From Phorcus lineatus (taxonomy: Eukaryota > Mollusca > Gastropoda > Trochida > Trochidae), in assembly GCA_921293015.1 (NCBI GenBank), contig OV121081.1:27283158-27347157 (forward strand): 64,000 nucleotides of DNA, given 5' to 3'. The notes under the pieces are model-generated. The model had not been told where the DNA came from. It did no database searches and was given only the letters and a program-made list of their open reading frames with translations. Made by a program: the position numbers and the translations under genes. Below are positions 1 through 64,000 of the stretch, piece by piece (positions within the stretch are counted from its first letter, which is position 1; every line of letters starts with the position of its first letter).

Positions 1-159
1 TGGCAGACTCCACACAGTTACGATCAGAAAATTGTAAAGTTACCAACACAAAGTTACCTAACATTTAATAGAAGAAGCCCATGTTTGAGAACGTCTCAAC
101 CTATCATGTAAGAGTATATTTCACATGTGTCTATCTATACCTAATTATGTATAAGTTCT

Positions 160-1085
160 TGCTGGGGCAAGTGTTGGCAGGAGTAATGAACAATACTGAA
201 AAGCTCTCACAAGAAGCAGAGACGTAATGCCCGTCTGAAGGGGGTAAATGTGAAAAGCGTAAGTCACGCAAGTCCAAGTCCTGAAAAGCCCTTGAGAGGA
301 ACAGCTGAAATAGAATATTGGATCTTTATCTGGGAAAGTTCCAGACTAAGTCATGATCAGTCCTAAACATCAGTCTCAGAAGAGTTTGGTTGGTATTTGG
401 TTTCATTTAATGTGATCTGCCTCTGCAACAGACCACAAAACCACTGCATTTACTGCGTTAAACAATTACGGTAAGAACAGTATCATGGAATGTAACTAAT
501 CATTTATCAGTACACTTTTAATCATCGTATTTTATCACATTCCTATCATCGTATAGATACAAAACATATAAATCATAACAATCACCTTTAAAAAACACAT
601 CCGCGACATATAATTTCGAAGACCGTTTATTCATTTATGTCGTTGTGTCGTCTCTGTTTGTGATGTTAAAATATGAAGGACACCTTTATCATCATTGCAA
701 ATCTATTTATAAGCTCGTAATGAAGTTTTTAAATCAATCAGGGATACATATGAGAACTGTTGATTTCCAGATTATCTCATGTTTGACACGTAACATGAAT
801 TTGTATTTGCGTATTTCTGTTTGTCTTTTTAAATGTACTTTTTTGGCCATTCGACTTTTGGTATTAGAAGACAGAAACCTCAACAAACGATATCAGATTC
901 TGCTATTTATAACAGGGGAAATCTATTGCATGCTTAACCAACTGCGGATTATCAGATAATTGTAATAAACGAGCACATTGAATCAATTACTCGTCAGTAT
1001 TCCCATGCACATCCTTAGACTATTCTTTAGCGTGCATTACGTAGGAAATGTGGGAGGACTTCATTGATTTCTTTCACTGAGTTGA
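160..1085. repeat. Diverged duplicated block, copy 1 (partner near 11.83-12.64 kb)
   Basis: This stretch aligns in the same orientation and order with 11825-12640. Shared landmarks include the segment around 228-300 (partner about 11875-11930), 'ggaacagctgaaatagaata' (partner 'tgaacagcagaaatagaata'), 'aaacgatatcagattctgc' near 887 (partner near 12436), and the segment about 985-1075 (partner about 12540-12620). Identity is patchy, roughly three quarters by eye. No open reading frame is conserved between the copies; the 104-residue frame at 645-959 has no partner and is treated as chance. Confidence 0.65.
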
Positions 1086-1648
1086 AATTTAAAAAGGATC
1101 AATTAGGAAGGTGATCCATGTTATATAATAACGATTTTACATTTTAAATTTACATTACATTTTAAACAAGTTAGCAGGGCATGTTAAATATTAAAACTTT
1201 AAAAAAAAATGCGCCAGATTCGGATCTCCGGATGTAACGAAATGCGACTGTTTTAAGCAAGTCTCAATCATCTCTAACACAGCAATAACGGTAAGATGAA
1301 CCAATATGATATGAACTTTTCACTTCTACTTGCATAGACGTTACTTCACCTCTTTCGATTCCTTTTCTGTTCAGTAAAAGCTTTTGGTTTTGTGACTGAA
1401 ACTGTAATAATTTTTTATATTCTTGTCGCTAATCACATCCATTCAATCTGATGCTAAAGCTTACTAATTGTAAATCTGAAAAAGCAAATGGTTCTTTTTT
1501 ATAAAAAAAACCTGGAGTTTAGGTTTCTTTAAGTTAAATTAAAATGGATGTTTCTTAAGCAAATTTAGGCTCAGCAAATGTATCTCTTAAATCTCTTTCT
1601 GATCCTTAGGCCATCGACTTAAATCTACTTAAATCTTTAAGTCGATCT

Positions 1649-1956
1649 GGAGCGCGGTTGTGTAGTGGTTAGCATGCTGGCCTATCGCCGCCGACGACCC
1701 GGGTTCGAATCCCGGTGGAGACACCAAACATTTGTGACTTGGGTCTCATACCGCGTTGTGTCCTTGGGCAAGGCACTTCATCCACATTGCACTAAGTCAA
1801 CCCAGCTGTATAAATGGGTACCTGAATAAGGGAAGTACGGAAGCGCTAAGTAGCTGCTGTAGTACAATTCCTTCAGGGTAATAATGTACCGCCAGTGAGC
1901 AGTGCCTCGCACTGGATATTAGGCGTTAAAATGTATATCATTATTATTATTATTAA
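1649..1956 (+). mobile_element. tRNA-derived SINE with (TTA)n tail
   Basis: A tRNA-like head has an A-box-like 'tgtagtggttagcatgctgg' near 1661-1680 and a canonical B box 'gggttcgaatccc' at 1701-1713. It is followed by an unrelated body of about 230 bp containing 'cttgggcaaggcacttcatc' and 'cccagctgtataaatgggta'. Such motifs are typical of the conserved central domains shared by metazoan SINE superfamilies. The element ends in a (TTA)n tail at about 1938-1956. The head is not a working tRNA gene, because it runs on into the body. I could not find a convincing target-site duplication. Confidence 0.8.
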
Positions 1957-2325
1957 ATGCGCGTGCCACAGAGGAGTGTAAATCGGGTCGATATATACCT
2001 TCTCAAGCTCACATTGCCAGAACCTTCAACTGCGCGCCTGCAACAATCTCTAGGCTGTTCTCACGTTACCGTAACACTGGTAGTATCCAAGACAGGTAAA
2101 GAAGTGTACGGCAAAGCGTTAATACAGACCGGGAAGACAGTTACATCCGGACAATTCATCTCAGGCACAGGTTTGGGACAGCGACGGCTACGGCGGAAAC
2201 AGCACTGGGACATCGTGTAAGTCGACACTCAGTGACCCGAAGATTGCGAGCTGCTGGTATCAGGGCTTATCGGCCTTTCCGCGGCATGGTCCTGACCCTC
2301 AAACCTCGCCAAAACAGACTTTACT
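1957..2325 (+). pseudogene. Tc1/mariner-type transposase fragment, N-terminal region
   Basis: Two reading frames together give a recognisable Tc1-like transposase N-terminus. The first frame carries a helix-turn-helix remnant (ARLQQSLGCSHVTVT). From about 2095 a second frame, broken by a stop near its start, reads DSYIRTIHLRHRFGTATATA and then SRHSVTRRLRAAGIRAYRPF, ending at TGA near 2325. These are hallmark stretches of the paired-type DNA-binding region of Tc1-like transposases. The DDE catalytic domain is absent. The frameshift, the in-frame stop and the missing C-terminus show a dead copy. It begins directly at the tail of the SINE at 1649-1956. Confidence 0.8.
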
Positions 2326-4150
2326 GACTCTTTTGTTAATGAGTGTTCCATCAAGTGACTTGGCCCCGGTATATTCTTTCACGATTGATTCCGAGATAAT
2401 CGACCCCATGTGTGTTTGAGGATTAAGATGTCAGAGACGTTTAACAAAGAACTTGCACTTTTTTTGTTATTTAAATCGTAATTGGTTGTTGATTGTGATG
2501 AATTAAAGTTATGGAAGAGGCTTTCTTACATGCTGTCAAAAAACTTTTGCCCGCCAGTTTAGCATGTACAACCTGATGTGTTGCTTCACTGTATGAATAC
2601 CTTGATGGAGTGAATGGAAAGCATGTTAATATTTTACCCGGAGTGTTCCTTGTTTGAACTTCGAGGCTATATTGAAGGGGAAAAGCTTTGAACAGAAAGT
2701 GTTCAAGGTTGGATGATCAAATTGAGTGTGTTGCTTCATGGTATCAATACCTTGATAAAGTTTTAAAAAGAGAAATAAACAACTACATTTTACTTAGGAA
2801 TTGCCCCGTTTCTTTGACTTTGAATGAGGGTATTTTCAAAAAGGAAAAATTTTCTCCGAAAATATTTAAGATTGACTAATTTAGTGTTTGGCTTCACGGT
2901 ATCAATATCTTTTTTTAGGAGAAAATTATTTATCAAATCGAGTAATAGCCTTTGTTCCGATCTGATCATATCTGATCAGAACAAAAAGGAAAATGTTGTA
3001 AGTTTAAGATATATCAATTTGGGCGGGGAATGTTTATGACCATATCTTCCTGTTTACTTGATTTGACTTTTTAACAGGATTGGTGACAAACTACAACAAA
3101 TAATTATCAATTAAATGCATACTTACTATGTCATTTAAAACAAAATTATTTTTACTTCATTGTTATTGTTTATAAAATCATCTAACTGTACTTTCTCATT
3201 ATTAATAAAACAGAACTTTTTCAGTACTTTTTTAAAAACAAAATGCTAATACGGTTAAATTTACAAATTTCAACTAAAATTTACAGAGCAGCACATGTAA
3301 TTTTAGATCTATTTACTCTAACATCCAAATCTTGGAATTGATATGTTTTCCTTTTGCGGGTTCACTCCTTGTGTAAATACTCTTTGTAGTAGCATTTGAT
3401 GATCCAGTTACATTCCAGTTTAGGCCCAACTGGCAACTTAGAGATCTAAACCCCATCTTTCAATGAATGATGTTACAAGTGTGGATGATGCAGTTGGCAA
3501 AATTAAACGACTTTCGAGACTACACTAAGACAACAATTATGAGAATCGATGTAGATCAATATAGGAGGAACATTGTATTTTTTTATGCGTCATGGAGGAA
3601 GGCGTATGTCACAGTGCAAAATCTTTATAGAGAGGATGTGTAATTCAAGTACTGTTTTTAACCATAAACTAACTAGGCTTTGAAAACTTTGTCTTACAGG
3701 AAGGCACCGGGGCCTCTGCATCCAGTCACATGAATATACATGAGGTTAGATACAAAAGGGGAGAAAAGTAGAAGAATTTAAGAATTAGTAGAAACAATCT
3801 AAACTTCAGAACATCTAGGAAATAAAAACTATTTGAAGTTAGTGTTATATACTTCAATGAACTCCATATAGTTCAAATTACAATTTATAATCTAGAATGA
3901 ATACCAGGAAAAAGAAAGGTTTCAATATTTTTTTCTATAAAATAAAAATAAACGCAGATATGATAATGTTGACGATTGGGGTATAAACTTATATCATTTT
4001 CCAATATTCTCTTTACAAATTTCGGCATTTAATTTCCTCCAATACAAAAGGGAAGAGACAGGGGTCAATATTAGAAATTACACAAATGGGGAGTTCAAAG
4101 GCAATTAAGTGCACAGAAACTTTCAGTTGTCACAGGAATCACGGAGTCGG
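2326..4150. other. No intact gene; short exon-like repeats inside
   Basis: This AT-rich stretch has no supported gene. At 2572-2640 and 2712-2760, with a shorter piece at about 2885-2912, there are repeated plus-strand segments containing variants of 'ttgcttcatggtatcaatac'. The first reads VLLHCMNTLME before a stop. It resembles the minus-strand exon-like segment at 32,570-32,690 (VMLQGINTLME). I read these as decayed copies of one exon. The rest shows no feature beyond low complexity. Confidence 0.5.
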
Positions 4151-4153
4151 TCA

Positions 4154-4315
4154 TCAGTAGCGAGTGTAACCACCCTGGGCATCAGGTAAAGCAAGTAAAC
4201 GCTTCCACATCAGCAGGGATCCAGTTCCATATGTTTAACAGAGTTTGCACAAGTTCCTGCTGGTTGTTTGGAGATTGCACAAGCTGTCTCAAATGGCAGG
4301 CAAAGTTATTCGTTG
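4154..4315 (-). pseudogene. Tc1-like transposase fragment, extreme C-terminus
   Basis: On the minus strand, 4310 to about 4205 reads QELVQTLLNIWNWIPAD, which corresponds to the Tc1-like helix near the C-terminus (QELVQAL..EWNRIP). After a frameshift it closes with GGYTRY and a stop at 4154-4156, matching the usual GGHTRY terminus of these transposases. The catalytic DDE core is missing, so this is a remnant. It lies on the opposite strand from the N-terminal fragment at 1957-2325 and is probably a separate insertion. It abuts a copy of the duplicated block at 4316-4980. Confidence 0.72.
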
Positions 4316-4980
4316 TCCTTACCTCCGGGATAGCAATTATAAACCATTGTTCAAGTACGTAGGAGTCAATTTCATTTTAATATGTTGTTTATTTGGTTTG
4401 TATGCCCGTTATTAGCTGACAAAGAAAACCTTGATGTGCATCATTATACATTTTTAAAATTTACAAAACAATTTTGAATCTTCGGTTGGATTCCCTAAGA
4501 TACAGTGTGAATAACTAATGGGGTTTAACGTGCCTTAAATAATATTCCAGCCATTAAACTCCTGGATGGCGATCATCCAAATGGGAGGGGATAGATAAGC
4601 GGCAAAAGGGATCGAAACTTTGATGGATCAGATTAGTACTTGATTCCACATTTACGAAGCAACTACTTCTTCAAGCCAAAGAGTTGGGATCCCTGTACAT
4701 TTTGAAAATTGAGTCTTTTGATGACTTATGTTCTTTTTGCATGCTTTTTACTTTGGCAGTTCCATAGAGTATTGAAGAATAATTCAAGTGTACATCGATT
4801 TTCCAAACTTATTTGTTTTATCTTAATATGGTTGTGCAATGGGTTCATCTTTCTTTGGCATTCTATGTGAAAAACCTTTTGTTCTTTTATGACTTTCCCA
4901 AACTAATAAATAAGAAATATGTCTTGATCGATATATATTTATTCAATTATTTGGAAGACTGATCAACAAATCATTTAACG
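4316..4980. repeat. Dispersed duplicated block, copy I (partial)
   Basis: This block aligns with 18,430-18,970 and 30,770-31,270. Landmarks shared in order are 'caattataaaccatt' near 4334 (partners near 18,519 and 30,837), a segment around 4515-4570 with 'tggggttt' and 'gtgcct' (partners near 18,690 and 30,990), and the segment 4680-4790 ending near 'ccatagagtattgaag' (partner near 18,910). The later part of the block seen in copies II and IV is not evident here. No coding capacity is shared. Confidence 0.6.
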
Positions 4981-7900
4981 ATGTCCTTTTCGTATTCCCC
5001 TGAACATTAATTTAAACCTTGGCATAGGTTATAGGTTTACTGTGTGAGCATAGATTATAGTGCCGGGTGAATATTTATAGTGTAAGGGGGTGACTTTATT
5101 AAATTAATACAGAATTAAAGGATCAATATTCTCTTAAATATTATTTGTCATTGCCCGTTGAACTGAATGAAATTACATAACTTTCAATTTAATATTTAAT
5201 CTACTTTTTGTCATCGAGGATGAATATTGAAGCATTAAATATTTTAATAATTTTTTTATCATTAAGATATGTTCAAATGCATTTGTAATTGCAAGACTTT
5301 GATAAGTGTGTTTATTATATTGTTCATGTAGATAACCCTTTTTTAAAGTTAGTTTTCCGTAGGAGCAAATTATAGAACATTTCTCTCACATTAATGGAAA
5401 GTTCATTGACATTTGACTTGAACTCAGTGGAGCAAAAAAACAGTGTACAATGTTCAACTAACAATACCTTCGCATTTAACTGAAGACTAAAATACAATTA
5501 CAATTCCATCAACCATTTCATCTAATCGTGGCAAGAGAAAATATGCCATACATTGTAAGTCAAGATCAAGCTTGGCGCCAATGTAGGCCCTCAGAATAAT
5601 AAGTTGGTGTCAGACATGCTCGATCTTATTTTGTTATTTCTAATTGAGAAGGGGAAAGGGGGTGTGTTAAAGTCGTGCATCAACACTTGCCACTACGTCA
5701 CCATGTATGCAATGGTTAAATAAGAATGTGTCTGAAGGGGTTTGGATAGTTTATTGATAATATAAAAATGGTGTTGATTTGTTGCTTTGGTGCTAATATT
5801 AAACCATTTCCTAGAAATGATATTCATCTCACGCTCATTTAAAATTTCAAGATATATATTTTGGTATATATTATATACAAAAGTAATTATACAAATACCT
5901 TTCAATGATTAGAACAAATCTGACAATAGGTAAATTTAATCAATGGATGTTCATATCATATTTCAATATGAAAAAATCTTAGATATCATTGACATTTAAG
6001 AGACGTGAGAAAACAGATTGACATACCTTCAAATTCAAGTTAGAATATTAAATAAACTGTGTTTATACAAACACATTTTAGTGACAAGAATAATAGTATA
6101 TCAATATTCCTCTCTAAAGGTAATGTGTCTATTTAATAAAGGATAATGTAAACATTCACTTCAAAGTATAGTTGTCATGTTGTAATTTTTAGAAATTAAA
6201 TGTGCACCTAGAACGTTTGAAAGAAAAAATCGTGTTTTAGTCTCTTGGTGTGATCTCTATATGTTAAGAAAAGAACGTTTGATATTCAGTTAACAACAGA
6301 GATGATGATAAAGTACTTAACTTAACAATACAGTCATGGAGAGTCATATACCCAAGTGGCCGACGTTTTTGCAATTTTCAATAACATTCCTTTTATCTGT
6401 TGTCCATGATTTGATGTGTCTGGATTTCATTATATATACAACAGTTGAATTTGATATATGCACGTTTGACACAAGCCATCCACGTGTTATCAAAGGGAAA
6501 TCATTACTTATATCCGATGCAAAAACAGCTTTCATGTTTTATTTGTCATTTATTAAAAACATTGTCTCTGATGAGCGTACATATAATATATATATACACA
6601 CACTTTTTTTCTTCTTTGTAAAAACGCCTTGGATATGAATAATTCATTGTCTTTATGTGTATAAATTGATCATAATATCGTTATTCCCAGAAAAAAACAA
6701 TGTGTGTTGGCATTGTGTTTGCAACAATAAAAATCCAAATAGCCGATTATATGTAAAGATAAAAGTTGTGCATGACTGTAATCACATCGTTACTTACATA
6801 ATTTAGAGTTTGAAAAAAAATGCTGGAAACAAAACCTGATAAATTTTTAAAAAATTGCAATTATTTGCAAACATGAAATAAACATATCTCATCTAACGAG
6901 AGTAATTTTGATTACTCAAATTATTATTATTATAATTATTATTATCGTCATTATCATTATCATTATTATTATTATTAAGGTTTTAAAAAATATTGATTAA
7001 AACAGGGAGGGTTAAATGAACACATGTTTTTAAAATGTTATTCAGTGGGACGTCATTTGATTGTGAATACATTAATTACCCAACTGATCAAGCTATGTCA
7101 CTAAGCAGTTCAGACTGGTTCAAATAAATGTATGAAAATAGCAAAATTACCACATTAATTCACATTGACTTCAATTAATGGTTATACAACACCCACGCAA
7201 TGCAAATTTTCTTAATACAAACGAGTACACCCTTTAATAAACCGACAGAGATGATAATGAAGTACCTCACATCACTTTGTGATAAACAATGCCAAAGTTA
7301 GTACACTAATAATGTTCTCATATAAATACAACTTGACTCAATTACTAGTATCAGCTCATCAGATAATTTCCATATAGGATTTTCATTTCTCACTCAGATT
7401 TAAATTTGTTAACTTATAGTATCGAAAAAAAGGTTATGTACAGTTCAAACCTCAATCATACAAACAGCGTCCATTGCATCAATGCTATGTTCCTACTTTT
7501 GTATTAACTTACATGAGAGCATGTGTTTTATATTTATTTTTCAATTCAAAACTTGAGTTTTTCTTGTTGACATAATACCTAAATTCTAAATGGATTACAA
7601 TTTTAAAAAATAGAATTTCCTTGTCTCAAGTACATGTAAAAAAATTCCTAATTAAACGATTAGTTTATTTTATGGTGCCATATATATGTGTCACAGTTAT
7701 TTGACGTTATAACTGTCGAAGTCAATATTGTTTTTAATTTTCTATGAATGTTTCATTATAGGGATTGTATTGTACGTAATTAGTAAAACTACCAGGTAGC
7801 TCTGGAACGTAAATATGTGGCAAAATAATAGTTTTCAGTGATACTGATTATTGAAAAAGAGCAAGAATACCATCCATCTTTTGAGATAAAAATCGTTAAT

Positions 7901-10900
7901 ATTAATCATTAAGAGATAAACGTTAAACTATAAATCAAGGAATCACCATGCATGATACCCAAATTGTTGTCCGCCTTGAGGAATGCAGTTATTGTTATTA
8001 AACTCTAAATCAAATAATAATCCACTGTACATTTGAAGCTTTCACCAATTTTAGTTATATCATGGTGGTGATTTTCCTGAGATTAAAAAAAAATGTCACA
8101 TCATTTGGAAATAAACTTTGACCTCATGATCGCTAAAGATTATCAAAGGGATAACATCACAACCAGTTATTTTTTGGAGTGGGGTTTGCACTGTTTTTCT
8201 CAACTATTTTGAGACTGTTGTTAATGGGAAGCTTAGATGATTAGGGTGCATGTTTTTTGGAGCTTCGAGATGCCATTCTTGCAGTTACAGGATAAATGGC
8301 TTAAAAGCTTATTTCAAATATCATTCCAAAATACACCCGAAATTAATTATTGAGAAAAATATTGTAGATTTTCTTACTAAACCAGTTAAACATATTATTA
8401 ATATTAAAATGTCTCGATCTTCAAAAGACAACACAGTGTATTTTGACAAACAATATGTTAATAGCAGAAAGAAGACTTTCATAACCACTACTCCACTAGA
8501 TTTACATGTAGACGTAGATGTATATTTAACTAGGGCACTGTTATCAAGTGAACAATGAAAACTTGGTGACGAGGAGGCAAAAGACGAAGGCAAGTATTAG
8601 TTTGAATCTACTGCACATCGCTAGTAGATTTTTGTATTTTTTCTATACCCCCCTTTGGCATTGCTGATACGTCTAATAATTAATGAATACTAGCTAGGTT
8701 GTATCATAACATATATCTCCTTAGCAGCAAATTATCGAGTAAATGATAAAACAGCCCTGCGTTCAGTAACACATAATTTCCTGGGATGGATACTCATTGT
8801 TAAAGGAAGGAGACATGCAATTAACAATGTGTTACTAAACACAAGGCTGTGTTTATTTCTGTACGAATACAGTGACAGATGAAGAGTCCCTGTAATACTA
8901 AATATTATCGATTTAAAAACTGAATTATTCAATTTGCATTTGAATGAATTATGTATTTTCTTGATCGATATCTATCTTTATCTATACATTGCATTTCCAA
9001 AACTGTGTCGCCTTATATTCAAGTCATGTATTGTGCTTTTATGGTTTTGAGGATGAATTTCATTTATACAATATGTTATTTTATACATGTACATTGATAT
9101 CACATTCATATGGCGGGTATATTTGAGTGTAAGAATGAACTGTGTCCATCTTACATACTGAAAGAACCCAAACCAGAAATATCATCAACTTCACCACACT
9201 TTCAAACGCAATTCCTAGCGGAATTCAATTAGCACGTACATCCGTTCTTCTCCATGCCTGTCACTCAAATAGATGAAGATTTCCTTTATAATGTTGAACC
9301 ATGGAACGAATTGTCTGGGACACAAGGGCGTTAGTTACAGTGTCTGATTTGGATTTCATTGTGTAATAGTCTCCGTTTAAAAATACTAAATAGTTTGAAA
9401 CTGAGAAGTGATAATACTTTTATAATTACAGTTCTGTAAACATAGATGCACAGCGTTAAATAAAAAGGTGTCAAATTAATAATGATAATAATTTGAATTC
9501 ATAAATTTTCAATCACGCATTTGCATTCATGTTTATAAAACAATTGCGACTATTTTCTAACCTAGAACACTAAAATTTCTAAGCAATCATTACTGAGTGC
9601 ATATACGTTTTTTTTTAATTTTGCACACATTTAGCTAATGTGCTTAAAATGGCATTACAAAATATATGTAAAAAAATTAGTTTTTTTAAATTTCAAAATA
9701 ATTGTCGCCAAAAGGTTAATCTTATATTACTTCAGTCCATGAATTTACAGAGCCTTAGGCAATGATAAACGGTAATGGTTAACCGAGTACAATATATGTA
9801 CCTATAAACCTCTAAATCACACACCCAAGGGTTTATAAAATCAATATAACTGTACAAGCTATCAAAATTGGTTATTCACCAGAGAACATTTAATATTTAT
9901 ATGGTTTGCTATCTTGTTGCAACACTCTATCTCATAATATGTTAAATATAGATAACTTGCAATTGGAATTTCTTTCAATAAATGATTCCTTTTTTTAAAT
10001 CAGAAAACAATACGTGTCGTTATAAAATAAACTATTTGTTACGAAATAAAAACATCTGAAACATTTCCTGACTTGATGAGGCCAAGGTAAACAATAGTAT
10101 ATTTCCCAATTATAGAATTTATTAAACTGCAATCAAATTATTAAACCATCAAAGTGATGGTATGATAAACGAGCGGCTTGAGATGATTGTGCTTTCAGAT
10201 TTCAGATTTCAGATTGTCCAATGCAAAATTATAGAATTTGAATATATGAATATAGAAGTGCATTTTCGTTGCACATTTTGCATGTGAAATTATGAAAAGA
10301 TTTTCTTCATTTACTGACACCTGAGTTAAGATATGAAATTAAATTTATTGTTGATGTGATCCATTTGCATGAAGTTATCTTCACTTTATTTTTTACAGTT
10401 TTGATCATTCAAAATGATTTTTTCGACAAGTTGCGACAAGATGTCACAACGTGCGTTTTATAAACCTATATATCATACACCCAAGAGATTATCAAAGCAA
10501 TATAACTGTATCAGCTTTGAAAAGCAGTTATTCTACAGAGAACATTCAGTTTTATCTTTTTGATTTTAATCTAAAAGCACACGTTGACAGAACAAAAATA
10601 ATGAGCTTCTATCTAATTACATGTATATGCGTTTAGTTCATGAATCTCCATGTAACAAAACAAAATCACTACATTCAAAATACCACTAGCAATGTTTCGG
10701 TATCAAACTCTACACCTCGAAAGTATATTAAATTGTCATTCAGGGTTTAAATAGTCTTTTTGAAAATAATCGACAATGAAAATTGTAAAACTGTTAAAAA
10801 TTGATTATCTTTAATGATAATCATATTGAGCAAATTTAAAAACTCACATAAAACAGATAAACTCACTTTAACACGAAATGAAATCGTTGCCAATAAATGG

Positions 10901-11824
10901 ATGCCATCTTAATGACGTTGTTAATCAATGAACCTTAATAGAAAATGTTTAGGATTTCTAATTTCTCATTTTGAAACCTAAGTTTCCCCTAATCGCCTTC
11001 TCTAGTTAGTGTTGTATGGCAAAATAATGTTGCTTTTTTCAACAACAAATTGCTTTCTGCCACATAGGGGACTTTTAACTGGTCCTTTTCTAAAGGATTT
11101 ATAGTCCAAATGAAGGACGTTTTTATTCTACTAGTATATAGGTATGTTACCGAAAAAATGTATTATTGACATAGATAATTAGAAATATACGTTTTGATAA
11201 GCACAAATAAGATAAATTGATCTTAAAGAAGTGGATTTGAAAATGTACTTCACCATCAAATGTATAAAAGAAATAATAGCAATGATGTTATTGACCCTTA
11301 AATTGTCTCCCTAAATCTGTATTGTCCACATGTTAGCATAAAACAAAGAACATTTTTAAGTATGGCATATATTTAATAACTTCAACAAATAGCAGCTCTT
11401 ATTTCTAGTATTGTTTTAAGTTTTTTGCTTTTAATGAAATACTGCTATACATGTAATCTCATAGTATAATGATATTTGCGAGAAAGTAAAACCCAATTTT
11501 TTTCTTACCTGTGATAAAAAGAATGACAGGGAAGGTCGAGAAAGTAGAATCCAAAATAACCTTTCAAACAGGAAGTCAGACAAGTCACGAATATCTCCAA
11601 TACTGCAAACCCCTTGAGATGAGAGACTGTACATAAATACCTTGAATCTCTGCTTGGGTAAATGTCACCAACACAGTAGTAAATGCTAGGTGATGACAGT
11701 TAGAACTTTCTTTATTTTGAGCTAACTGCAACAGGTTTATCCTTTCTGTAGATCTTAAATACTATTAGGAAGAAATGAAACAAACTTTCCTTTAGCAATT
11801 GTATAAGATAGTGGTTGAGGATGA
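4981..11824. other. Gene-free AT-rich stretch with small local duplications
   Basis: I see no supported gene, RNA gene or complete transposon in this stretch. It is strongly AT-rich, with (TTA)/(ATT) runs near 6915-6980. Two local duplications can be seen. 6293-6340 resembles 7240-7290 (both near 'acagagatgat' plus 'aagtac'), and 9800-9910 resembles 10,450-10,560 (both with 'cacccaag', 'caatataactgta' and 'cagagaacatt'). Open reading frames here are 60-100 residues long and have no recognisable domains. Confidence 0.5.
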
Positions 11825-12640
11825 AAGTATTTATCTGGGGAAGACTGCTGACAGGAGTAAATAGAAATATTGAAGCTGGTATTTGTGAAAAGGGTAAGTC
11901 ACGCACATTCCAAATCGTGAAAAGCCTTATAGATGAACAGCAGAAATAGAATACTGCATCTTCATCTTGGAAAATTCATGACAAAGACATCATCAGTCCT
12001 GAATATCAATCTAACGAGAGTTTTGATAATGTGTTTATTCATATGCGGTTTCACGCAACGTCAAATTCTTGATCTACCTCTTTAACAGACCACAGCAACA
12101 ATTAAATTCACTGGGCAAATAAATCACACTGAGAAAAGCCTTATGGAATGTAACGTAAATTTGTCAGTTCACTTATAATCACTGTATTGTATCTAATTCA
12201 TATTATCTTATAGAAACTTATCTTAACATTGTAAAGTTAAAAAGTTATCAAATAAACCTGGGTAAAATTTCAGATGTGTCCATTTCCAGATTATCACATC
12301 TTAATTAGTTATAACTGAGTGAATTGTTATTTGCCCATTACTATTCAATTTGTCATTTAAATGTGATTTAGATGTTAATTTTCTATCCAATCAATATTTG
12401 GAAATTAAATTTTAAACTCTCACTAGGACCTGGTAAACGATATCAGATTCTGCAATTTGTTTTTGCAAGGGTAATCTTTTGCATTTTAAGACCAATTGCA
12501 GCAAAAAAGGTTATAGTGATAAACGAGTGGATTTAATCAATTGCTTTGTCAGTATTGCCCGACATATCCTAAGACTGTTCTTTAGCTTGCACTACATGTG
12601 AAATTTTGGAGGGTTTCAATTATGTTTCTTATACTAAATT
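11825..12640. repeat. Diverged duplicated block, copy 2 (partner at 160-1085)
   Basis: This is the same-orientation partner of 160-1085, with a shared series of landmarks described there. The copies differ by many substitutions and small indels, which implies an old event. No shared reading frame survives. The 11.6-kb spacing and the intervening unrelated sequence suggest segmental duplication or two insertions of one long repeat rather than a simple tandem array. Confidence 0.65.
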
Positions 12641-13293
12641 AAAGTATCAAAAAACTATTTATTGGATGGTGTTCAATTATTTATCATTAACAAAGCTAAC
12701 ATCATGATCTTACGTTCATGAAAGAAAGTTACCTTTCATTCTAAACAAGTCAGAACATGTTGAATATTAAAGGGGCACCAGTGCGTGTTTTGAGATTGAG
12801 GAAGGCATCACAGAATCGAAAATAGATGTTACCAATCAGAAAGTGTAAATAATTTGTACTATTGCAGATAGTGTGATCTAAAATATAATAATGTTTTATT
12901 GTTCAAAGTCCAAAATTTCGATTTAATGAAGCTAGTATAAATTTATGCAGTCTTCAAAATCATCTAAAAGGATTATGTTTTACATGTTTAGATGTTCAGT
13001 TAACTTCTCCAGTTTGCTTTGTTCGTGTTTGTTATCTGTAAATTGTAAAAACGTATTAGTGTGATACGCTTGACAGCTCGTGAATTCCAATCGAGACATA
13101 ATTTGAATTGCAGATTTCTATCCTTCAGTTTGTTTTCTTCTACAATCAATGGGAAACCAATTACAAATCACGTCAATTTCCTCACTAAAATAAGAAAATG
13201 GAAATATTCCTTTTAACTTTCTTACAAACATAAATCAAAATTCACATAGCATTTGTATTTCTTCCGAAAATCAAAGGCTAAAATGGGTTAAAT
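12641..13293. other. No feature seen
   Basis: AT-rich sequence with no supported gene, inverted repeat or tandem repeat. The following element begins at 13,296. Confidence 0.4.
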
Positions 13294-13295
13294 TA

Positions 13296-13720
13296 CAGCT
13301 GCATACCAAAAGTCTGTTCACATACCACTCTAACGTGGTGCAAATATCGTGTAAATTGGGTTTAGTTGGACGTCATTAAAATAACAAACAGAACTGACAA
13401 TGAAATACCTATTGCCTGTGTGTAGAATAGCAAATTCGAATGTTGACATAATGAACTAACGAATAGGGGTCATATTTTCGAGATTCCGATTTCCTGAAAA
13501 TTCCATTAAAATATGTAAGCTTCAATCTCTGAGCAAACATCAGCTTAGTCACATTGACTTATTGCAAGGAAACACACATGGCTTGTGTTTAAAGATTTTT
13601 AACTTCAATTGGATTTTGTAGCGAAAAATGAAATTGAATGTTTTCGGAATGTTTACCCCTGATCACTTTAGAGACCTGCCAAAACTCCTACGGTTAAATT
13701 TTGGATATGATATAAGTTCA
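13296..13720 (+). mobile_element. TIR element family 'cagctgcataccgaaagt', copy 1 (3' end lost)
   Basis: The sequence starts after TA with 'cagctgcataccaaaagt' and aligns along its length with the complete copy at 44,796-45,363. Shared landmarks are 'tgttcacataccac', 'gtaaattgggttt', 'aactgacaatg', 'ggggtcatattttcga', 'gttttcggaat' and 'gacctgccaaaactcctacg'. The right inverted terminus seen in the complete copy cannot be found, so this copy is truncated or decayed. It encodes no transposase, so the element is non-autonomous. Confidence 0.72.
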
Positions 13721-15988
13721 AGAAGACTAAGCAAGAAATTGTAATGTTTGTTTACTTTACAAAGTAATTTTCGTGCTATATCAACGCTCAATCCAATTTT
13801 CCTCAATACCTTTATATCAAATAGTTTTGCTGACGGCCTTTAGGCTATGTTTAGCATGCACGTTTCTTAGCAAATGAAATGTCGCTATGCCAAGTAAATA
13901 TCTCAATTACAACTGACTTTTGATCCGTTTGTGCCACTATTTGTTAATCTGAGTTATTTCACTGGCTTCTGTAAAGAGATCCATAACCGGCGTCCTGCGT
14001 GATAGATAACTTCCTGTTGAATGAAATTTGCAGATTTAAATCCGCTGATGTAGCAGGCTGCGAAATAGTAAGGAATCAGCAATTCTAAATGCAACCACTC
14101 AATAAACAAGCAAGAGGACCAAATCTTAAGAGATGAGTTGATTGAGTTTGATAAGGGCAATACTATCGCTTGGTTTTGAAGAATCAACAAATCCAATTTA
14201 AGGAGAATTCCTTTCTGGAAAAGGAAATTCAAATTTAACTCAAATAATGCCGCAACAGATATTCAAGCAACCTTCTCAGCTCAAAACCATAAACATGCAA
14301 TTTTAGTTATTTTTTCTATTATTATGGATCGAAAGGCATGACAAAATTGACAGTGAATAACAGTTTGAAATTATTGACTTCATGGAGATTCGAGCTACTT
14401 GGGCTTTCCTCTTCACGCGGTCAGACCAAAGCCATACGCAGGAAATGAACATAAATGATAACATCGACTTAAGGCCTCCAGATATTAATAATAATAATTA
14501 CTAAAATTGATTTGTTAAATGGATACTTTATACAATGGATACAATGAAAATAAGGCATTCCAAACACGTTTGCAATAACTGGTGAAACCGGAATACAATA
14601 AGGCATGAAATTATTTCATGTTTCCGTTTCCAGCTATGAATTTCCAGATTTGTCACTTGGAAGGATGTTGCTTTCCTCTATTCATCGAACTAAGAAAATG
14701 ATAGCTAATTGAGCAGGAAAACCTGTCATACTAGGGTCAATTAATCTGTCACAATCCGATTAAATCAAATATTGTGAGTAATAAGAATGAAAAACAAATA
14801 CTAACTCTTAAGGTAAAAAAATAGAATTATGTCTCGTAGAATAGTGTTCAGTTGGTGTTTTAACAGATTGATAGAATAGTGTTCAGTTGGTGTTTTAACA
14901 GATTCATGTTCTGTACGAAACAAATATTTCTTCACTCTTGGTGAAATCGATAACTTCCCCTGAATTGAGGAGCAAAATACAGGTTGATATTTCATTTCAC
15001 TGTCATATCCGTCAAAAGTCAATAGCTTAACGTAAAAAGCAAAGATGTTTTCCACCATCAATCTATGATACAAGCTGGGTCTGTTAAATGTTATTTGGAG
15101 GCGCATTAGAACCTTTCAACTGGCATAAAATTCTTTACTTCAACATCTCCTAGTTACATGAACCAAGCCCTAAGATGATTTACATTCTAGGGCACCGGTT
15201 GCATGACACTGAATTTAATTGAAAAATGCATTTGAATAAATTGTAATACAAAATAAAATAATATTATATTCTTATATATCAATTGAGAACTTTCTAAAAA
15301 TATACTAATTTTCAATTCCCTTTTGCAGGTAAATTAAAAAGTCACTATTTACTAAGACAGTGCTTCCAACTAGTGAGTGAGTGAGTTTGGGTTTAACGTG
15401 TTTTGAACAGTATTTCAGTTATTAAACACGTGGAAGACTAACAGGTGCTGTGGAATTATAAACTTTTCTCATATCCTCATTATTTTCTTCGTTTGACGAT
15501 TTGAAGCCTTGTCAAAATTTGATATCAAATGACTATTTTACAAATATATTTTTAAACCCTGAAGTACATCAAAGAAAAAGACGCTGCATTGCGCATGGAA
15601 ATTTTTTGTTATTTTATAAGTGAACGAGCATCTCACAATTTACTTTATAAATTGCAAAAATACCATTCAACTAAAATTGAAAAACATTTAACTGATTAGT
15701 ATCTTACCTGTTCCTAACTCATTTAAATGATACTCTCAAACAAGAAAGGCAGAAATAGGCACAATGTATTAGCCATTTTATCTGTTAAATGACTGTACCA
15801 TATTATTATCAAATATTATTCCAATGTTGACAGCGACATGATAAGTTACAGATTGGTTACTCCTTGACATGATATTTTGTAAACATCTCGTATTTCCATA
15901 TCCAATTATCACTCAATTAGATCTTGATCAACTATATTTTCTTGACTCATGATTGTGTAGGTAACTGTAAGGTTTAGAAGGTCAAACA
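13721..15988. other. No gene seen; one short tandem duplication
   Basis: No supported gene. At about 14,839-14,904 a unit of about 34 bp containing 'agaatagtgttcagttggtg' is repeated twice in tandem and almost identically, which indicates a recent slippage-type duplication. The rest is AT-rich sequence without recognisable structure. Confidence 0.5.
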
Positions 15989-16091
15989 AGGCCAAGATTT
16001 TCGAAGCTCTGTTAACACTATGTTTGGTTTGTAGGAAGTACCATCCATTAAAATTGACTTAAGACTAAGCGAGATTCGATAATCGAGGCTC
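15989..16091. mobile_element. Degenerate foldback MITE ('aagattttcgaagctct' family)
   Basis: The left arm contains 'aagattttcgaagctctgtt'. The right arm, read in reverse complement, is 'gagcctcgattatcgaatct' followed by 'cgcttagtcttaag'. Both correspond to the arms of the better preserved element at 25,308-25,416. The arms here have diverged, and no coding sequence lies between them. This is a second, older copy of a small non-autonomous foldback element. Confidence 0.6.
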
Positions 16092-18299
16092 AGAAAGATT
16101 CCTAGGTGTCCAGATGACCATTTTCTTAACGAATTCTGGACGACAAAAGTACATGTATCAAAGAATGACAAAGTTAACCAACATGAGAGCGGTTAAGTTA
16201 TTATATCAAATGACAAGACAATACCAATACTGTTATCCTTTTCTGATATACAAGTTTCAGCAAATTTGAAAACGAATGAAAGAAAGAGACTGGTGTTTTA
16301 TATTTTTGCTAATTTTCAAATGATTTAAACTATTTGTGTTTCACCTTGATAGGACAATTTTTTGAATGGCAAGGGATATCATTGCTAACGCAATGTACTG
16401 TTTGTTCTATGAATTTTTGTCTGATTTAAATGAAATTACCATTACACCTTCTGATCGCCGGTAGACTTTGTGATAACTTAAAGCTGATAATGGGATTTTA
16501 TAAGCACTATTTTAAACAATTTCCTTTGGCATGCTATCCTTTAAGTTATTATCTGATAATGATACCTAAGAGTTTGAATTTGAGACTTCGGTAAGAAGGT
16601 GAATAGCATATGCGTGCTCATAAGATACTATTTTTACGACATTTTTACGCCAAAATATCAGTTGATCAATTGCTGTCTTTCGGGAATTATTGATATTTAG
16701 GCACTCGTGTGTATGTATGTCATGGAGACTCCTTTAGTATCCTCTATTTATATAATCAGAATCATGGACACTCGTATAGTATCCTCTATTTATATTATCC
16801 GAATGAAAGGTCTAAGATCTCCTTTGAAAATAAAATTGTTGGACCTTGCGTTTGCAGTAAATGTTTGGCCGAGGTGAAACGCATATTGTAAGTATCTTAA
16901 TTTTCGCGTCCAGCTCTTACTCACTAGGTTTTGAAGTAAACTTAATTGAGATTTCCTACATATTTACAAATTACGCCTAATTGGGCATGTAAATTTTAAA
17001 GTAGCGTTTAAATGCCATCTATTGCTTATTAATCCAAAGGGGCAAAAGGCAAATCAACTTGCGTTCACACGCGTATACATTAGTATGTTTCTTAATCTTC
17101 ATGTAGACCTGGCTTTGAGAAAGTTATGGAGGCGCTTTCATGAGAATATTACAAACACCAGACAAAACAAATACAAGAATCAAAGAAAGACAATAGCAAT
17201 CATGAGAGAAGTTTAATTTAGTTTCATGATGTGTATTTCGTTTTAAAAAAGATATAATTTCATTTTTTTAAAATTGATCAGATATGTATATTTGATATGG
17301 TATACATTTGAACTTCTGTTATTAATATATAAATAGACTCAAAAGTTCATATCTTACATTATATTGAAATAATACATTTCAATATAATAAATATTTCCTG
17401 TTTAACTTTTTTGGCTTAATATCCTTTAAATAATCAATAGTTTCACGAAGAAAGGATTGTTTGCCAACAGTTTATGAGATAACTTAAATCTGTTAAATGT
17501 GATTTGAAGTAAGGTAACTTTCTTAAACAATTCATTCTGGCACATCTTCACTTAATATCTCCAAACGACCCATAAAAATCCCTCTTGAGAATACGTCTTG
17601 ACTAACGCAGGTTGGTTAAATTCAAAAGATCTGGTTGTGTGAGCTTGATGGACTCCCTGTGGGTGCAAGTTTTATGTTTGGGCCATTAATAATAAAGAAG
17701 CGCAACAGATATTATACTCGATCGAAAAGTGTTTCGTGGGTCATATAACAAAGAAAACTGACGTTGCTGTATTAAGTATAAAAAATATTTAATTTGCATT
17801 TATTGATAACTTACTTTATGAAGCATTTATTTTGTCAATACTTTTGAGTTTTAAAATCAGACTTCGAATTTTTTTCAATTTAAGGATGGTTTCATAATTG
17901 TCAACATGTGGTAAAGAATTTTGAGATAGTGTCTTATGGGTTTCATTAGCAGTAACATTTGCTTTTAGAAAATTACATGATCGTCAATATGACATAATTG
18001 GGAATTTACAGTACAAAACATGTCATTCCTTGAAATAAAATTAAATGATTGAGGTGATCCATATGAACAATAAAATAGAACAGTAAATACTACATAGCAC
18101 CTGAAAAAAATCGGAGCTTGATCCTGATTTGGCTAGATGAAATGAATGTATAATAATATACTCGATACAAAAATCGTATGTTGATAATATACAGGTATTT
18201 AAATAAGTGATTTACAATTATGGACTAATAACATTCCTAACCTAATCAATGTTTAATAAATGTCATAAGAAGTATGATGTTTTCAATAATGTTTAATAA
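16092..18299. other. No gene seen; tandem and paired short repeats
   Basis: No supported gene. A 42-bp unit is duplicated in tandem at 16,720-16,761 and 16,762-16,803, sharing 'agtatcctctatttatat'. The stretch 16,460-16,560 resembles 17,470-17,570 ('gataactta..ctg..aa' followed by 'ttaaacaatt' and 'tggca'). A 12-bp-arm hairpin (attatattgaaa / tttcaatataat) lies near 17,359-17,390. None of these has coding potential that I can recognise. Confidence 0.5.
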
Positions 18300-19500
18300 A
18301 ATGTGAGGAGAGAGTGTGTCACAATTTCATGATAGAAAAAGACTTTCTCAGTTCTTTCTACCTCCAATCCTTTAGGATTTTTTTCAGTCAAAAGAAGATC
18401 AAATATTCAAAAAGGTACTTGAATACCCAGTTTCCCTCAGGCAATGAGATGTTTCTAATTGTCAGTGTTGACATATGTTGTCAAATAATGATTGGTTTCC
18501 CTTGCCTCAGGGACAACAATTACAAACCATTGGACAAGTATGTGGGAGTCAATTGCATTTTAAAACGCCGTATATGTGCTTTCCTTTTTCAGTAATAGTT
18601 TCAAAACATATTGGTATGAATTATCATACATTTCACAATCTACCAAATATATAATCCTGTTATGGATTCCTTCAGATAAAAGAGTAATGAATGATGGGGT
18701 TTAAAGTGCCTTCAATTAAATTTTCTGTTGTTTTACACGTGATAAAAGATAACGGGTGAAGTTGGATCGAAAGTTTGAACCAGATTTGTTTGGTTATATG
18801 TCCTTCTTGTACTTTGCCTCGACGTTATCGGAAAAATGTCTTCATCATACCAAAGAGGTTTGATCACTGCACATCTTGTCTTTTTGCACGGGTTTTACTT
18901 TTTCCAGTGCCATAGAACAGTTACGAAGCATTGAATTTTGTTCCGTATAAATTCAGACATTGTAACTGATCCTCAAGTTTGAATGGACACTGATGAATGG
19001 AATAGTTGAATAGTGAAAATGGATTGGTTTAAATTGTTACTCTATTTTTAAAGTGACATTAGCTCTAACAAGAATGATATACAGTGTTGAAACTTAGCTT
19101 CTTTCATAAAATGATAATGAATTAGTTGCATCACTGACACATTTACTGTGAAAATTCACCTTTTTAAGAGTTTAACTTCAATTTGGAATCTGTGAATCTG
19201 TGTTTATCGATAGCTTCATGCACGAAACAATTGCATTAATTGTTTAAAAGTGGACCAATTTTATCGACCCATATTTAAATGATTGCCCTTCGCCACACTA
19301 AAGCTTCAAATGTAATTAAATAGATTTTTTGCCACTAAATTCATAGAATTTCACCATGTCACAACATGATGGACATCAACAGCACCAAAAGCGGATAATC
19401 CTGCCAAGTGAAACGATAAAAGCTGGAAGACTGACTGACTTTAAGAAAAGTTTACATTTTGCCAGATATTCTTTATTTTTCCTTGATTATTTATCTTATA
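18300..19500. repeat. Dispersed duplicated block, copy II
   Basis: The block aligns in the same orientation with 30,700-31,700. The best conserved part is about 19,198-19,292 against 31,514-31,608, sharing 'gtgtttatcgatagcttcat' and 'gcattaattgtttaaa' at roughly 90 percent identity, well above the surrounding sequence. A second conserved part, 18,455-18,560, contains 'gtcagtgttgacat', 'caatgattgg' and 'caattacaaaccat'. An open frame through the first core (VFIDSFMHET.ALIV, then stop) is kept in both copies but has upstream stops. It is not called a gene. Confidence 0.65.
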
Positions 19501-21149
19501 TAATGTCACATTATTAAATGATAATTGAAGAGGTACTTAGTGAGTTGATGCAATTACATATCCAACTCTGTTTTAATGTTTGAAATTCACTTATTTCTTC
19601 GGCTACTCATGTCCAAGTATATTTTTTGTTGCTTTTTTCAGGTATACATTCAGGGTGACATACAGAATATTTTTGTAAAATTCAGATGTAAAGCCATCAA
19701 GGCCAGGACTTTTACCGTTGTTCAATCCTCTAAGTCATTGTTCAATTTTCATTCCAAGGACTGCCTCTGATTTTCGTTTAGATTCGGTGTATCATAAGTT
19801 TAATGTGTGGAAGAACATCTTTGGTTAGTTAACTTTTAATCCAATCGGCTTTTGATCTCTTGTATTTTACCGTTATTCTTTTTATATTTAAATTGATGTC
19901 ATTGGAATTATCCAGTGTGGCAATCTTAAACTTAATCAAAATTACATATTAACAAAATGATCAACAATTGGCCTGTTAATATGTTTCCTAGTCAGTATTA
20001 CCTTTTTAGGTGACACTGACTGAAAGGGAAACATAAATAACCTTAAAGTAGAACATTTTACCAAAAGTAGTAGATTTACTAGTCATCAATAATTATAAGA
20101 CTTCCCAAAAGGTTTGGTTCATATGCTCTAAGTCAAGGGACATAACTCTTTAAAAATATATTGAAACGAGCTTTGATATGCAACTTTCTTATGTATACCA
20201 AGGGCATGTGAAAAGTTACAGAAAGTTTGATAAAAAATGTAGGACAATTTGATTTCCTTTTAAAGAGGGACTGACAGTCCACACACATTATCACCCTCCG
20301 GATTTTCTGTCGGAGGATAAAAAAATCAAATAGTGTTCTGCAACAAGTTTGGTTGATACTAATCAATTTAGATTAGCATACAGAAATTCCTCCATGGCAC
20401 TGCTAGATAATTAAGTAGGGGATTTTTTTCCTGTGGAAATGTTGTAAGAATGTAAGCGTTCTTCAAGTGACTTTTCACAGCTATCCAACTTATAAAGATC
20501 GCAGGTATATAATCTCTTTCAATGAACAATTGACTTTCGTCTGAAAAAATAAGACATAAGGTTAGCAGTGTCACATACAAGAAAAACGTTCAATGCAGTG
20601 CTGAAAAAACATATCGAGTGGTATATAATATTTGTTGATGCCTAAGTTCACGTGATTTCATCGATTCATTTCCTTCAACCAAAGTTACTTCCTTGATGTT
20701 AATGCTAAAAGATATATGGATAACAACTTCTTTAGTCATTGTATGCGACGTTTTGACACCGATTCTTGGTTGTTCTCAAGTAGAGGTGTTATCTGTTATC
20801 CATTGTAAAGTATCAACAACCAAACACCATGTACATTAACCATATAAACATAACTACATCCCTGTACTTCAACCTACTTAATTTTACAAACTTATTCCAA
20901 TTTATGTATACATTTGCTCTCAAATCATATCCAATATATATTGGTTGATAACGGGGAAACTACACTAAAACGTCTTGCGGGGGAAAAGTTGTAAATCCAT
21001 AGAACTTGTTTTAACAGCTAAATGCCTCTCAAATAATCAGATATCTCACTACAGATAAATATGGCCTGATACTTGCCTCATTGTATATGTATCAATTAAC
21101 AAATCTCTTTGTAGCCATTGATCAAAGTTTACCGAATACCTCCTTACCA
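19501..21149. other. No gene seen; one member of a repeat pair at 20.4 kb
   Basis: No supported gene. The stretch 20,385-20,560 aligns with 23,190-23,380 in the same orientation: 'gaaattcctc', 'ctagataattaa', 'gaaatgttgtaagaa' and 'ttttcacagct' each have close partners. Reading frames across it on the minus strand differ between the copies, so I do not call exons. Confidence 0.5.
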
Positions 21150-22020
21150 TGACGTCAAACATTTTTAACAAAAGCGGATATCTCAGTTATTTAGGTATGG
21201 TATCTACATCAGACTTAGCTACTAGCTCCGCTCTCTAGATTTGTTGTCCCGAGTGAATTGCGTTGGATATCAAGGTAATTGATTTGATTTCAAGTTAATA
21301 TCCTTTTCTCTCCCCAAGGCTGGGTGCAGGAAAATTATTACATCAGGGAAAAAACTTGATATGAAAGCAGTTTGACCTCACCACGTACCAAAATAAAAGA
21401 CTTAATTACTTTGAAAGAAATACTAACTCTCATATTTATCTTTTTTTAACCCTCTATTCTCTTCTCTCTGCTTTGGAAAGGTTTTCCCAATTACCTTCTG
21501 ATAATTTGGACAGCCAGTAAGATAAGAGAGTGTGAGAGTCTCTGATTTCACTTGCAAATGAAGATTCAATTTCCTTTCATTTCATGCAATGGTTTGCCAA
21601 AGGATAATAATTTAGTTAAAGGGCGATGATATGTGTCATTGTTTGAACACTTAATGCAACTGTTGTTAGCATGATGCTATCGATAAACATAAGGTGAATT
21701 TGAGAGTCAATATGTCAGGGAAAGGACTAATTTATAAACATTTTGAGGTGATGTGTTGTGAGTCGTTATCATTTTGAGAAAAGAAATGTAACCTTTACAA
21801 AGGTTTTTTTTCATCCAAGGCAACAGTGAATACAGTGATTAAACATTAAGGTTTTCTTGATCCTATTTTGAAAACAAAAACCGTTTTAAAACGACATCTA
21901 AGGATGATAGTTTTGTAATTGTCGTCCCTAAGGCAAGGTAAACCAATCATTATTCGAATACATATGTCAACATTAACAATTTGGAAACTTCTCAGTGCCT
22001 GAGGTAAATTGGAATTTGAC
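21150..22020 (-). repeat. Dispersed duplicated block, copy III (inverted)
   Basis: Read on the minus strand, this repeats the order of copies II and IV. First comes the 'gtcaacattaac' / 'ccttgcc..aggga' piece at 21,905-22,005, then 'gctatcgataaacat' at about 21,676-21,690, the counterpart of the conserved cores at 19,205 and 31,520. Last is 21,155-21,240, whose 'ctacatcagacttagctact' is matched in reverse complement at 32,110-32,150. The internal spacing is shorter than in copy IV, so pieces have been lost. Confidence 0.55.
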
Positions 22021-25260
<3,240 letters not shown>

Positions 25261-25512
25261 TTCTAAATCAGCGGATTTGAATCCGCTCAGGTCCTTCCTA
25301 ATACCCCGGGCCTAGATTTTCGAAGCTCTCTTAGTGCTAAGATAGTCATAAGCCAATGTTAATGTATGGTACTTACGACTATCTTCGTGCTAAGAGAGCT
25401 TTGAAAATCTAGGCCCTGACCTGTTATCGCTCGTTATCTTTCCCGAAAGAGATCCGGGTATAAGGAAGGAACTAAGCGTATTCAAATAACACTGATTTAG
25501 CAGAATGACCAT
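25261..25512. mobile_element. Foldback MITE nested in a larger inverted repeat
   Basis: The inner element spans 25,308-25,416. Its arms of about 45 bp start 'gggcctagattttcgaagct' and end with the near-perfect reverse complement 'gctttgaaaatctaggccc', around a short loop. Outside it lies a second imperfect inverted repeat. The left arm, 25,261-25,305, contains 'ctaaatcag', 'atttgaat' and 'ccttcctaatacccc'. The right arm, 25,454-25,503, contains 'gggtataaggaaggaac', 'attcaaat' and 'ctgatttag'. The nesting suggests either a MITE inserted into an older foldback element or one long foldback with a divergent middle. Confidence 0.75.
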
Positions 25513-26406
25513 TTGTTTGCTTTTCTTGTTTGTAAGTAAAATGCATTCAACCACCAACTATCACATCCTTTTGTTTGTATTAATGCTTTGGGTGAATGTA
25601 GTGTAGACCATTAAACAAATCTGTCATATTGTAATTTTTGGTTTGGTAATACTGACTTATTTACGATATCGGTTTACTCGTTTAAGAACAAAAACTTTGT
25701 ATCAAATGATCTCCATTGAGTGATTAACGTGATTTCAACAATATTACAGTCATTTAACACATGGAGGAAAATCATAAAAAAAGAGAGAAGATAGATTCTG
25801 AGAAATGGGATGGAAATTTTGAGGGAACAGGCGGAAAGAAAATCAAAGTGATTTGTTGATTCTTTAGGTAGCAATGATGGTTTAAAAAACAAATGGAAAA
25901 CGTGGCGAGTTTATAGCCACTTTATTCAATCTTCGGGTATAGGCAAATCACCAGAGCATAAATAGTTATGTGAATAGATACTACCAGATTCACATAATTA
26001 AAAAAATTTGCATAGCCAGTTTCATTCTTGTGTAAATGGTAAAAGACGATGTACAAAGATTATGGAACTTATCTGAGTATATTATTTTTTTTTGTAAAGG
26101 AAATGGGTGTCTATTTTCTATGCTGTGAATTAATTGGACATCCCTAACCTTTGTATTCAAATTTCATGCCATGGTTAATGTTCATAGTATTAATAACAAT
26201 ATGCATGTATATATTATCTGCCTATATACCAAATCTGTTTAACACAGCCTCGTTTAAAATAGATGAAATAAAAACCGTATTAGACGGCTTTAAGCTTTAA
26301 GCGTTTCTTATAAACTTCTTTTTAATACAGAAACTCCTAACAAGTTAAGCAAATACAGAGTGTTGTTAGACACACGTTAAAAATGTCGTTCAGGACAGTA
26401 AACATA
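25513..26406. other. No gene seen; 3' flank of the dehydrogenase gene
   Basis: This AT-rich sequence lies beyond the stop codon of the minus-strand dehydrogenase. An ATTAAA-type poly(A) signal reads on the minus strand near 26,320, a plausible 3' end about 85 bp past the stop. No other feature is visible. Confidence 0.4.
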
Positions 26407-28809
26407 TCAAGCCTTCTCGATTGAGATTTTCCGCCTGACAATGCCATCATCGAGATTGACTTCCAGAATAGCGTTGTTACTCGTGTCGTCATCCAGGAGA
26501 GTCAACAACGCCTCGCCTACCTTGCTTGGTCTGGAACAGACAACGGGGAAATGTTGAACATCACTGCCTGTTTCTTAATTCTAAAATGAATTATGTTTAT
26601 TCCGGCTTGATACGTGACAAAATGCCATAAACGATGATACGTTATACATTTTATTTATACCATAATTCCAAGTGTTTGGCAAAATACAATTTTACAAGAA
26701 AAATACCTCAGAATAATACACGCATGGAAGCATAAAGTGCTTGCCCCATTTACGTTCTAGATACATAACATCACCTATAAAACACGATCATTTCAAAACT
26801 GTCGTTCTGTCTGTCATGTCAACACCTGAATCATGACGTAGGCTTCGGTGACGTGAATCAATTTTTCATTTCAATAAGTGTATTAAATGCCTTTAATTTT
26901 GCATATACTGTCTGTTGCATTTTCTGCCAGAATCCCGATACGTGCTCCTATTCAGACAATGTTTAGGTCAGAATCCTATAAACTTGAGTTACCTTTGTGG
27001 GGGAGAAAATTACCTTTCTCAACAATGCAAATAACAAACCTTACTATTTGGTATCTTAGAATTAAATGCATCAGATGTGATAACAACTATTCATACGTAC
27101 TTTAACATAGTATTTGGTATAAGTGCAGACGCGTCTTCAGTGTATTCCTGACGACATTTTCTTCTGACGGCATCAATAATGTCCGTGCTGACAAAGTTTG
27201 GACAGAGACAACCGTATCTGATTCCTTGAGAAGCAACATCAGGGGCGCTCTGGAAAAAAATATATTGGATATTTATTTACAACTAGTATTCTTTACAAAT
27301 GTACATTTGCATTCACTAAATTTCTAACATTGCACTTCAAGTGATGACAGGGCTGTAAAGAAATCATTAATAATCCAGCGTTAGTTAACCAACCTTCAAT
27401 TAAAGTACTCAGACTCCGTTGTAAAGTTGTAGGAGCTGTTAATACCTGGGGCTATGGCACATCCGGGAGGGGTTGACGAATAGCAAATCGTGTTCATTTT
27501 GTAAAGTATCTAACGAGTAATGTATGCTATTTTCAGTTTGTTTTTTAACATTGTTTTTAATAGTGTAAAAAATAATACCAATTGACATGTAAATTATATG
27601 TTGTTCCGCTATTATTAAAACATGGTCTGTTATACCCTCAGTTTACAATTTACATAAAATCCTTGTACCTAGATTAAATGATGAAAAGGTGTTATCAATA
27701 AAATGGCGTTTAGCACTTTTCGCTTGTTACTTGATGCTATGACTACGGATAGCTGAGTTAAATGATGAGGTATTTGATCGTCTAAAGATAATGCATTTGA
27801 CCTAAACATATATTTATTGAGGAAGCATGAAATAATACAATTTTCAAAATGTATCTTTTCAAGCTGGGTTTGTCCGACTGTCATTTCTGGATCTTTGCTT
27901 TTCAGTAAATATTGATAAAAAAATCGAGAATAACAGTATTTCATTTACTTACTGCAAGCGATCCTGTATATCCAATTACAGCATGTTTCGATGCTACGTA
28001 GGTAGGAAAAAAGTAAAACTTGTTGTAACCTGAAACAAAATTCGTTTAATTATAATTCATTTTGAAAATGTAAAACTTTCAAGAAAATAGATTAAAACAA
28101 ATGTGATTTACGGTTAAAGGAATGAGTGACTTCGTTAGAGTTAGAATTTTATCATTTCTTTTCAGTTGACATGTGTACCAATAGTTAATTCACTGAATGG
28201 TATTCAATTGGCTAAAGAATACCGTGCGTACCTGCAATTGATGCTACGTTGATGATAACTCCTCCTTGGCCTCCTTTATCCTTTCTCATGTGAGCATTGG
28301 CCAACTCAGTACCAATTATCAATCCTTTCTAAATGGCAATAGATAATATTCATTTTACTATATACAAAGGAGGATCAAACAAATGTAAAATACAGTTTAG
28401 TAATAAAGATGTTTTTTTATCTAATTACTACAATGGATAATCAAAATGTATGAATTTTGAGTACAATGATATATACATATATCTAGATCCAAATACAAGA
28501 AAGAATACCGCCGAGGAAACCTTCACTTAGGAGGATATTGAAAGTTTATAGCGAGTTATCAGATTTAGTAATTCCTTTTCAATCATTAAATTCTTTACTT
28601 TCTACTTGAATGAATTGCCGACTGTACACTGACAAAAACCTTATTTCAAATATCTGTTTGAACTAATTCAAGTTCATAAACTGAAAACAAATTATGATTA
28701 TATTAATTTCAAGAATTTGTGCAGCTAATAAGCTGTTTACATGTAGAAGAGTGATTAAAAAGAAAAGGTGATCTTGGTAATCATCGTGTTTATGGTGATG
28801 CCAATAATA

Positions 28810-28840
<31 letters not shown>

Positions 28841-29728
28841 TGAACTACTGACCACATTGACATCGATTGTCTTCTCCCAGTCGATTTCATCAACGATTCC
28901 AGCATTGTTGACCATAACATTGATGTTACCAAATATTTTCCTAGCTTCGTCGAATGCCTCTGAAGTCAGTATGTTACATGATAGGTTAACATCTTATTTT
29001 TGGATACTTTATACAGTTCTGTCTTAATTTTTTGCTTAAAAGATAAACGTAAATTGCAAGTAAGAGTTGTATTTCTTAAAGGGACCCTTCCTCTTTGACA
29101 TTTCATTTAATTTGAGTATGATGCCAGTCATGATATCATTTACAGTAAATGTTTATATATTTATGGAATGTCTTTTAAACCTTCCAAAATAGTCATAAAC
29201 ATTAAGGTTGTTTTCCGTAACACTGAAAATGCAAATTAGACTTTTTTATAATGACTTAACAAACCTTTGTTTTCACTCAGGTATTTTTCACTATTTTACG
29301 TGATGTTCATAATACTCACGTTTAAATTGTTCTGCCTTACTGGCGCCGAGTTTGATAAAGATCACTTTATCATCTCCAAATTCTCTTTGAAAATGTTCTG
29401 CCTCTTTCTGTCCAGTTACTTGATCGATGTCTGTCAGGACAACCTGTTGGACAACAGAACAAAATACAACGATAAATCGAATATGGGCAAGTTGACAGAT
29501 TGAACATAAATCATGCTGACAATAGCGAATATTCAGGTCATGGTTACTTTATTTTTGGGATATCGAACAGCAAACATGATGCATTCAAAATCTAACGCTC
29601 AATAGAAAGAGACAAAATATTTGTGAATATCCTACCTTAGCACCTCTTGCAAGTACAGCCTTAGCACACGCATTCCCAATACCTCGTGCACCACCCGTTA
29701 CAAACACAACCTTATCCTTCAGCTTCAT
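26407..29728 (-). CDS. Short-chain dehydrogenase/reductase, 15-hydroxyprostaglandin dehydrogenase-like (7 exons)
   Basis: Predicted NAD(P)-dependent cytosolic oxidoreductase of 249 residues. Exons: 29728-29636, 29443-29341, 28959-28853, 28328-28232, 28029-27953, 27249-27101, 26530-26407 (stop). All introns are GT-AG and all phases join. The nucleotide-binding motif TGGARGIG is at residues 11-18, and an acidic Asp36 at the end of strand 2 suggests NAD preference. NNAG is at 83-86 and the catalytic set is Ser131, Tyr144 and Lys148 (YVASK), with the usual 13-residue Ser-Tyr spacing. The stretch around DWEKTIDVNV and the NVASIAGY segment resemble animal 15-hydroxyprostaglandin dehydrogenase (about 266 residues), which oxidises prostaglandin-type hydroxyls. 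The substrate here is not proven. The start of exon 3 is uncertain: an in-frame acceptor at 28,992 would add 11 residues. Confidence 0.9.
28809..28837. repeat. (ATG)n microsatellite beside a splice donor
   Basis: About ten trinucleotide units lie in the intron of the dehydrogenase gene, starting 15 bp past the exon 3 donor at 28,852. On the minus strand it reads (CAT)n. A frame through it yields a poly-histidine artefact that is not a gene. Confidence 0.9.
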
Positions 29729-30144
29729 TTTGGGTGTGTACCCGGAATGTGAGAATAAAAAAGTTTACAACTGGTGGTATAGTAACTCGACCTTAAGAAA
29801 GTTAATAGTGCGTGAAACATGGATTGCTAGTGGCCTATGACGTTTGACCCTATGGCAATTTTTATTTGTACTATAAAAGTGGTTTTAACGTTTTCAATGG
29901 CAGAGCATCTGGTCAACCTGACCTATTCAAATCCAAATATTCATGTTTGAACAGGCTGGCGAATGTTTCAATACGTGGTCAAGGTCGGATACTCATGTCT
30001 AAATGTTTTCATTTCTACTATAAAAGTGGTTTTCTGCCGCACAAAGAAAATTGTAAATGTTTTTAAACTAACTTTAAATATCATCCAAATCGGTATAAAT
30101 AGTTATATATGTAATATTCGTAGTTGTATAAAAAGTAAGTAATT

Positions 30145-30145
30145 A

Positions 30146-30177
<32 letters not shown>

Positions 30178-30470
30178 AAAGAGAGTAAAATAAGTATAAA
30201 TAATAGTAATAGTAGTAAAGTAGATTTTTTAGAATTGGTAGTAGTAGTGGTAGTTGCAGAACTTGTATAAGTTATAGTACCGGTAGAACCTTATTAGTTG
30301 TCAGTGCAGTTGTAATACTAGCAGTAGTATTGATATTAGTACTAGTATAAGTAATTATAGTAGATCAAGTTGTCGTAGTATTAATATTAGTAGTGTAATA
30401 GTAGCAGTAGTAGTTGTAGTAATAGCAGCAGCAGCAGTAGTGGTATTAGTATTAGTGGTTTTAGGAAGCT
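30145..30470. repeat. Degenerate (TAG)n microsatellite region
   Basis: A pure (TAG)n run at 30,145-30,177 continues as an increasingly degenerate tract of 'gtagtag', 'attagtag' and 'gcagcag' units to about 30,470. It lies upstream of the dehydrogenase gene and has no coding potential. Confidence 0.88.
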
Positions 30471-30699
30471 TTGACACATTTAAACTAAACTAAATATTTT
30501 TCTGAATCAAACGAATGAAAATGTTACACTTCTCAGTTTTCATCTGAAGAGCCATTTCCCCTAAAATTGTTTTTTTTTACCTCGCATGAAATGCACGTGA
30601 AAACAGTACCACATAAACAGAATCAATAATATTAAATAAAAGTGGCTGAAGAAGAGATCATATTATCATGAAACAGTGCCAAACATAAATCAATTTTGT

Positions 30700-32200
30700 T
30701 CAGTCGTAGGTAGATCATTTTGGCAGAAAAACGAGTTTTTGAATGTCTATGTTACCTAAGGCATTGCGATATTTCTGTTTGTCAGTGTTGACATGTTTAT
30801 TAAAACAATGATTGGGTTTTCTTGGCTCAGGGAGAGCAATTACAAACCATCCTTAGACATCTTTGATATGTTTCCTTTTTCAGTATTAGCTTTAAAGAAC
30901 ATTGATTTGGCTGATCACATATTCAGCAATCTAAGAAAAGAATACTTCATCTTGGTTTCTATTACACCAAATACAAGAGTGAATGAATGATGGGGTTAAA
31001 CGAGCCCCCAACAATAGTCATTCAACCCAAGCATGGAGATCATCAAAAAGGTAGTGCATAGATCAAGTCAAAAGAGAAAGGATTTGGTTAAATATCCTTC
31101 GTGTACTTCGATGCCACGTTAGCAAACTAGATAGTTCTTCCAGTCAAAGGGTAAAATCACTCAGCAGTTTTAAAATTGATTTCTTTTATGACTTTTTATT
31201 TCGTTTTACCATACTTCTCTTTACGTTCGGTAGTTCTTTACTGCAATGAACAAGTACTCTTCTATATAAAATTGAGGATTCTGTTTCCAAAGTCAGGAAG
31301 GATACAAGTGGAAAATGTTCGTCTAAAGCATATCTGAGTATATATAGTTTAAAATGGTATATTTTATTTAAAAGGAGGTATTAGCTATAACAATTCAAAC
31401 AGTGTGAAAACCAAACTCCTTTCTTAAAGTAATTATAAAGTATTTGCTTCATTGACATGTTGACTGTTAAACGTATCATTTTTAAGAGTTTAACTTGTCC
31501 TTTTGAGATGCTTCTGTGTTTATCGATAGCTTCATGCACGAAACAGCTGCATTAATTGTTTAAAGGTGGACCCACTTTATCGACCCTTGTATAAATGATT
31601 TCCCTTTGCATCACCTAAGCTTCCAATGTAATGGAATAGATCTTCATTTGCCAGTGAATTAAATATTTCCCCGAGGCACAATATGGTCTATAAAACAGCG
31701 ACATAATCGTTATGACTATTATTCAGCTGTTTAAAAAGTGGCAAAAGTTCTTCAAGACAACGTGATACATTTTTATGTTATCTTTATCTTGCTTAGATGA
31801 ATAATTTAATACAATGTTACACTACTAAATTATTTATTCAACCTCAGAGTTGTTGCGATTACGTAACCTTAACGTTTTTAATACGATTAACTCATTTCAT
31901 TGGCTCCCCTTGGTATTTGTTTACATGACTGCAGGAGTAGGTAGGCATGTGTTCTTATTGTGATATATATATAATTTGAACTATGAATCTTTGTACAATT
32001 TGCGGTGTAATTAATTGCGTAATCTTAATGGATAATCACTTTGAAAGAGTCTATATTACTTTACTTGATACCTTTGAAGTAAAGTGTATACTTAGGACAA
32101 GACGTTTGTGAGCGAAGCTACTAGCTAAGACTGATGTAGATAGCATATCCTATCCTTGAGAAGTCCGCCTTTTGTTCAAAGGGACTGATGATAGGTTAAA
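30700..32200. repeat. Dispersed duplicated block, copy IV
   Basis: The longest recognisable copy of the block also seen at 4.3-5.0, 18.3-19.5 and, inverted, 21.15-22.02 kb. It contains the 'gtcagtgttgacatg' piece at 30,782, the 'gtgtttatcgatagcttcat' core at 31,516 and the 'ctactagctaagactgatgt' piece at 32,119. The core is far more conserved than its flanks. No transposase, reverse transcriptase or splice-consistent gene was found in it. Confidence 0.65.
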
Positions 32201-32559
32201 GAGTGTAAATTTAACCTTAGTACATATTCACCAAAGCCATATGATATTTGCTACTACTAGGCGAGAAACCGTCCTTGTTGCTTCCCGCTTGTTAAGATTC
32301 GAAATATCATCTTCGTCTTTAAATTCAATTAAGCAGTCATGTGAAGAACATATGGTTTTGTCTTTTTGAAAAGAAATTTAAGTGCAGCTAAAGGGTAAAT
32401 GTTATTATGCAATGATGAAGATAATATTGATAAAGGTTTCATCAAACTAGTATAACGACAACTAAAAATGTCCCAGAAATCAATAAACAGAGCTAAAAGG
32501 GTTCACAGAGTATAACAAAAAAAACAAACTTAACTGAGTATCAAATTGAATGTTTCTAT

Positions 32560-32690
32560 AAGATGCATCCATAGATAATCCCTCGTAGCCTGGGTAAATA
32601 ACTGTGCTCTTCTCACCGTCACATTCCATCAAAGTATTGATACCCTGAAGCATCACATCAAAGCTATCAAAGCTATGCCCTCGAAATACT
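32560..32690 (-). other. Exon-like segment of unknown gene
   Basis: An open minus-strand frame here has better codon-like texture than its surroundings. It reads SFDVMLQGINTLME, then ECDGEKSTVIYPGYEGLS. The VIYPG stretch recalls the VIYPGHG segment of metallo-beta-lactamase-fold hydrolases, but the His is replaced by Tyr and no HxHxDH motif was found nearby. Related, stop-containing copies of its first half occur on the plus strand at 2572-2640 and 2712-2760. A GT donor (A|GTTAAG) follows near 32,534; the acceptor is unclear. It could be an exon of a decayed gene or part of a repeat. Confidence 0.3.
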
Positions 32691-33616
32691 CAAAGAACAA
32701 AGTCTACAAATATTGCTGCCTGTGTTAAAGTTTACTGTATTAACATGGCCTATCATGTTAACTATGACAATTTACACGAAAGTAAAATACTTGTTATTGA
32801 ATGTTCAAAGAAGTCAGATAGCAATTATATCAACGTCAAGACATTAATGAATAGTTTGTCTGATGTGAGGCTCAATATCACATTTCAATTTCTTTTATAA
32901 CTCAAAAACGCTTAAATTGAGTTTATTAGGTGTTTTAGGAGAGTTGGATATTTGAACGTCACTGTCTTTTGAATTTTGAAAAAAAAAGTATTTTTAAGAG
33001 AGAATAAATTTATCATCATCATCATTTGGATACCTTGTTACTACCATTTTTCCACAATGTCATTAAACTATGATCTAAAATTCGCTTATTTAATAATACA
33101 CCTCGTTATATCGCTCTCTTACGATCTCAGGTATTCAGCTTGACCTGTGGTCCGGACATGACCCCAAATTACTTTGTACACCGATATGTAATCCGCTAGC
33201 ACAGCCTTCGCTTTTTTTTGTATGTTTTAAGTTCACTAAGCTACAGGTAGTGAGCTATCTCATTCCTCCAATGTCTCTTCCGCCCAGACGCGAAACTCTT
33301 AAGGACTTCGTTGGATCTAGCGTTCGGTACCACCATTGTTCTCAAAATAACACATAAAAAGTTGTTTGGAAATTTTCTCAAAATCTCATAACAAAAAAAT
33401 TGCATTATTGCACTATAACTAATGTTTTGTTCCAGTGAAAGTCGATGCCAACCTAATCTACGTCAATTTTCATCCACCAATAAAAGTATTTATCTTTATC
33501 ATTGATTTATACAAAACATTCAGACAAAAAGTATAACCCCAAACGTTGTTCTTCATTTTTATTCATGTAGGTTCATGTGTACATTTCTGACATCTTTTTG
33601 AATATTAACCAATCAC
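32691..33616. other. No gene seen; 3' flank of gene A
   Basis: AT-rich sequence between the exon-like segment and gene A. The poly(A) signal of gene A (AATAAA on the minus strand) is at 33,558-33,563, 54 bp past its stop. Nothing else is supported. Confidence 0.45.
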
Positions 33617-35857
33617 TCATTCAGGACACCAGAGCTCAGTACACGCGACCATCCCACCCTCGTCACAAAAGCAATTGTTGCAGTTGTCTGTTGCAGGGAA
33701 TTCGTCTCCAACAGTGTATTCCTGACCATTGTAGGTGCAAGTATCTTCCCCGTTGCAAACTATAATGAAAGGTGATAACATTTATGATAATTCAAATCGT
33801 TGCCTGTCCGTTTATTACTGCATTGTAATATTTGTACGGTAAAATTAAATTTAAGTAGTGTACTACCGCTTCACATACGACGTCACACTAGTGGTGAGTC
33901 GGGATTATGGTAGTTAGGGGATACTGACACTGTCCGATTCCTTATGACTCTGTTACATACATTTACCTTTTTGGCAATGGGTGCTTGATTGGAGACTCCA
34001 CATGTTTTAGAAACGTAAGTTTTCGACGATAAATGACCCTGTGGATGTGGAAATGTAAAAGCTATTTCGGTTCGAGTCGAGAGAATGGCGTTATTATCAT
34101 TCCTTAAAAAAACTGGGAAAAGTGGTTATTCTTAATTTCGTTTTGCAACTCAAGTGCGCTTGTCTGTGATTGCATAAACCCATAGTAACTTCATTGATCC
34201 CTTAACAAAAACACGCTATATAGAAACGCGCAAATAATTTTAAAACCTGCCAAATAAATCAAGTTGACAAAGTCTCTCACATGATGTTTGGGGACTTGGA
34301 ACATACATGTTATTCTTAGATACTGTAATAAGATAAGAGTATTCAGGTATATGACAGGAATTATATCATTCCGCTGTCTGATTCCTTATATGATGAGAAA
34401 TTATTCGTGAATTAAAATGAATGAAATGTTTCATATAATATTTTTGGTGATGCTTTGATTATCTAACAAAAGCAGATGCCTCCCGTGCACTCCTGACACG
34501 TTGTGTCGCGTGGCGAGTGTAACGGAGAGTAACGGAGAGGGCCGAGGTGTTCCGAATGGTTGTGTCGGGTGACGTCGGTTAATCGTTACTGTCAGTGTGA
34601 ATACACCCTTCTAAATCGAATGATTAATATAATGAAGGGACGTTGGATGTCTTAATAAGGAAAGTTTTGTACCAATTGTATGTGACAATTAGTAATTGAC
34701 TGAATCACGATGCTTGAAAATCGATCTAAATCGATTGCCTGCAAAAGACACCTCGTGATGATTCAGATGAATTATTATTATGAACACATTTCTACGTAAT
34801 TCTATCATGATAACCAAAATCATGGTTGAAGACACTGTGCCAAGTAATGTGGTCACTTAAGAATTATAGGCGGTGGAAATGGAAGCATTTTGCAAAATTA
34901 TAGAATAACGTCGCTTCTGTTAATTTGACGAATCGCTTTTTCGGTACGAAGGGCACACAGTTTGAAATCTAATTCGAGGGGTGGGGTGATGCACTTCATT
35001 AAACCCATTTATATAGATTTATCTACTAGATTTCATCACAATTATAGGTTTCATTTAAATCGGTAAACTTTTCGATAGTCTATGAAAACAATAAGTTCAC
35101 CGAGTGCAATTTGTATACGTGCGAGGCGGAATGTGAATCGGTCGGAAAATTTAGAGGTAATTATTGGCAAAATTACTCCAAATTTAATATGTGGAACCAA
35201 TCAGAAAGCAGTATTTTGTATCTAGTTCTTGTGTCAAGAATTGACATTTTTACACAAATTTACCTGCCCACTTTGTCAACGGGCATCCATTTCCGCGTGC
35301 TGCACGCTTTTGCCGTACTATTCGTGGACCCGTTGTCGTTCTCAACACAACAGCAAAAACTCAAGGCGTATTATAGGCCTACAAAGTAATTTTTCTGGTT
35401 CCCTTTCGCGTTAATTTCAAACCCACATACCACATCCGTTTCCCAGGTTAAACAAGGACAGAGGGAGGTAACTCTTTTGGAACTATATTCCGTTCATAGG
35501 GTTTTGATTTTTAAACTTGAACAAGCAAATACTTGACAAAAACATGTTTTGATATTTTTGGCCTTACACGTCAAACCATAGGGATTTACATAAGCTGATC
35601 AAATGGATAAATGTAGGTAAAATGTAGAGCAATAATCCGATGACACGTGGTCACAATGAATTTCCTGCTAGGGTCAATAACACATGTGTAGCATATCGTC
35701 ATTTCTGTAATGATGTGGTTAAAAAAGTGTAGATAATTTTCAAAAATCATTATGAAGTCCCTGCATGGCTCTACGTTTGTACATACCATGGGGTTTTCTT
35801 AAACTGCTCACCTGAACAAACGCTGAATACAGCAAGTGCAAGGAACATAACCAACAT
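33617..35857 (-). CDS. Gene A: secreted six-cysteine VWC/pacifastin-like peptide
   Basis: Two exons, 35857-35812 and 33759-33617, joined in phase 1 across a 2052-bp intron (donor GTGAGC, acceptor TTATAG), encode 62 residues. Residues 1-15 (start MLVMFLALAV) form a signal peptide. The mature part has CNGEDTC and then a domain with spacing C-x18-C-x2-C-x-C-x7-C-x4-C, ending CTELWCPE. The N-terminal half (CTYNGQEYTVGDEF) resembles the first subdomain of von Willebrand factor type C domains. The second half fits the pacifastin signature N-x-C-x-C-x2-G-x4-C-T-x3-C. If it is an inhibitor, the P1 position after CT would be Glu. An additional cysteine precedes the domain. It is the most downstream member of the array, and its function is unknown. 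Confidence 0.85.
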
Positions 35858-35891
35858 GATTTGTATGTTGTACCAGAGACAGTGCCAAATT

Positions 35892-35897
35892 TTATCT
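35892..35897 (-). promoter_or_regulatory. GATA-type motif upstream of gene A
   Basis: AGATAA on the minus strand, 35 bp upstream of the start codon. It matches WGATAR, as in all eight family genes. No clear TATA box is seen. Confidence 0.35.
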
Positions 35898-36047
35898 TGT
35901 GCCACAAGCCCAATCTTCTTAAGTCGACAACTTGGTTTATCCAGGGATCGTATAGACAGGGATATGAAACAAATAGCTGATTGGACTATACACAACTCGA
36001 CTCGCTCATTTGCTGGCCCAGGCAGGTCACGCTACAACGCACATTGA

Positions 36048-36751
36048 GACTGGGTTCTGTTTTTGCGCAAACGTCAATGCACGGTGTTGTGTAACCAGTT
36101 GCGCAATGAAAACAACAATGCATTGTGGGTGTTTTTTTACGGAAATTACCGGATAGAGCCGGGAATATTCGTAAAACGGTTCCGCTGGAAATGTGCGCTA
36201 ATGAGTATGCACTGTGCCCGATCCCAGTCGATCGTGTGTGCGTTGAACCGTAAAGCGAGACGACATAGATTGCTAATTAGCCTTTGTTTAATATCCCTGA
36301 CTTTACGATCCCTGGTTTATCTTAAAATACAATTAAATAAAAAATCTATGCGAAGACTATGACAGAATATGCAGAACATTTTGCAATCCAAATGTGATAT
36401 AAGACATGTATCTTGTCATGTTTATAGATATTGAATTTAATTGTTAATATCCTATGAAAACAAAGGGGTCATAACAATTATCATATAACATAGCTAACTT
36501 GATAATGTAATTCGTTAATTTACAAAATATTCGCCGGTATATAAACTGACATTATGTATTTTGAAACTTTATAACTTTCTAAACGAAAGAAACCCCATTT
36601 ACATTAGAGTCTAAGAACAACAGCAGCTAAACAAAACTTTGTTTCTTACCTCTCAATGCAAATATTGTGTATTTTGATGCTCACTTATACTCAGCTTTTC
36701 GACCATCATTTAGATAAAGGTTACGTTTTTTTGTAAGAAGAATAAAAAGAT

Positions 36752-36753
<2 letters not shown>
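36048..36753. other. No gene seen between gene A and the TA-rich palindrome region
   Basis: The start of this stretch is somewhat GC-richer (36,060-36,310) and has an open frame of 99 residues on the plus strand at 36,063-36,362 with no recognisable domain. I see no splice-consistent gene. Confidence 0.4.

Positions 36754-36817
<64 letters not shown>
36754..36817. repeat. (TA)n microsatellite
   Basis: About 64 bp of TA dinucleotide directly abutting the left end of the 103-bp palindrome. Two more TA tracts follow at 37,016-37,047 and 37,104-37,126. Confidence 0.95.
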
Positions 36818-36822
<5 letters not shown>

Positions 36823-36970
36823 AAAGTCTGGAAATGATTTAAATCCCCGACCGGTTTCACACTATTCACTGAATAGTGTGAAACCGGTCGGGGATTTAAA
36901 TCATTTCCAGACTTTTGTTTGAATAGTGTGAAACCGGTCGGGGATTTAAATCATTTCCAGACTTTTGTTT
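36818..36970. repeat. 103-bp perfect palindrome plus adjacent 50-bp direct repeat
   Basis: 36,818-36,920 is a perfect inverted repeat with 51-bp arms around a single central base (36,869). The arms contain 'gaccggtttcacactattca' and its complement. The right-hand 50 bp (36,871-36,920) is then repeated identically as a direct copy at 36,921-36,970. (TA)n tracts lie on both sides. There is no coding sequence. The absence of any mismatch points to a very recent event or to an assembly artefact at a hairpin. Confidence 0.95.
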
Positions 36971-37013
36971 TTTTATCTATTTATTACTTGAACTATGAAG
37001 AAGTTTTTTTGTG

Positions 37014-37015
<2 letters not shown>

Positions 37016-37050
<35 letters not shown>

Positions 37051-37126
37051 AAACACATTTGTTGAAGAAAACCAAGATGATTTATTCACAAGTACTTTCG
37101 ACCATATATATATATATATATATATA
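37016..37126. repeat. Two (TA)n tracts around a short spacer
   Basis: TA runs at 37,016-37,047 and 37,104-37,126 flank a spacer of about 56 bp containing 'acatttgttgaagaaaacca'. Together with the palindrome at 36,818-36,970 they form one TA-bounded repeat cluster. Confidence 0.85.
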
Positions 37127-38390
37127 ACACATACTTAAAGATGAGACCATTAGTACAGCAGGGTCACACTTTGCTAAGATTTTGATCACCACTAAGGTTC
37201 AAAATCAATGCTAAGTCTCAATTTCTTTAATATCAAAATGATTTTTTGTTGTTGCAAAAACCTTACGATATCATTATGCTAACCAATGTTGTATATTTTA
37301 CACTATAAAAATTGAAAATGTTTGCAAATATGTTATTTTAGGTGGAAACTTCTACATCTTGTCTCATTTTGGGAAGGCAAAATCTGTTCCTGCCATATGT
37401 TCCCCTTCTATATGAACAGTAAAATGATATCTTCATAAAATTTATTAACGTTTTGAATGTAGAGTATATTGTAAAGTACTAATGAAAAACGTTTGTTCAG
37501 CCGCTGTAAAATACCGCCCTACATATTGCAAAGTATTGATCACACAAGACCCTATTTCTAAAGACGTCGGGTCACCTTTAACCTCTTCATATAATTGGCT
37601 TGCCGCAATCGCATTGCGCGATTCGTGGAGGCATAATAATGAAGAAAACCTTTTTTACAATTTCCTGTTGTACAAAGCATTAACAACACTTACAACTTTC
37701 ACAACCAAAGATTAACAACATTTCTTAACCCATCAAAGACAGATGAGCTATATAGTGTTAAGAGCATACAAAATATGTACTTCGAATATGTCTGGTATGA
37801 AGCAACACGATGATGTTTTTCTCTTTTATGTCAGTATTCATACATTTATTTCTAATGTGAATTCATATATGTAACGAAAAAATACTTTCTTTGAATGAGA
37901 CTAGAGTAAATACACATATATCCGGAACTTATATCTACATTAGGATGATTGTATCTAATCATTGATGTAAATGGACAGCATTTTCCCCTCCAAAATATAA
38001 CGAAATCTGTCATTGATGTCTATTTTTAAAACACAATGACTTTAATCTAATAGAAAAAAAGAAGAAAATAAGGAAATAAATCAGCTATAGAGCAAGCTGA
38101 ATAATGTTGCTCACGCGACAGTTGACGTTCTGCAGATTTCAACTGAACCTCCTTCTATTTCGCGTAACTTGATTAAGGACTCGTCTAATGAAAAAGATAA
38201 ACCATTTTTCAAAATAAATTTCAAATATATCTTTTAAAGGTTCTTTGTCTGTATGTACTGTTCGATGTGACCAATGCGCGTTCGCTTAGCTTTAATGATT
38301 TGACAGGGATTCTTCAATATATAGTAATACTTGATTTGAATCAGTTGTTATATTTTTGAGAGTGGATTACTTTTAAAGTTTTGCCGTTGT
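37127..38390. other. No gene seen
   Basis: Intergenic sequence between the TA-rich cluster and the repeat at 38.4 kb. No splice-consistent gene or complete repeat was recognised. Confidence 0.4.
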
Positions 38391-38394
38391 TATG

Positions 38395-39075
38395 TACCCC
38401 GCAAAGCTTTGCCGGAAACATAATGTTTTTAGTTCCGTCCGTGGTTCCGTAATTCCGTAATGCTGTAATTCCGAAATGCTTTCGTTTTCGGACCACATCT
38501 CAAAAACCATTCAATATTATTTCACGAAACATGGTACGTAGTTAGGTCTAGTGGTGGCGTGGTGCCTTTTGCTATTTTGGTTATTCTGAATTTTTTTCTT
38601 GTTTCCATGGAAACAATTTGAACTTGGTATATATAGGGAGGATACTTTCGTTTCCGGGCCATTGCTAAAAAAACATTCACTATTTTCTTTCGAAACTTGG
38701 TATCTGGTTAGATCGAGTGATGGAGTGATGCCTTTTGCTATTTTGGTTACCCAAGTTTGCTTATAATTTTCTGGGTTCCATGGGAATTATTTAAACTTTG
38801 TGCATATGGGGGTAGGGTAATTTTCCAACCTTTATCTATAAATCTAATACTATTTCGCGATGTTTTATTATTCGCGCATTATGACTTTGCGCGAAAAGCG
38901 CGAAAATTAAACCCCTGCGAAATATTATGATTTTACAGTAAGTATTATTTTACTAAACCTGGTATGTGGTTAGATCTAGTGCTTGGGTGGTGCCTTTGCT
39001 ACTTTGGTTATTCTAAATTGTTCATGTTACTTGGAAACAATTTGAACTTAGTGCATATTGGGGGCTGTAGATGCT
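38395..39075. repeat. Threefold internal repeat (unit about 165 bp)
   Basis: Three diverged units at about 38,476-38,640, 38,645-38,815 and 38,940-39,065 each contain a variant of 'ggtaNNtagttagNtcNagtg', then 'tggtgccttttgctattttg' and 'catggaaacaatttgaactt'. A spacer near 38,850-38,935 has 'gcgcgaaaagcgcgaaaatt', itself partly palindromic. The units do not share an open reading frame. It looks like a satellite-like or interspersed repeat cluster of unknown class. Confidence 0.7.
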
Positions 39076-39788
39076 AATCATAATATTTGATAACTATGTG
39101 AGTATCAAATGTCACATTCCCTACAATAAAGAAGTTGACAAATATATAAAACTCTTCCTTATACACCATTGAACTTGTATATTTCACGTGTCATTATTAC
39201 GTCAAGTTCATCGATGCTAATATATTAACCTTTATAATATGTGTTTGGTATGGATTGCTTCTGGTATAAGTGGCAATAGGATGATTAGGTTGGATTAAAA
39301 GTTTGGAAGGGGGGCATCACTGTGCATCACATGCACGTATTTCTAATTTCAACCTACTGTAAGAGCAAAAAAAGGTATTCAACCAAACGCGATGATTGGT
39401 TTTTGTTTGGAGAATAGTGAATGAATTTAGGCTATTTATTAAGACAATTGTCATCTTTATAATTTAATTTCGATTTCTATCATACGTTACTTTTAATCTT
39501 TTAGACAGCTAATAAAGTGTGATTTAATCACAATAGCTTGCACATTTTATCTTGCAGAGTTTAATGTTCAAATCGTTTGGTGATGTCTTCACTTGTCATT
39601 ATCAGTTGACAGAAACATGACAATTATTCTGATGAATTGACCTTGACGAGTCATCTCAATATTTTGTGTTGGGAAGTCAATGTTCGCTGCATTGTGTTGT
39701 GATGGAGTCCAAGTGAAATGTATGAATAGTAAGTCGATAAATTATGAAAAGTGGCAAATATGTTTACTTTACTTATTGGAAGTCTTTT
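39076..39788. other. No gene seen
   Basis: Intergenic AT-rich sequence up to the SINE at 39,796. No feature supported. Confidence 0.4.
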
Positions 39789-39795
39789 CTAATGT

Positions 39796-40037
39796 AGGGA
39801 TAGCGCAGTGGTTAGCGCGTTCGGCTTCGGAGACAGACGTCCGAGGTGCAAATCCCGCCAGGGGCTCGGCAACTTTGTCTGCAGTAGAAAACTGTTCTAC
39901 ACGCAGTCAGGTTTGGGTGCAATGCTACACTGAATTTCAGCGCAGTACCACCCATGGTTCGCTAGTTCCAGCCGATGCTCGCAGGTTTTACTGCAATGCA
40001 TAGCCACAATAGTGTTGCGGGCTTATAATACTAGCAA
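39796..40037 (+). mobile_element. tRNA-derived SINE with putative 7-bp target duplication
   Basis: The head has an A box 'tagcgcagtgg' at 39,801-39,811 and a degenerate B box 'aggtgcaaatccc' at 39,844-39,856, and then runs into a non-tRNA body. The sequence 'ctaatgt' occurs just before (39,789-39,795) and just after (40,038-40,044) and can be read as a target-site duplication. It is a different family from the SINE at 1649. A 107-residue frame running through it is not a gene. Confidence 0.65.
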
Positions 40038-40520
40038 CTAATGTTTCGGTCATCCAAGATAAAAAATATCATTTTCAGAAGCTTTCAATACAGCCTATTC
40101 CAAAGACTTTCGCCATAGCAGCAATGAAAACAAGAGTAATAGGGTTTTATTATTCTTACATGGATAGCTGCATGGTGACCTCAATTTGAGACTGGTTTAA
40201 ACACAGATTTTCAAGATAAGATAGCTTGGTAGGTCAGAGGATTCTGGATTCTATCGAGTTCAAGCAATAATCATACCTTTATCTTGCTATTTTAGGTTTG
40301 TATGAACTTTTATTCTTCATGCATTATACACATTTTACTTGTTTAGTTTTCTACTCGGCAAAATGATTTTTTAAAAACAATTTTAAATAATTTTCGATAT
40401 TTCAGTACCGATGTATTCTAGCAAATTATAATGTACATATAATGACCGTAGAGATTGACGTTACAAAATGTATTGCTTAAATCATATTTTATTAATTGCC
40501 ATTCTTCATTTCTAGGAACT

Positions 40521-41351
40521 TTAACCAACATTGATGCACCCTATCTTTGTGCATCCGTAAGTTCCACTTGCTGAACAGTAGCATGTGTTGCAACCATCAG
40601 GGGCGGGGAACTTTGAACCTGATGCGTAGGTAACTCCGGCAACGATACAGTCTTCTGGTGGAAAAGTAAATGAATGCATCACGTAGTGTTATTGCCATCA
40701 TAATTAAAGGACAAGTTTCAAAGAGTCAACGAAATAGTGGTTCACTTTGTCATTTACAAATTGGGAAACAATATGAAATCATTGCATATTTTATTCCAAT
40801 TTCGATTACACTTGAAAAATATGATAGAACGTGGGTAATTAACTGATACGTCGTATCTATATTACAAGATGAATTTTCGCCGTGGTGAGATTTTCAGTTT
40901 CATTACATTACATAAATATTTTCTCTTTGAAAAAGTTACGTTTTTTTAGAGCTATCCAGTGTTTAGAATAAGAAATGCAGAAACAGCACATGTTTATCAA
41001 CCCAATAAATTTCAACTAGTTTAATCAGAAAACATTTCCCTTGTAAAAAAAGTAAATGTTCACCTTCCAAACCAGGTTTCGAATTTTGATCATAAGAGAT
41101 CTTATCTGACTTTCAATTACACAGTAATCCTATATTTTCTTTACACCCTACGACTTGTACAAGTAAGTCATACTTCGAAAAAATCGGGGTAATAGCCCTA
41201 TCAATAGTAAAATCCAAAGGTCTTATGTTATTTTGCATTCATTGTTTACAACATTTTATTATATCTAAATCAAAATTAATATCAACTTACTGGCATCAGA
41301 TATGGCAAGAGCGGCGCATAGGCAAATAAGAACGAAAACAGTTGACCTCAT
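40521..41351 (-). CDS. Gene B: secreted six-cysteine VWC/pacifastin-like peptide
   Basis: Exons 41351-41291 and 40654-40521, intron 636 bp, phase 1 (donor A|GTAAGT, acceptor CACCAG), encode 64 residues. A hydrophobic signal peptide (start MRSTVFVLICL) ends near the exon junction. The mature peptide begins DC and has C-x18-C-x2-C-x-C-x7-C-x4-C, ending CTKIGCINVG. NTCYCSASGTYGC followed by CTKIGC fits the pacifastin signature. The residue after CT is Lys, which would suit a trypsin-type target if the inhibitor reading is right. AATAAA reads on the minus strand at 40,488-40,493, just past the stop. The longer frame that extends upstream of the start is not used, because ATG at 41,351 begins the signal peptide. 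Confidence 0.87.
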
Positions 41352-41413
41352 GATGACAGTTATGCTCAAGATTTTCTGACTAGTCTCGGAAGGAATCAAA
41401 GGTGTAGGCTTGT

Positions 41414-41445
41414 TGATAAGACAGGTGTTTGGTAGTAATATAAAT
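41414..41445 (-). promoter_or_regulatory. TATA-like box and GATA motif upstream of gene B
   Basis: On the minus strand, ATTTATATT at 41,437-41,445 is a TATA-like box about 90 bp upstream of the start codon. CTTATCA (GATA core, 41,414-41,420) follows it. A transcription start near 41,410 would fit. Confidence 0.45.
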
Positions 41446-42526
41446 CTGGTTGCTCTACTTTTAGAGTATTTCATCTCAGGTTGATCAAAGTTCAAAGATA
41501 AGCTTACTTTCTCAATAAAATCAAATGTTATATGATAGTATTTTAATTAAATGAAAATGAACTTGAAGAAAATTGATTAGTTTGTTTTAGCCAAATGTAT
41601 TTGCATATTGTGAGTTACTTGTTCTTGTTCTATAGTCAGCCGCACTTTAACATTGTGTCGTTTAATACATTTAAGTTTAAAACAACTTCATTAGTTCAAG
41701 GTTATTGAATTATGCTTTCATAAACTTTTGTTTAATCCTATGATTTAATTTAACTATTTTATATGATAACTTAACGATGAGTCTCTGCAATAAATATCTT
41801 CATATATATGAAACGCTTATTGTACTGATGCACATACATTTAAATCGATGTTTCTTAAATTGTGTTAACTATTTAAGAGTGTGCCAAATGTTGGTATGTA
41901 TTTTATTTTCTTTCTTTTCTTACCCATATTCCTGAGATATGGATAAAGAAAGATACCAGTGTGCACATACTGAATTAGTAATTGTATTCATTAATATCAT
42001 GTCGTGGCAAGTTCAAGAAAGGTATAACCTCAGATAGGATTTTTTCCCAGAAGAACAAAGGTGTTCCCATCAGATTTGATAACTAATTTTTTATCAAGAT
42101 TGGTGTTGCATATACAAATGAATGAGCAAACTTAATTATACAAGTGTCATAAATATCGTCAGTAATTTCTGATAACTTATCTTTTATACATGGTATTATT
42201 GTCACTTTTTTTTACCATTTTAACCTTATCGTGATAGAACAATGACTCATATGTATATATATACTGATCAAAGTAAATCTTTATAATGTGTTTTATTTTT
42301 CCAATATTAACGCAAATTTGAATTTTGTCAAAATGAACAGCAAAATTAGGTTCATCCTCCACAATTTACAAGTTGTCGAAAAGTGTAACTTAAAATATAT
42401 TCCATGTCCATAGCTTTTATTATCAATATATGTTAACATCAGTAGCATTATGACATTATCTACAGATATCGGATTAGAGTTCGTGTCTCCATCTCCATCT
42501 TCCATATATGCGACATCCCCAACTTA

Positions 42527-43508
42527 TCATCCTAGGTGTGGACTGCACATGTTCTTAGTACACATGGTACGGACTCCAGGTCCACAGATACACATGTTAC
42601 ACATGTCCGTAGATAGGAATCTCTCCCCAGCATGGTACACCTTCCCATCTCCCCCCAGACATGTCTCCTCCTCCCCTTCCACTAGAGCGTAGGAAAACAG
42701 ATGAAAACAGTTAGAAAGAACAAATCAAGGATTGTTGTAATTGTATTTTACACTATGGTTTACTTGATATATTTAATAAGAATCGAGAAATAAAAACTCT
42801 GAAAATATAGTGTATAGATTGATAAGCATACACAATGATGACTTCTCCCAAAATGATTGATTGTTAAGGTAATTAGGTATTCTAAATAGAGATAATATTT
42901 AATAGAGAATTCAGCATGTTTATGTCGTTTTCCCCGTTATCTGACCCGAAAACGTTTAAGTATCGCCGCGATTACTGCTTCCTTTATGATTGAGTGATAC
43001 GACTTAAAAGTATGAACTGAGCCTTTACTCAGCCTTACTCTGACGATTAGATCATATTAATGCAGTATTCCTATCAGTGAAGGGTAACGAATTTACACAC
43101 TGATGTTTACGTACATGCGTGACAACAGTCCCTTGTCACAAGAGTTGCAATGAAGCCAGTAAGTCCGTTTTTACATGAACAACAAGTGACACATTCATGA
43201 ATCATAATTGAATAATAGACCTATGACCTTATATTATAATAAAATTCTCAATTAAATGCCTGAGGAAACTAGCTACATGTCCTTCTATGTTAAAACATTG
43301 TTGAAATCTTCTCAAAGCATTAACCTGTGTCTATATGTTGATTCAACCTTACAAGATAAGGTTAGTATACAATACATTACAATGCAGATATCATATTATT
43401 ATTCAAACATTATAAATTTTGACAATTAAAATTTGAAGAAGATATATCACTTCCCTTACCTTGGAATAAGATAGAAAGTGAGAGTAAAATAAAGAATAAC
43501 ACCTTCAT
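42527..43508 (-). CDS. Gene C: secreted six-cysteine peptide, acidic N-terminus
   Basis: Exons 43508-43460 and 42681-42527, intron 778 bp, phase 1 (donor GTAAGG, acceptor CTCTAG), encode 67 residues. The signal peptide starts MKVLFFILLS. The mature part begins with an acidic run (VEGEEETC) and has C-x19-C-x2-C-x-C-x7-C-x4-C, ending CTKNMCSPHLG. The pacifastin-type half CNMCICGPGVRTMCTKNMC is intact, with Lys at the possible P1 position. Exon 2 is more GC-rich than its surroundings, and an open frame on the opposite strand at 42,450-42,692 is only its shadow. The gene lies about 200 bp downstream of the stop of gene D, the tightest spacing in the array. Confidence 0.87.
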
Positions 43509-43560
43509 AGATGGAATTGGCACAAAACTTATACACTGATACAACCGTGTGTGGCAAATT

Positions 43561-43584
43561 ATCTTATCTAGGTGCCTATAAACC
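43561..43584 (-). promoter_or_regulatory. TATA-like box and double GATA motif upstream of gene C
   Basis: On the minus strand, GGTTTATAGG (43,575-43,584) is followed by TAGATAAGAT (43,561-43,570), 53-76 bp upstream of the start codon. This is the clearest TATA-plus-GATA arrangement in the family. Confidence 0.5.
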
Positions 43585-43717
43585 ACTATTCATGACCTAA
43601 TAAAATGTTGGCGAGGTAAAATTGTTCAAAATCATCATAAAATCATAAAATATATTCTTAACAAAGAATAACACAAAGAAAAACAGTCATTGTCATTTAA
43701 TATCAGGGTGTTGCACA

Positions 43718-45542
43718 TTAACCGAAAAGGTCAGCACATCTTCGCTGTATCCCTCTGAAGGGTGAGTTTATACAGAAGCACCTGTCACAACTGATGCTTC
43801 CCTGGAAACAGAAGCAGGTGTGACAGCCTTTGCTATCAATAAACTTCTCTCCAGTCTGGAATACTCTTCCATCGTCTGTTGTGCAAGATCCGTCCTTTAT
43901 GGGAGCAGGAGCTAAAAAGAAAAAAGGATTATTTTACTTGTATTTAAGTTTCAGACACAACCGCATTCTTATTCTTACCTATGATTTTCATTGTTAATTG
44001 ACGTCGAGTTGAAACAATAGTTTATCTGTTTTGGTTCTTGGAAATGTTGGGGAAAAGTTATTTCGACTATTTGTATTAGTCAAGTAAGGGGTTAGTCGAG
44101 TTTATAATGTTATGCATGTCCCTCCGTGTTAAGAGCCGCCTATTGACTGACAAGAGACGGTACTCTTTCTTTTGAGGTTCAAGGGAAATGCATTCACTGC
44201 ACTGACTCTCAACTCCCGTGTTTCGAGGAAGGGTGTATTCTAAAAGGAGGCCGATATTTGCGGTATTGTGTTATAAGTGGCTTACGTCTTCCTCATATTG
44301 ATGTTACAGTGTGCAGTATTCTATCAGGAGCAGTGTTATCGTTTGGGTCTCCTTTCACAAAGCAACCTTTACTAAAGTTAAGCTTAACTGTCATCCTTTA
44401 ACATTGTCCTAGGATTACCTTAGGGCTTTGTGAAAGGAGGCCTAGATCTGTAAATCAGGGTACGTTTCAAACCATATTTATAAAACATTCCGACCTGGAA
44501 TAGTTAAAACTTTCCAATAGTATCGCATCTGTAAAAATCTTCACACCTTTGGAAACTTTCAAAAGTTAATGAGGGAAAAGCTTTCGATTTGCATTGAGAC
44601 CATATTTTTAATTCCGTGCTGGTACTTAATAATGGAATGTTCTCTAAACATATTAGCTTAAACATATAACATGTATAGTTATAAAACTATCATATTTCAT
44701 TGTCGTATTAAAGTGATATCGATAAATATGTTTTAACTGAAACATGAATATCACATTAGTTTTTCTAAAAATTACGATGGATACTCTATATAATACAGCT
44801 GCATACCGAAAGTTTGTTCACTTACCACTGAATCGTAGTGCAAATATGATGTAATTTGGGTTTCTTACAACGTCAATAGAACAACTTCAGCAAAACTGAC
44901 AATGGATCACCCACTGTCTATGTGAAATAGCCATTCTTGAACTCACGCAAAAATTAAAAATTTAGAAAGAAGGGGTCATAGTTTCGAAATTTCGATTTCG
45001 TTTAATGTCAAATGAAATGTTCAATATCGATTAAAACCAACCAAATCAGATTGACTTTGTGCTAAGGACTAATTTTTAAAGAAGTAGATAATTTGTAAAG
45101 GATTTTATGGAGAAAAATAAAAATTAGTGTTTTCGGAATTTTGACCCCTGGTTACTTCAATGTCCTGCCGAAACTGTTACGGGTAATTGTGGGGGTATGA
45201 TAAACATTTGCCTTGCCGAAGAATGGATCTGCATATCTGTCTTGAAAATTCAATTATATACGTTTCTTTTTCGCATCGCTACGATACCTCAAAGGCATCT
45301 CAAATTACATGATATTTGCACTAGTATATTCAGGTATGTGAACAAACTTTTGGCATGCAGCTGTACATATGGCTTCTTTGAAACAGCTATATTTTAATTT
45401 TATGACTTCGACAAACGTTTTATCAATGAAATAACCATTTTATTTCTAAATTGGTTTAAAATTGAAAGGTAAAATTAAACTCACCACAGTGTGTGTAAAT
45501 CACAGAGATCAGAACTATGCAAGCAATAATTTGAAGTTTCAT
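43718..45542 (-). CDS. Gene D: eight-cysteine divergent family member
   Basis: Exons 45542-45485 and 43911-43718, intron 1573 bp, phase 1 (donor GTGAGT, acceptor TTTTAG), encode 83 residues, the longest single-domain member. The signal peptide starts MKLQIIACIVL, and cleavage before APAPIKDG is plausible. The six-cysteine frame is kept, C-x19-C-x2-C-x-C-x6-C-x4-C. An extra Cys lies inside the last loop (CDRCFC), and another in a basic tail of about 17 residues (RGIQRRC). The extra pair could form a fourth disulfide. The Thr and the Asn/Gly positions of the pacifastin signature are lost. Two transposable elements sit in its intron. Its poly(A) signal is probably ATTAAA near 43,695. Confidence 0.85.
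44346..44442. mobile_element. Small palindromic MITE in the intron of gene D
   Basis: The left end 'ggtctcctttcacaaagc' and right end 'gctttgtgaaaggaggcc' are inverted repeats of about 18 bp. Between them are further complementary pieces ('aaccttta' / 'taccttag', 'gttaagcttaac'). There is no coding sequence. It is a short non-autonomous foldback element lying wholly within the gene D intron. Confidence 0.72.
44796..45363. mobile_element. Complete non-autonomous TIR element with TA target duplication, in the intron of gene D
   Basis: The left terminus 'cagctgcataccgaaagttt' is matched by the right terminus in reverse complement, 'cagctgcatgccaaaagttt', with TIRs of roughly 33 bp. TA flanks both sides (44,794-44,795 and 45,364-45,365), as for Tc1/mariner-type insertions. 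The 568-bp body holds only short frames, so it is non-autonomous. Related copies are at 13,296-13,720 and from 63,761 to the window end. Confidence 0.85.
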
Positions 45543-45611
45543 TTTCGTTAACTATGGATTGTCTGCTTTGAAGTTATTCCGCTAATGTTGCGTTTATTCC
45601 GATTGACTGTG

Positions 45612-45617
45612 TTATCT
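45612..45617 (-). promoter_or_regulatory. GATA motif fused to a TATA-like string upstream of gene D
   Basis: TATAGATAAC on the minus strand (45,611-45,620), about 70 bp upstream of the start codon, combines a TATA-like string and an AGATAA motif. Confidence 0.4.
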
Positions 45618-45620
45618 ATA

Positions 45621-48600
45621 CTCCCACCATATGTTCACGTGGACAAATGTGGAGCAACACGGATCTTCTTGCATAACGTATTCGATGTAGAAGAGTGCAA
45701 ATATGTACAATATATGATGTAATGGAACAATATTCTAGGATAATAGACTTATTTGTTTGAACATGCATGACATTCCGATTTACAGTTGTTACTCTTCAGG
45801 CACAAATAAGTACCTCAAATCATTTCTCCCTACGTTAACCTTTTTTTTAATTTGGACATTTTTCAAGGTTTAGAAAGTTCCCTAACGCTAAAAAACTAAA
45901 AAGCTACCCTCGAAATTAAAGCCATCATAACGATTTTTGCACAAGAAGGTAGAATGAAGTTGATGAGGCTTCTGTCGTGATCAGACACCATATCTTGTGA
46001 CAAGAAGAAATGTATGTCCTGTTCAAAGTTGAAGTTTTCCCGACGCAAAAGGGGTTGATTGTGGCTTTGTGAATTCTGACTTATGCATTAACATCTCTTA
46101 TTGCCAATCTAATTTTCAAAACATCCACATGGGCTTCTCAATTTCGAGCCCAGAAAGTGAACGAATCAGAACAGATTTTAACTGATAAAGATATGACTTC
46201 AGCTAACTCTGTTGGAAGATTTGTAATTAGTTTACAGCTTCTTTACTATCGGCATACTCGATATATATTGCTCTATCTCCAAATCATGCTATTTGAATGT
46301 ATTCCATTTATTAACAGTAATCAAATGCTTATTTCCATAGCATTCGTTTGTAGATAAGCGTTTTTTAAAACAGTGTTGTTCTTTTATTAATATTTGCTTT
46401 TTCAAATGTTTTTGTTGTGTTTTGTACATGCTGACATTTTTTATGTGTATGATATCAACCTGTGACATAAGACACTATGTCTTTGTGTAGACAATTCAAA
46501 CAAATAACCTGTACGTTTTGCTTTTTGATCAAGTGCCCCTTTATAACTGAGATTGTGAAAAGATAGCAAAAGGTAAACCGAAATATACTATCAGTTTTCG
46601 TCATACTTGTACTATTAGCCAGTTTGAAAAAATGGTATAATTTGGTTATACAAAACCCCGTTCACTTCGTTTCATGCGCTTAACTACATGTGTTACCGAG
46701 CAACGATAGTGAACATAAACATTTTAGGAAGGATAATTAGTTGTATTACCAAGGACGATGTATTAGGTTACGTTGACTTGCCACTTATTTCCGAACATTC
46801 TATGTCTTGCATGCATTCAAATCCTCCTGTTCGCAATACTCAAGGTGCTTACCACAAAATAGTTGTGCTTACATTTTAATTAATTCAAAGTCGAGAGCGT
46901 AGATTTCAAAACAAAATATGTTTTCTTAATTCTACCATGATAACGATTTATGTTCTATGTTCATTCTCGTTAGCTATGTTGTGTCATCTTTGCCCGTTCA
47001 CGATTTTTACAGACTGACATTCATATAGAGATGGCGTATTTGGAATCTCGAATGACGTAAGCAAGCTTCGAACATTACCAACAATTTCCAAATACTTTAA
47101 TGGGAGCTCATTCTGTATAGAAGGTGTTATCATTTCGCGACCGGCGTCAGCGTTCGTAATAATTACTGCAATATTTTAAACATAACGTCTTTATCTGTAG
47201 TTCTGTAGTTTGATTCTTTTGTTAAGATATTCATGCTTACTATCTTTCGTGAAAGAACAGATATTTTTAAAATGTTTACAATTCAAGGTATTTTGATAAA
47301 CTTTGTTGAGAACGTTTCACAATAAAGTAAATTTATAACTTGTTAAAGATACATTATAAAATTCAACTGCACAACATGTTTAATATCACACAAAAACATT
47401 TAAGAACAAGCCTACATACAATTAAAATCTAACTTCATGACCAACCACCTACTAATAAAATTAGAACGATACAAAACAGCTCACTGAGTGGGCGTAAAAC
47501 ACTATTATCAGAAACTTCATCTATCAATGCTCTTATCTCGTAACCGATCCCTCTATGTAAGTGGGTGAAAGTAGTGATGGTTTCACCTGCTTTCTTATCT
47601 GTACTCCCATGATATGTTAGACTTTCATTTAGTCTCTGATAAATGATTCTAATAATTCATTAACCAACATAAGAAGGAAGCCTCCGACTTTTTAAACTTA
47701 AATCTAAACATTCTTTTCAAGAAGTTCCGTAGAAATTAAAATTGATTGACAATATTTTTAACTTCAGTCCAGCACAATATTTACTCATATTTGACCCTCT
47801 CATACTCTTGTCTCTCAGAAACTTTTTCTGTGGAAACGTTCCATTGTAATTTGGGATGTCAGACTCAAGACCTTAAAAGACCCTAAACATCTAAAATTCT
47901 TATAAGGATGAAATCTTGTAAACAGATACTTTGGTCAACGGGACTTATAAATTAGATATGATAACCAATATACCGTTTCAATAATTAACACCTTATTAAC
48001 ATCAAATTTGACTTTACTCTAACAACTAAATGATTTTCATTTTTCAATAATACTTGCTTCCATTTGATGACGATTGACAACAATCAATTCTACTTTTTGA
48101 ATCCTTTGTTTCTGTACAATTCCAAATGGTCACGTTCGAAAAACCGAAGTTGTTGTTACAGCAATCTATATGATCTATCTACTTACAGAGATAATTGTAA
48201 AAAATTAGACAATCTTTTAATCAAATGGGGTCAAGAATTGACTCCTACAGAGTCCGCAGAGGTACAGTTAACAAGAAACGGTTTTTCGAACATATAGATT
48301 TCCATATAACAAACTGCTTTGTTATATGGAAATGAAACGGTTTCATTGATGAATGGCCGCATTCTCACTATATGGTTTAGGATGCCTTGGTTCATACGAA
48401 ATAAATCACCCTTATGTTCGTTGATCTCATTGTCAAGAAAATAATTTGCAATTATATCATTATTTTCATCATAATTCAGCATCTGTTTTCATTTTGGTAC
48501 AAATTCGGACACGGTAAGCCAATTGAGTACTTTATTTACCTAAACTAATCCATATTGTGTGTTTAATCTATATGTACGGGTATTCATATTTATCATTCAA

Positions 48601-48813
48601 CAAAGACCGTTTTTTAAACACGCATAAAAAATCAAGATTTCGGTATGATCATGTTGCAATGAATGCTGTCAGTGTTTCGAAACTATTTGGCACGACATTG
48701 TTCGATGAAAATGCAGCTGGTGCTTAGCTCTGACCACAACAAAACTAGGAAGACTAGAAAATTAAAATGCGAGAACATGGGGTTTTGCGTTTAATTCACC
48801 ATATCTTGATAGT
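45621..48813. other. No gene seen; one hairpin
   Basis: This long gene-free interval lies between genes D and E. At 48,299-48,332 there is a perfect 15-bp-arm hairpin (tttccatataacaaa, 4-base loop, complement). Open frames of 63-83 residues show no domain. No orphan copy of the cysteine-rich exon was found on either strand. Confidence 0.5.
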
Positions 48814-50414
48814 CTACTGCCCAATGCATGCCATCAGCGTACAGAAGACCGCGTTTTTGCCTCCACATCCACAAGAGTTGCATCCATCAGTGGACTTGAA
48901 TTTGTCACCACTCTCGTATACTACGCCATTGTACAGGCACTGGGTCGGTGTCAGGTCTTTCTCTGTGTATTTGAAAAATCATCATACAGAGCTCTTGTAA
49001 AGTGTTGAATCACAAATACGTCACTCAATATAAAAGATAAGGCCCAATCAATATAAAAGTTAAGGCCCATCCCGATTTTCAGGCTTTAAAAATCATGTGC
49101 ATTAGTTTATTAACATTGGACTATCTCAAAATGAAAAGAAATTAAGGTGGTCATTATCAAAATTTGCTGAGGATAGTTTACTGCAAGCAAAGTGGTATCG
49201 CTAAACCAATTGTTATACTGAAAATTAGAAAGGAATATTTGATATTGCATGATGTCATGTCAAATTTGTGTCAGTGAATAGTGAAAGGTGTCAGAAAATG
49301 AATAGGGTATCATCCATAATTTCAAATTTACCGTAATATCCATAACTACCTACTCTAGTATGTAAGATTTGTTTAGCAAGCACCGATGTGAATGTTCATC
49401 CACAAAGTATAATAATAAATGCCGATGAAGGAACAAACGGATCATTTGTGGAGACATTGATCCTCGTCTACTCCAATCTTTTATATACTCTGCATTATAG
49501 CAAGGACTTAATGGTCGATTATGTGGTAAATGTACTATCATTTAAAGCGCGTTTCAAGATCCGTTAAAGATTTTGTTCCATTCGCAAGTGTATATTAACC
49601 ATACTGCAACTTGGAAGTGGCAGTAGCAAGTTGAGTTTTTTTTTGAGAAATAAAGTGATCTCACAAAAACGAAAATAAATGGTACCAATTGCAAGACAAT
49701 ATCATTTAATCAAAAGAAACAGTTCTTAATCAAACGTACCGGTGTTCAGTTAGGCTGTGCTCTTCCATTTACCTACCTCAAATGATTAAAAGGTGTTCAC
49801 ACAAAAATGACCGTTGTCGGGTCCTTTGGAAAAATTATCTAACCCATTTCGAATAAACTATTGTTAATTTGGGCAAATTTGAAGAAATAAATTGAGCAAA
49901 CACATGCCTTGAATATATTTGGTCGAGCCAAAGCAGTAATGAACTCGTGTGTATTCGAAACTTCTCAACGTAGAATTCAGGTAGACTTACAGTCTACTTT
50001 AGATGTGAAGGTAAAACTGACTTAACGTTTCATCGTCAGCAATGCATGTAAGTTTAAATTTTCAAACACCCCTTTAAGAATGATGCGAATAATGACTTTC
50101 TTTTTAAGCAATCATAATTGAGATCCATAAATCATCTGAATATTCGAAATATCAAAGTAAGTTTCTCAATAATCATAATTTAGAATATAAATCAATTACA
50201 TTTTCTTAAGATTTTGTTTTGAAACCACAATAATATGTAACATATAACGGATGTAACTTTAAAACTAAGATTAATTTTTTTTGATTTATATTATAGTCTA
50301 TCATATTAAATGATACATGCTTCTCACGGACATGTTCTAAGGCACATTACCTGAGACAGCAAGGCTAACTGCAACAAATGCAGCAACCAGCATCAGTACA
50401 ATATAAAACTTCAT
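48814..50414 (-). CDS. Gene E: secreted six-cysteine VWC/pacifastin-like peptide
   Basis: Exons 50414-50351 and 48962-48814, intron 1388 bp, phase 1 (donor GTAATG, acceptor ACACAG), encode 70 residues. The signal peptide of about 21 residues starts MKFYIVLMLV. The mature peptide begins EKDLTPTQC and has C-x18-C-x2-C-x-C-x7-C-x4-C, ending CTLMACIGQ. The core KSTDGCNSCGCGG and the VWC-like CLYNGVVYESGDKF match genes F, G and H closely. The glycine of the pacifastin signature is shifted. The residue after CT is Leu, as in chymotrypsin-directed pacifastins. ATTAAA lies about 20 bp past the stop on the minus strand. Confidence 0.88.
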
Positions 50415-50471
50415 GTTTCCTGGCCAGAAGAAACGTGGTCAAGTCTCTATTACAATAAAGACAGATGGTTG

Positions 50472-50477
50472 TTATCA
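50472..50477 (-). promoter_or_regulatory. GATA-type motif upstream of gene E
   Basis: TGATAA on the minus strand, about 58 bp upstream of the start codon. A weak TATA-like ATATAT lies near 50,515. Confidence 0.35.
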
Positions 50478-51915
50478 TGGTTCGTTAGCCAGGCTTTCAA
50501 GGAGTGTATCATGCATATATTCTTTTTCTATTCTTAAAGTGAGCATATGTCCGTTTTCTCGTGTGACATTGGATTGTGTGAAGACAGTGGCTTCTCTTAT
50601 TATCAAGTGGAAAATATATTATCTTCTGTGAATGGTAAATACCCTTGTTTCATTGTGTCGGAAATTTAAAAATATCCTCAAAATTATCCATTTTACATTC
50701 CAGAAGTATATCAAAACGAAGTTCCCACAAGCCGTACATCAAATCATCACAGTAGACAAATATAACCTTCCATCAACACGTTTTACTGTCTCAGTCATGA
50801 AGAATTCATCATCTTAATTACGCTTGGTAATACATAGCCAATTTAGAAACCCGAAATGTTCCAGAACACCAACTCTGTCTGGCGACTAATCAAGACTCAA
50901 TCTAAAGTTTCAAATTCAGTACTTAAAGGCTCGAGAACTGGATTACTGGGGTAGTACCTGAAACATTATCTCTGACAATACCTTTCATCATCACTGATCA
51001 TAAACGTTTCTAGAAATTCATATTCGAGGTTTGACTCTTTGCTTATTTGAAATGAACTTTAAAGTCTCTCGTCATTATGTACCAGGTTTTAAAGGTCCCT
51101 TAGATTAAATAAACCTATAGCACTGGACAGTCGTAGGACGATGACATTAAATTAATGAAGGAAACATTTATTCATCATCATGTGTATAAATGGCATCTTA
51201 TCATGTGCCCTCAACTTTATGTACTGTCAATCTGTAAAGGTAACTAATAAATTTAAATGTTATCACGCATAGACAACAATTACTGATTGCCACAACAATC
51301 ACTGGTGAACTTGATATTTACTTAAATCTTGTGCATTATTAGCAATTACACTGAGAGAGGTTTCAATAAGATAATTTCAGGAATTCCATACTTCATAACC
51401 TACGTTTTGTAATTGTTTCCCAAGTAAATGAAGTATAATCGATGGATTGATTTGAAACCTATCAGTTAAACTTCATTGATTTATATGTGAAATATAACTG
51501 TGGCTGGTTATATGAAACGTTTATCTCTTTCACTATCAAATGAGAATGTATTTATACCTAAGTTAAATTTAAGTCGTTGAAAATAGAATATCAGTATGCT
51601 GGATAATTGCGTTGTACGAGGGTCATAAGTGAATGAGGTAATCAAAGTTTTTGTTTGTGGTGAAAAATAGGTATCCGGTACCATGACTGATACCAAATAT
51701 AAAAGAAATGTTTGTAGAATCACCTTCAGTGGGATCCGAGCAAGTGATCTCATTAAGACATTCAACTGATTGAGTCAAAGAGATAGCCTTGTTGCCATGG
51801 ACTGTAGGAACACTGCTCTAATTTTTTACAAACCAAAACGCATTTGTGCAAGTTGTTTATATTAATGCTCCAAGTAATTTGAGTTTTATAGCTTTGATAA
51901 AAATGTGAATATATG
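50478..51915. other. No gene seen between genes E and F
   Basis: Intergenic sequence with no supported gene. An 85-residue minus-strand frame at 51,508-51,765 has no domain. Confidence 0.4.
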
Positions 51916-52151
51916 AAATGTTAACATAATTTGGAATTACAAACAAGGAAATAGTAATTAACATAATTCTGTTTTAATCCATGAATATTCATCCTTCAAA
52001 TGGAACACCGATACAAGCCATCTCAGTACATATATCAAATGTTAACATAATTTGGAATTAAAAACAAGGAAATAGTAATTATCATAATTCTGTTTTAAGC
52101 CATGAATATTCATCCTTCAAATGGAACACCGATACAAGCCATCTCAGTACA
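51916..52151. repeat. 115-bp tandem duplication covering the 3' end of gene F
   Basis: Units 51,916-52,030 and 52,037-52,151 are nearly identical (a few substitutions) with a 121-bp period. The second unit includes the last 42 coding bases and stop of gene F. The first is a downstream copy carrying the same end of the coding sequence beyond the stop. It is a recent local duplication and does not disturb the reading frame. Confidence 0.92.
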
Positions 52152-53101
52152 GGCCATCATGCCATCTGCACAGAAACACGTGTTGCATCCATCAGTGGAC
52201 TTTATCCCTCCTTCTCCAGAGTTATAAAGCTGACCGTTGTAGTGACACTTATGAGTAATGGATGCTGAAATCGAGCGTGATTGTTTATACACCTCCTTTT
52301 ACCATATTTTAGGAAAGTTATCATATATGTGTGTTTAAAGGTATTTTGTCTCATCTTATCAATATACTAAAAACTATCCTTATAAATGGCAATTTATTTC
52401 TTTAATTTCTATCCTTGGTAATTTGTGTATTTTTGCATTTCAATTATGTCGCTTAACAGGATTTGATCATTTTGTCTTTTTCAAAAGGACGGAAAAGAAA
52501 ACAAGAGATCATGCAGTTTAAACAAACGTCAATAACTTTATACAAAAATGAAATAACAAAACGAAATATCCAGTTGACCCGAAAAGACAAGTCAACAGTA
52601 AATGTATATCATCCGTTTATAACATATACGCCATAAGAGATGCCAGTTTTATTTATTTTGAGAAAATTCAAAATCAATGTCCTAATGTTGTCTTAAAAAA
52701 ACACCACTAATGTATCTCCTGTTTTGCATTGTCCTGCTTAATGCATTGTTATTATAGATTGTATATCTTTCATAAGACATGTAACAGATATATATTTCAT
52801 TAGACAATGAAGGGAATGCCGCGATCTAAATTACTTTTGCATATCAAGGTTGAAAATTGTCTTTTGCATTTCATATAATTCCCTATAAAACATATCAAGT
52901 GGAAAATTCAAAGCTAATCAATCGCAACCGCCATAAAAACGATAATTTATCTTTCCTGATTAATTAGGATTTAAAAGGCGTGCACTACGTTTACTCTTTT
53001 AAAAATGTCCTTTAACAACATCGGACATACATGTTGCTCTTACCAGATTCTGTTGTTGCTGCTACAAAGAGGAGGAACACGGACAGTAGGACAAGCTTCA
53101 T
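52110..53101 (-). CDS. Gene F: secreted six-cysteine VWC/pacifastin-like peptide
   Basis: Exons 53101-53044 and 52264-52110, intron 779 bp, phase 1 (donor GTAAGA, acceptor TTTCAG), encode 70 residues. The signal peptide starts MKLVLLSVFLLF; the mature part begins near ASITHKC. The domain is C-x19-C-x2-C-x-C-x6-C-x4-C, with CHYNGQLYNSGEGG in the VWC-like half and CNTCFCADGMMACTEMAC as an exact pacifastin-signature half. The possible P1 residue is Glu. The C-terminal tail is IGVPFEG. It is most similar to the second domain of gene G and to E. Its 3' end is included in the tandem duplication 51,916-52,151. Confidence 0.9.
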
Positions 53102-53151
53102 TTCTTTCGATGTACAGCTTTAATAAGATGACAGTAACATGTGGTGTTTCA

Positions 53152-53157
53152 CTATCT
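53152..53157 (-). promoter_or_regulatory. GATA-type motif upstream of gene F
   Basis: AGATAG on the minus strand, about 51 bp upstream of the start codon. Confidence 0.3.
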
Positions 53158-54565
53158 ATTGTACACGTCTACAGATTTAGCGCTGAACTATCTAGACGAC
53201 TGACCTAATAGTGACCAGTTGAATATTGAAGTAAGAGTTGTTTATGTTTGAATTGAAATGTGTAATAAGAAAACTTTATTTTCTATAATTCATTGTTTAG
53301 AAAATGTTGAGTTTGATATTCAACTAGACATTTTTTCAAAGTGTCTTTTCATAGGCCCAGTATAAGTAATTTTAGTTTGGCAAGAACATCCTCAGTAACC
53401 TTACGTTGAGTAAGAGTTCCCCTGATGAAAAGTCCAAGGGATGGTATAGTGTGGAGTATTGGAACAGTTATCCCAGTGTGACCGAAGAAAACAATAAACA
53501 ATAAAATGTGTCTCTGTTCATCTTTTGTTAAGTATATGACACTTTGTCTTTGTTAAAATATATACCTTTTGTGTTTTAATAGTGTATATGATTTTAGACA
53601 AAACTAATCAGAAACAGAAAATGAAATGAAAAGCACGTTTTCTTTTAAAGTAAAAGAGGTAAACGAATATAGGCTAGCTGCTGTTATTAGAGGTCACTTA
53701 ATTGATTAGTTTTGATGATAGACTAGACTGTCTAATTGATATCAATTGAGATGAGAGGAATCACCTAATTCAAACAGAAAGGCAATTATCCTAGTCTAGA
53801 AATCGGAGGGTTATGTGAAATGATGGGGAGTAATTACTAAACCGCCCTATAAACATTTCACGCTACGTTTAGGAATATGCCTGAGCTTAAAGCATGCTTT
53901 TCACTTTCGAGATGACTTAAACGATACCCAATACGAGTATTTAACCAACAAATGTACTTCTCTGACGAATCTATGCAGTTATTGTTACAGTTAGTTGTAC
54001 AGTTAGAACAATACAATTATTTGCGTGTAACAATGTTTGTCTGTGATTGTAAGGACAGAGTCCATATTTATGTTGTATTGTTGAAAAAAACACTTTTCTT
54101 TGAAACATCTGATTATGTTGTCTCACTGATAGTGTTCGCGAGGCTAATTGGATGAACGTTATATATGTTTCGCGCAACGCATGCCCACACAGGTATGTTT
54201 ATACCGTGTTCATGTACCCACTAGAGGATATTTTACTATTATTACGACACGAGTGCGTAATATTAGTATTCCCCGAGCGAGAGCGAGGGGTATACTGATA
54301 TTAAGGCACGAGTGTCGTAAAGATAGAATGCCATGGACACGAATATGATATTCGTTTTATTACCGAAGTCGAGAAATCAAAGAAACTAATCAAAATCAAA
54401 ATCCAAGCAAAGGCATAAGCAAACTTGTAACATAACGTCATAGACGAACTGGAACGTCAAACCATTGTTTTTGACGTGACGTCACAATGAAATTTTGCCC
54501 TAGGGCATCCTATGAAAAATATGAATCCCGATATGATTGCCCTCATAGGTAATAATTGTACATAT
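53158..54565. other. No gene seen; repeat-like sequence before the LTR
   Basis: No supported gene. The part 54,160-54,500 has higher GC and repeat character, with 'cacgagtg' motifs on both sides of 'cgagcgagagcgagg' and 'tgacgtgacgtcac' near 54,473. It may be a fragment of another element, but no boundaries could be fixed. Confidence 0.4.
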
Positions 54566-54569
54566 GTGT

Positions 54570-55139
54570 TGTTATGAGTGTGTGATTGTTTATAAGTTTA
54601 ACATTGTATAACATTGTTGTATTGTTTACAACTTACACTTGTTTTGATAGTCTTAGCTGGCAGTGTCCAGAGTCATTTATTGTAGAATGTTCTATCTATT
54701 TCTTGATTGCTTGAGTTGGACACTTCTGATTTTGTCTTGGAACTTTAAAGAACATTCTGGAAGGTATCTAACCTATATATTTATAGGCTGGCATTAGAAC
54801 TCTTACTCATCTTGCTTTTTGCAATCAACTTTGCGATCATCTACGTGCCACTGTTTTTGGATACTTTTACAAGCCGGATTCATCTATTTCTTATCAATCC
54901 CCACTGACTGTTTTCTATATTCATCAACTGTGTGATTCATAAGGACTGGTAAATATATTTAGTTAGCTAATTAGTGTGACTCATTTGATATTGTATTATA
55001 GCTTGTATTAGCTTGATATTGTTACCTTAACACTTTGTTTATTATTTGATTGAATAAATTGTAATTAATATACAATTGTCTTGTTATATTTTGCTGGTTT
55101 GACTGGGGACATTTTTCTATTCCAAATTCATTCATAACA
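54570..55139 (+). mobile_element. Solo LTR of an LTR retrotransposon
   Basis: This 570-bp element starts TGTTATGA and ends TCATAACA, a perfect 8-bp terminal inverted repeat with the canonical TG..CA ends. The flanking sequence GTGT (or GTGTT if the shared T is counted) occurs immediately on both sides (54,566 and 55,140), giving a 4-5-bp target duplication. Inside are a TATA-like 'tatatatttatagg' near 54,773 and AATAAA at 55,053-55,058, in the expected U3-R order on the plus strand. With duplications on both sides and no internal genes, it is a solo LTR left by recombination. The family is not identified. Confidence 0.85.
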
Positions 55140-55144
55140 GTGTT

Positions 55145-56692
55145 CTACCAAGTACATTGTGGAGGAAGCGTCATTCCTATCAGCACAACATCGCACAACA
55201 ACCTAGTCACTTGGAGTCGAGAGGGCAGCATGCTCACTAATATATAAACGTGCAATTATTCATACACGGAAATATTACTGTATTTATTCCAATCTCACAA
55301 CTGTGCGGTTCAAGAATCTATACCAAAATGATTTCATTTAAAATTAAGAAGCAATTGATCATCAACAGAAGCTTTGTCGACTCCTAAGTTGAGGTGGTAA
55401 AGTGAGGTGATTTCGGATTTAACGTCGCTTAATACAGTATTTCACTTATATCACGGACTCAACACCATGTGTTATTTTTCTGACACCGGGTTTAACTGGG
55501 CCATATTTCCAGAGAAAACATAACATGGACAATTTTCAGTTGCATAGAGTTAAGAGTTAATGGATTAATTGTTTGATTCTAAAGACAAATAAAGTTGCAC
55601 AGAAGCCCATGTTTAATGGCAACCAAATAACCGGTTCATTATTAATGATTAATACATACAGAGGGAAAATGTTGTCACGTTGATTTTTTAAAAGAGGATT
55701 CCTTCCACTCGTAGCAGTTTTACTTGTTGAGTCTAGACATATTCATGTAATGGAAGTGTAAAAAAAATTATACTGAAAATAAAAGCAAGTGCGTAAAAAC
55801 CAATCAATATAAGAATCGACGTGAGAACATTAAACGTTCACGCCTTTCAATAAATCACCGCCGTCGATTACGTCGAAATTTTTTTATTACAGCATTTAGC
55901 AAGAATTTGTGGAAAATGTACACTTACATACAAGCGAAAACAACTTGTATATCTAAATATCAAATAAATTTTGATTTCGTTTGAGGAAGATTACATTCCT
56001 TCAACAGCACTGACGTAGAAACATCCTTTCATTGGTTCATTTAACAATAATTTCATAAACGTATCACGGCATCGCCAGTTCAATTATGTAAAAGTCGAAC
56101 TTTGGCAAAATTGTGAATTCCTTAAATTCTACAAAACAATATATTGACTCTATGAATTGGGGTCTCCACATTAATTAATTGTTATTTCTTCAGTGGAAAC
56201 ACAAGTGTAAATGTTTTATGTCCTTTATTCTACGATTATTCAATTATAGCATATATTACATGATAGCTGCACTATGATTCGGAGTAAGCAGAACAAACTT
56301 TCACACTACAGTCGTCTATTACTGCTCAATTTTCAAGATTTATCATATGCCAAATCCTGATTGATATCAATCGAAGTAAGAGTTCTAGATCTCTTTATCA
56401 ACTTGGCTCCTATTTGAACATCGAAAACCGTTTAAGGAGATATCCATATATTTCTTACATGTCAGAGAATATTTCTGTGATGTTACTCATGTTTTGATTT
56501 GACATTAATGATGAAGGTAGCCATGATGCAAATTTGGTAAAGAATTTTTCCAAATTCGATAAATAAGGCTCCCCTGTGACAAAGTTTTCATGGGAAGATA
56601 TGACTTATGTTTGAACGACTTAACAATTTTGCAAAAGAGATTAACATTTGTTTATTCAATTTTATCTTGTAAATGACAATCAAATGTACATA
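55145..56692. other. No gene seen between the LTR and gene G
   Basis: Intergenic AT-rich sequence. The poly(A) signal of gene G, AATAAA on the minus strand, is at 56,651-56,656. No other feature was recognised. Confidence 0.45.
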
Positions 56693-58381
56693 TCATCCCA
56701 CAGGTGCACATGCAAGTTCAGTGCAGATGACCATGCCGTCATTACATCCACATCCATTACACCCGTCAGCTGACTTGAATCCTTCCCCGTCCTGGTACGT
56801 TTGTCCATTATAGTGACAGGACTTGTGAGAAGATTTCTGAGATGCACAGTTGACGTCTAGGCAGGTCATCGTACCATCTGAACAAGTGCAACTGGTGCAG
56901 CCATCAGCAGACTTATACTGCTGTCCATCCTTGTAGACAATTCCTTGGTAGTGACAAGGTCTGGAGATGGACACTGAAATGTATTCTCTGGTCATGAAGA
57001 GCATGGCATGTAGTGAGAACAATGGTTTTAAGAATTCCAGCAAGAATGGAACTTTGACCCGCACTGATCACAGTTCAATCTCTTTGCAATATTAGGCAAG
57101 GTCTACCAGATTAACATGAGAACAGAACAGAACAGAACAGAAGTTTATTGCATTTCGGGGCCAGGAGGATTAGAGTACAAATGCAGTTAACAATAGTTGG
57201 TTCATCAAGATGTTATTATTGATCATGCATATATTGTTCTTAAGGGGTGTTTTAGATCCACATGAAATTAGGCAAGTCTTGTGAACAGGATGAATGTCAA
57301 AGCGTCGGCTATTTTTTTACCCTCATGTATCAGGTATCTGGTTGACTTACTACACCACGTTGAAGCGTCTTTGACACTGTGAATGGCGTTTATTTTAAGA
57401 AAAATCAAAATCAAGCAGTCAAATATCAATCTCATTAAGTTTTACACAGAAGATTGAGGTAAAAAAAATGTTGTTCTAATTTAATGAGATTGAGATTAAA
57501 TTAACCAGTATCTAATTTGAAGTAGATTTTGCAATACTCGTTAATTGTTAGAGGACTTTCATTTTCAAATTCATAGGTCTATGGAATGCGTTGTAGGTCA
57601 AAACGTTTTTCAAGTTGCATCAATTTAAAACTTTTTTTATGAAAAATATTTCTTATACTTAATTGACCTTTATAAAGGAACGTATAAAGCCCAGGTTTAA
57701 GTGTTGAAAAGGTTTAATAACTAATCAAATATATACTGTAAGTAAGTGACTACAGATTCAGGTTATCATATTCGGCCTCTCTTTATCTTATCATTGTCCT
57801 AATTGCAGGACAAAATTATTTATGTTATTTCAAATTGATTTTCACCTATTTTGTCGATAAAAGAAATAATAAAGAATAATCAAACGGTTATCATTATCGT
57901 AACCAACCGTAAAATCAACTTTAAAATGACTGTATATTTGACATTTCTATTCTTAATGTTAACCAATTTCATAGCTTCATTAAACTAAGCAAGGGCTTTT
58001 TAATGATAACTATTTTGGTAAAGATAAATCACCTTTCGTATTTCACCATTTGACTATCACATTTCATATTGTACATTGTACAGGGCATTTATAGAAAGGA
58101 AACGCATTGATTTAAATTATTTATCATTGAATACACACATATAATTTGATTACATTGACAAATATGAAGTTATTCAAATGTAATGTCACCTGTAAAGTTA
58201 GATTTAATTAGAATAAAAATCATATATTATTATTAATGATTACATTCATATTCTATTTCACATGTGAATGCAATTCCAGTGATTTTTTTGGTACTATTTC
58301 ATACCATAGTTTGTAAGTTTTCTCACCTGATAATGCAACTGCAAAAACAGCTGAACAAATCAACACTGGCAAACACGTCAT
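56693..58381 (-). CDS. Gene G: secreted protein with two six-cysteine domains
   Basis: Exons 58381-58327 and 56973-56693, intron 1353 bp, phase 1 (donor GTGAGA, acceptor TTTCAG), encode 111 residues. The signal peptide starts MTCLPVLICSAVFAV. Exon 2 encodes two tandem domains without an intervening intron. Domain 1 (residues about 25-61) has CHYQGIVYKDGQQYKSADGC and ends CLDVNC. Domain 2 (about 71-107) has CHYNGQTYQDGEGF, KSADGCNGCGCNDG and CTELAC. Both follow C-x18-C-x2-C-x-C-x6-C-x4-C and are joined by ASQKSSHKS. Domain 2 fits the pacifastin signature; domain 1 lacks the Asn and Thr. The domains resemble each other, and genes E and F, more than genes A to D, which suggests internal duplication of an E/F-like domain. 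Confidence 0.9.
57119..57215 (-). mobile_element. Retroelement 3' tail with (TTCTG)n, in the intron of gene G
   Basis: Read on the minus strand, GGCCCCGAAATGCAATAAAC runs into a (TTCTG)n tail of four to five units. A poly(A)-type signal followed by a short simple-repeat tail is typical of truncated non-LTR retroelements or SINEs. The family was not identified, and the 5' limit is approximate. Confidence 0.55.
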
Positions 58382-58430
58382 ATTGGCACCTACAGTTCTT
58401 GGAGTATTTTCTTAGGTGTGTAAACGTCAG

Positions 58431-58460
58431 GATAAGCTGACTCTTATCTATTCTTATATC
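58431..58460 (-). promoter_or_regulatory. TATA-like box and two GATA motifs upstream of gene G
   Basis: On the minus strand, TATAAG (58,454-58,459) is followed by AGATAA (58,444-58,449) and TTATCC (58,431-58,436, GATA core on the other strand), 50-78 bp upstream of the start codon. Confidence 0.45.
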
Positions 58461-59216
58461 TAGTCGATATAGCAAAATAACCATAGTTTCTCTTTTGCGA
58501 GTGGGTCGTTGAAAATGATGCAATTTTCTTTTCTTGAGATTATTACTTATGTATTAGTACCTCAGGAAAAGTGTGGTGTAAAACTTGCCTTTATCTTGAA
58601 ATCTTATCTTTGTATGGAGATACCAACATATGCATGATTTCGTTTAGTTGTGTGGTTGTGGCGTTGGCATTAATACATTTAAAATCTCATATTTCTGTAC
58701 TGATTCTTAACCAAGGTTAGATAGTTGACTTCCGTACGTTTTACTCATAATTGCAAATATCCATCAACACTTATATAGGATCAACATGTTATTATCATCA
58801 TATTATTATTATCATTATTATCATCATCACTATTGCTGTTATTGTTTTATAATGATGAGAATACATTATCACACATGAAACGGTGAAACATAGCTTGCAT
58901 TCGGAAAAACAATGAATAGATAGCATTAGAAAGTGACAAGGACTCAATTTCCTCAACTTTTGATACCAAAATGACTTACTATAAACTTAAAAATTTACGA
59001 TGGTCACATTTGAATGAAAATGATATTTTAGAGAAAGGGGAAATAACTGGTCCGTGTTTGTTAGAATATCTGTCACCATGTGTGGTGCATCATGGACAAC
59101 ATTCCTAACTCATTGACGCCCAGACAAGCTTCACGGCACAACGCCTGCTCCCAAAACCACAAAAGCTGTTCATTGAAGCGAGACCAGTGAAGGCAAAGTA
59201 CCACATGTTTTGAAAG

Positions 59217-59308
<92 letters not shown>

Positions 59309-61671
59309 ACACACACAGAGACAGACAGAGACAGAGACACAGAGACAGAGACACAGAGAGATTATTATTATCTCAGTTAATACAATCGTCAATTGAAATA
59401 CATAAGATGTACCCATTGCGCCATTTATATTGGACAAAATTAATTAAAGACGCTTTTCAAAGAATCTTTTTCCCACTTCGAATGAAGAGCTCCCAGAATC
59501 ACCTCTGTTTTAAGTTTTTTTAATCCTCTGTCTAAGCGGAATGTTTATATTTACCTGTTATATATTTTCAAAATGACCACATACTTCTACTAAAACACTA
59601 TATTTTATTCCTGTCATGACGACTCATGGAAACATCTCACTTAGGATACGCTAGTCTTTGTTGACTGATAGCAAACTGATAACTAAAATGATTGAATTGT
59701 AATACAATCGGACTAATGCACAAATGTAACACTTACTGAATGTGAGTTGCATTCAGTTAACGCACACGAGAGTCTCTCGCTGTGAGAAACTGCCAATTAA
59801 CGGACGTTTATGTGCGGCTCTCGCTGTGAGGATCACATGGATGCATCGTCGTCTCTCGGCGTTGATGAGTTATTAGCGAATGAAAGGAGAGCATATGAAA
59901 ACAAAACAAACTGATGTTATCATTCTTAGTCAATTCGGTAAAACTTAAAGATTTAGATTCCTCGTAATTGTTGGTATCGTCTGTGCAAAACACTATCACA
60001 TGTGTTTTTTATACTCGTATTTTCTGAAAGCAACCCATTTCTTTTAGATTCTGGTATATATAACCCAATAGTGAAAGAGACTCATTCTCCGGTGTGACTC
60101 GTGGGCCAAACATTTATTTTGACGTAGCAGTGTGACGACAGGCCTATGTTTTTACTGGTCATCAAAAAAGTTCAAGTGTCTGACGTCATAACATTATGGT
60201 ATGGATAAACAGAACTCTTATGACGTCACATCATTACTGTGTGGAGGGGATGCGTCTGCACTAAATGAATTCATAAGCATAAAAGCCTGATCAAATGTCA
60301 TGAAAAGCTTGGAATTATTATGTTGAAGAACCATATGATGATCACATCCTTAATAAACAAAAGGGTAAATTAATGAAGAATATATTTTCGAAGCAATTGT
60401 TCCATTACAAATATGTGTTGTGTAATAAAAATATTGTTATATCAAACTGAATAATGTAGAAATTGTACCGTTGCAAGTAAATGTCACATGCAATTTGCGG
60501 TAAAAACGTCACAGTGGTATAAGTGCCTAAAAAATCTTAGATATTGATTTATTTCGTCTGTAACTCATGCTACTAAACTGTAAACCATTTTCATTACATT
60601 CGTTAATGCATCAACACATTCACTCCCTTCAGAGGTAGCTCCGTCATTATCCCTATACAACCTCTGTTCTATTACGAGCTCTTCTAAGGTTTCCGGCTTC
60701 TTGCGGCAGAATATTGCAACATAAGCTACCTTGCATTATGTCAGCCAATGAAAACACCATATTCATCGATAACGTATTCGTTGTTACTGAGCCCTGTGTA
60801 ATGATGCCGTCGCCAAACAAGGGGAATGTGTTCTGTAAAGAAGACACAAAATGCAAAGTGCATATTCTAATGTATATTGTAGTTATCCGAAATCTCAGTT
60901 GAAAATAAGTGAGGCGTTTTGAATTATAACTTTTTAAACAGCGTCGCTTAAATTACACAACTAACTTCGACTGCATCCAATAAGGTTTCTACATTTCTAG
61001 AGGAGAATGGCTCGTATTGCGACAGAGGTTGTATAGGAATTTATGACGGAGCTAAACATGTTGTTAGAGAATGGTTTTATGCCTTCGCTAGTTTTAAAGT
61101 TATTGGTCAAAACCGCCTACGTTTCATAAAGCATTTCGAACAATTAAATCCATAAGGTCATGAGCAAAATGCTGATTACCAGGCAATAGTGCTTTTAACC
61201 ATACACCAAAACCTCAAATACCGTATATGCCGTTAGTCTGCCAGTGTTGTTTCCAAAGTGAATTCGGGGTCATGCTTTACATACAAAGAGGCAAAGTGTA
61301 AATCAATGAGACGACCGTGTTTGATTTTAAATATAGTGCCCTTACTTGCTTGTTATTTATTCGGTCTTCGTAGAATTTAATTGATTTATATCCCAGTAGT
61401 AGTCTGTCTGTGGAATACATTAATGATTATTAATGTTGTATCTTCTATTTGGCTTTACTTAAAACTCATTTAACCTCTTTATTACTCGCTTATGTAAGAT
61501 ACTGTAGTGTAATATTTATACGGCGATATAAAACTTGTGTAATACCGCTGCACGTATGACGTCACAATATTGTGTGGTTGTGACGTCACAATGTTCGCAC
61601 CGCTGTCACAATGGCGGCCAAGTCGCGGAAATGTTTCGTTCAGGACACTTTCGGCAATCATTCTTGATTAC
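58461..61671. other. No gene seen; microsatellites
   Basis: No supported gene between genes G and H. There are (ATT)/(ATC) runs near 58,790-58,850 and the long GA tract listed separately. Opposite-strand frames of 60-110 residues here are low-complexity or domain-free. Confidence 0.5.
59214..59360. repeat. (GA)n microsatellite with AC and AGAC variants
   Basis: About 90 bp of GA dinucleotide (59,214-59,305, with two ATAG interruptions) runs into a short (AC)n and then AGACAG-type units to 59,360. The Leu-Ser repeat frames on the minus strand are artefacts of this tract. Confidence 0.95.
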
Positions 61672-62100
61672 TAAGGTTGCGCGGTATTATCGGTATATCG
61701 GTATATTGCAATACAGAAAAACCACGATACGTACCGGTACAGTCATCTTAAAATATCCAATATATCGTAGGTTTTAGAATGAAAACTTTCCGTGTAAAAT
61801 TGCAGAATAACGTAACAAAAACGCCCTTTGATTATACTGAAAGTTTTAAAAAATTGTTAACTTGCAAAGTTGAAAAAGCACAGACATGTTAAAAGTATGA
61901 AACCAGTCGCTGAATTACCTCACTTTCCAAAACGTCGTCTACTTGAGCATTGATTACTGTTCTAATTACTGTTCTTAGTCAAAAGAACATAGAAAACCTA
62001 AAACATGAAAAGTACCAATATATTGCAATACGTATTGCAATACGCTTTTGTGTTTCGCAATATATTGCGATATGGAAATGAGGACCGATACCCATCCTTA
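61672..62100. mobile_element. hAT-like MITE with 8-bp target-site duplication
   Basis: This 429-bp element starts 'taaggttgcgcggtattatc' and ends 'ggaccgatacccatcctta', whose reverse complement 'taaggatgggtatcggtcc' matches the start imperfectly. The 8-bp sequence 'ttgattac' flanks it exactly on both sides (61,664-61,671 and 62,101-62,108). 'caatatattgc'-type strings occur near both ends. An 8-bp duplication and short TIRs are hAT hallmarks. There is no transposase, so it is non-autonomous. Confidence 0.88.
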
Positions 62101-62392
62101 TTGATTACTGAGGTTAAGTAATAAACAGAATACTAAACTTCCTTCATCTTATATCTTTTTATTAATCTCGTTAATGATTTGGTATGAAACTCGCTTTCGC
62201 TCGTTTTATACTTAATTATTAGCTCGTTTAATGAAAATAGTATTACATGGAAGGTCATTTAGTATCTTCTATTTATTACTCAGAAACCCGGCTCGTCCTC
62301 CTTGGACTATTTCAAACATCAAATATTCAATCTAGGACAACTGTATTCGAGTTTATTTCATAGAAGAGGTAAGGCGGTATGCATATTTAGTT

Positions 62393-62962
62393 TCATCCAT
62401 CAAGTGGTAATTGAAGGCATGCCCTCTGAGTACACATGGCGAACCCGTTCATACAGCCACAGGTATTACAACCGTCAGAAGACTTGAAGTTCTCTCCACT
62501 TGAATACACCTTTGTGCCAATCATGCAGTCCTTAGCGGCATCTGCAACAAGCAAAAATATTTCTTTTAAAGTTAACCTATATTCGAATATCTGGAAGGAA
62601 TAGAAAACAGAAGCATGAACTTTTTAATAAGCTGAGCAAACTCCCCCTTCATAATTGCATACTTAGAGATTAAAATTATTTTAAGATAATAATTCTCATT
62701 TTAGTCATCAGAAATGGATTGAATTCGACAAAGAGATATATAATCAATTAGCTAAAAAATCAAACTAGTCCAAAGTAAAAATAATTGAATATTGAAAATA
62801 ACGATTCCGATCGATAATTTTATAAATCCAAGAGCATCAATAAATAATTTAATAATTTTTAATAATGAGAACAGTTGTAGATTTGTCGATTAATTATCAA
62901 TATCTCTGCTTACCAGCAACTGTAAAAGCAAGGAGAAGAAAGAAAACGCAGTATAGTTTCAT
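62393..62962 (-). CDS. Gene H: secreted six-cysteine VWC/pacifastin-like peptide
   Basis: Exons 62962-62914 and 62541-62393, intron 372 bp (the shortest in the family), phase 1 (donor GTAAGC, acceptor TTGCAG), encode 65 residues. The signal peptide starts MKLYCVFFLLLAF. The mature part begins DAAKDC, then C-x18-C-x2-C-x-C-x6-C-x4-C, ending CTQRACLQLPLDG. The core FKSSDGCNTCGC matches E to G, and CNTCGCMNGFAMCTQRAC fits the pacifastin signature, with Gln then Arg after CT. AATAAA on the minus strand at 62,352-62,357 is about 36 bp past the stop. It is the most upstream member seen; the array may continue beyond the window. Confidence 0.88.
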
Positions 62963-63003
62963 GATGTCTGTTGTCCCAAGTCAAACGACTTCAATGTGTT
63001 CTT

Positions 63004-63034
63004 GATAAGTGTGCCAAGGGAGTGAGCTGATAAG
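63004..63034 (-). promoter_or_regulatory. Two GATA motifs upstream of gene H
   Basis: CTTATCA occurs twice on the minus strand (GATA cores at 63,003-63,009 and 63,028-63,034), 42 and 66 bp upstream of the start codon, within a GC-richer stretch. Confidence 0.4.
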
Positions 63035-63758
63035 ATTTGTGGTTACAAAAGACCAAACCATAATGAGGTCATGGCAAAATCAACCTGGTATCAAGAATCC
63101 ATGTTTTCTATTTTTAAAACGTTCTTAATATTTCGAAAATCGATGTCAACGTGTACAGTTGAAACCACTGCAAAACAATATTACCAGGTTTTAGTTATTT
63201 GAAGAAGTATTCATGTGATTGTAGCATTTTCATATGCTCACACTAAATCTAGAAATTAATACAAAAAAGTAACCCCACCCCCTGCCCCCTATTATAGACC
63301 AATTCTTGCACGAGCAGTCCTATTCTTTAAACACAAAAATGATCATTTATATGTGCCTGTCGCCTTCTAAAATGTAAACAACCATTTTCTCATATGATTG
63401 TCGTTGAAATACAGGGATCCAGCAATGTAAACAAACCGTGCGGACAGACACTAGTGCAAATAACATTGGAAGTGTTATAAGTTTCAAGTAACTATTAAAT
63501 ACAATGATCTGTCGTTAGCGCAAAATACCCTAAACTTACGACAGGCTCATGTTGTTGCCTAGACGACGGGCTCTTTTAGGGGCCGACTCAACGTAAATTC
63601 CCTTCGATTTCAGATAAAAATTTCAGTTGGCCACTTAGTTTTTGGATACCATAATAATAACCTATCTTGACAAATCTGTTAAAAATTTGTTGTAAACAGC
63701 TCATCACTTATGCCGAGTGTCTTATTGAATATGACTTCCATAAGCTATTCATATATTG
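63035..63758. other. No gene seen upstream of gene H
   Basis: Intergenic sequence with no feature I can support, up to the element that begins at 63,761. Confidence 0.4.
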
Positions 63759-63760
63759 TA

Positions 63761-64000
63761 CAACTGCATACCGAAAGTTTGTTCACTTACCACTGAATCT
63801 TAGTGCAAACATCATGTAATTTGGGTTTCGTTTCAACGTCAATAGAATAACTTCAGCAAAACGGACAATCGATCACCCACTGTCCACGTGTGAAATAGCC
63901 ATTCTTGAACTAATTTTCGGAACGTCTAGTCTCTCGTGCAAAAATTTTGGCACACTGATATAGACAGAAGGGATCATATTTTCGAAATTTCGATTTCGTT
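63761..64000 (+). mobile_element. TIR element family 'cagctgcataccgaaagt', copy 3 (runs off the window)
   Basis: It starts after TA with 'caactgcataccgaaagttt' and follows the 44,796 copy closely ('gttcacttaccactgaatc', 'gtaatttgggtttc', 'aacttcagcaaaac', 'gatcacccactgtc', 'gaaatagccattcttgaact'). An insertion of about 45 bp ('cggaacgtctagtctctcgt') precedes the 'gaaatttcgatttcgtt' part at the window end. It is more similar to the 44.8-kb copy than the 13.3-kb copy is. Confidence 0.85.

Follow-up and report, generated by a model that had tools for sequence, protein, structure and literature searches.

Chromosome 1 of Phorcus lineatus, the thick topshell, a grazing snail, carries eight two-exon genes in tandem on its minus strand. 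They occupy positions 33617..62962 of the stretch that was analyzed, 64,000 nucleotides in length (C1:27283158-27347157), hereafter the window. In each of the eight gene models, a signal-peptide exon is joined across a phase-1 GT-AG intron of 372 to 2052 bp to a cysteine-domain exon, with an in-frame splice and without an inner stop (Table 1), bearing out the claim of an earlier note on this DNA that eight genes share one strand and close at every splice junction. A six-frame motif scan identified nine distinct domains in eight open frames, all on the minus strand; on the plus strand it matched once, in a hydrophobic frame unrelated to the others. The earlier note had also described an identical plan with one cysteine-domain exon per gene, for six-cysteine peptides. 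The shared two-exon layout holds, but gene 7 carries two domains within its second exon, and the mature peptides contain seven cysteines in gene 1, eight in gene 4 and 12 in gene 7, compared to six in each of the other five. The six family cysteines are kept in all nine domains, with no stop, and the net charge of the peptides ranges from -10 to +1. Signal-peptide exons in all eight genes, a near-constant cysteine spacing and variable residues elsewhere uphold what had been proposed about secretion and divergence.

Table 1. Exons of the eight array genes and upstream GATA sites, in window coordinates
Feature	Position	Strand	Content	Basis
Gene 1 exon 1	35812..35857	-	signal peptide	splice model, signal-exon scan
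Gene 1 exon 2	33617..33759	-	one domain, 7 cysteines, P1-P1' E-L	Pacifastin_I 23.7 bits, below cut-off 27.9
Gene 2 exon 1	41291..41351	-	signal peptide	splice model, signal-exon scan
Gene 2 exon 2	40521..40654	-	one domain, P1-P1' K-I	Pacifastin_I 31.6 bits, above cut-off; AlphaFold pLDDT 80.5
Gene 3 exon 1	43460..43508	-	signal peptide	splice model, signal-exon scan
Gene 3 exon 2	42527..42681	-	one domain, P1-P1' K-N	Pacifastin_I 27.0 bits, 0.9 below cut-off
Gene 4 exon 1	45485..45542	-	signal peptide	splice model, signal-exon scan
Gene 4 exon 2	43718..43911	-	one domain, 8 cysteines, P1-P1' R-C	no Pacifastin_I match; VWC 18.3 bits, below cut-off
Gene 5 exon 1	50351..50414	-	signal peptide	splice model, signal-exon scan
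Gene 5 exon 2	48814..48962	-	one domain, P1-P1' L-M	Pacifastin_I 22.6 bits, below cut-off
Gene 6 exon 1	53044..53101	-	signal peptide	splice model, signal-exon scan
Gene 6 exon 2	52110..52264	-	one domain, P1-P1' E-M	Pacifastin_I 33.4 bits, above cut-off
Gene 7 exon 1	58327..58381	-	signal peptide	splice model, signal-exon scan
Gene 7 exon 2	56693..56973	-	two domains, P1-P1' D-V and E-L	above cut-off: VWC 48.0, TILa 33.6, Pacifastin_I 30.1 bits, each summed over two stretches
Gene 8 exon 1	62914..62962	-	signal peptide	splice model, signal-exon scan
Gene 8 exon 2	62393..62541	-	one domain, P1-P1' Q-R	Pacifastin_I 37.2 bits, above cut-off; AlphaFold pLDDT 77.8
GATA site, gene 1	35892..35897	-	from -40 of ATG	WGATAR
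GATA site, gene 2	41414..41419	+	from -68, other orientation	WGATAR
GATA sites, gene 3	43559..43569	-	two overlapping, from -61 and -56	WGATAR
GATA site, gene 4	45612..45617	-	from -75	WGATAR
GATA site, gene 5	50472..50477	-	from -63	WGATAR
GATA site, gene 6	53152..53157	-	from -56	WGATAR
GATA site, gene 7	58444..58449	-	from -68	WGATAR
GATA site, gene 8	63003..63008	+	from -46, other orientation	WGATAR
GATA site, gene 8, second	63028..63033	+	from -71, other orientation	WGATAR

Copy number, age and surroundings of the array

The cut-offs of a scan for signal-peptide exons were taken from the weakest array exon, so that the scan was not blind. It returned nine candidates in the window, namely the eight array genes and one on the plus strand, and no candidate on either strand of the 80 kb of flanks. 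A profile of the nine array domains uncovered no additional member in the 40 kb to the left or the 40 kb to the right. Whole-genome searches were run on a copy of the 957.8-Mb genome in 74 contigs (957,807,699 bp); xgPhoLine1.1 is given as 78 scaffolds and 957,853,961 bp (PMC10444997), and a few small pieces are thus absent from the searched copy. According to the portions of that paper used here, gene annotation of the assembly was yet to follow. Protein searches of the genome with genes 8, 4, 1, 2 and 3 recovered the array and a seven-domain C19 locus, besides weaker matches that include some VWC domains, with no match on chromosome 1 outside the window. A genome search with the Pacifastin_I model gave 14 places, of which seven belong to the array and a weak one (E 0.08) lies at C1:8569078. 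No Rfam match was found anywhere in the window, and no NCBIfam match in the four of eight array proteins that were scanned. A poly-A signal lies within 300 bp after each of the eight genes, yet also in 54% of background stretches.

To compare the copies, introns and 600-bp upstream pieces were aligned gene to gene, and none matched at E 0.01 except for a single 26-bp match between introns 6 and 7. The second exons of genes 2, 5, 6, 7 and 8, in contrast, align at the DNA level, while those of genes 1, 3 and 4 do not align to the others. As introns and upstream DNA can no longer be aligned while five of the eight second exons can, the duplications are old, with cysteines and reading frames kept. 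The earlier note had read the array as a family expanding by tandem duplication; tandem duplication is upheld, but a recent burst is not. A tree of 30 domains (nine from the array, seven from C19 and 14 of the 19 VWC domains described below) was built on 38 columns and has one supported fork, the array being mixed with other rows.

The eight genes look real and working. It is extremely unlikely that they are chance open frames or dead copies, even though the genes are predicted from sequence and three of the eight second exons have lost DNA-level alignment to the rest. Against chance frames or dead copies stand the five second exons that align where introns and upstream DNA do not, the stop-free domains with their six cysteines, and the signal exons, each of which precedes a domain exon and which are nearly absent elsewhere. 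A chance origin was rejected on these grounds.

Several other features were observed around the genes and elsewhere in the genome. A ninth copy was suggested by a 78-bp repeat (44787 and 63752) that resembled a duplicated signal exon, but the repeat is part of a dispersed element, about 600 bp long, whose inverted ends measure about 67 bp. Copies of this element lie at 44787-45365, from 63752-64000 onward and near 13294. The first two agree at 84% and the third at 68%, and one copy sits inside the intron of gene 4. A 121-bp unit is tandemly duplicated at 51909-52151, overlapping the end of the second exon of gene 6, and between genes 1 and 2 (36755-37047) AT microsatellites surround an inverted repeat of 67 nt, 91% complementary, and a perfect tandem duplication of 50 bp. 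In the 144-kb region, 40 of the 41 ORFs of at least 95 aa (gene 7 excluded) were compared to Pfam, yielding one reverse transcriptase match (RVT_1) and one match of short-chain dehydrogenase type. A long minus-strand frame at L029:6064-7044 reads like a reverse transcriptase and is taken as a transposon piece. Left of the array, 87 shorter ORFs were considered, of which 55 were aligned and 10 scanned with Pfam. Short-chain dehydrogenase-like exons (adh_short 28.0 and 25.6 bits, cut-off 26.6) lie about 4 kb beyond gene 1 on the same strand (28793-29764, minus), and a Tc3-like transposase match just below cut-off lies at 2100-2324 (plus). At C19:19502808-19513117, six weak VWC-like matches fall in 152-aa open frames spaced by about 2.04 kb, which would suit a tandemly repeated unit of 2 kb. 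The mitochondrial contig (C74; 19,115 bases) holds nearly 3 kb of (TA)n at about 6300-9200, a tract that would explain the unusual 19.1 kb of this contig, the size also given for the mitochondrion in PMC10444997.

Domain identity

All nine array domains display the same cysteine order, with CxxCxC and Cys5-x4-Cys6, a stretch of 18-19 residues between Cys1 and Cys2, and a Gly within the Cys4-Cys5 loop. Asn directly follows Cys2 in seven domains (Thr replaces it in gene 7 domain 1 and His in gene 4), and Thr follows Cys5 in seven of nine. Neither mark occurs in the 19 VWC domains from this genome used for comparison, a set of originally 24 rows from both strands from which the five rows of a C5 locus (L014), holding both Asn and both Thr occurrences, had been dropped. 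The second half of the VWC module, with its Cys-Cys pair, is missing from all nine array domains and present in all 19 VWC domains, which were recruited by a match to the VWC model and thus owe this half partly to selection.

The earlier note had suggested a VWC-type relationship, to be checked by setting the VWC and pacifastin models against each other. The curated cut-off of Pacifastin_I (PF05375) was passed by four of the eight proteins (genes 2, 6, 7 and 8); genes 1, 3 and 5 fell below it and gene 4 had no match. By comparison, seven of the eight proteins fell below the curated cut-off of VWC (PF00093), which was passed by the two-domain gene 7 alone, through two added stretches, and none of the 38 VWC matches found genome-wide lies within the window. 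Full VWC membership is ruled out by these results together with the missing second half, while kinship with the fold of the first VWC half stands. In a profile search of solved structures, the top matches included the pacifastins SGPI-1 (E 1e-4) and LCMI-II (E 7e-4), and pacifastins took ranks 2, 5, 6 and 8 in a Foldseek search with the gene 2 model; VWC and related modules equal pacifastins as sequence and fold matches to the array domains.

Of the pacifastins, a 2009 paper (PMC2689174) states, in the part used here, that none were found in molluscs, while a 2026 survey (PMC13388995) describes an Ancestral class that is common in molluscs, with 13-20 residues between Cys1 and Cys2, disulfides 1-4, 2-6 and 3-5, Lys and Glu at P1, and an Asn right after Cys2 that it calls invariant. 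Each array domain amounts to a VWC module without its second half and fits this ancestral type better, because of the long Cys1-Cys2 stretch, the Asn after Cys2, the Thr after Cys5 and the Pacifastin_I cut-off passed by four of eight proteins.

GATA sites before the start codons

A WGATAR site begins 40-75 bp before the ATG in all eight array genes, in the other orientation in genes 2 and 8. The pattern was first spotted by eye and tested afterwards. Of 256 motifs built alike, only GATA was present in all eight genes within one 45-bp stretch, the next best reaching seven. When eight 250-bp pieces of the region were drawn at random 4000 times, 30 of the sets reached six of eight and none reached seven. 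For comparison, a GATA site was found at that place in one of 20 GPCR genes (P 3e-6, Fisher), which were picked from 148 matches and whose start was taken as the first ATG of the frame. The presence of a site in all eight genes was less striking in wider windows (P 0.003 at 150 bp and 0.03 at 250 bp). A strict pattern found no TATA box in any of the eight upstream regions. As the upstream pieces cannot otherwise be aligned, the site seems to have been kept or regained for use, and it is likely to be a shared promoter switch of the array genes. GATA factors drive blood-cell genes in other animals. In C. elegans, gut genes are driven by the GATA factor ELT-2, as described in the portion of PMC4446034 used here.

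Reactive sites, proposed function and known relatives

The residue pairs at the putative reactive sites differ widely between copies (Table 1). Lys at P1 (genes 2 and 3) and Leu at P1 (gene 5) would match the preferences of trypsin- and chymotrypsin-like enzymes, while an acidic P1, found in four of the nine domains, would not. Protease inhibition thus seems likely for some copies and less credible for others, because of the acidic P1 residues and, in gene 4, a Cys at P1' that makes inhibition by this peptide doubtful. Overall, the most likely reading, to which we give roughly an even chance (about 0.5), is that the array encodes secreted serine-protease inhibitors with varied reactive sites, switched together through GATA sites and descended from old tandem copies. 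The signal peptide would send each peptide outside the cell, where the six cysteines, in their predicted pairing, would clamp a small beta fold and offer the loop Cys5-x-P1-P1'-x-Cys6 to a serine protease, which it would block. With P1 varied after old tandem duplication, the eight peptides together could meet several proteases, and a GATA-type factor acting just before each start would co-activate the eight genes, most probably in digestive gland or gut, or in haemocytes.

It is possible, if on balance unlikely, that the domains act as half-VWC modules, binding growth factors or forming part of matrix, shell or mucus, and inhibit no protease. The acidic P1 residues would fit such a role, as would the equal sequence and fold matches of VWC and its kin; additionally, a VWC/pacifastin protein is listed in the Lottia shell matrix in the portion of PMC4094399 used here, and ancestral domains are linked with adhesion and matrix proteins in PMC13388995. 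The absence of the second VWC half from all nine domains argues against it, as do the pacifastin marks, found in seven of nine domains and in none of the 19 that the VWC model had selected.

We regard it as improbable that the array supplies secreted defence or gland peptides, either antimicrobial or salivary and venom-like, with the clamped fold as a neutral scaffold. The peptides are small, secreted, cysteine-rich, arranged in tandem and variable in charge, as such a role would have it, but they are mostly acidic or neutral, from which the usual antimicrobial peptides differ, and the grazing habit of the animal also counts against this role. Pacifastin-like transcripts are described in glands of Vexillum snails in the portion of PMC9363990 used here.

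A more specific version of the inhibitor reading, which we hold to be a long shot, is that these free-standing ancestral pacifastins, switched by GATA and acidic at nearly half of their reactive sites, act against glutamyl-type endopeptidases made by gut microbes or present in algal food, their domains having been freed by single-exon duplication of a multi-domain gene and not by proteolytic cutting as proposed for arthropods. If the peptides do inhibit, one animal would offer a natural panel of ancestral-type pacifastins with differing reactive residues, and the idea that old domains outside arthropods are inhibitors could be tested gene by gene. The array suggests a second road, by gene duplication, from a multi-domain protein to a free inhibitor, and the shared GATA site yields a concrete tissue prediction.

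The nearest relative in the genome is probably the C19 locus (C19:34548000-34553300; L033 and L034), where seven pacifastin-type domain exons lie about 1 kb apart on one strand. As in the array, Asn follows Cys2 (in all seven) and Thr follows Cys5 (in three of seven), both counted by hand; the acceptor is in phase 1 in four of the seven domain exons by a last-AG rule, and the last exon ends in -NPVG and a stop, as do several array genes. The C19 exons probably form one multi-domain gene, whereas each array gene has one domain exon.

Compared to the Ancestral pacifastins as described in PMC13388995, the array shares the six-cysteine order, a Cys1-Cys2 stretch within the reported range, the Gly in the Cys4-Cys5 loop, the Asn after Cys2 (in seven of nine domains) and both Glu and Lys at P1, and solitary domains are reported there as well. 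Unlike those descriptions, it combines eight genes in tandem, one two-exon plan and a shared GATA site. The arthropod pacifastins SGPI-1, PMP-C and LCMI-II resemble the array in the later part of the domain, where they share Cys5-Thr-P1-P1'-x-Cys6, and match its fold in part, but conventional pacifastins have 9-12 residues between Cys1 and Cys2 (PMC13388995) as against 18-19 in the array. VWC domains such as those of collagen IIA, CCN3 and NELL2 are alike in the first half, in sequence and in model, and differ in possessing the second half with its Cys-Cys pair. Among the titles and abstract openings returned by literature searches for pacifastins and VWC gene clusters, none describes single-domain pacifastins arrayed in tandem in a mollusc. 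The family is already known; as far as these searches reach, its arrangement as an array, the variety of reactive sites and the GATA site common to all eight genes are new details.
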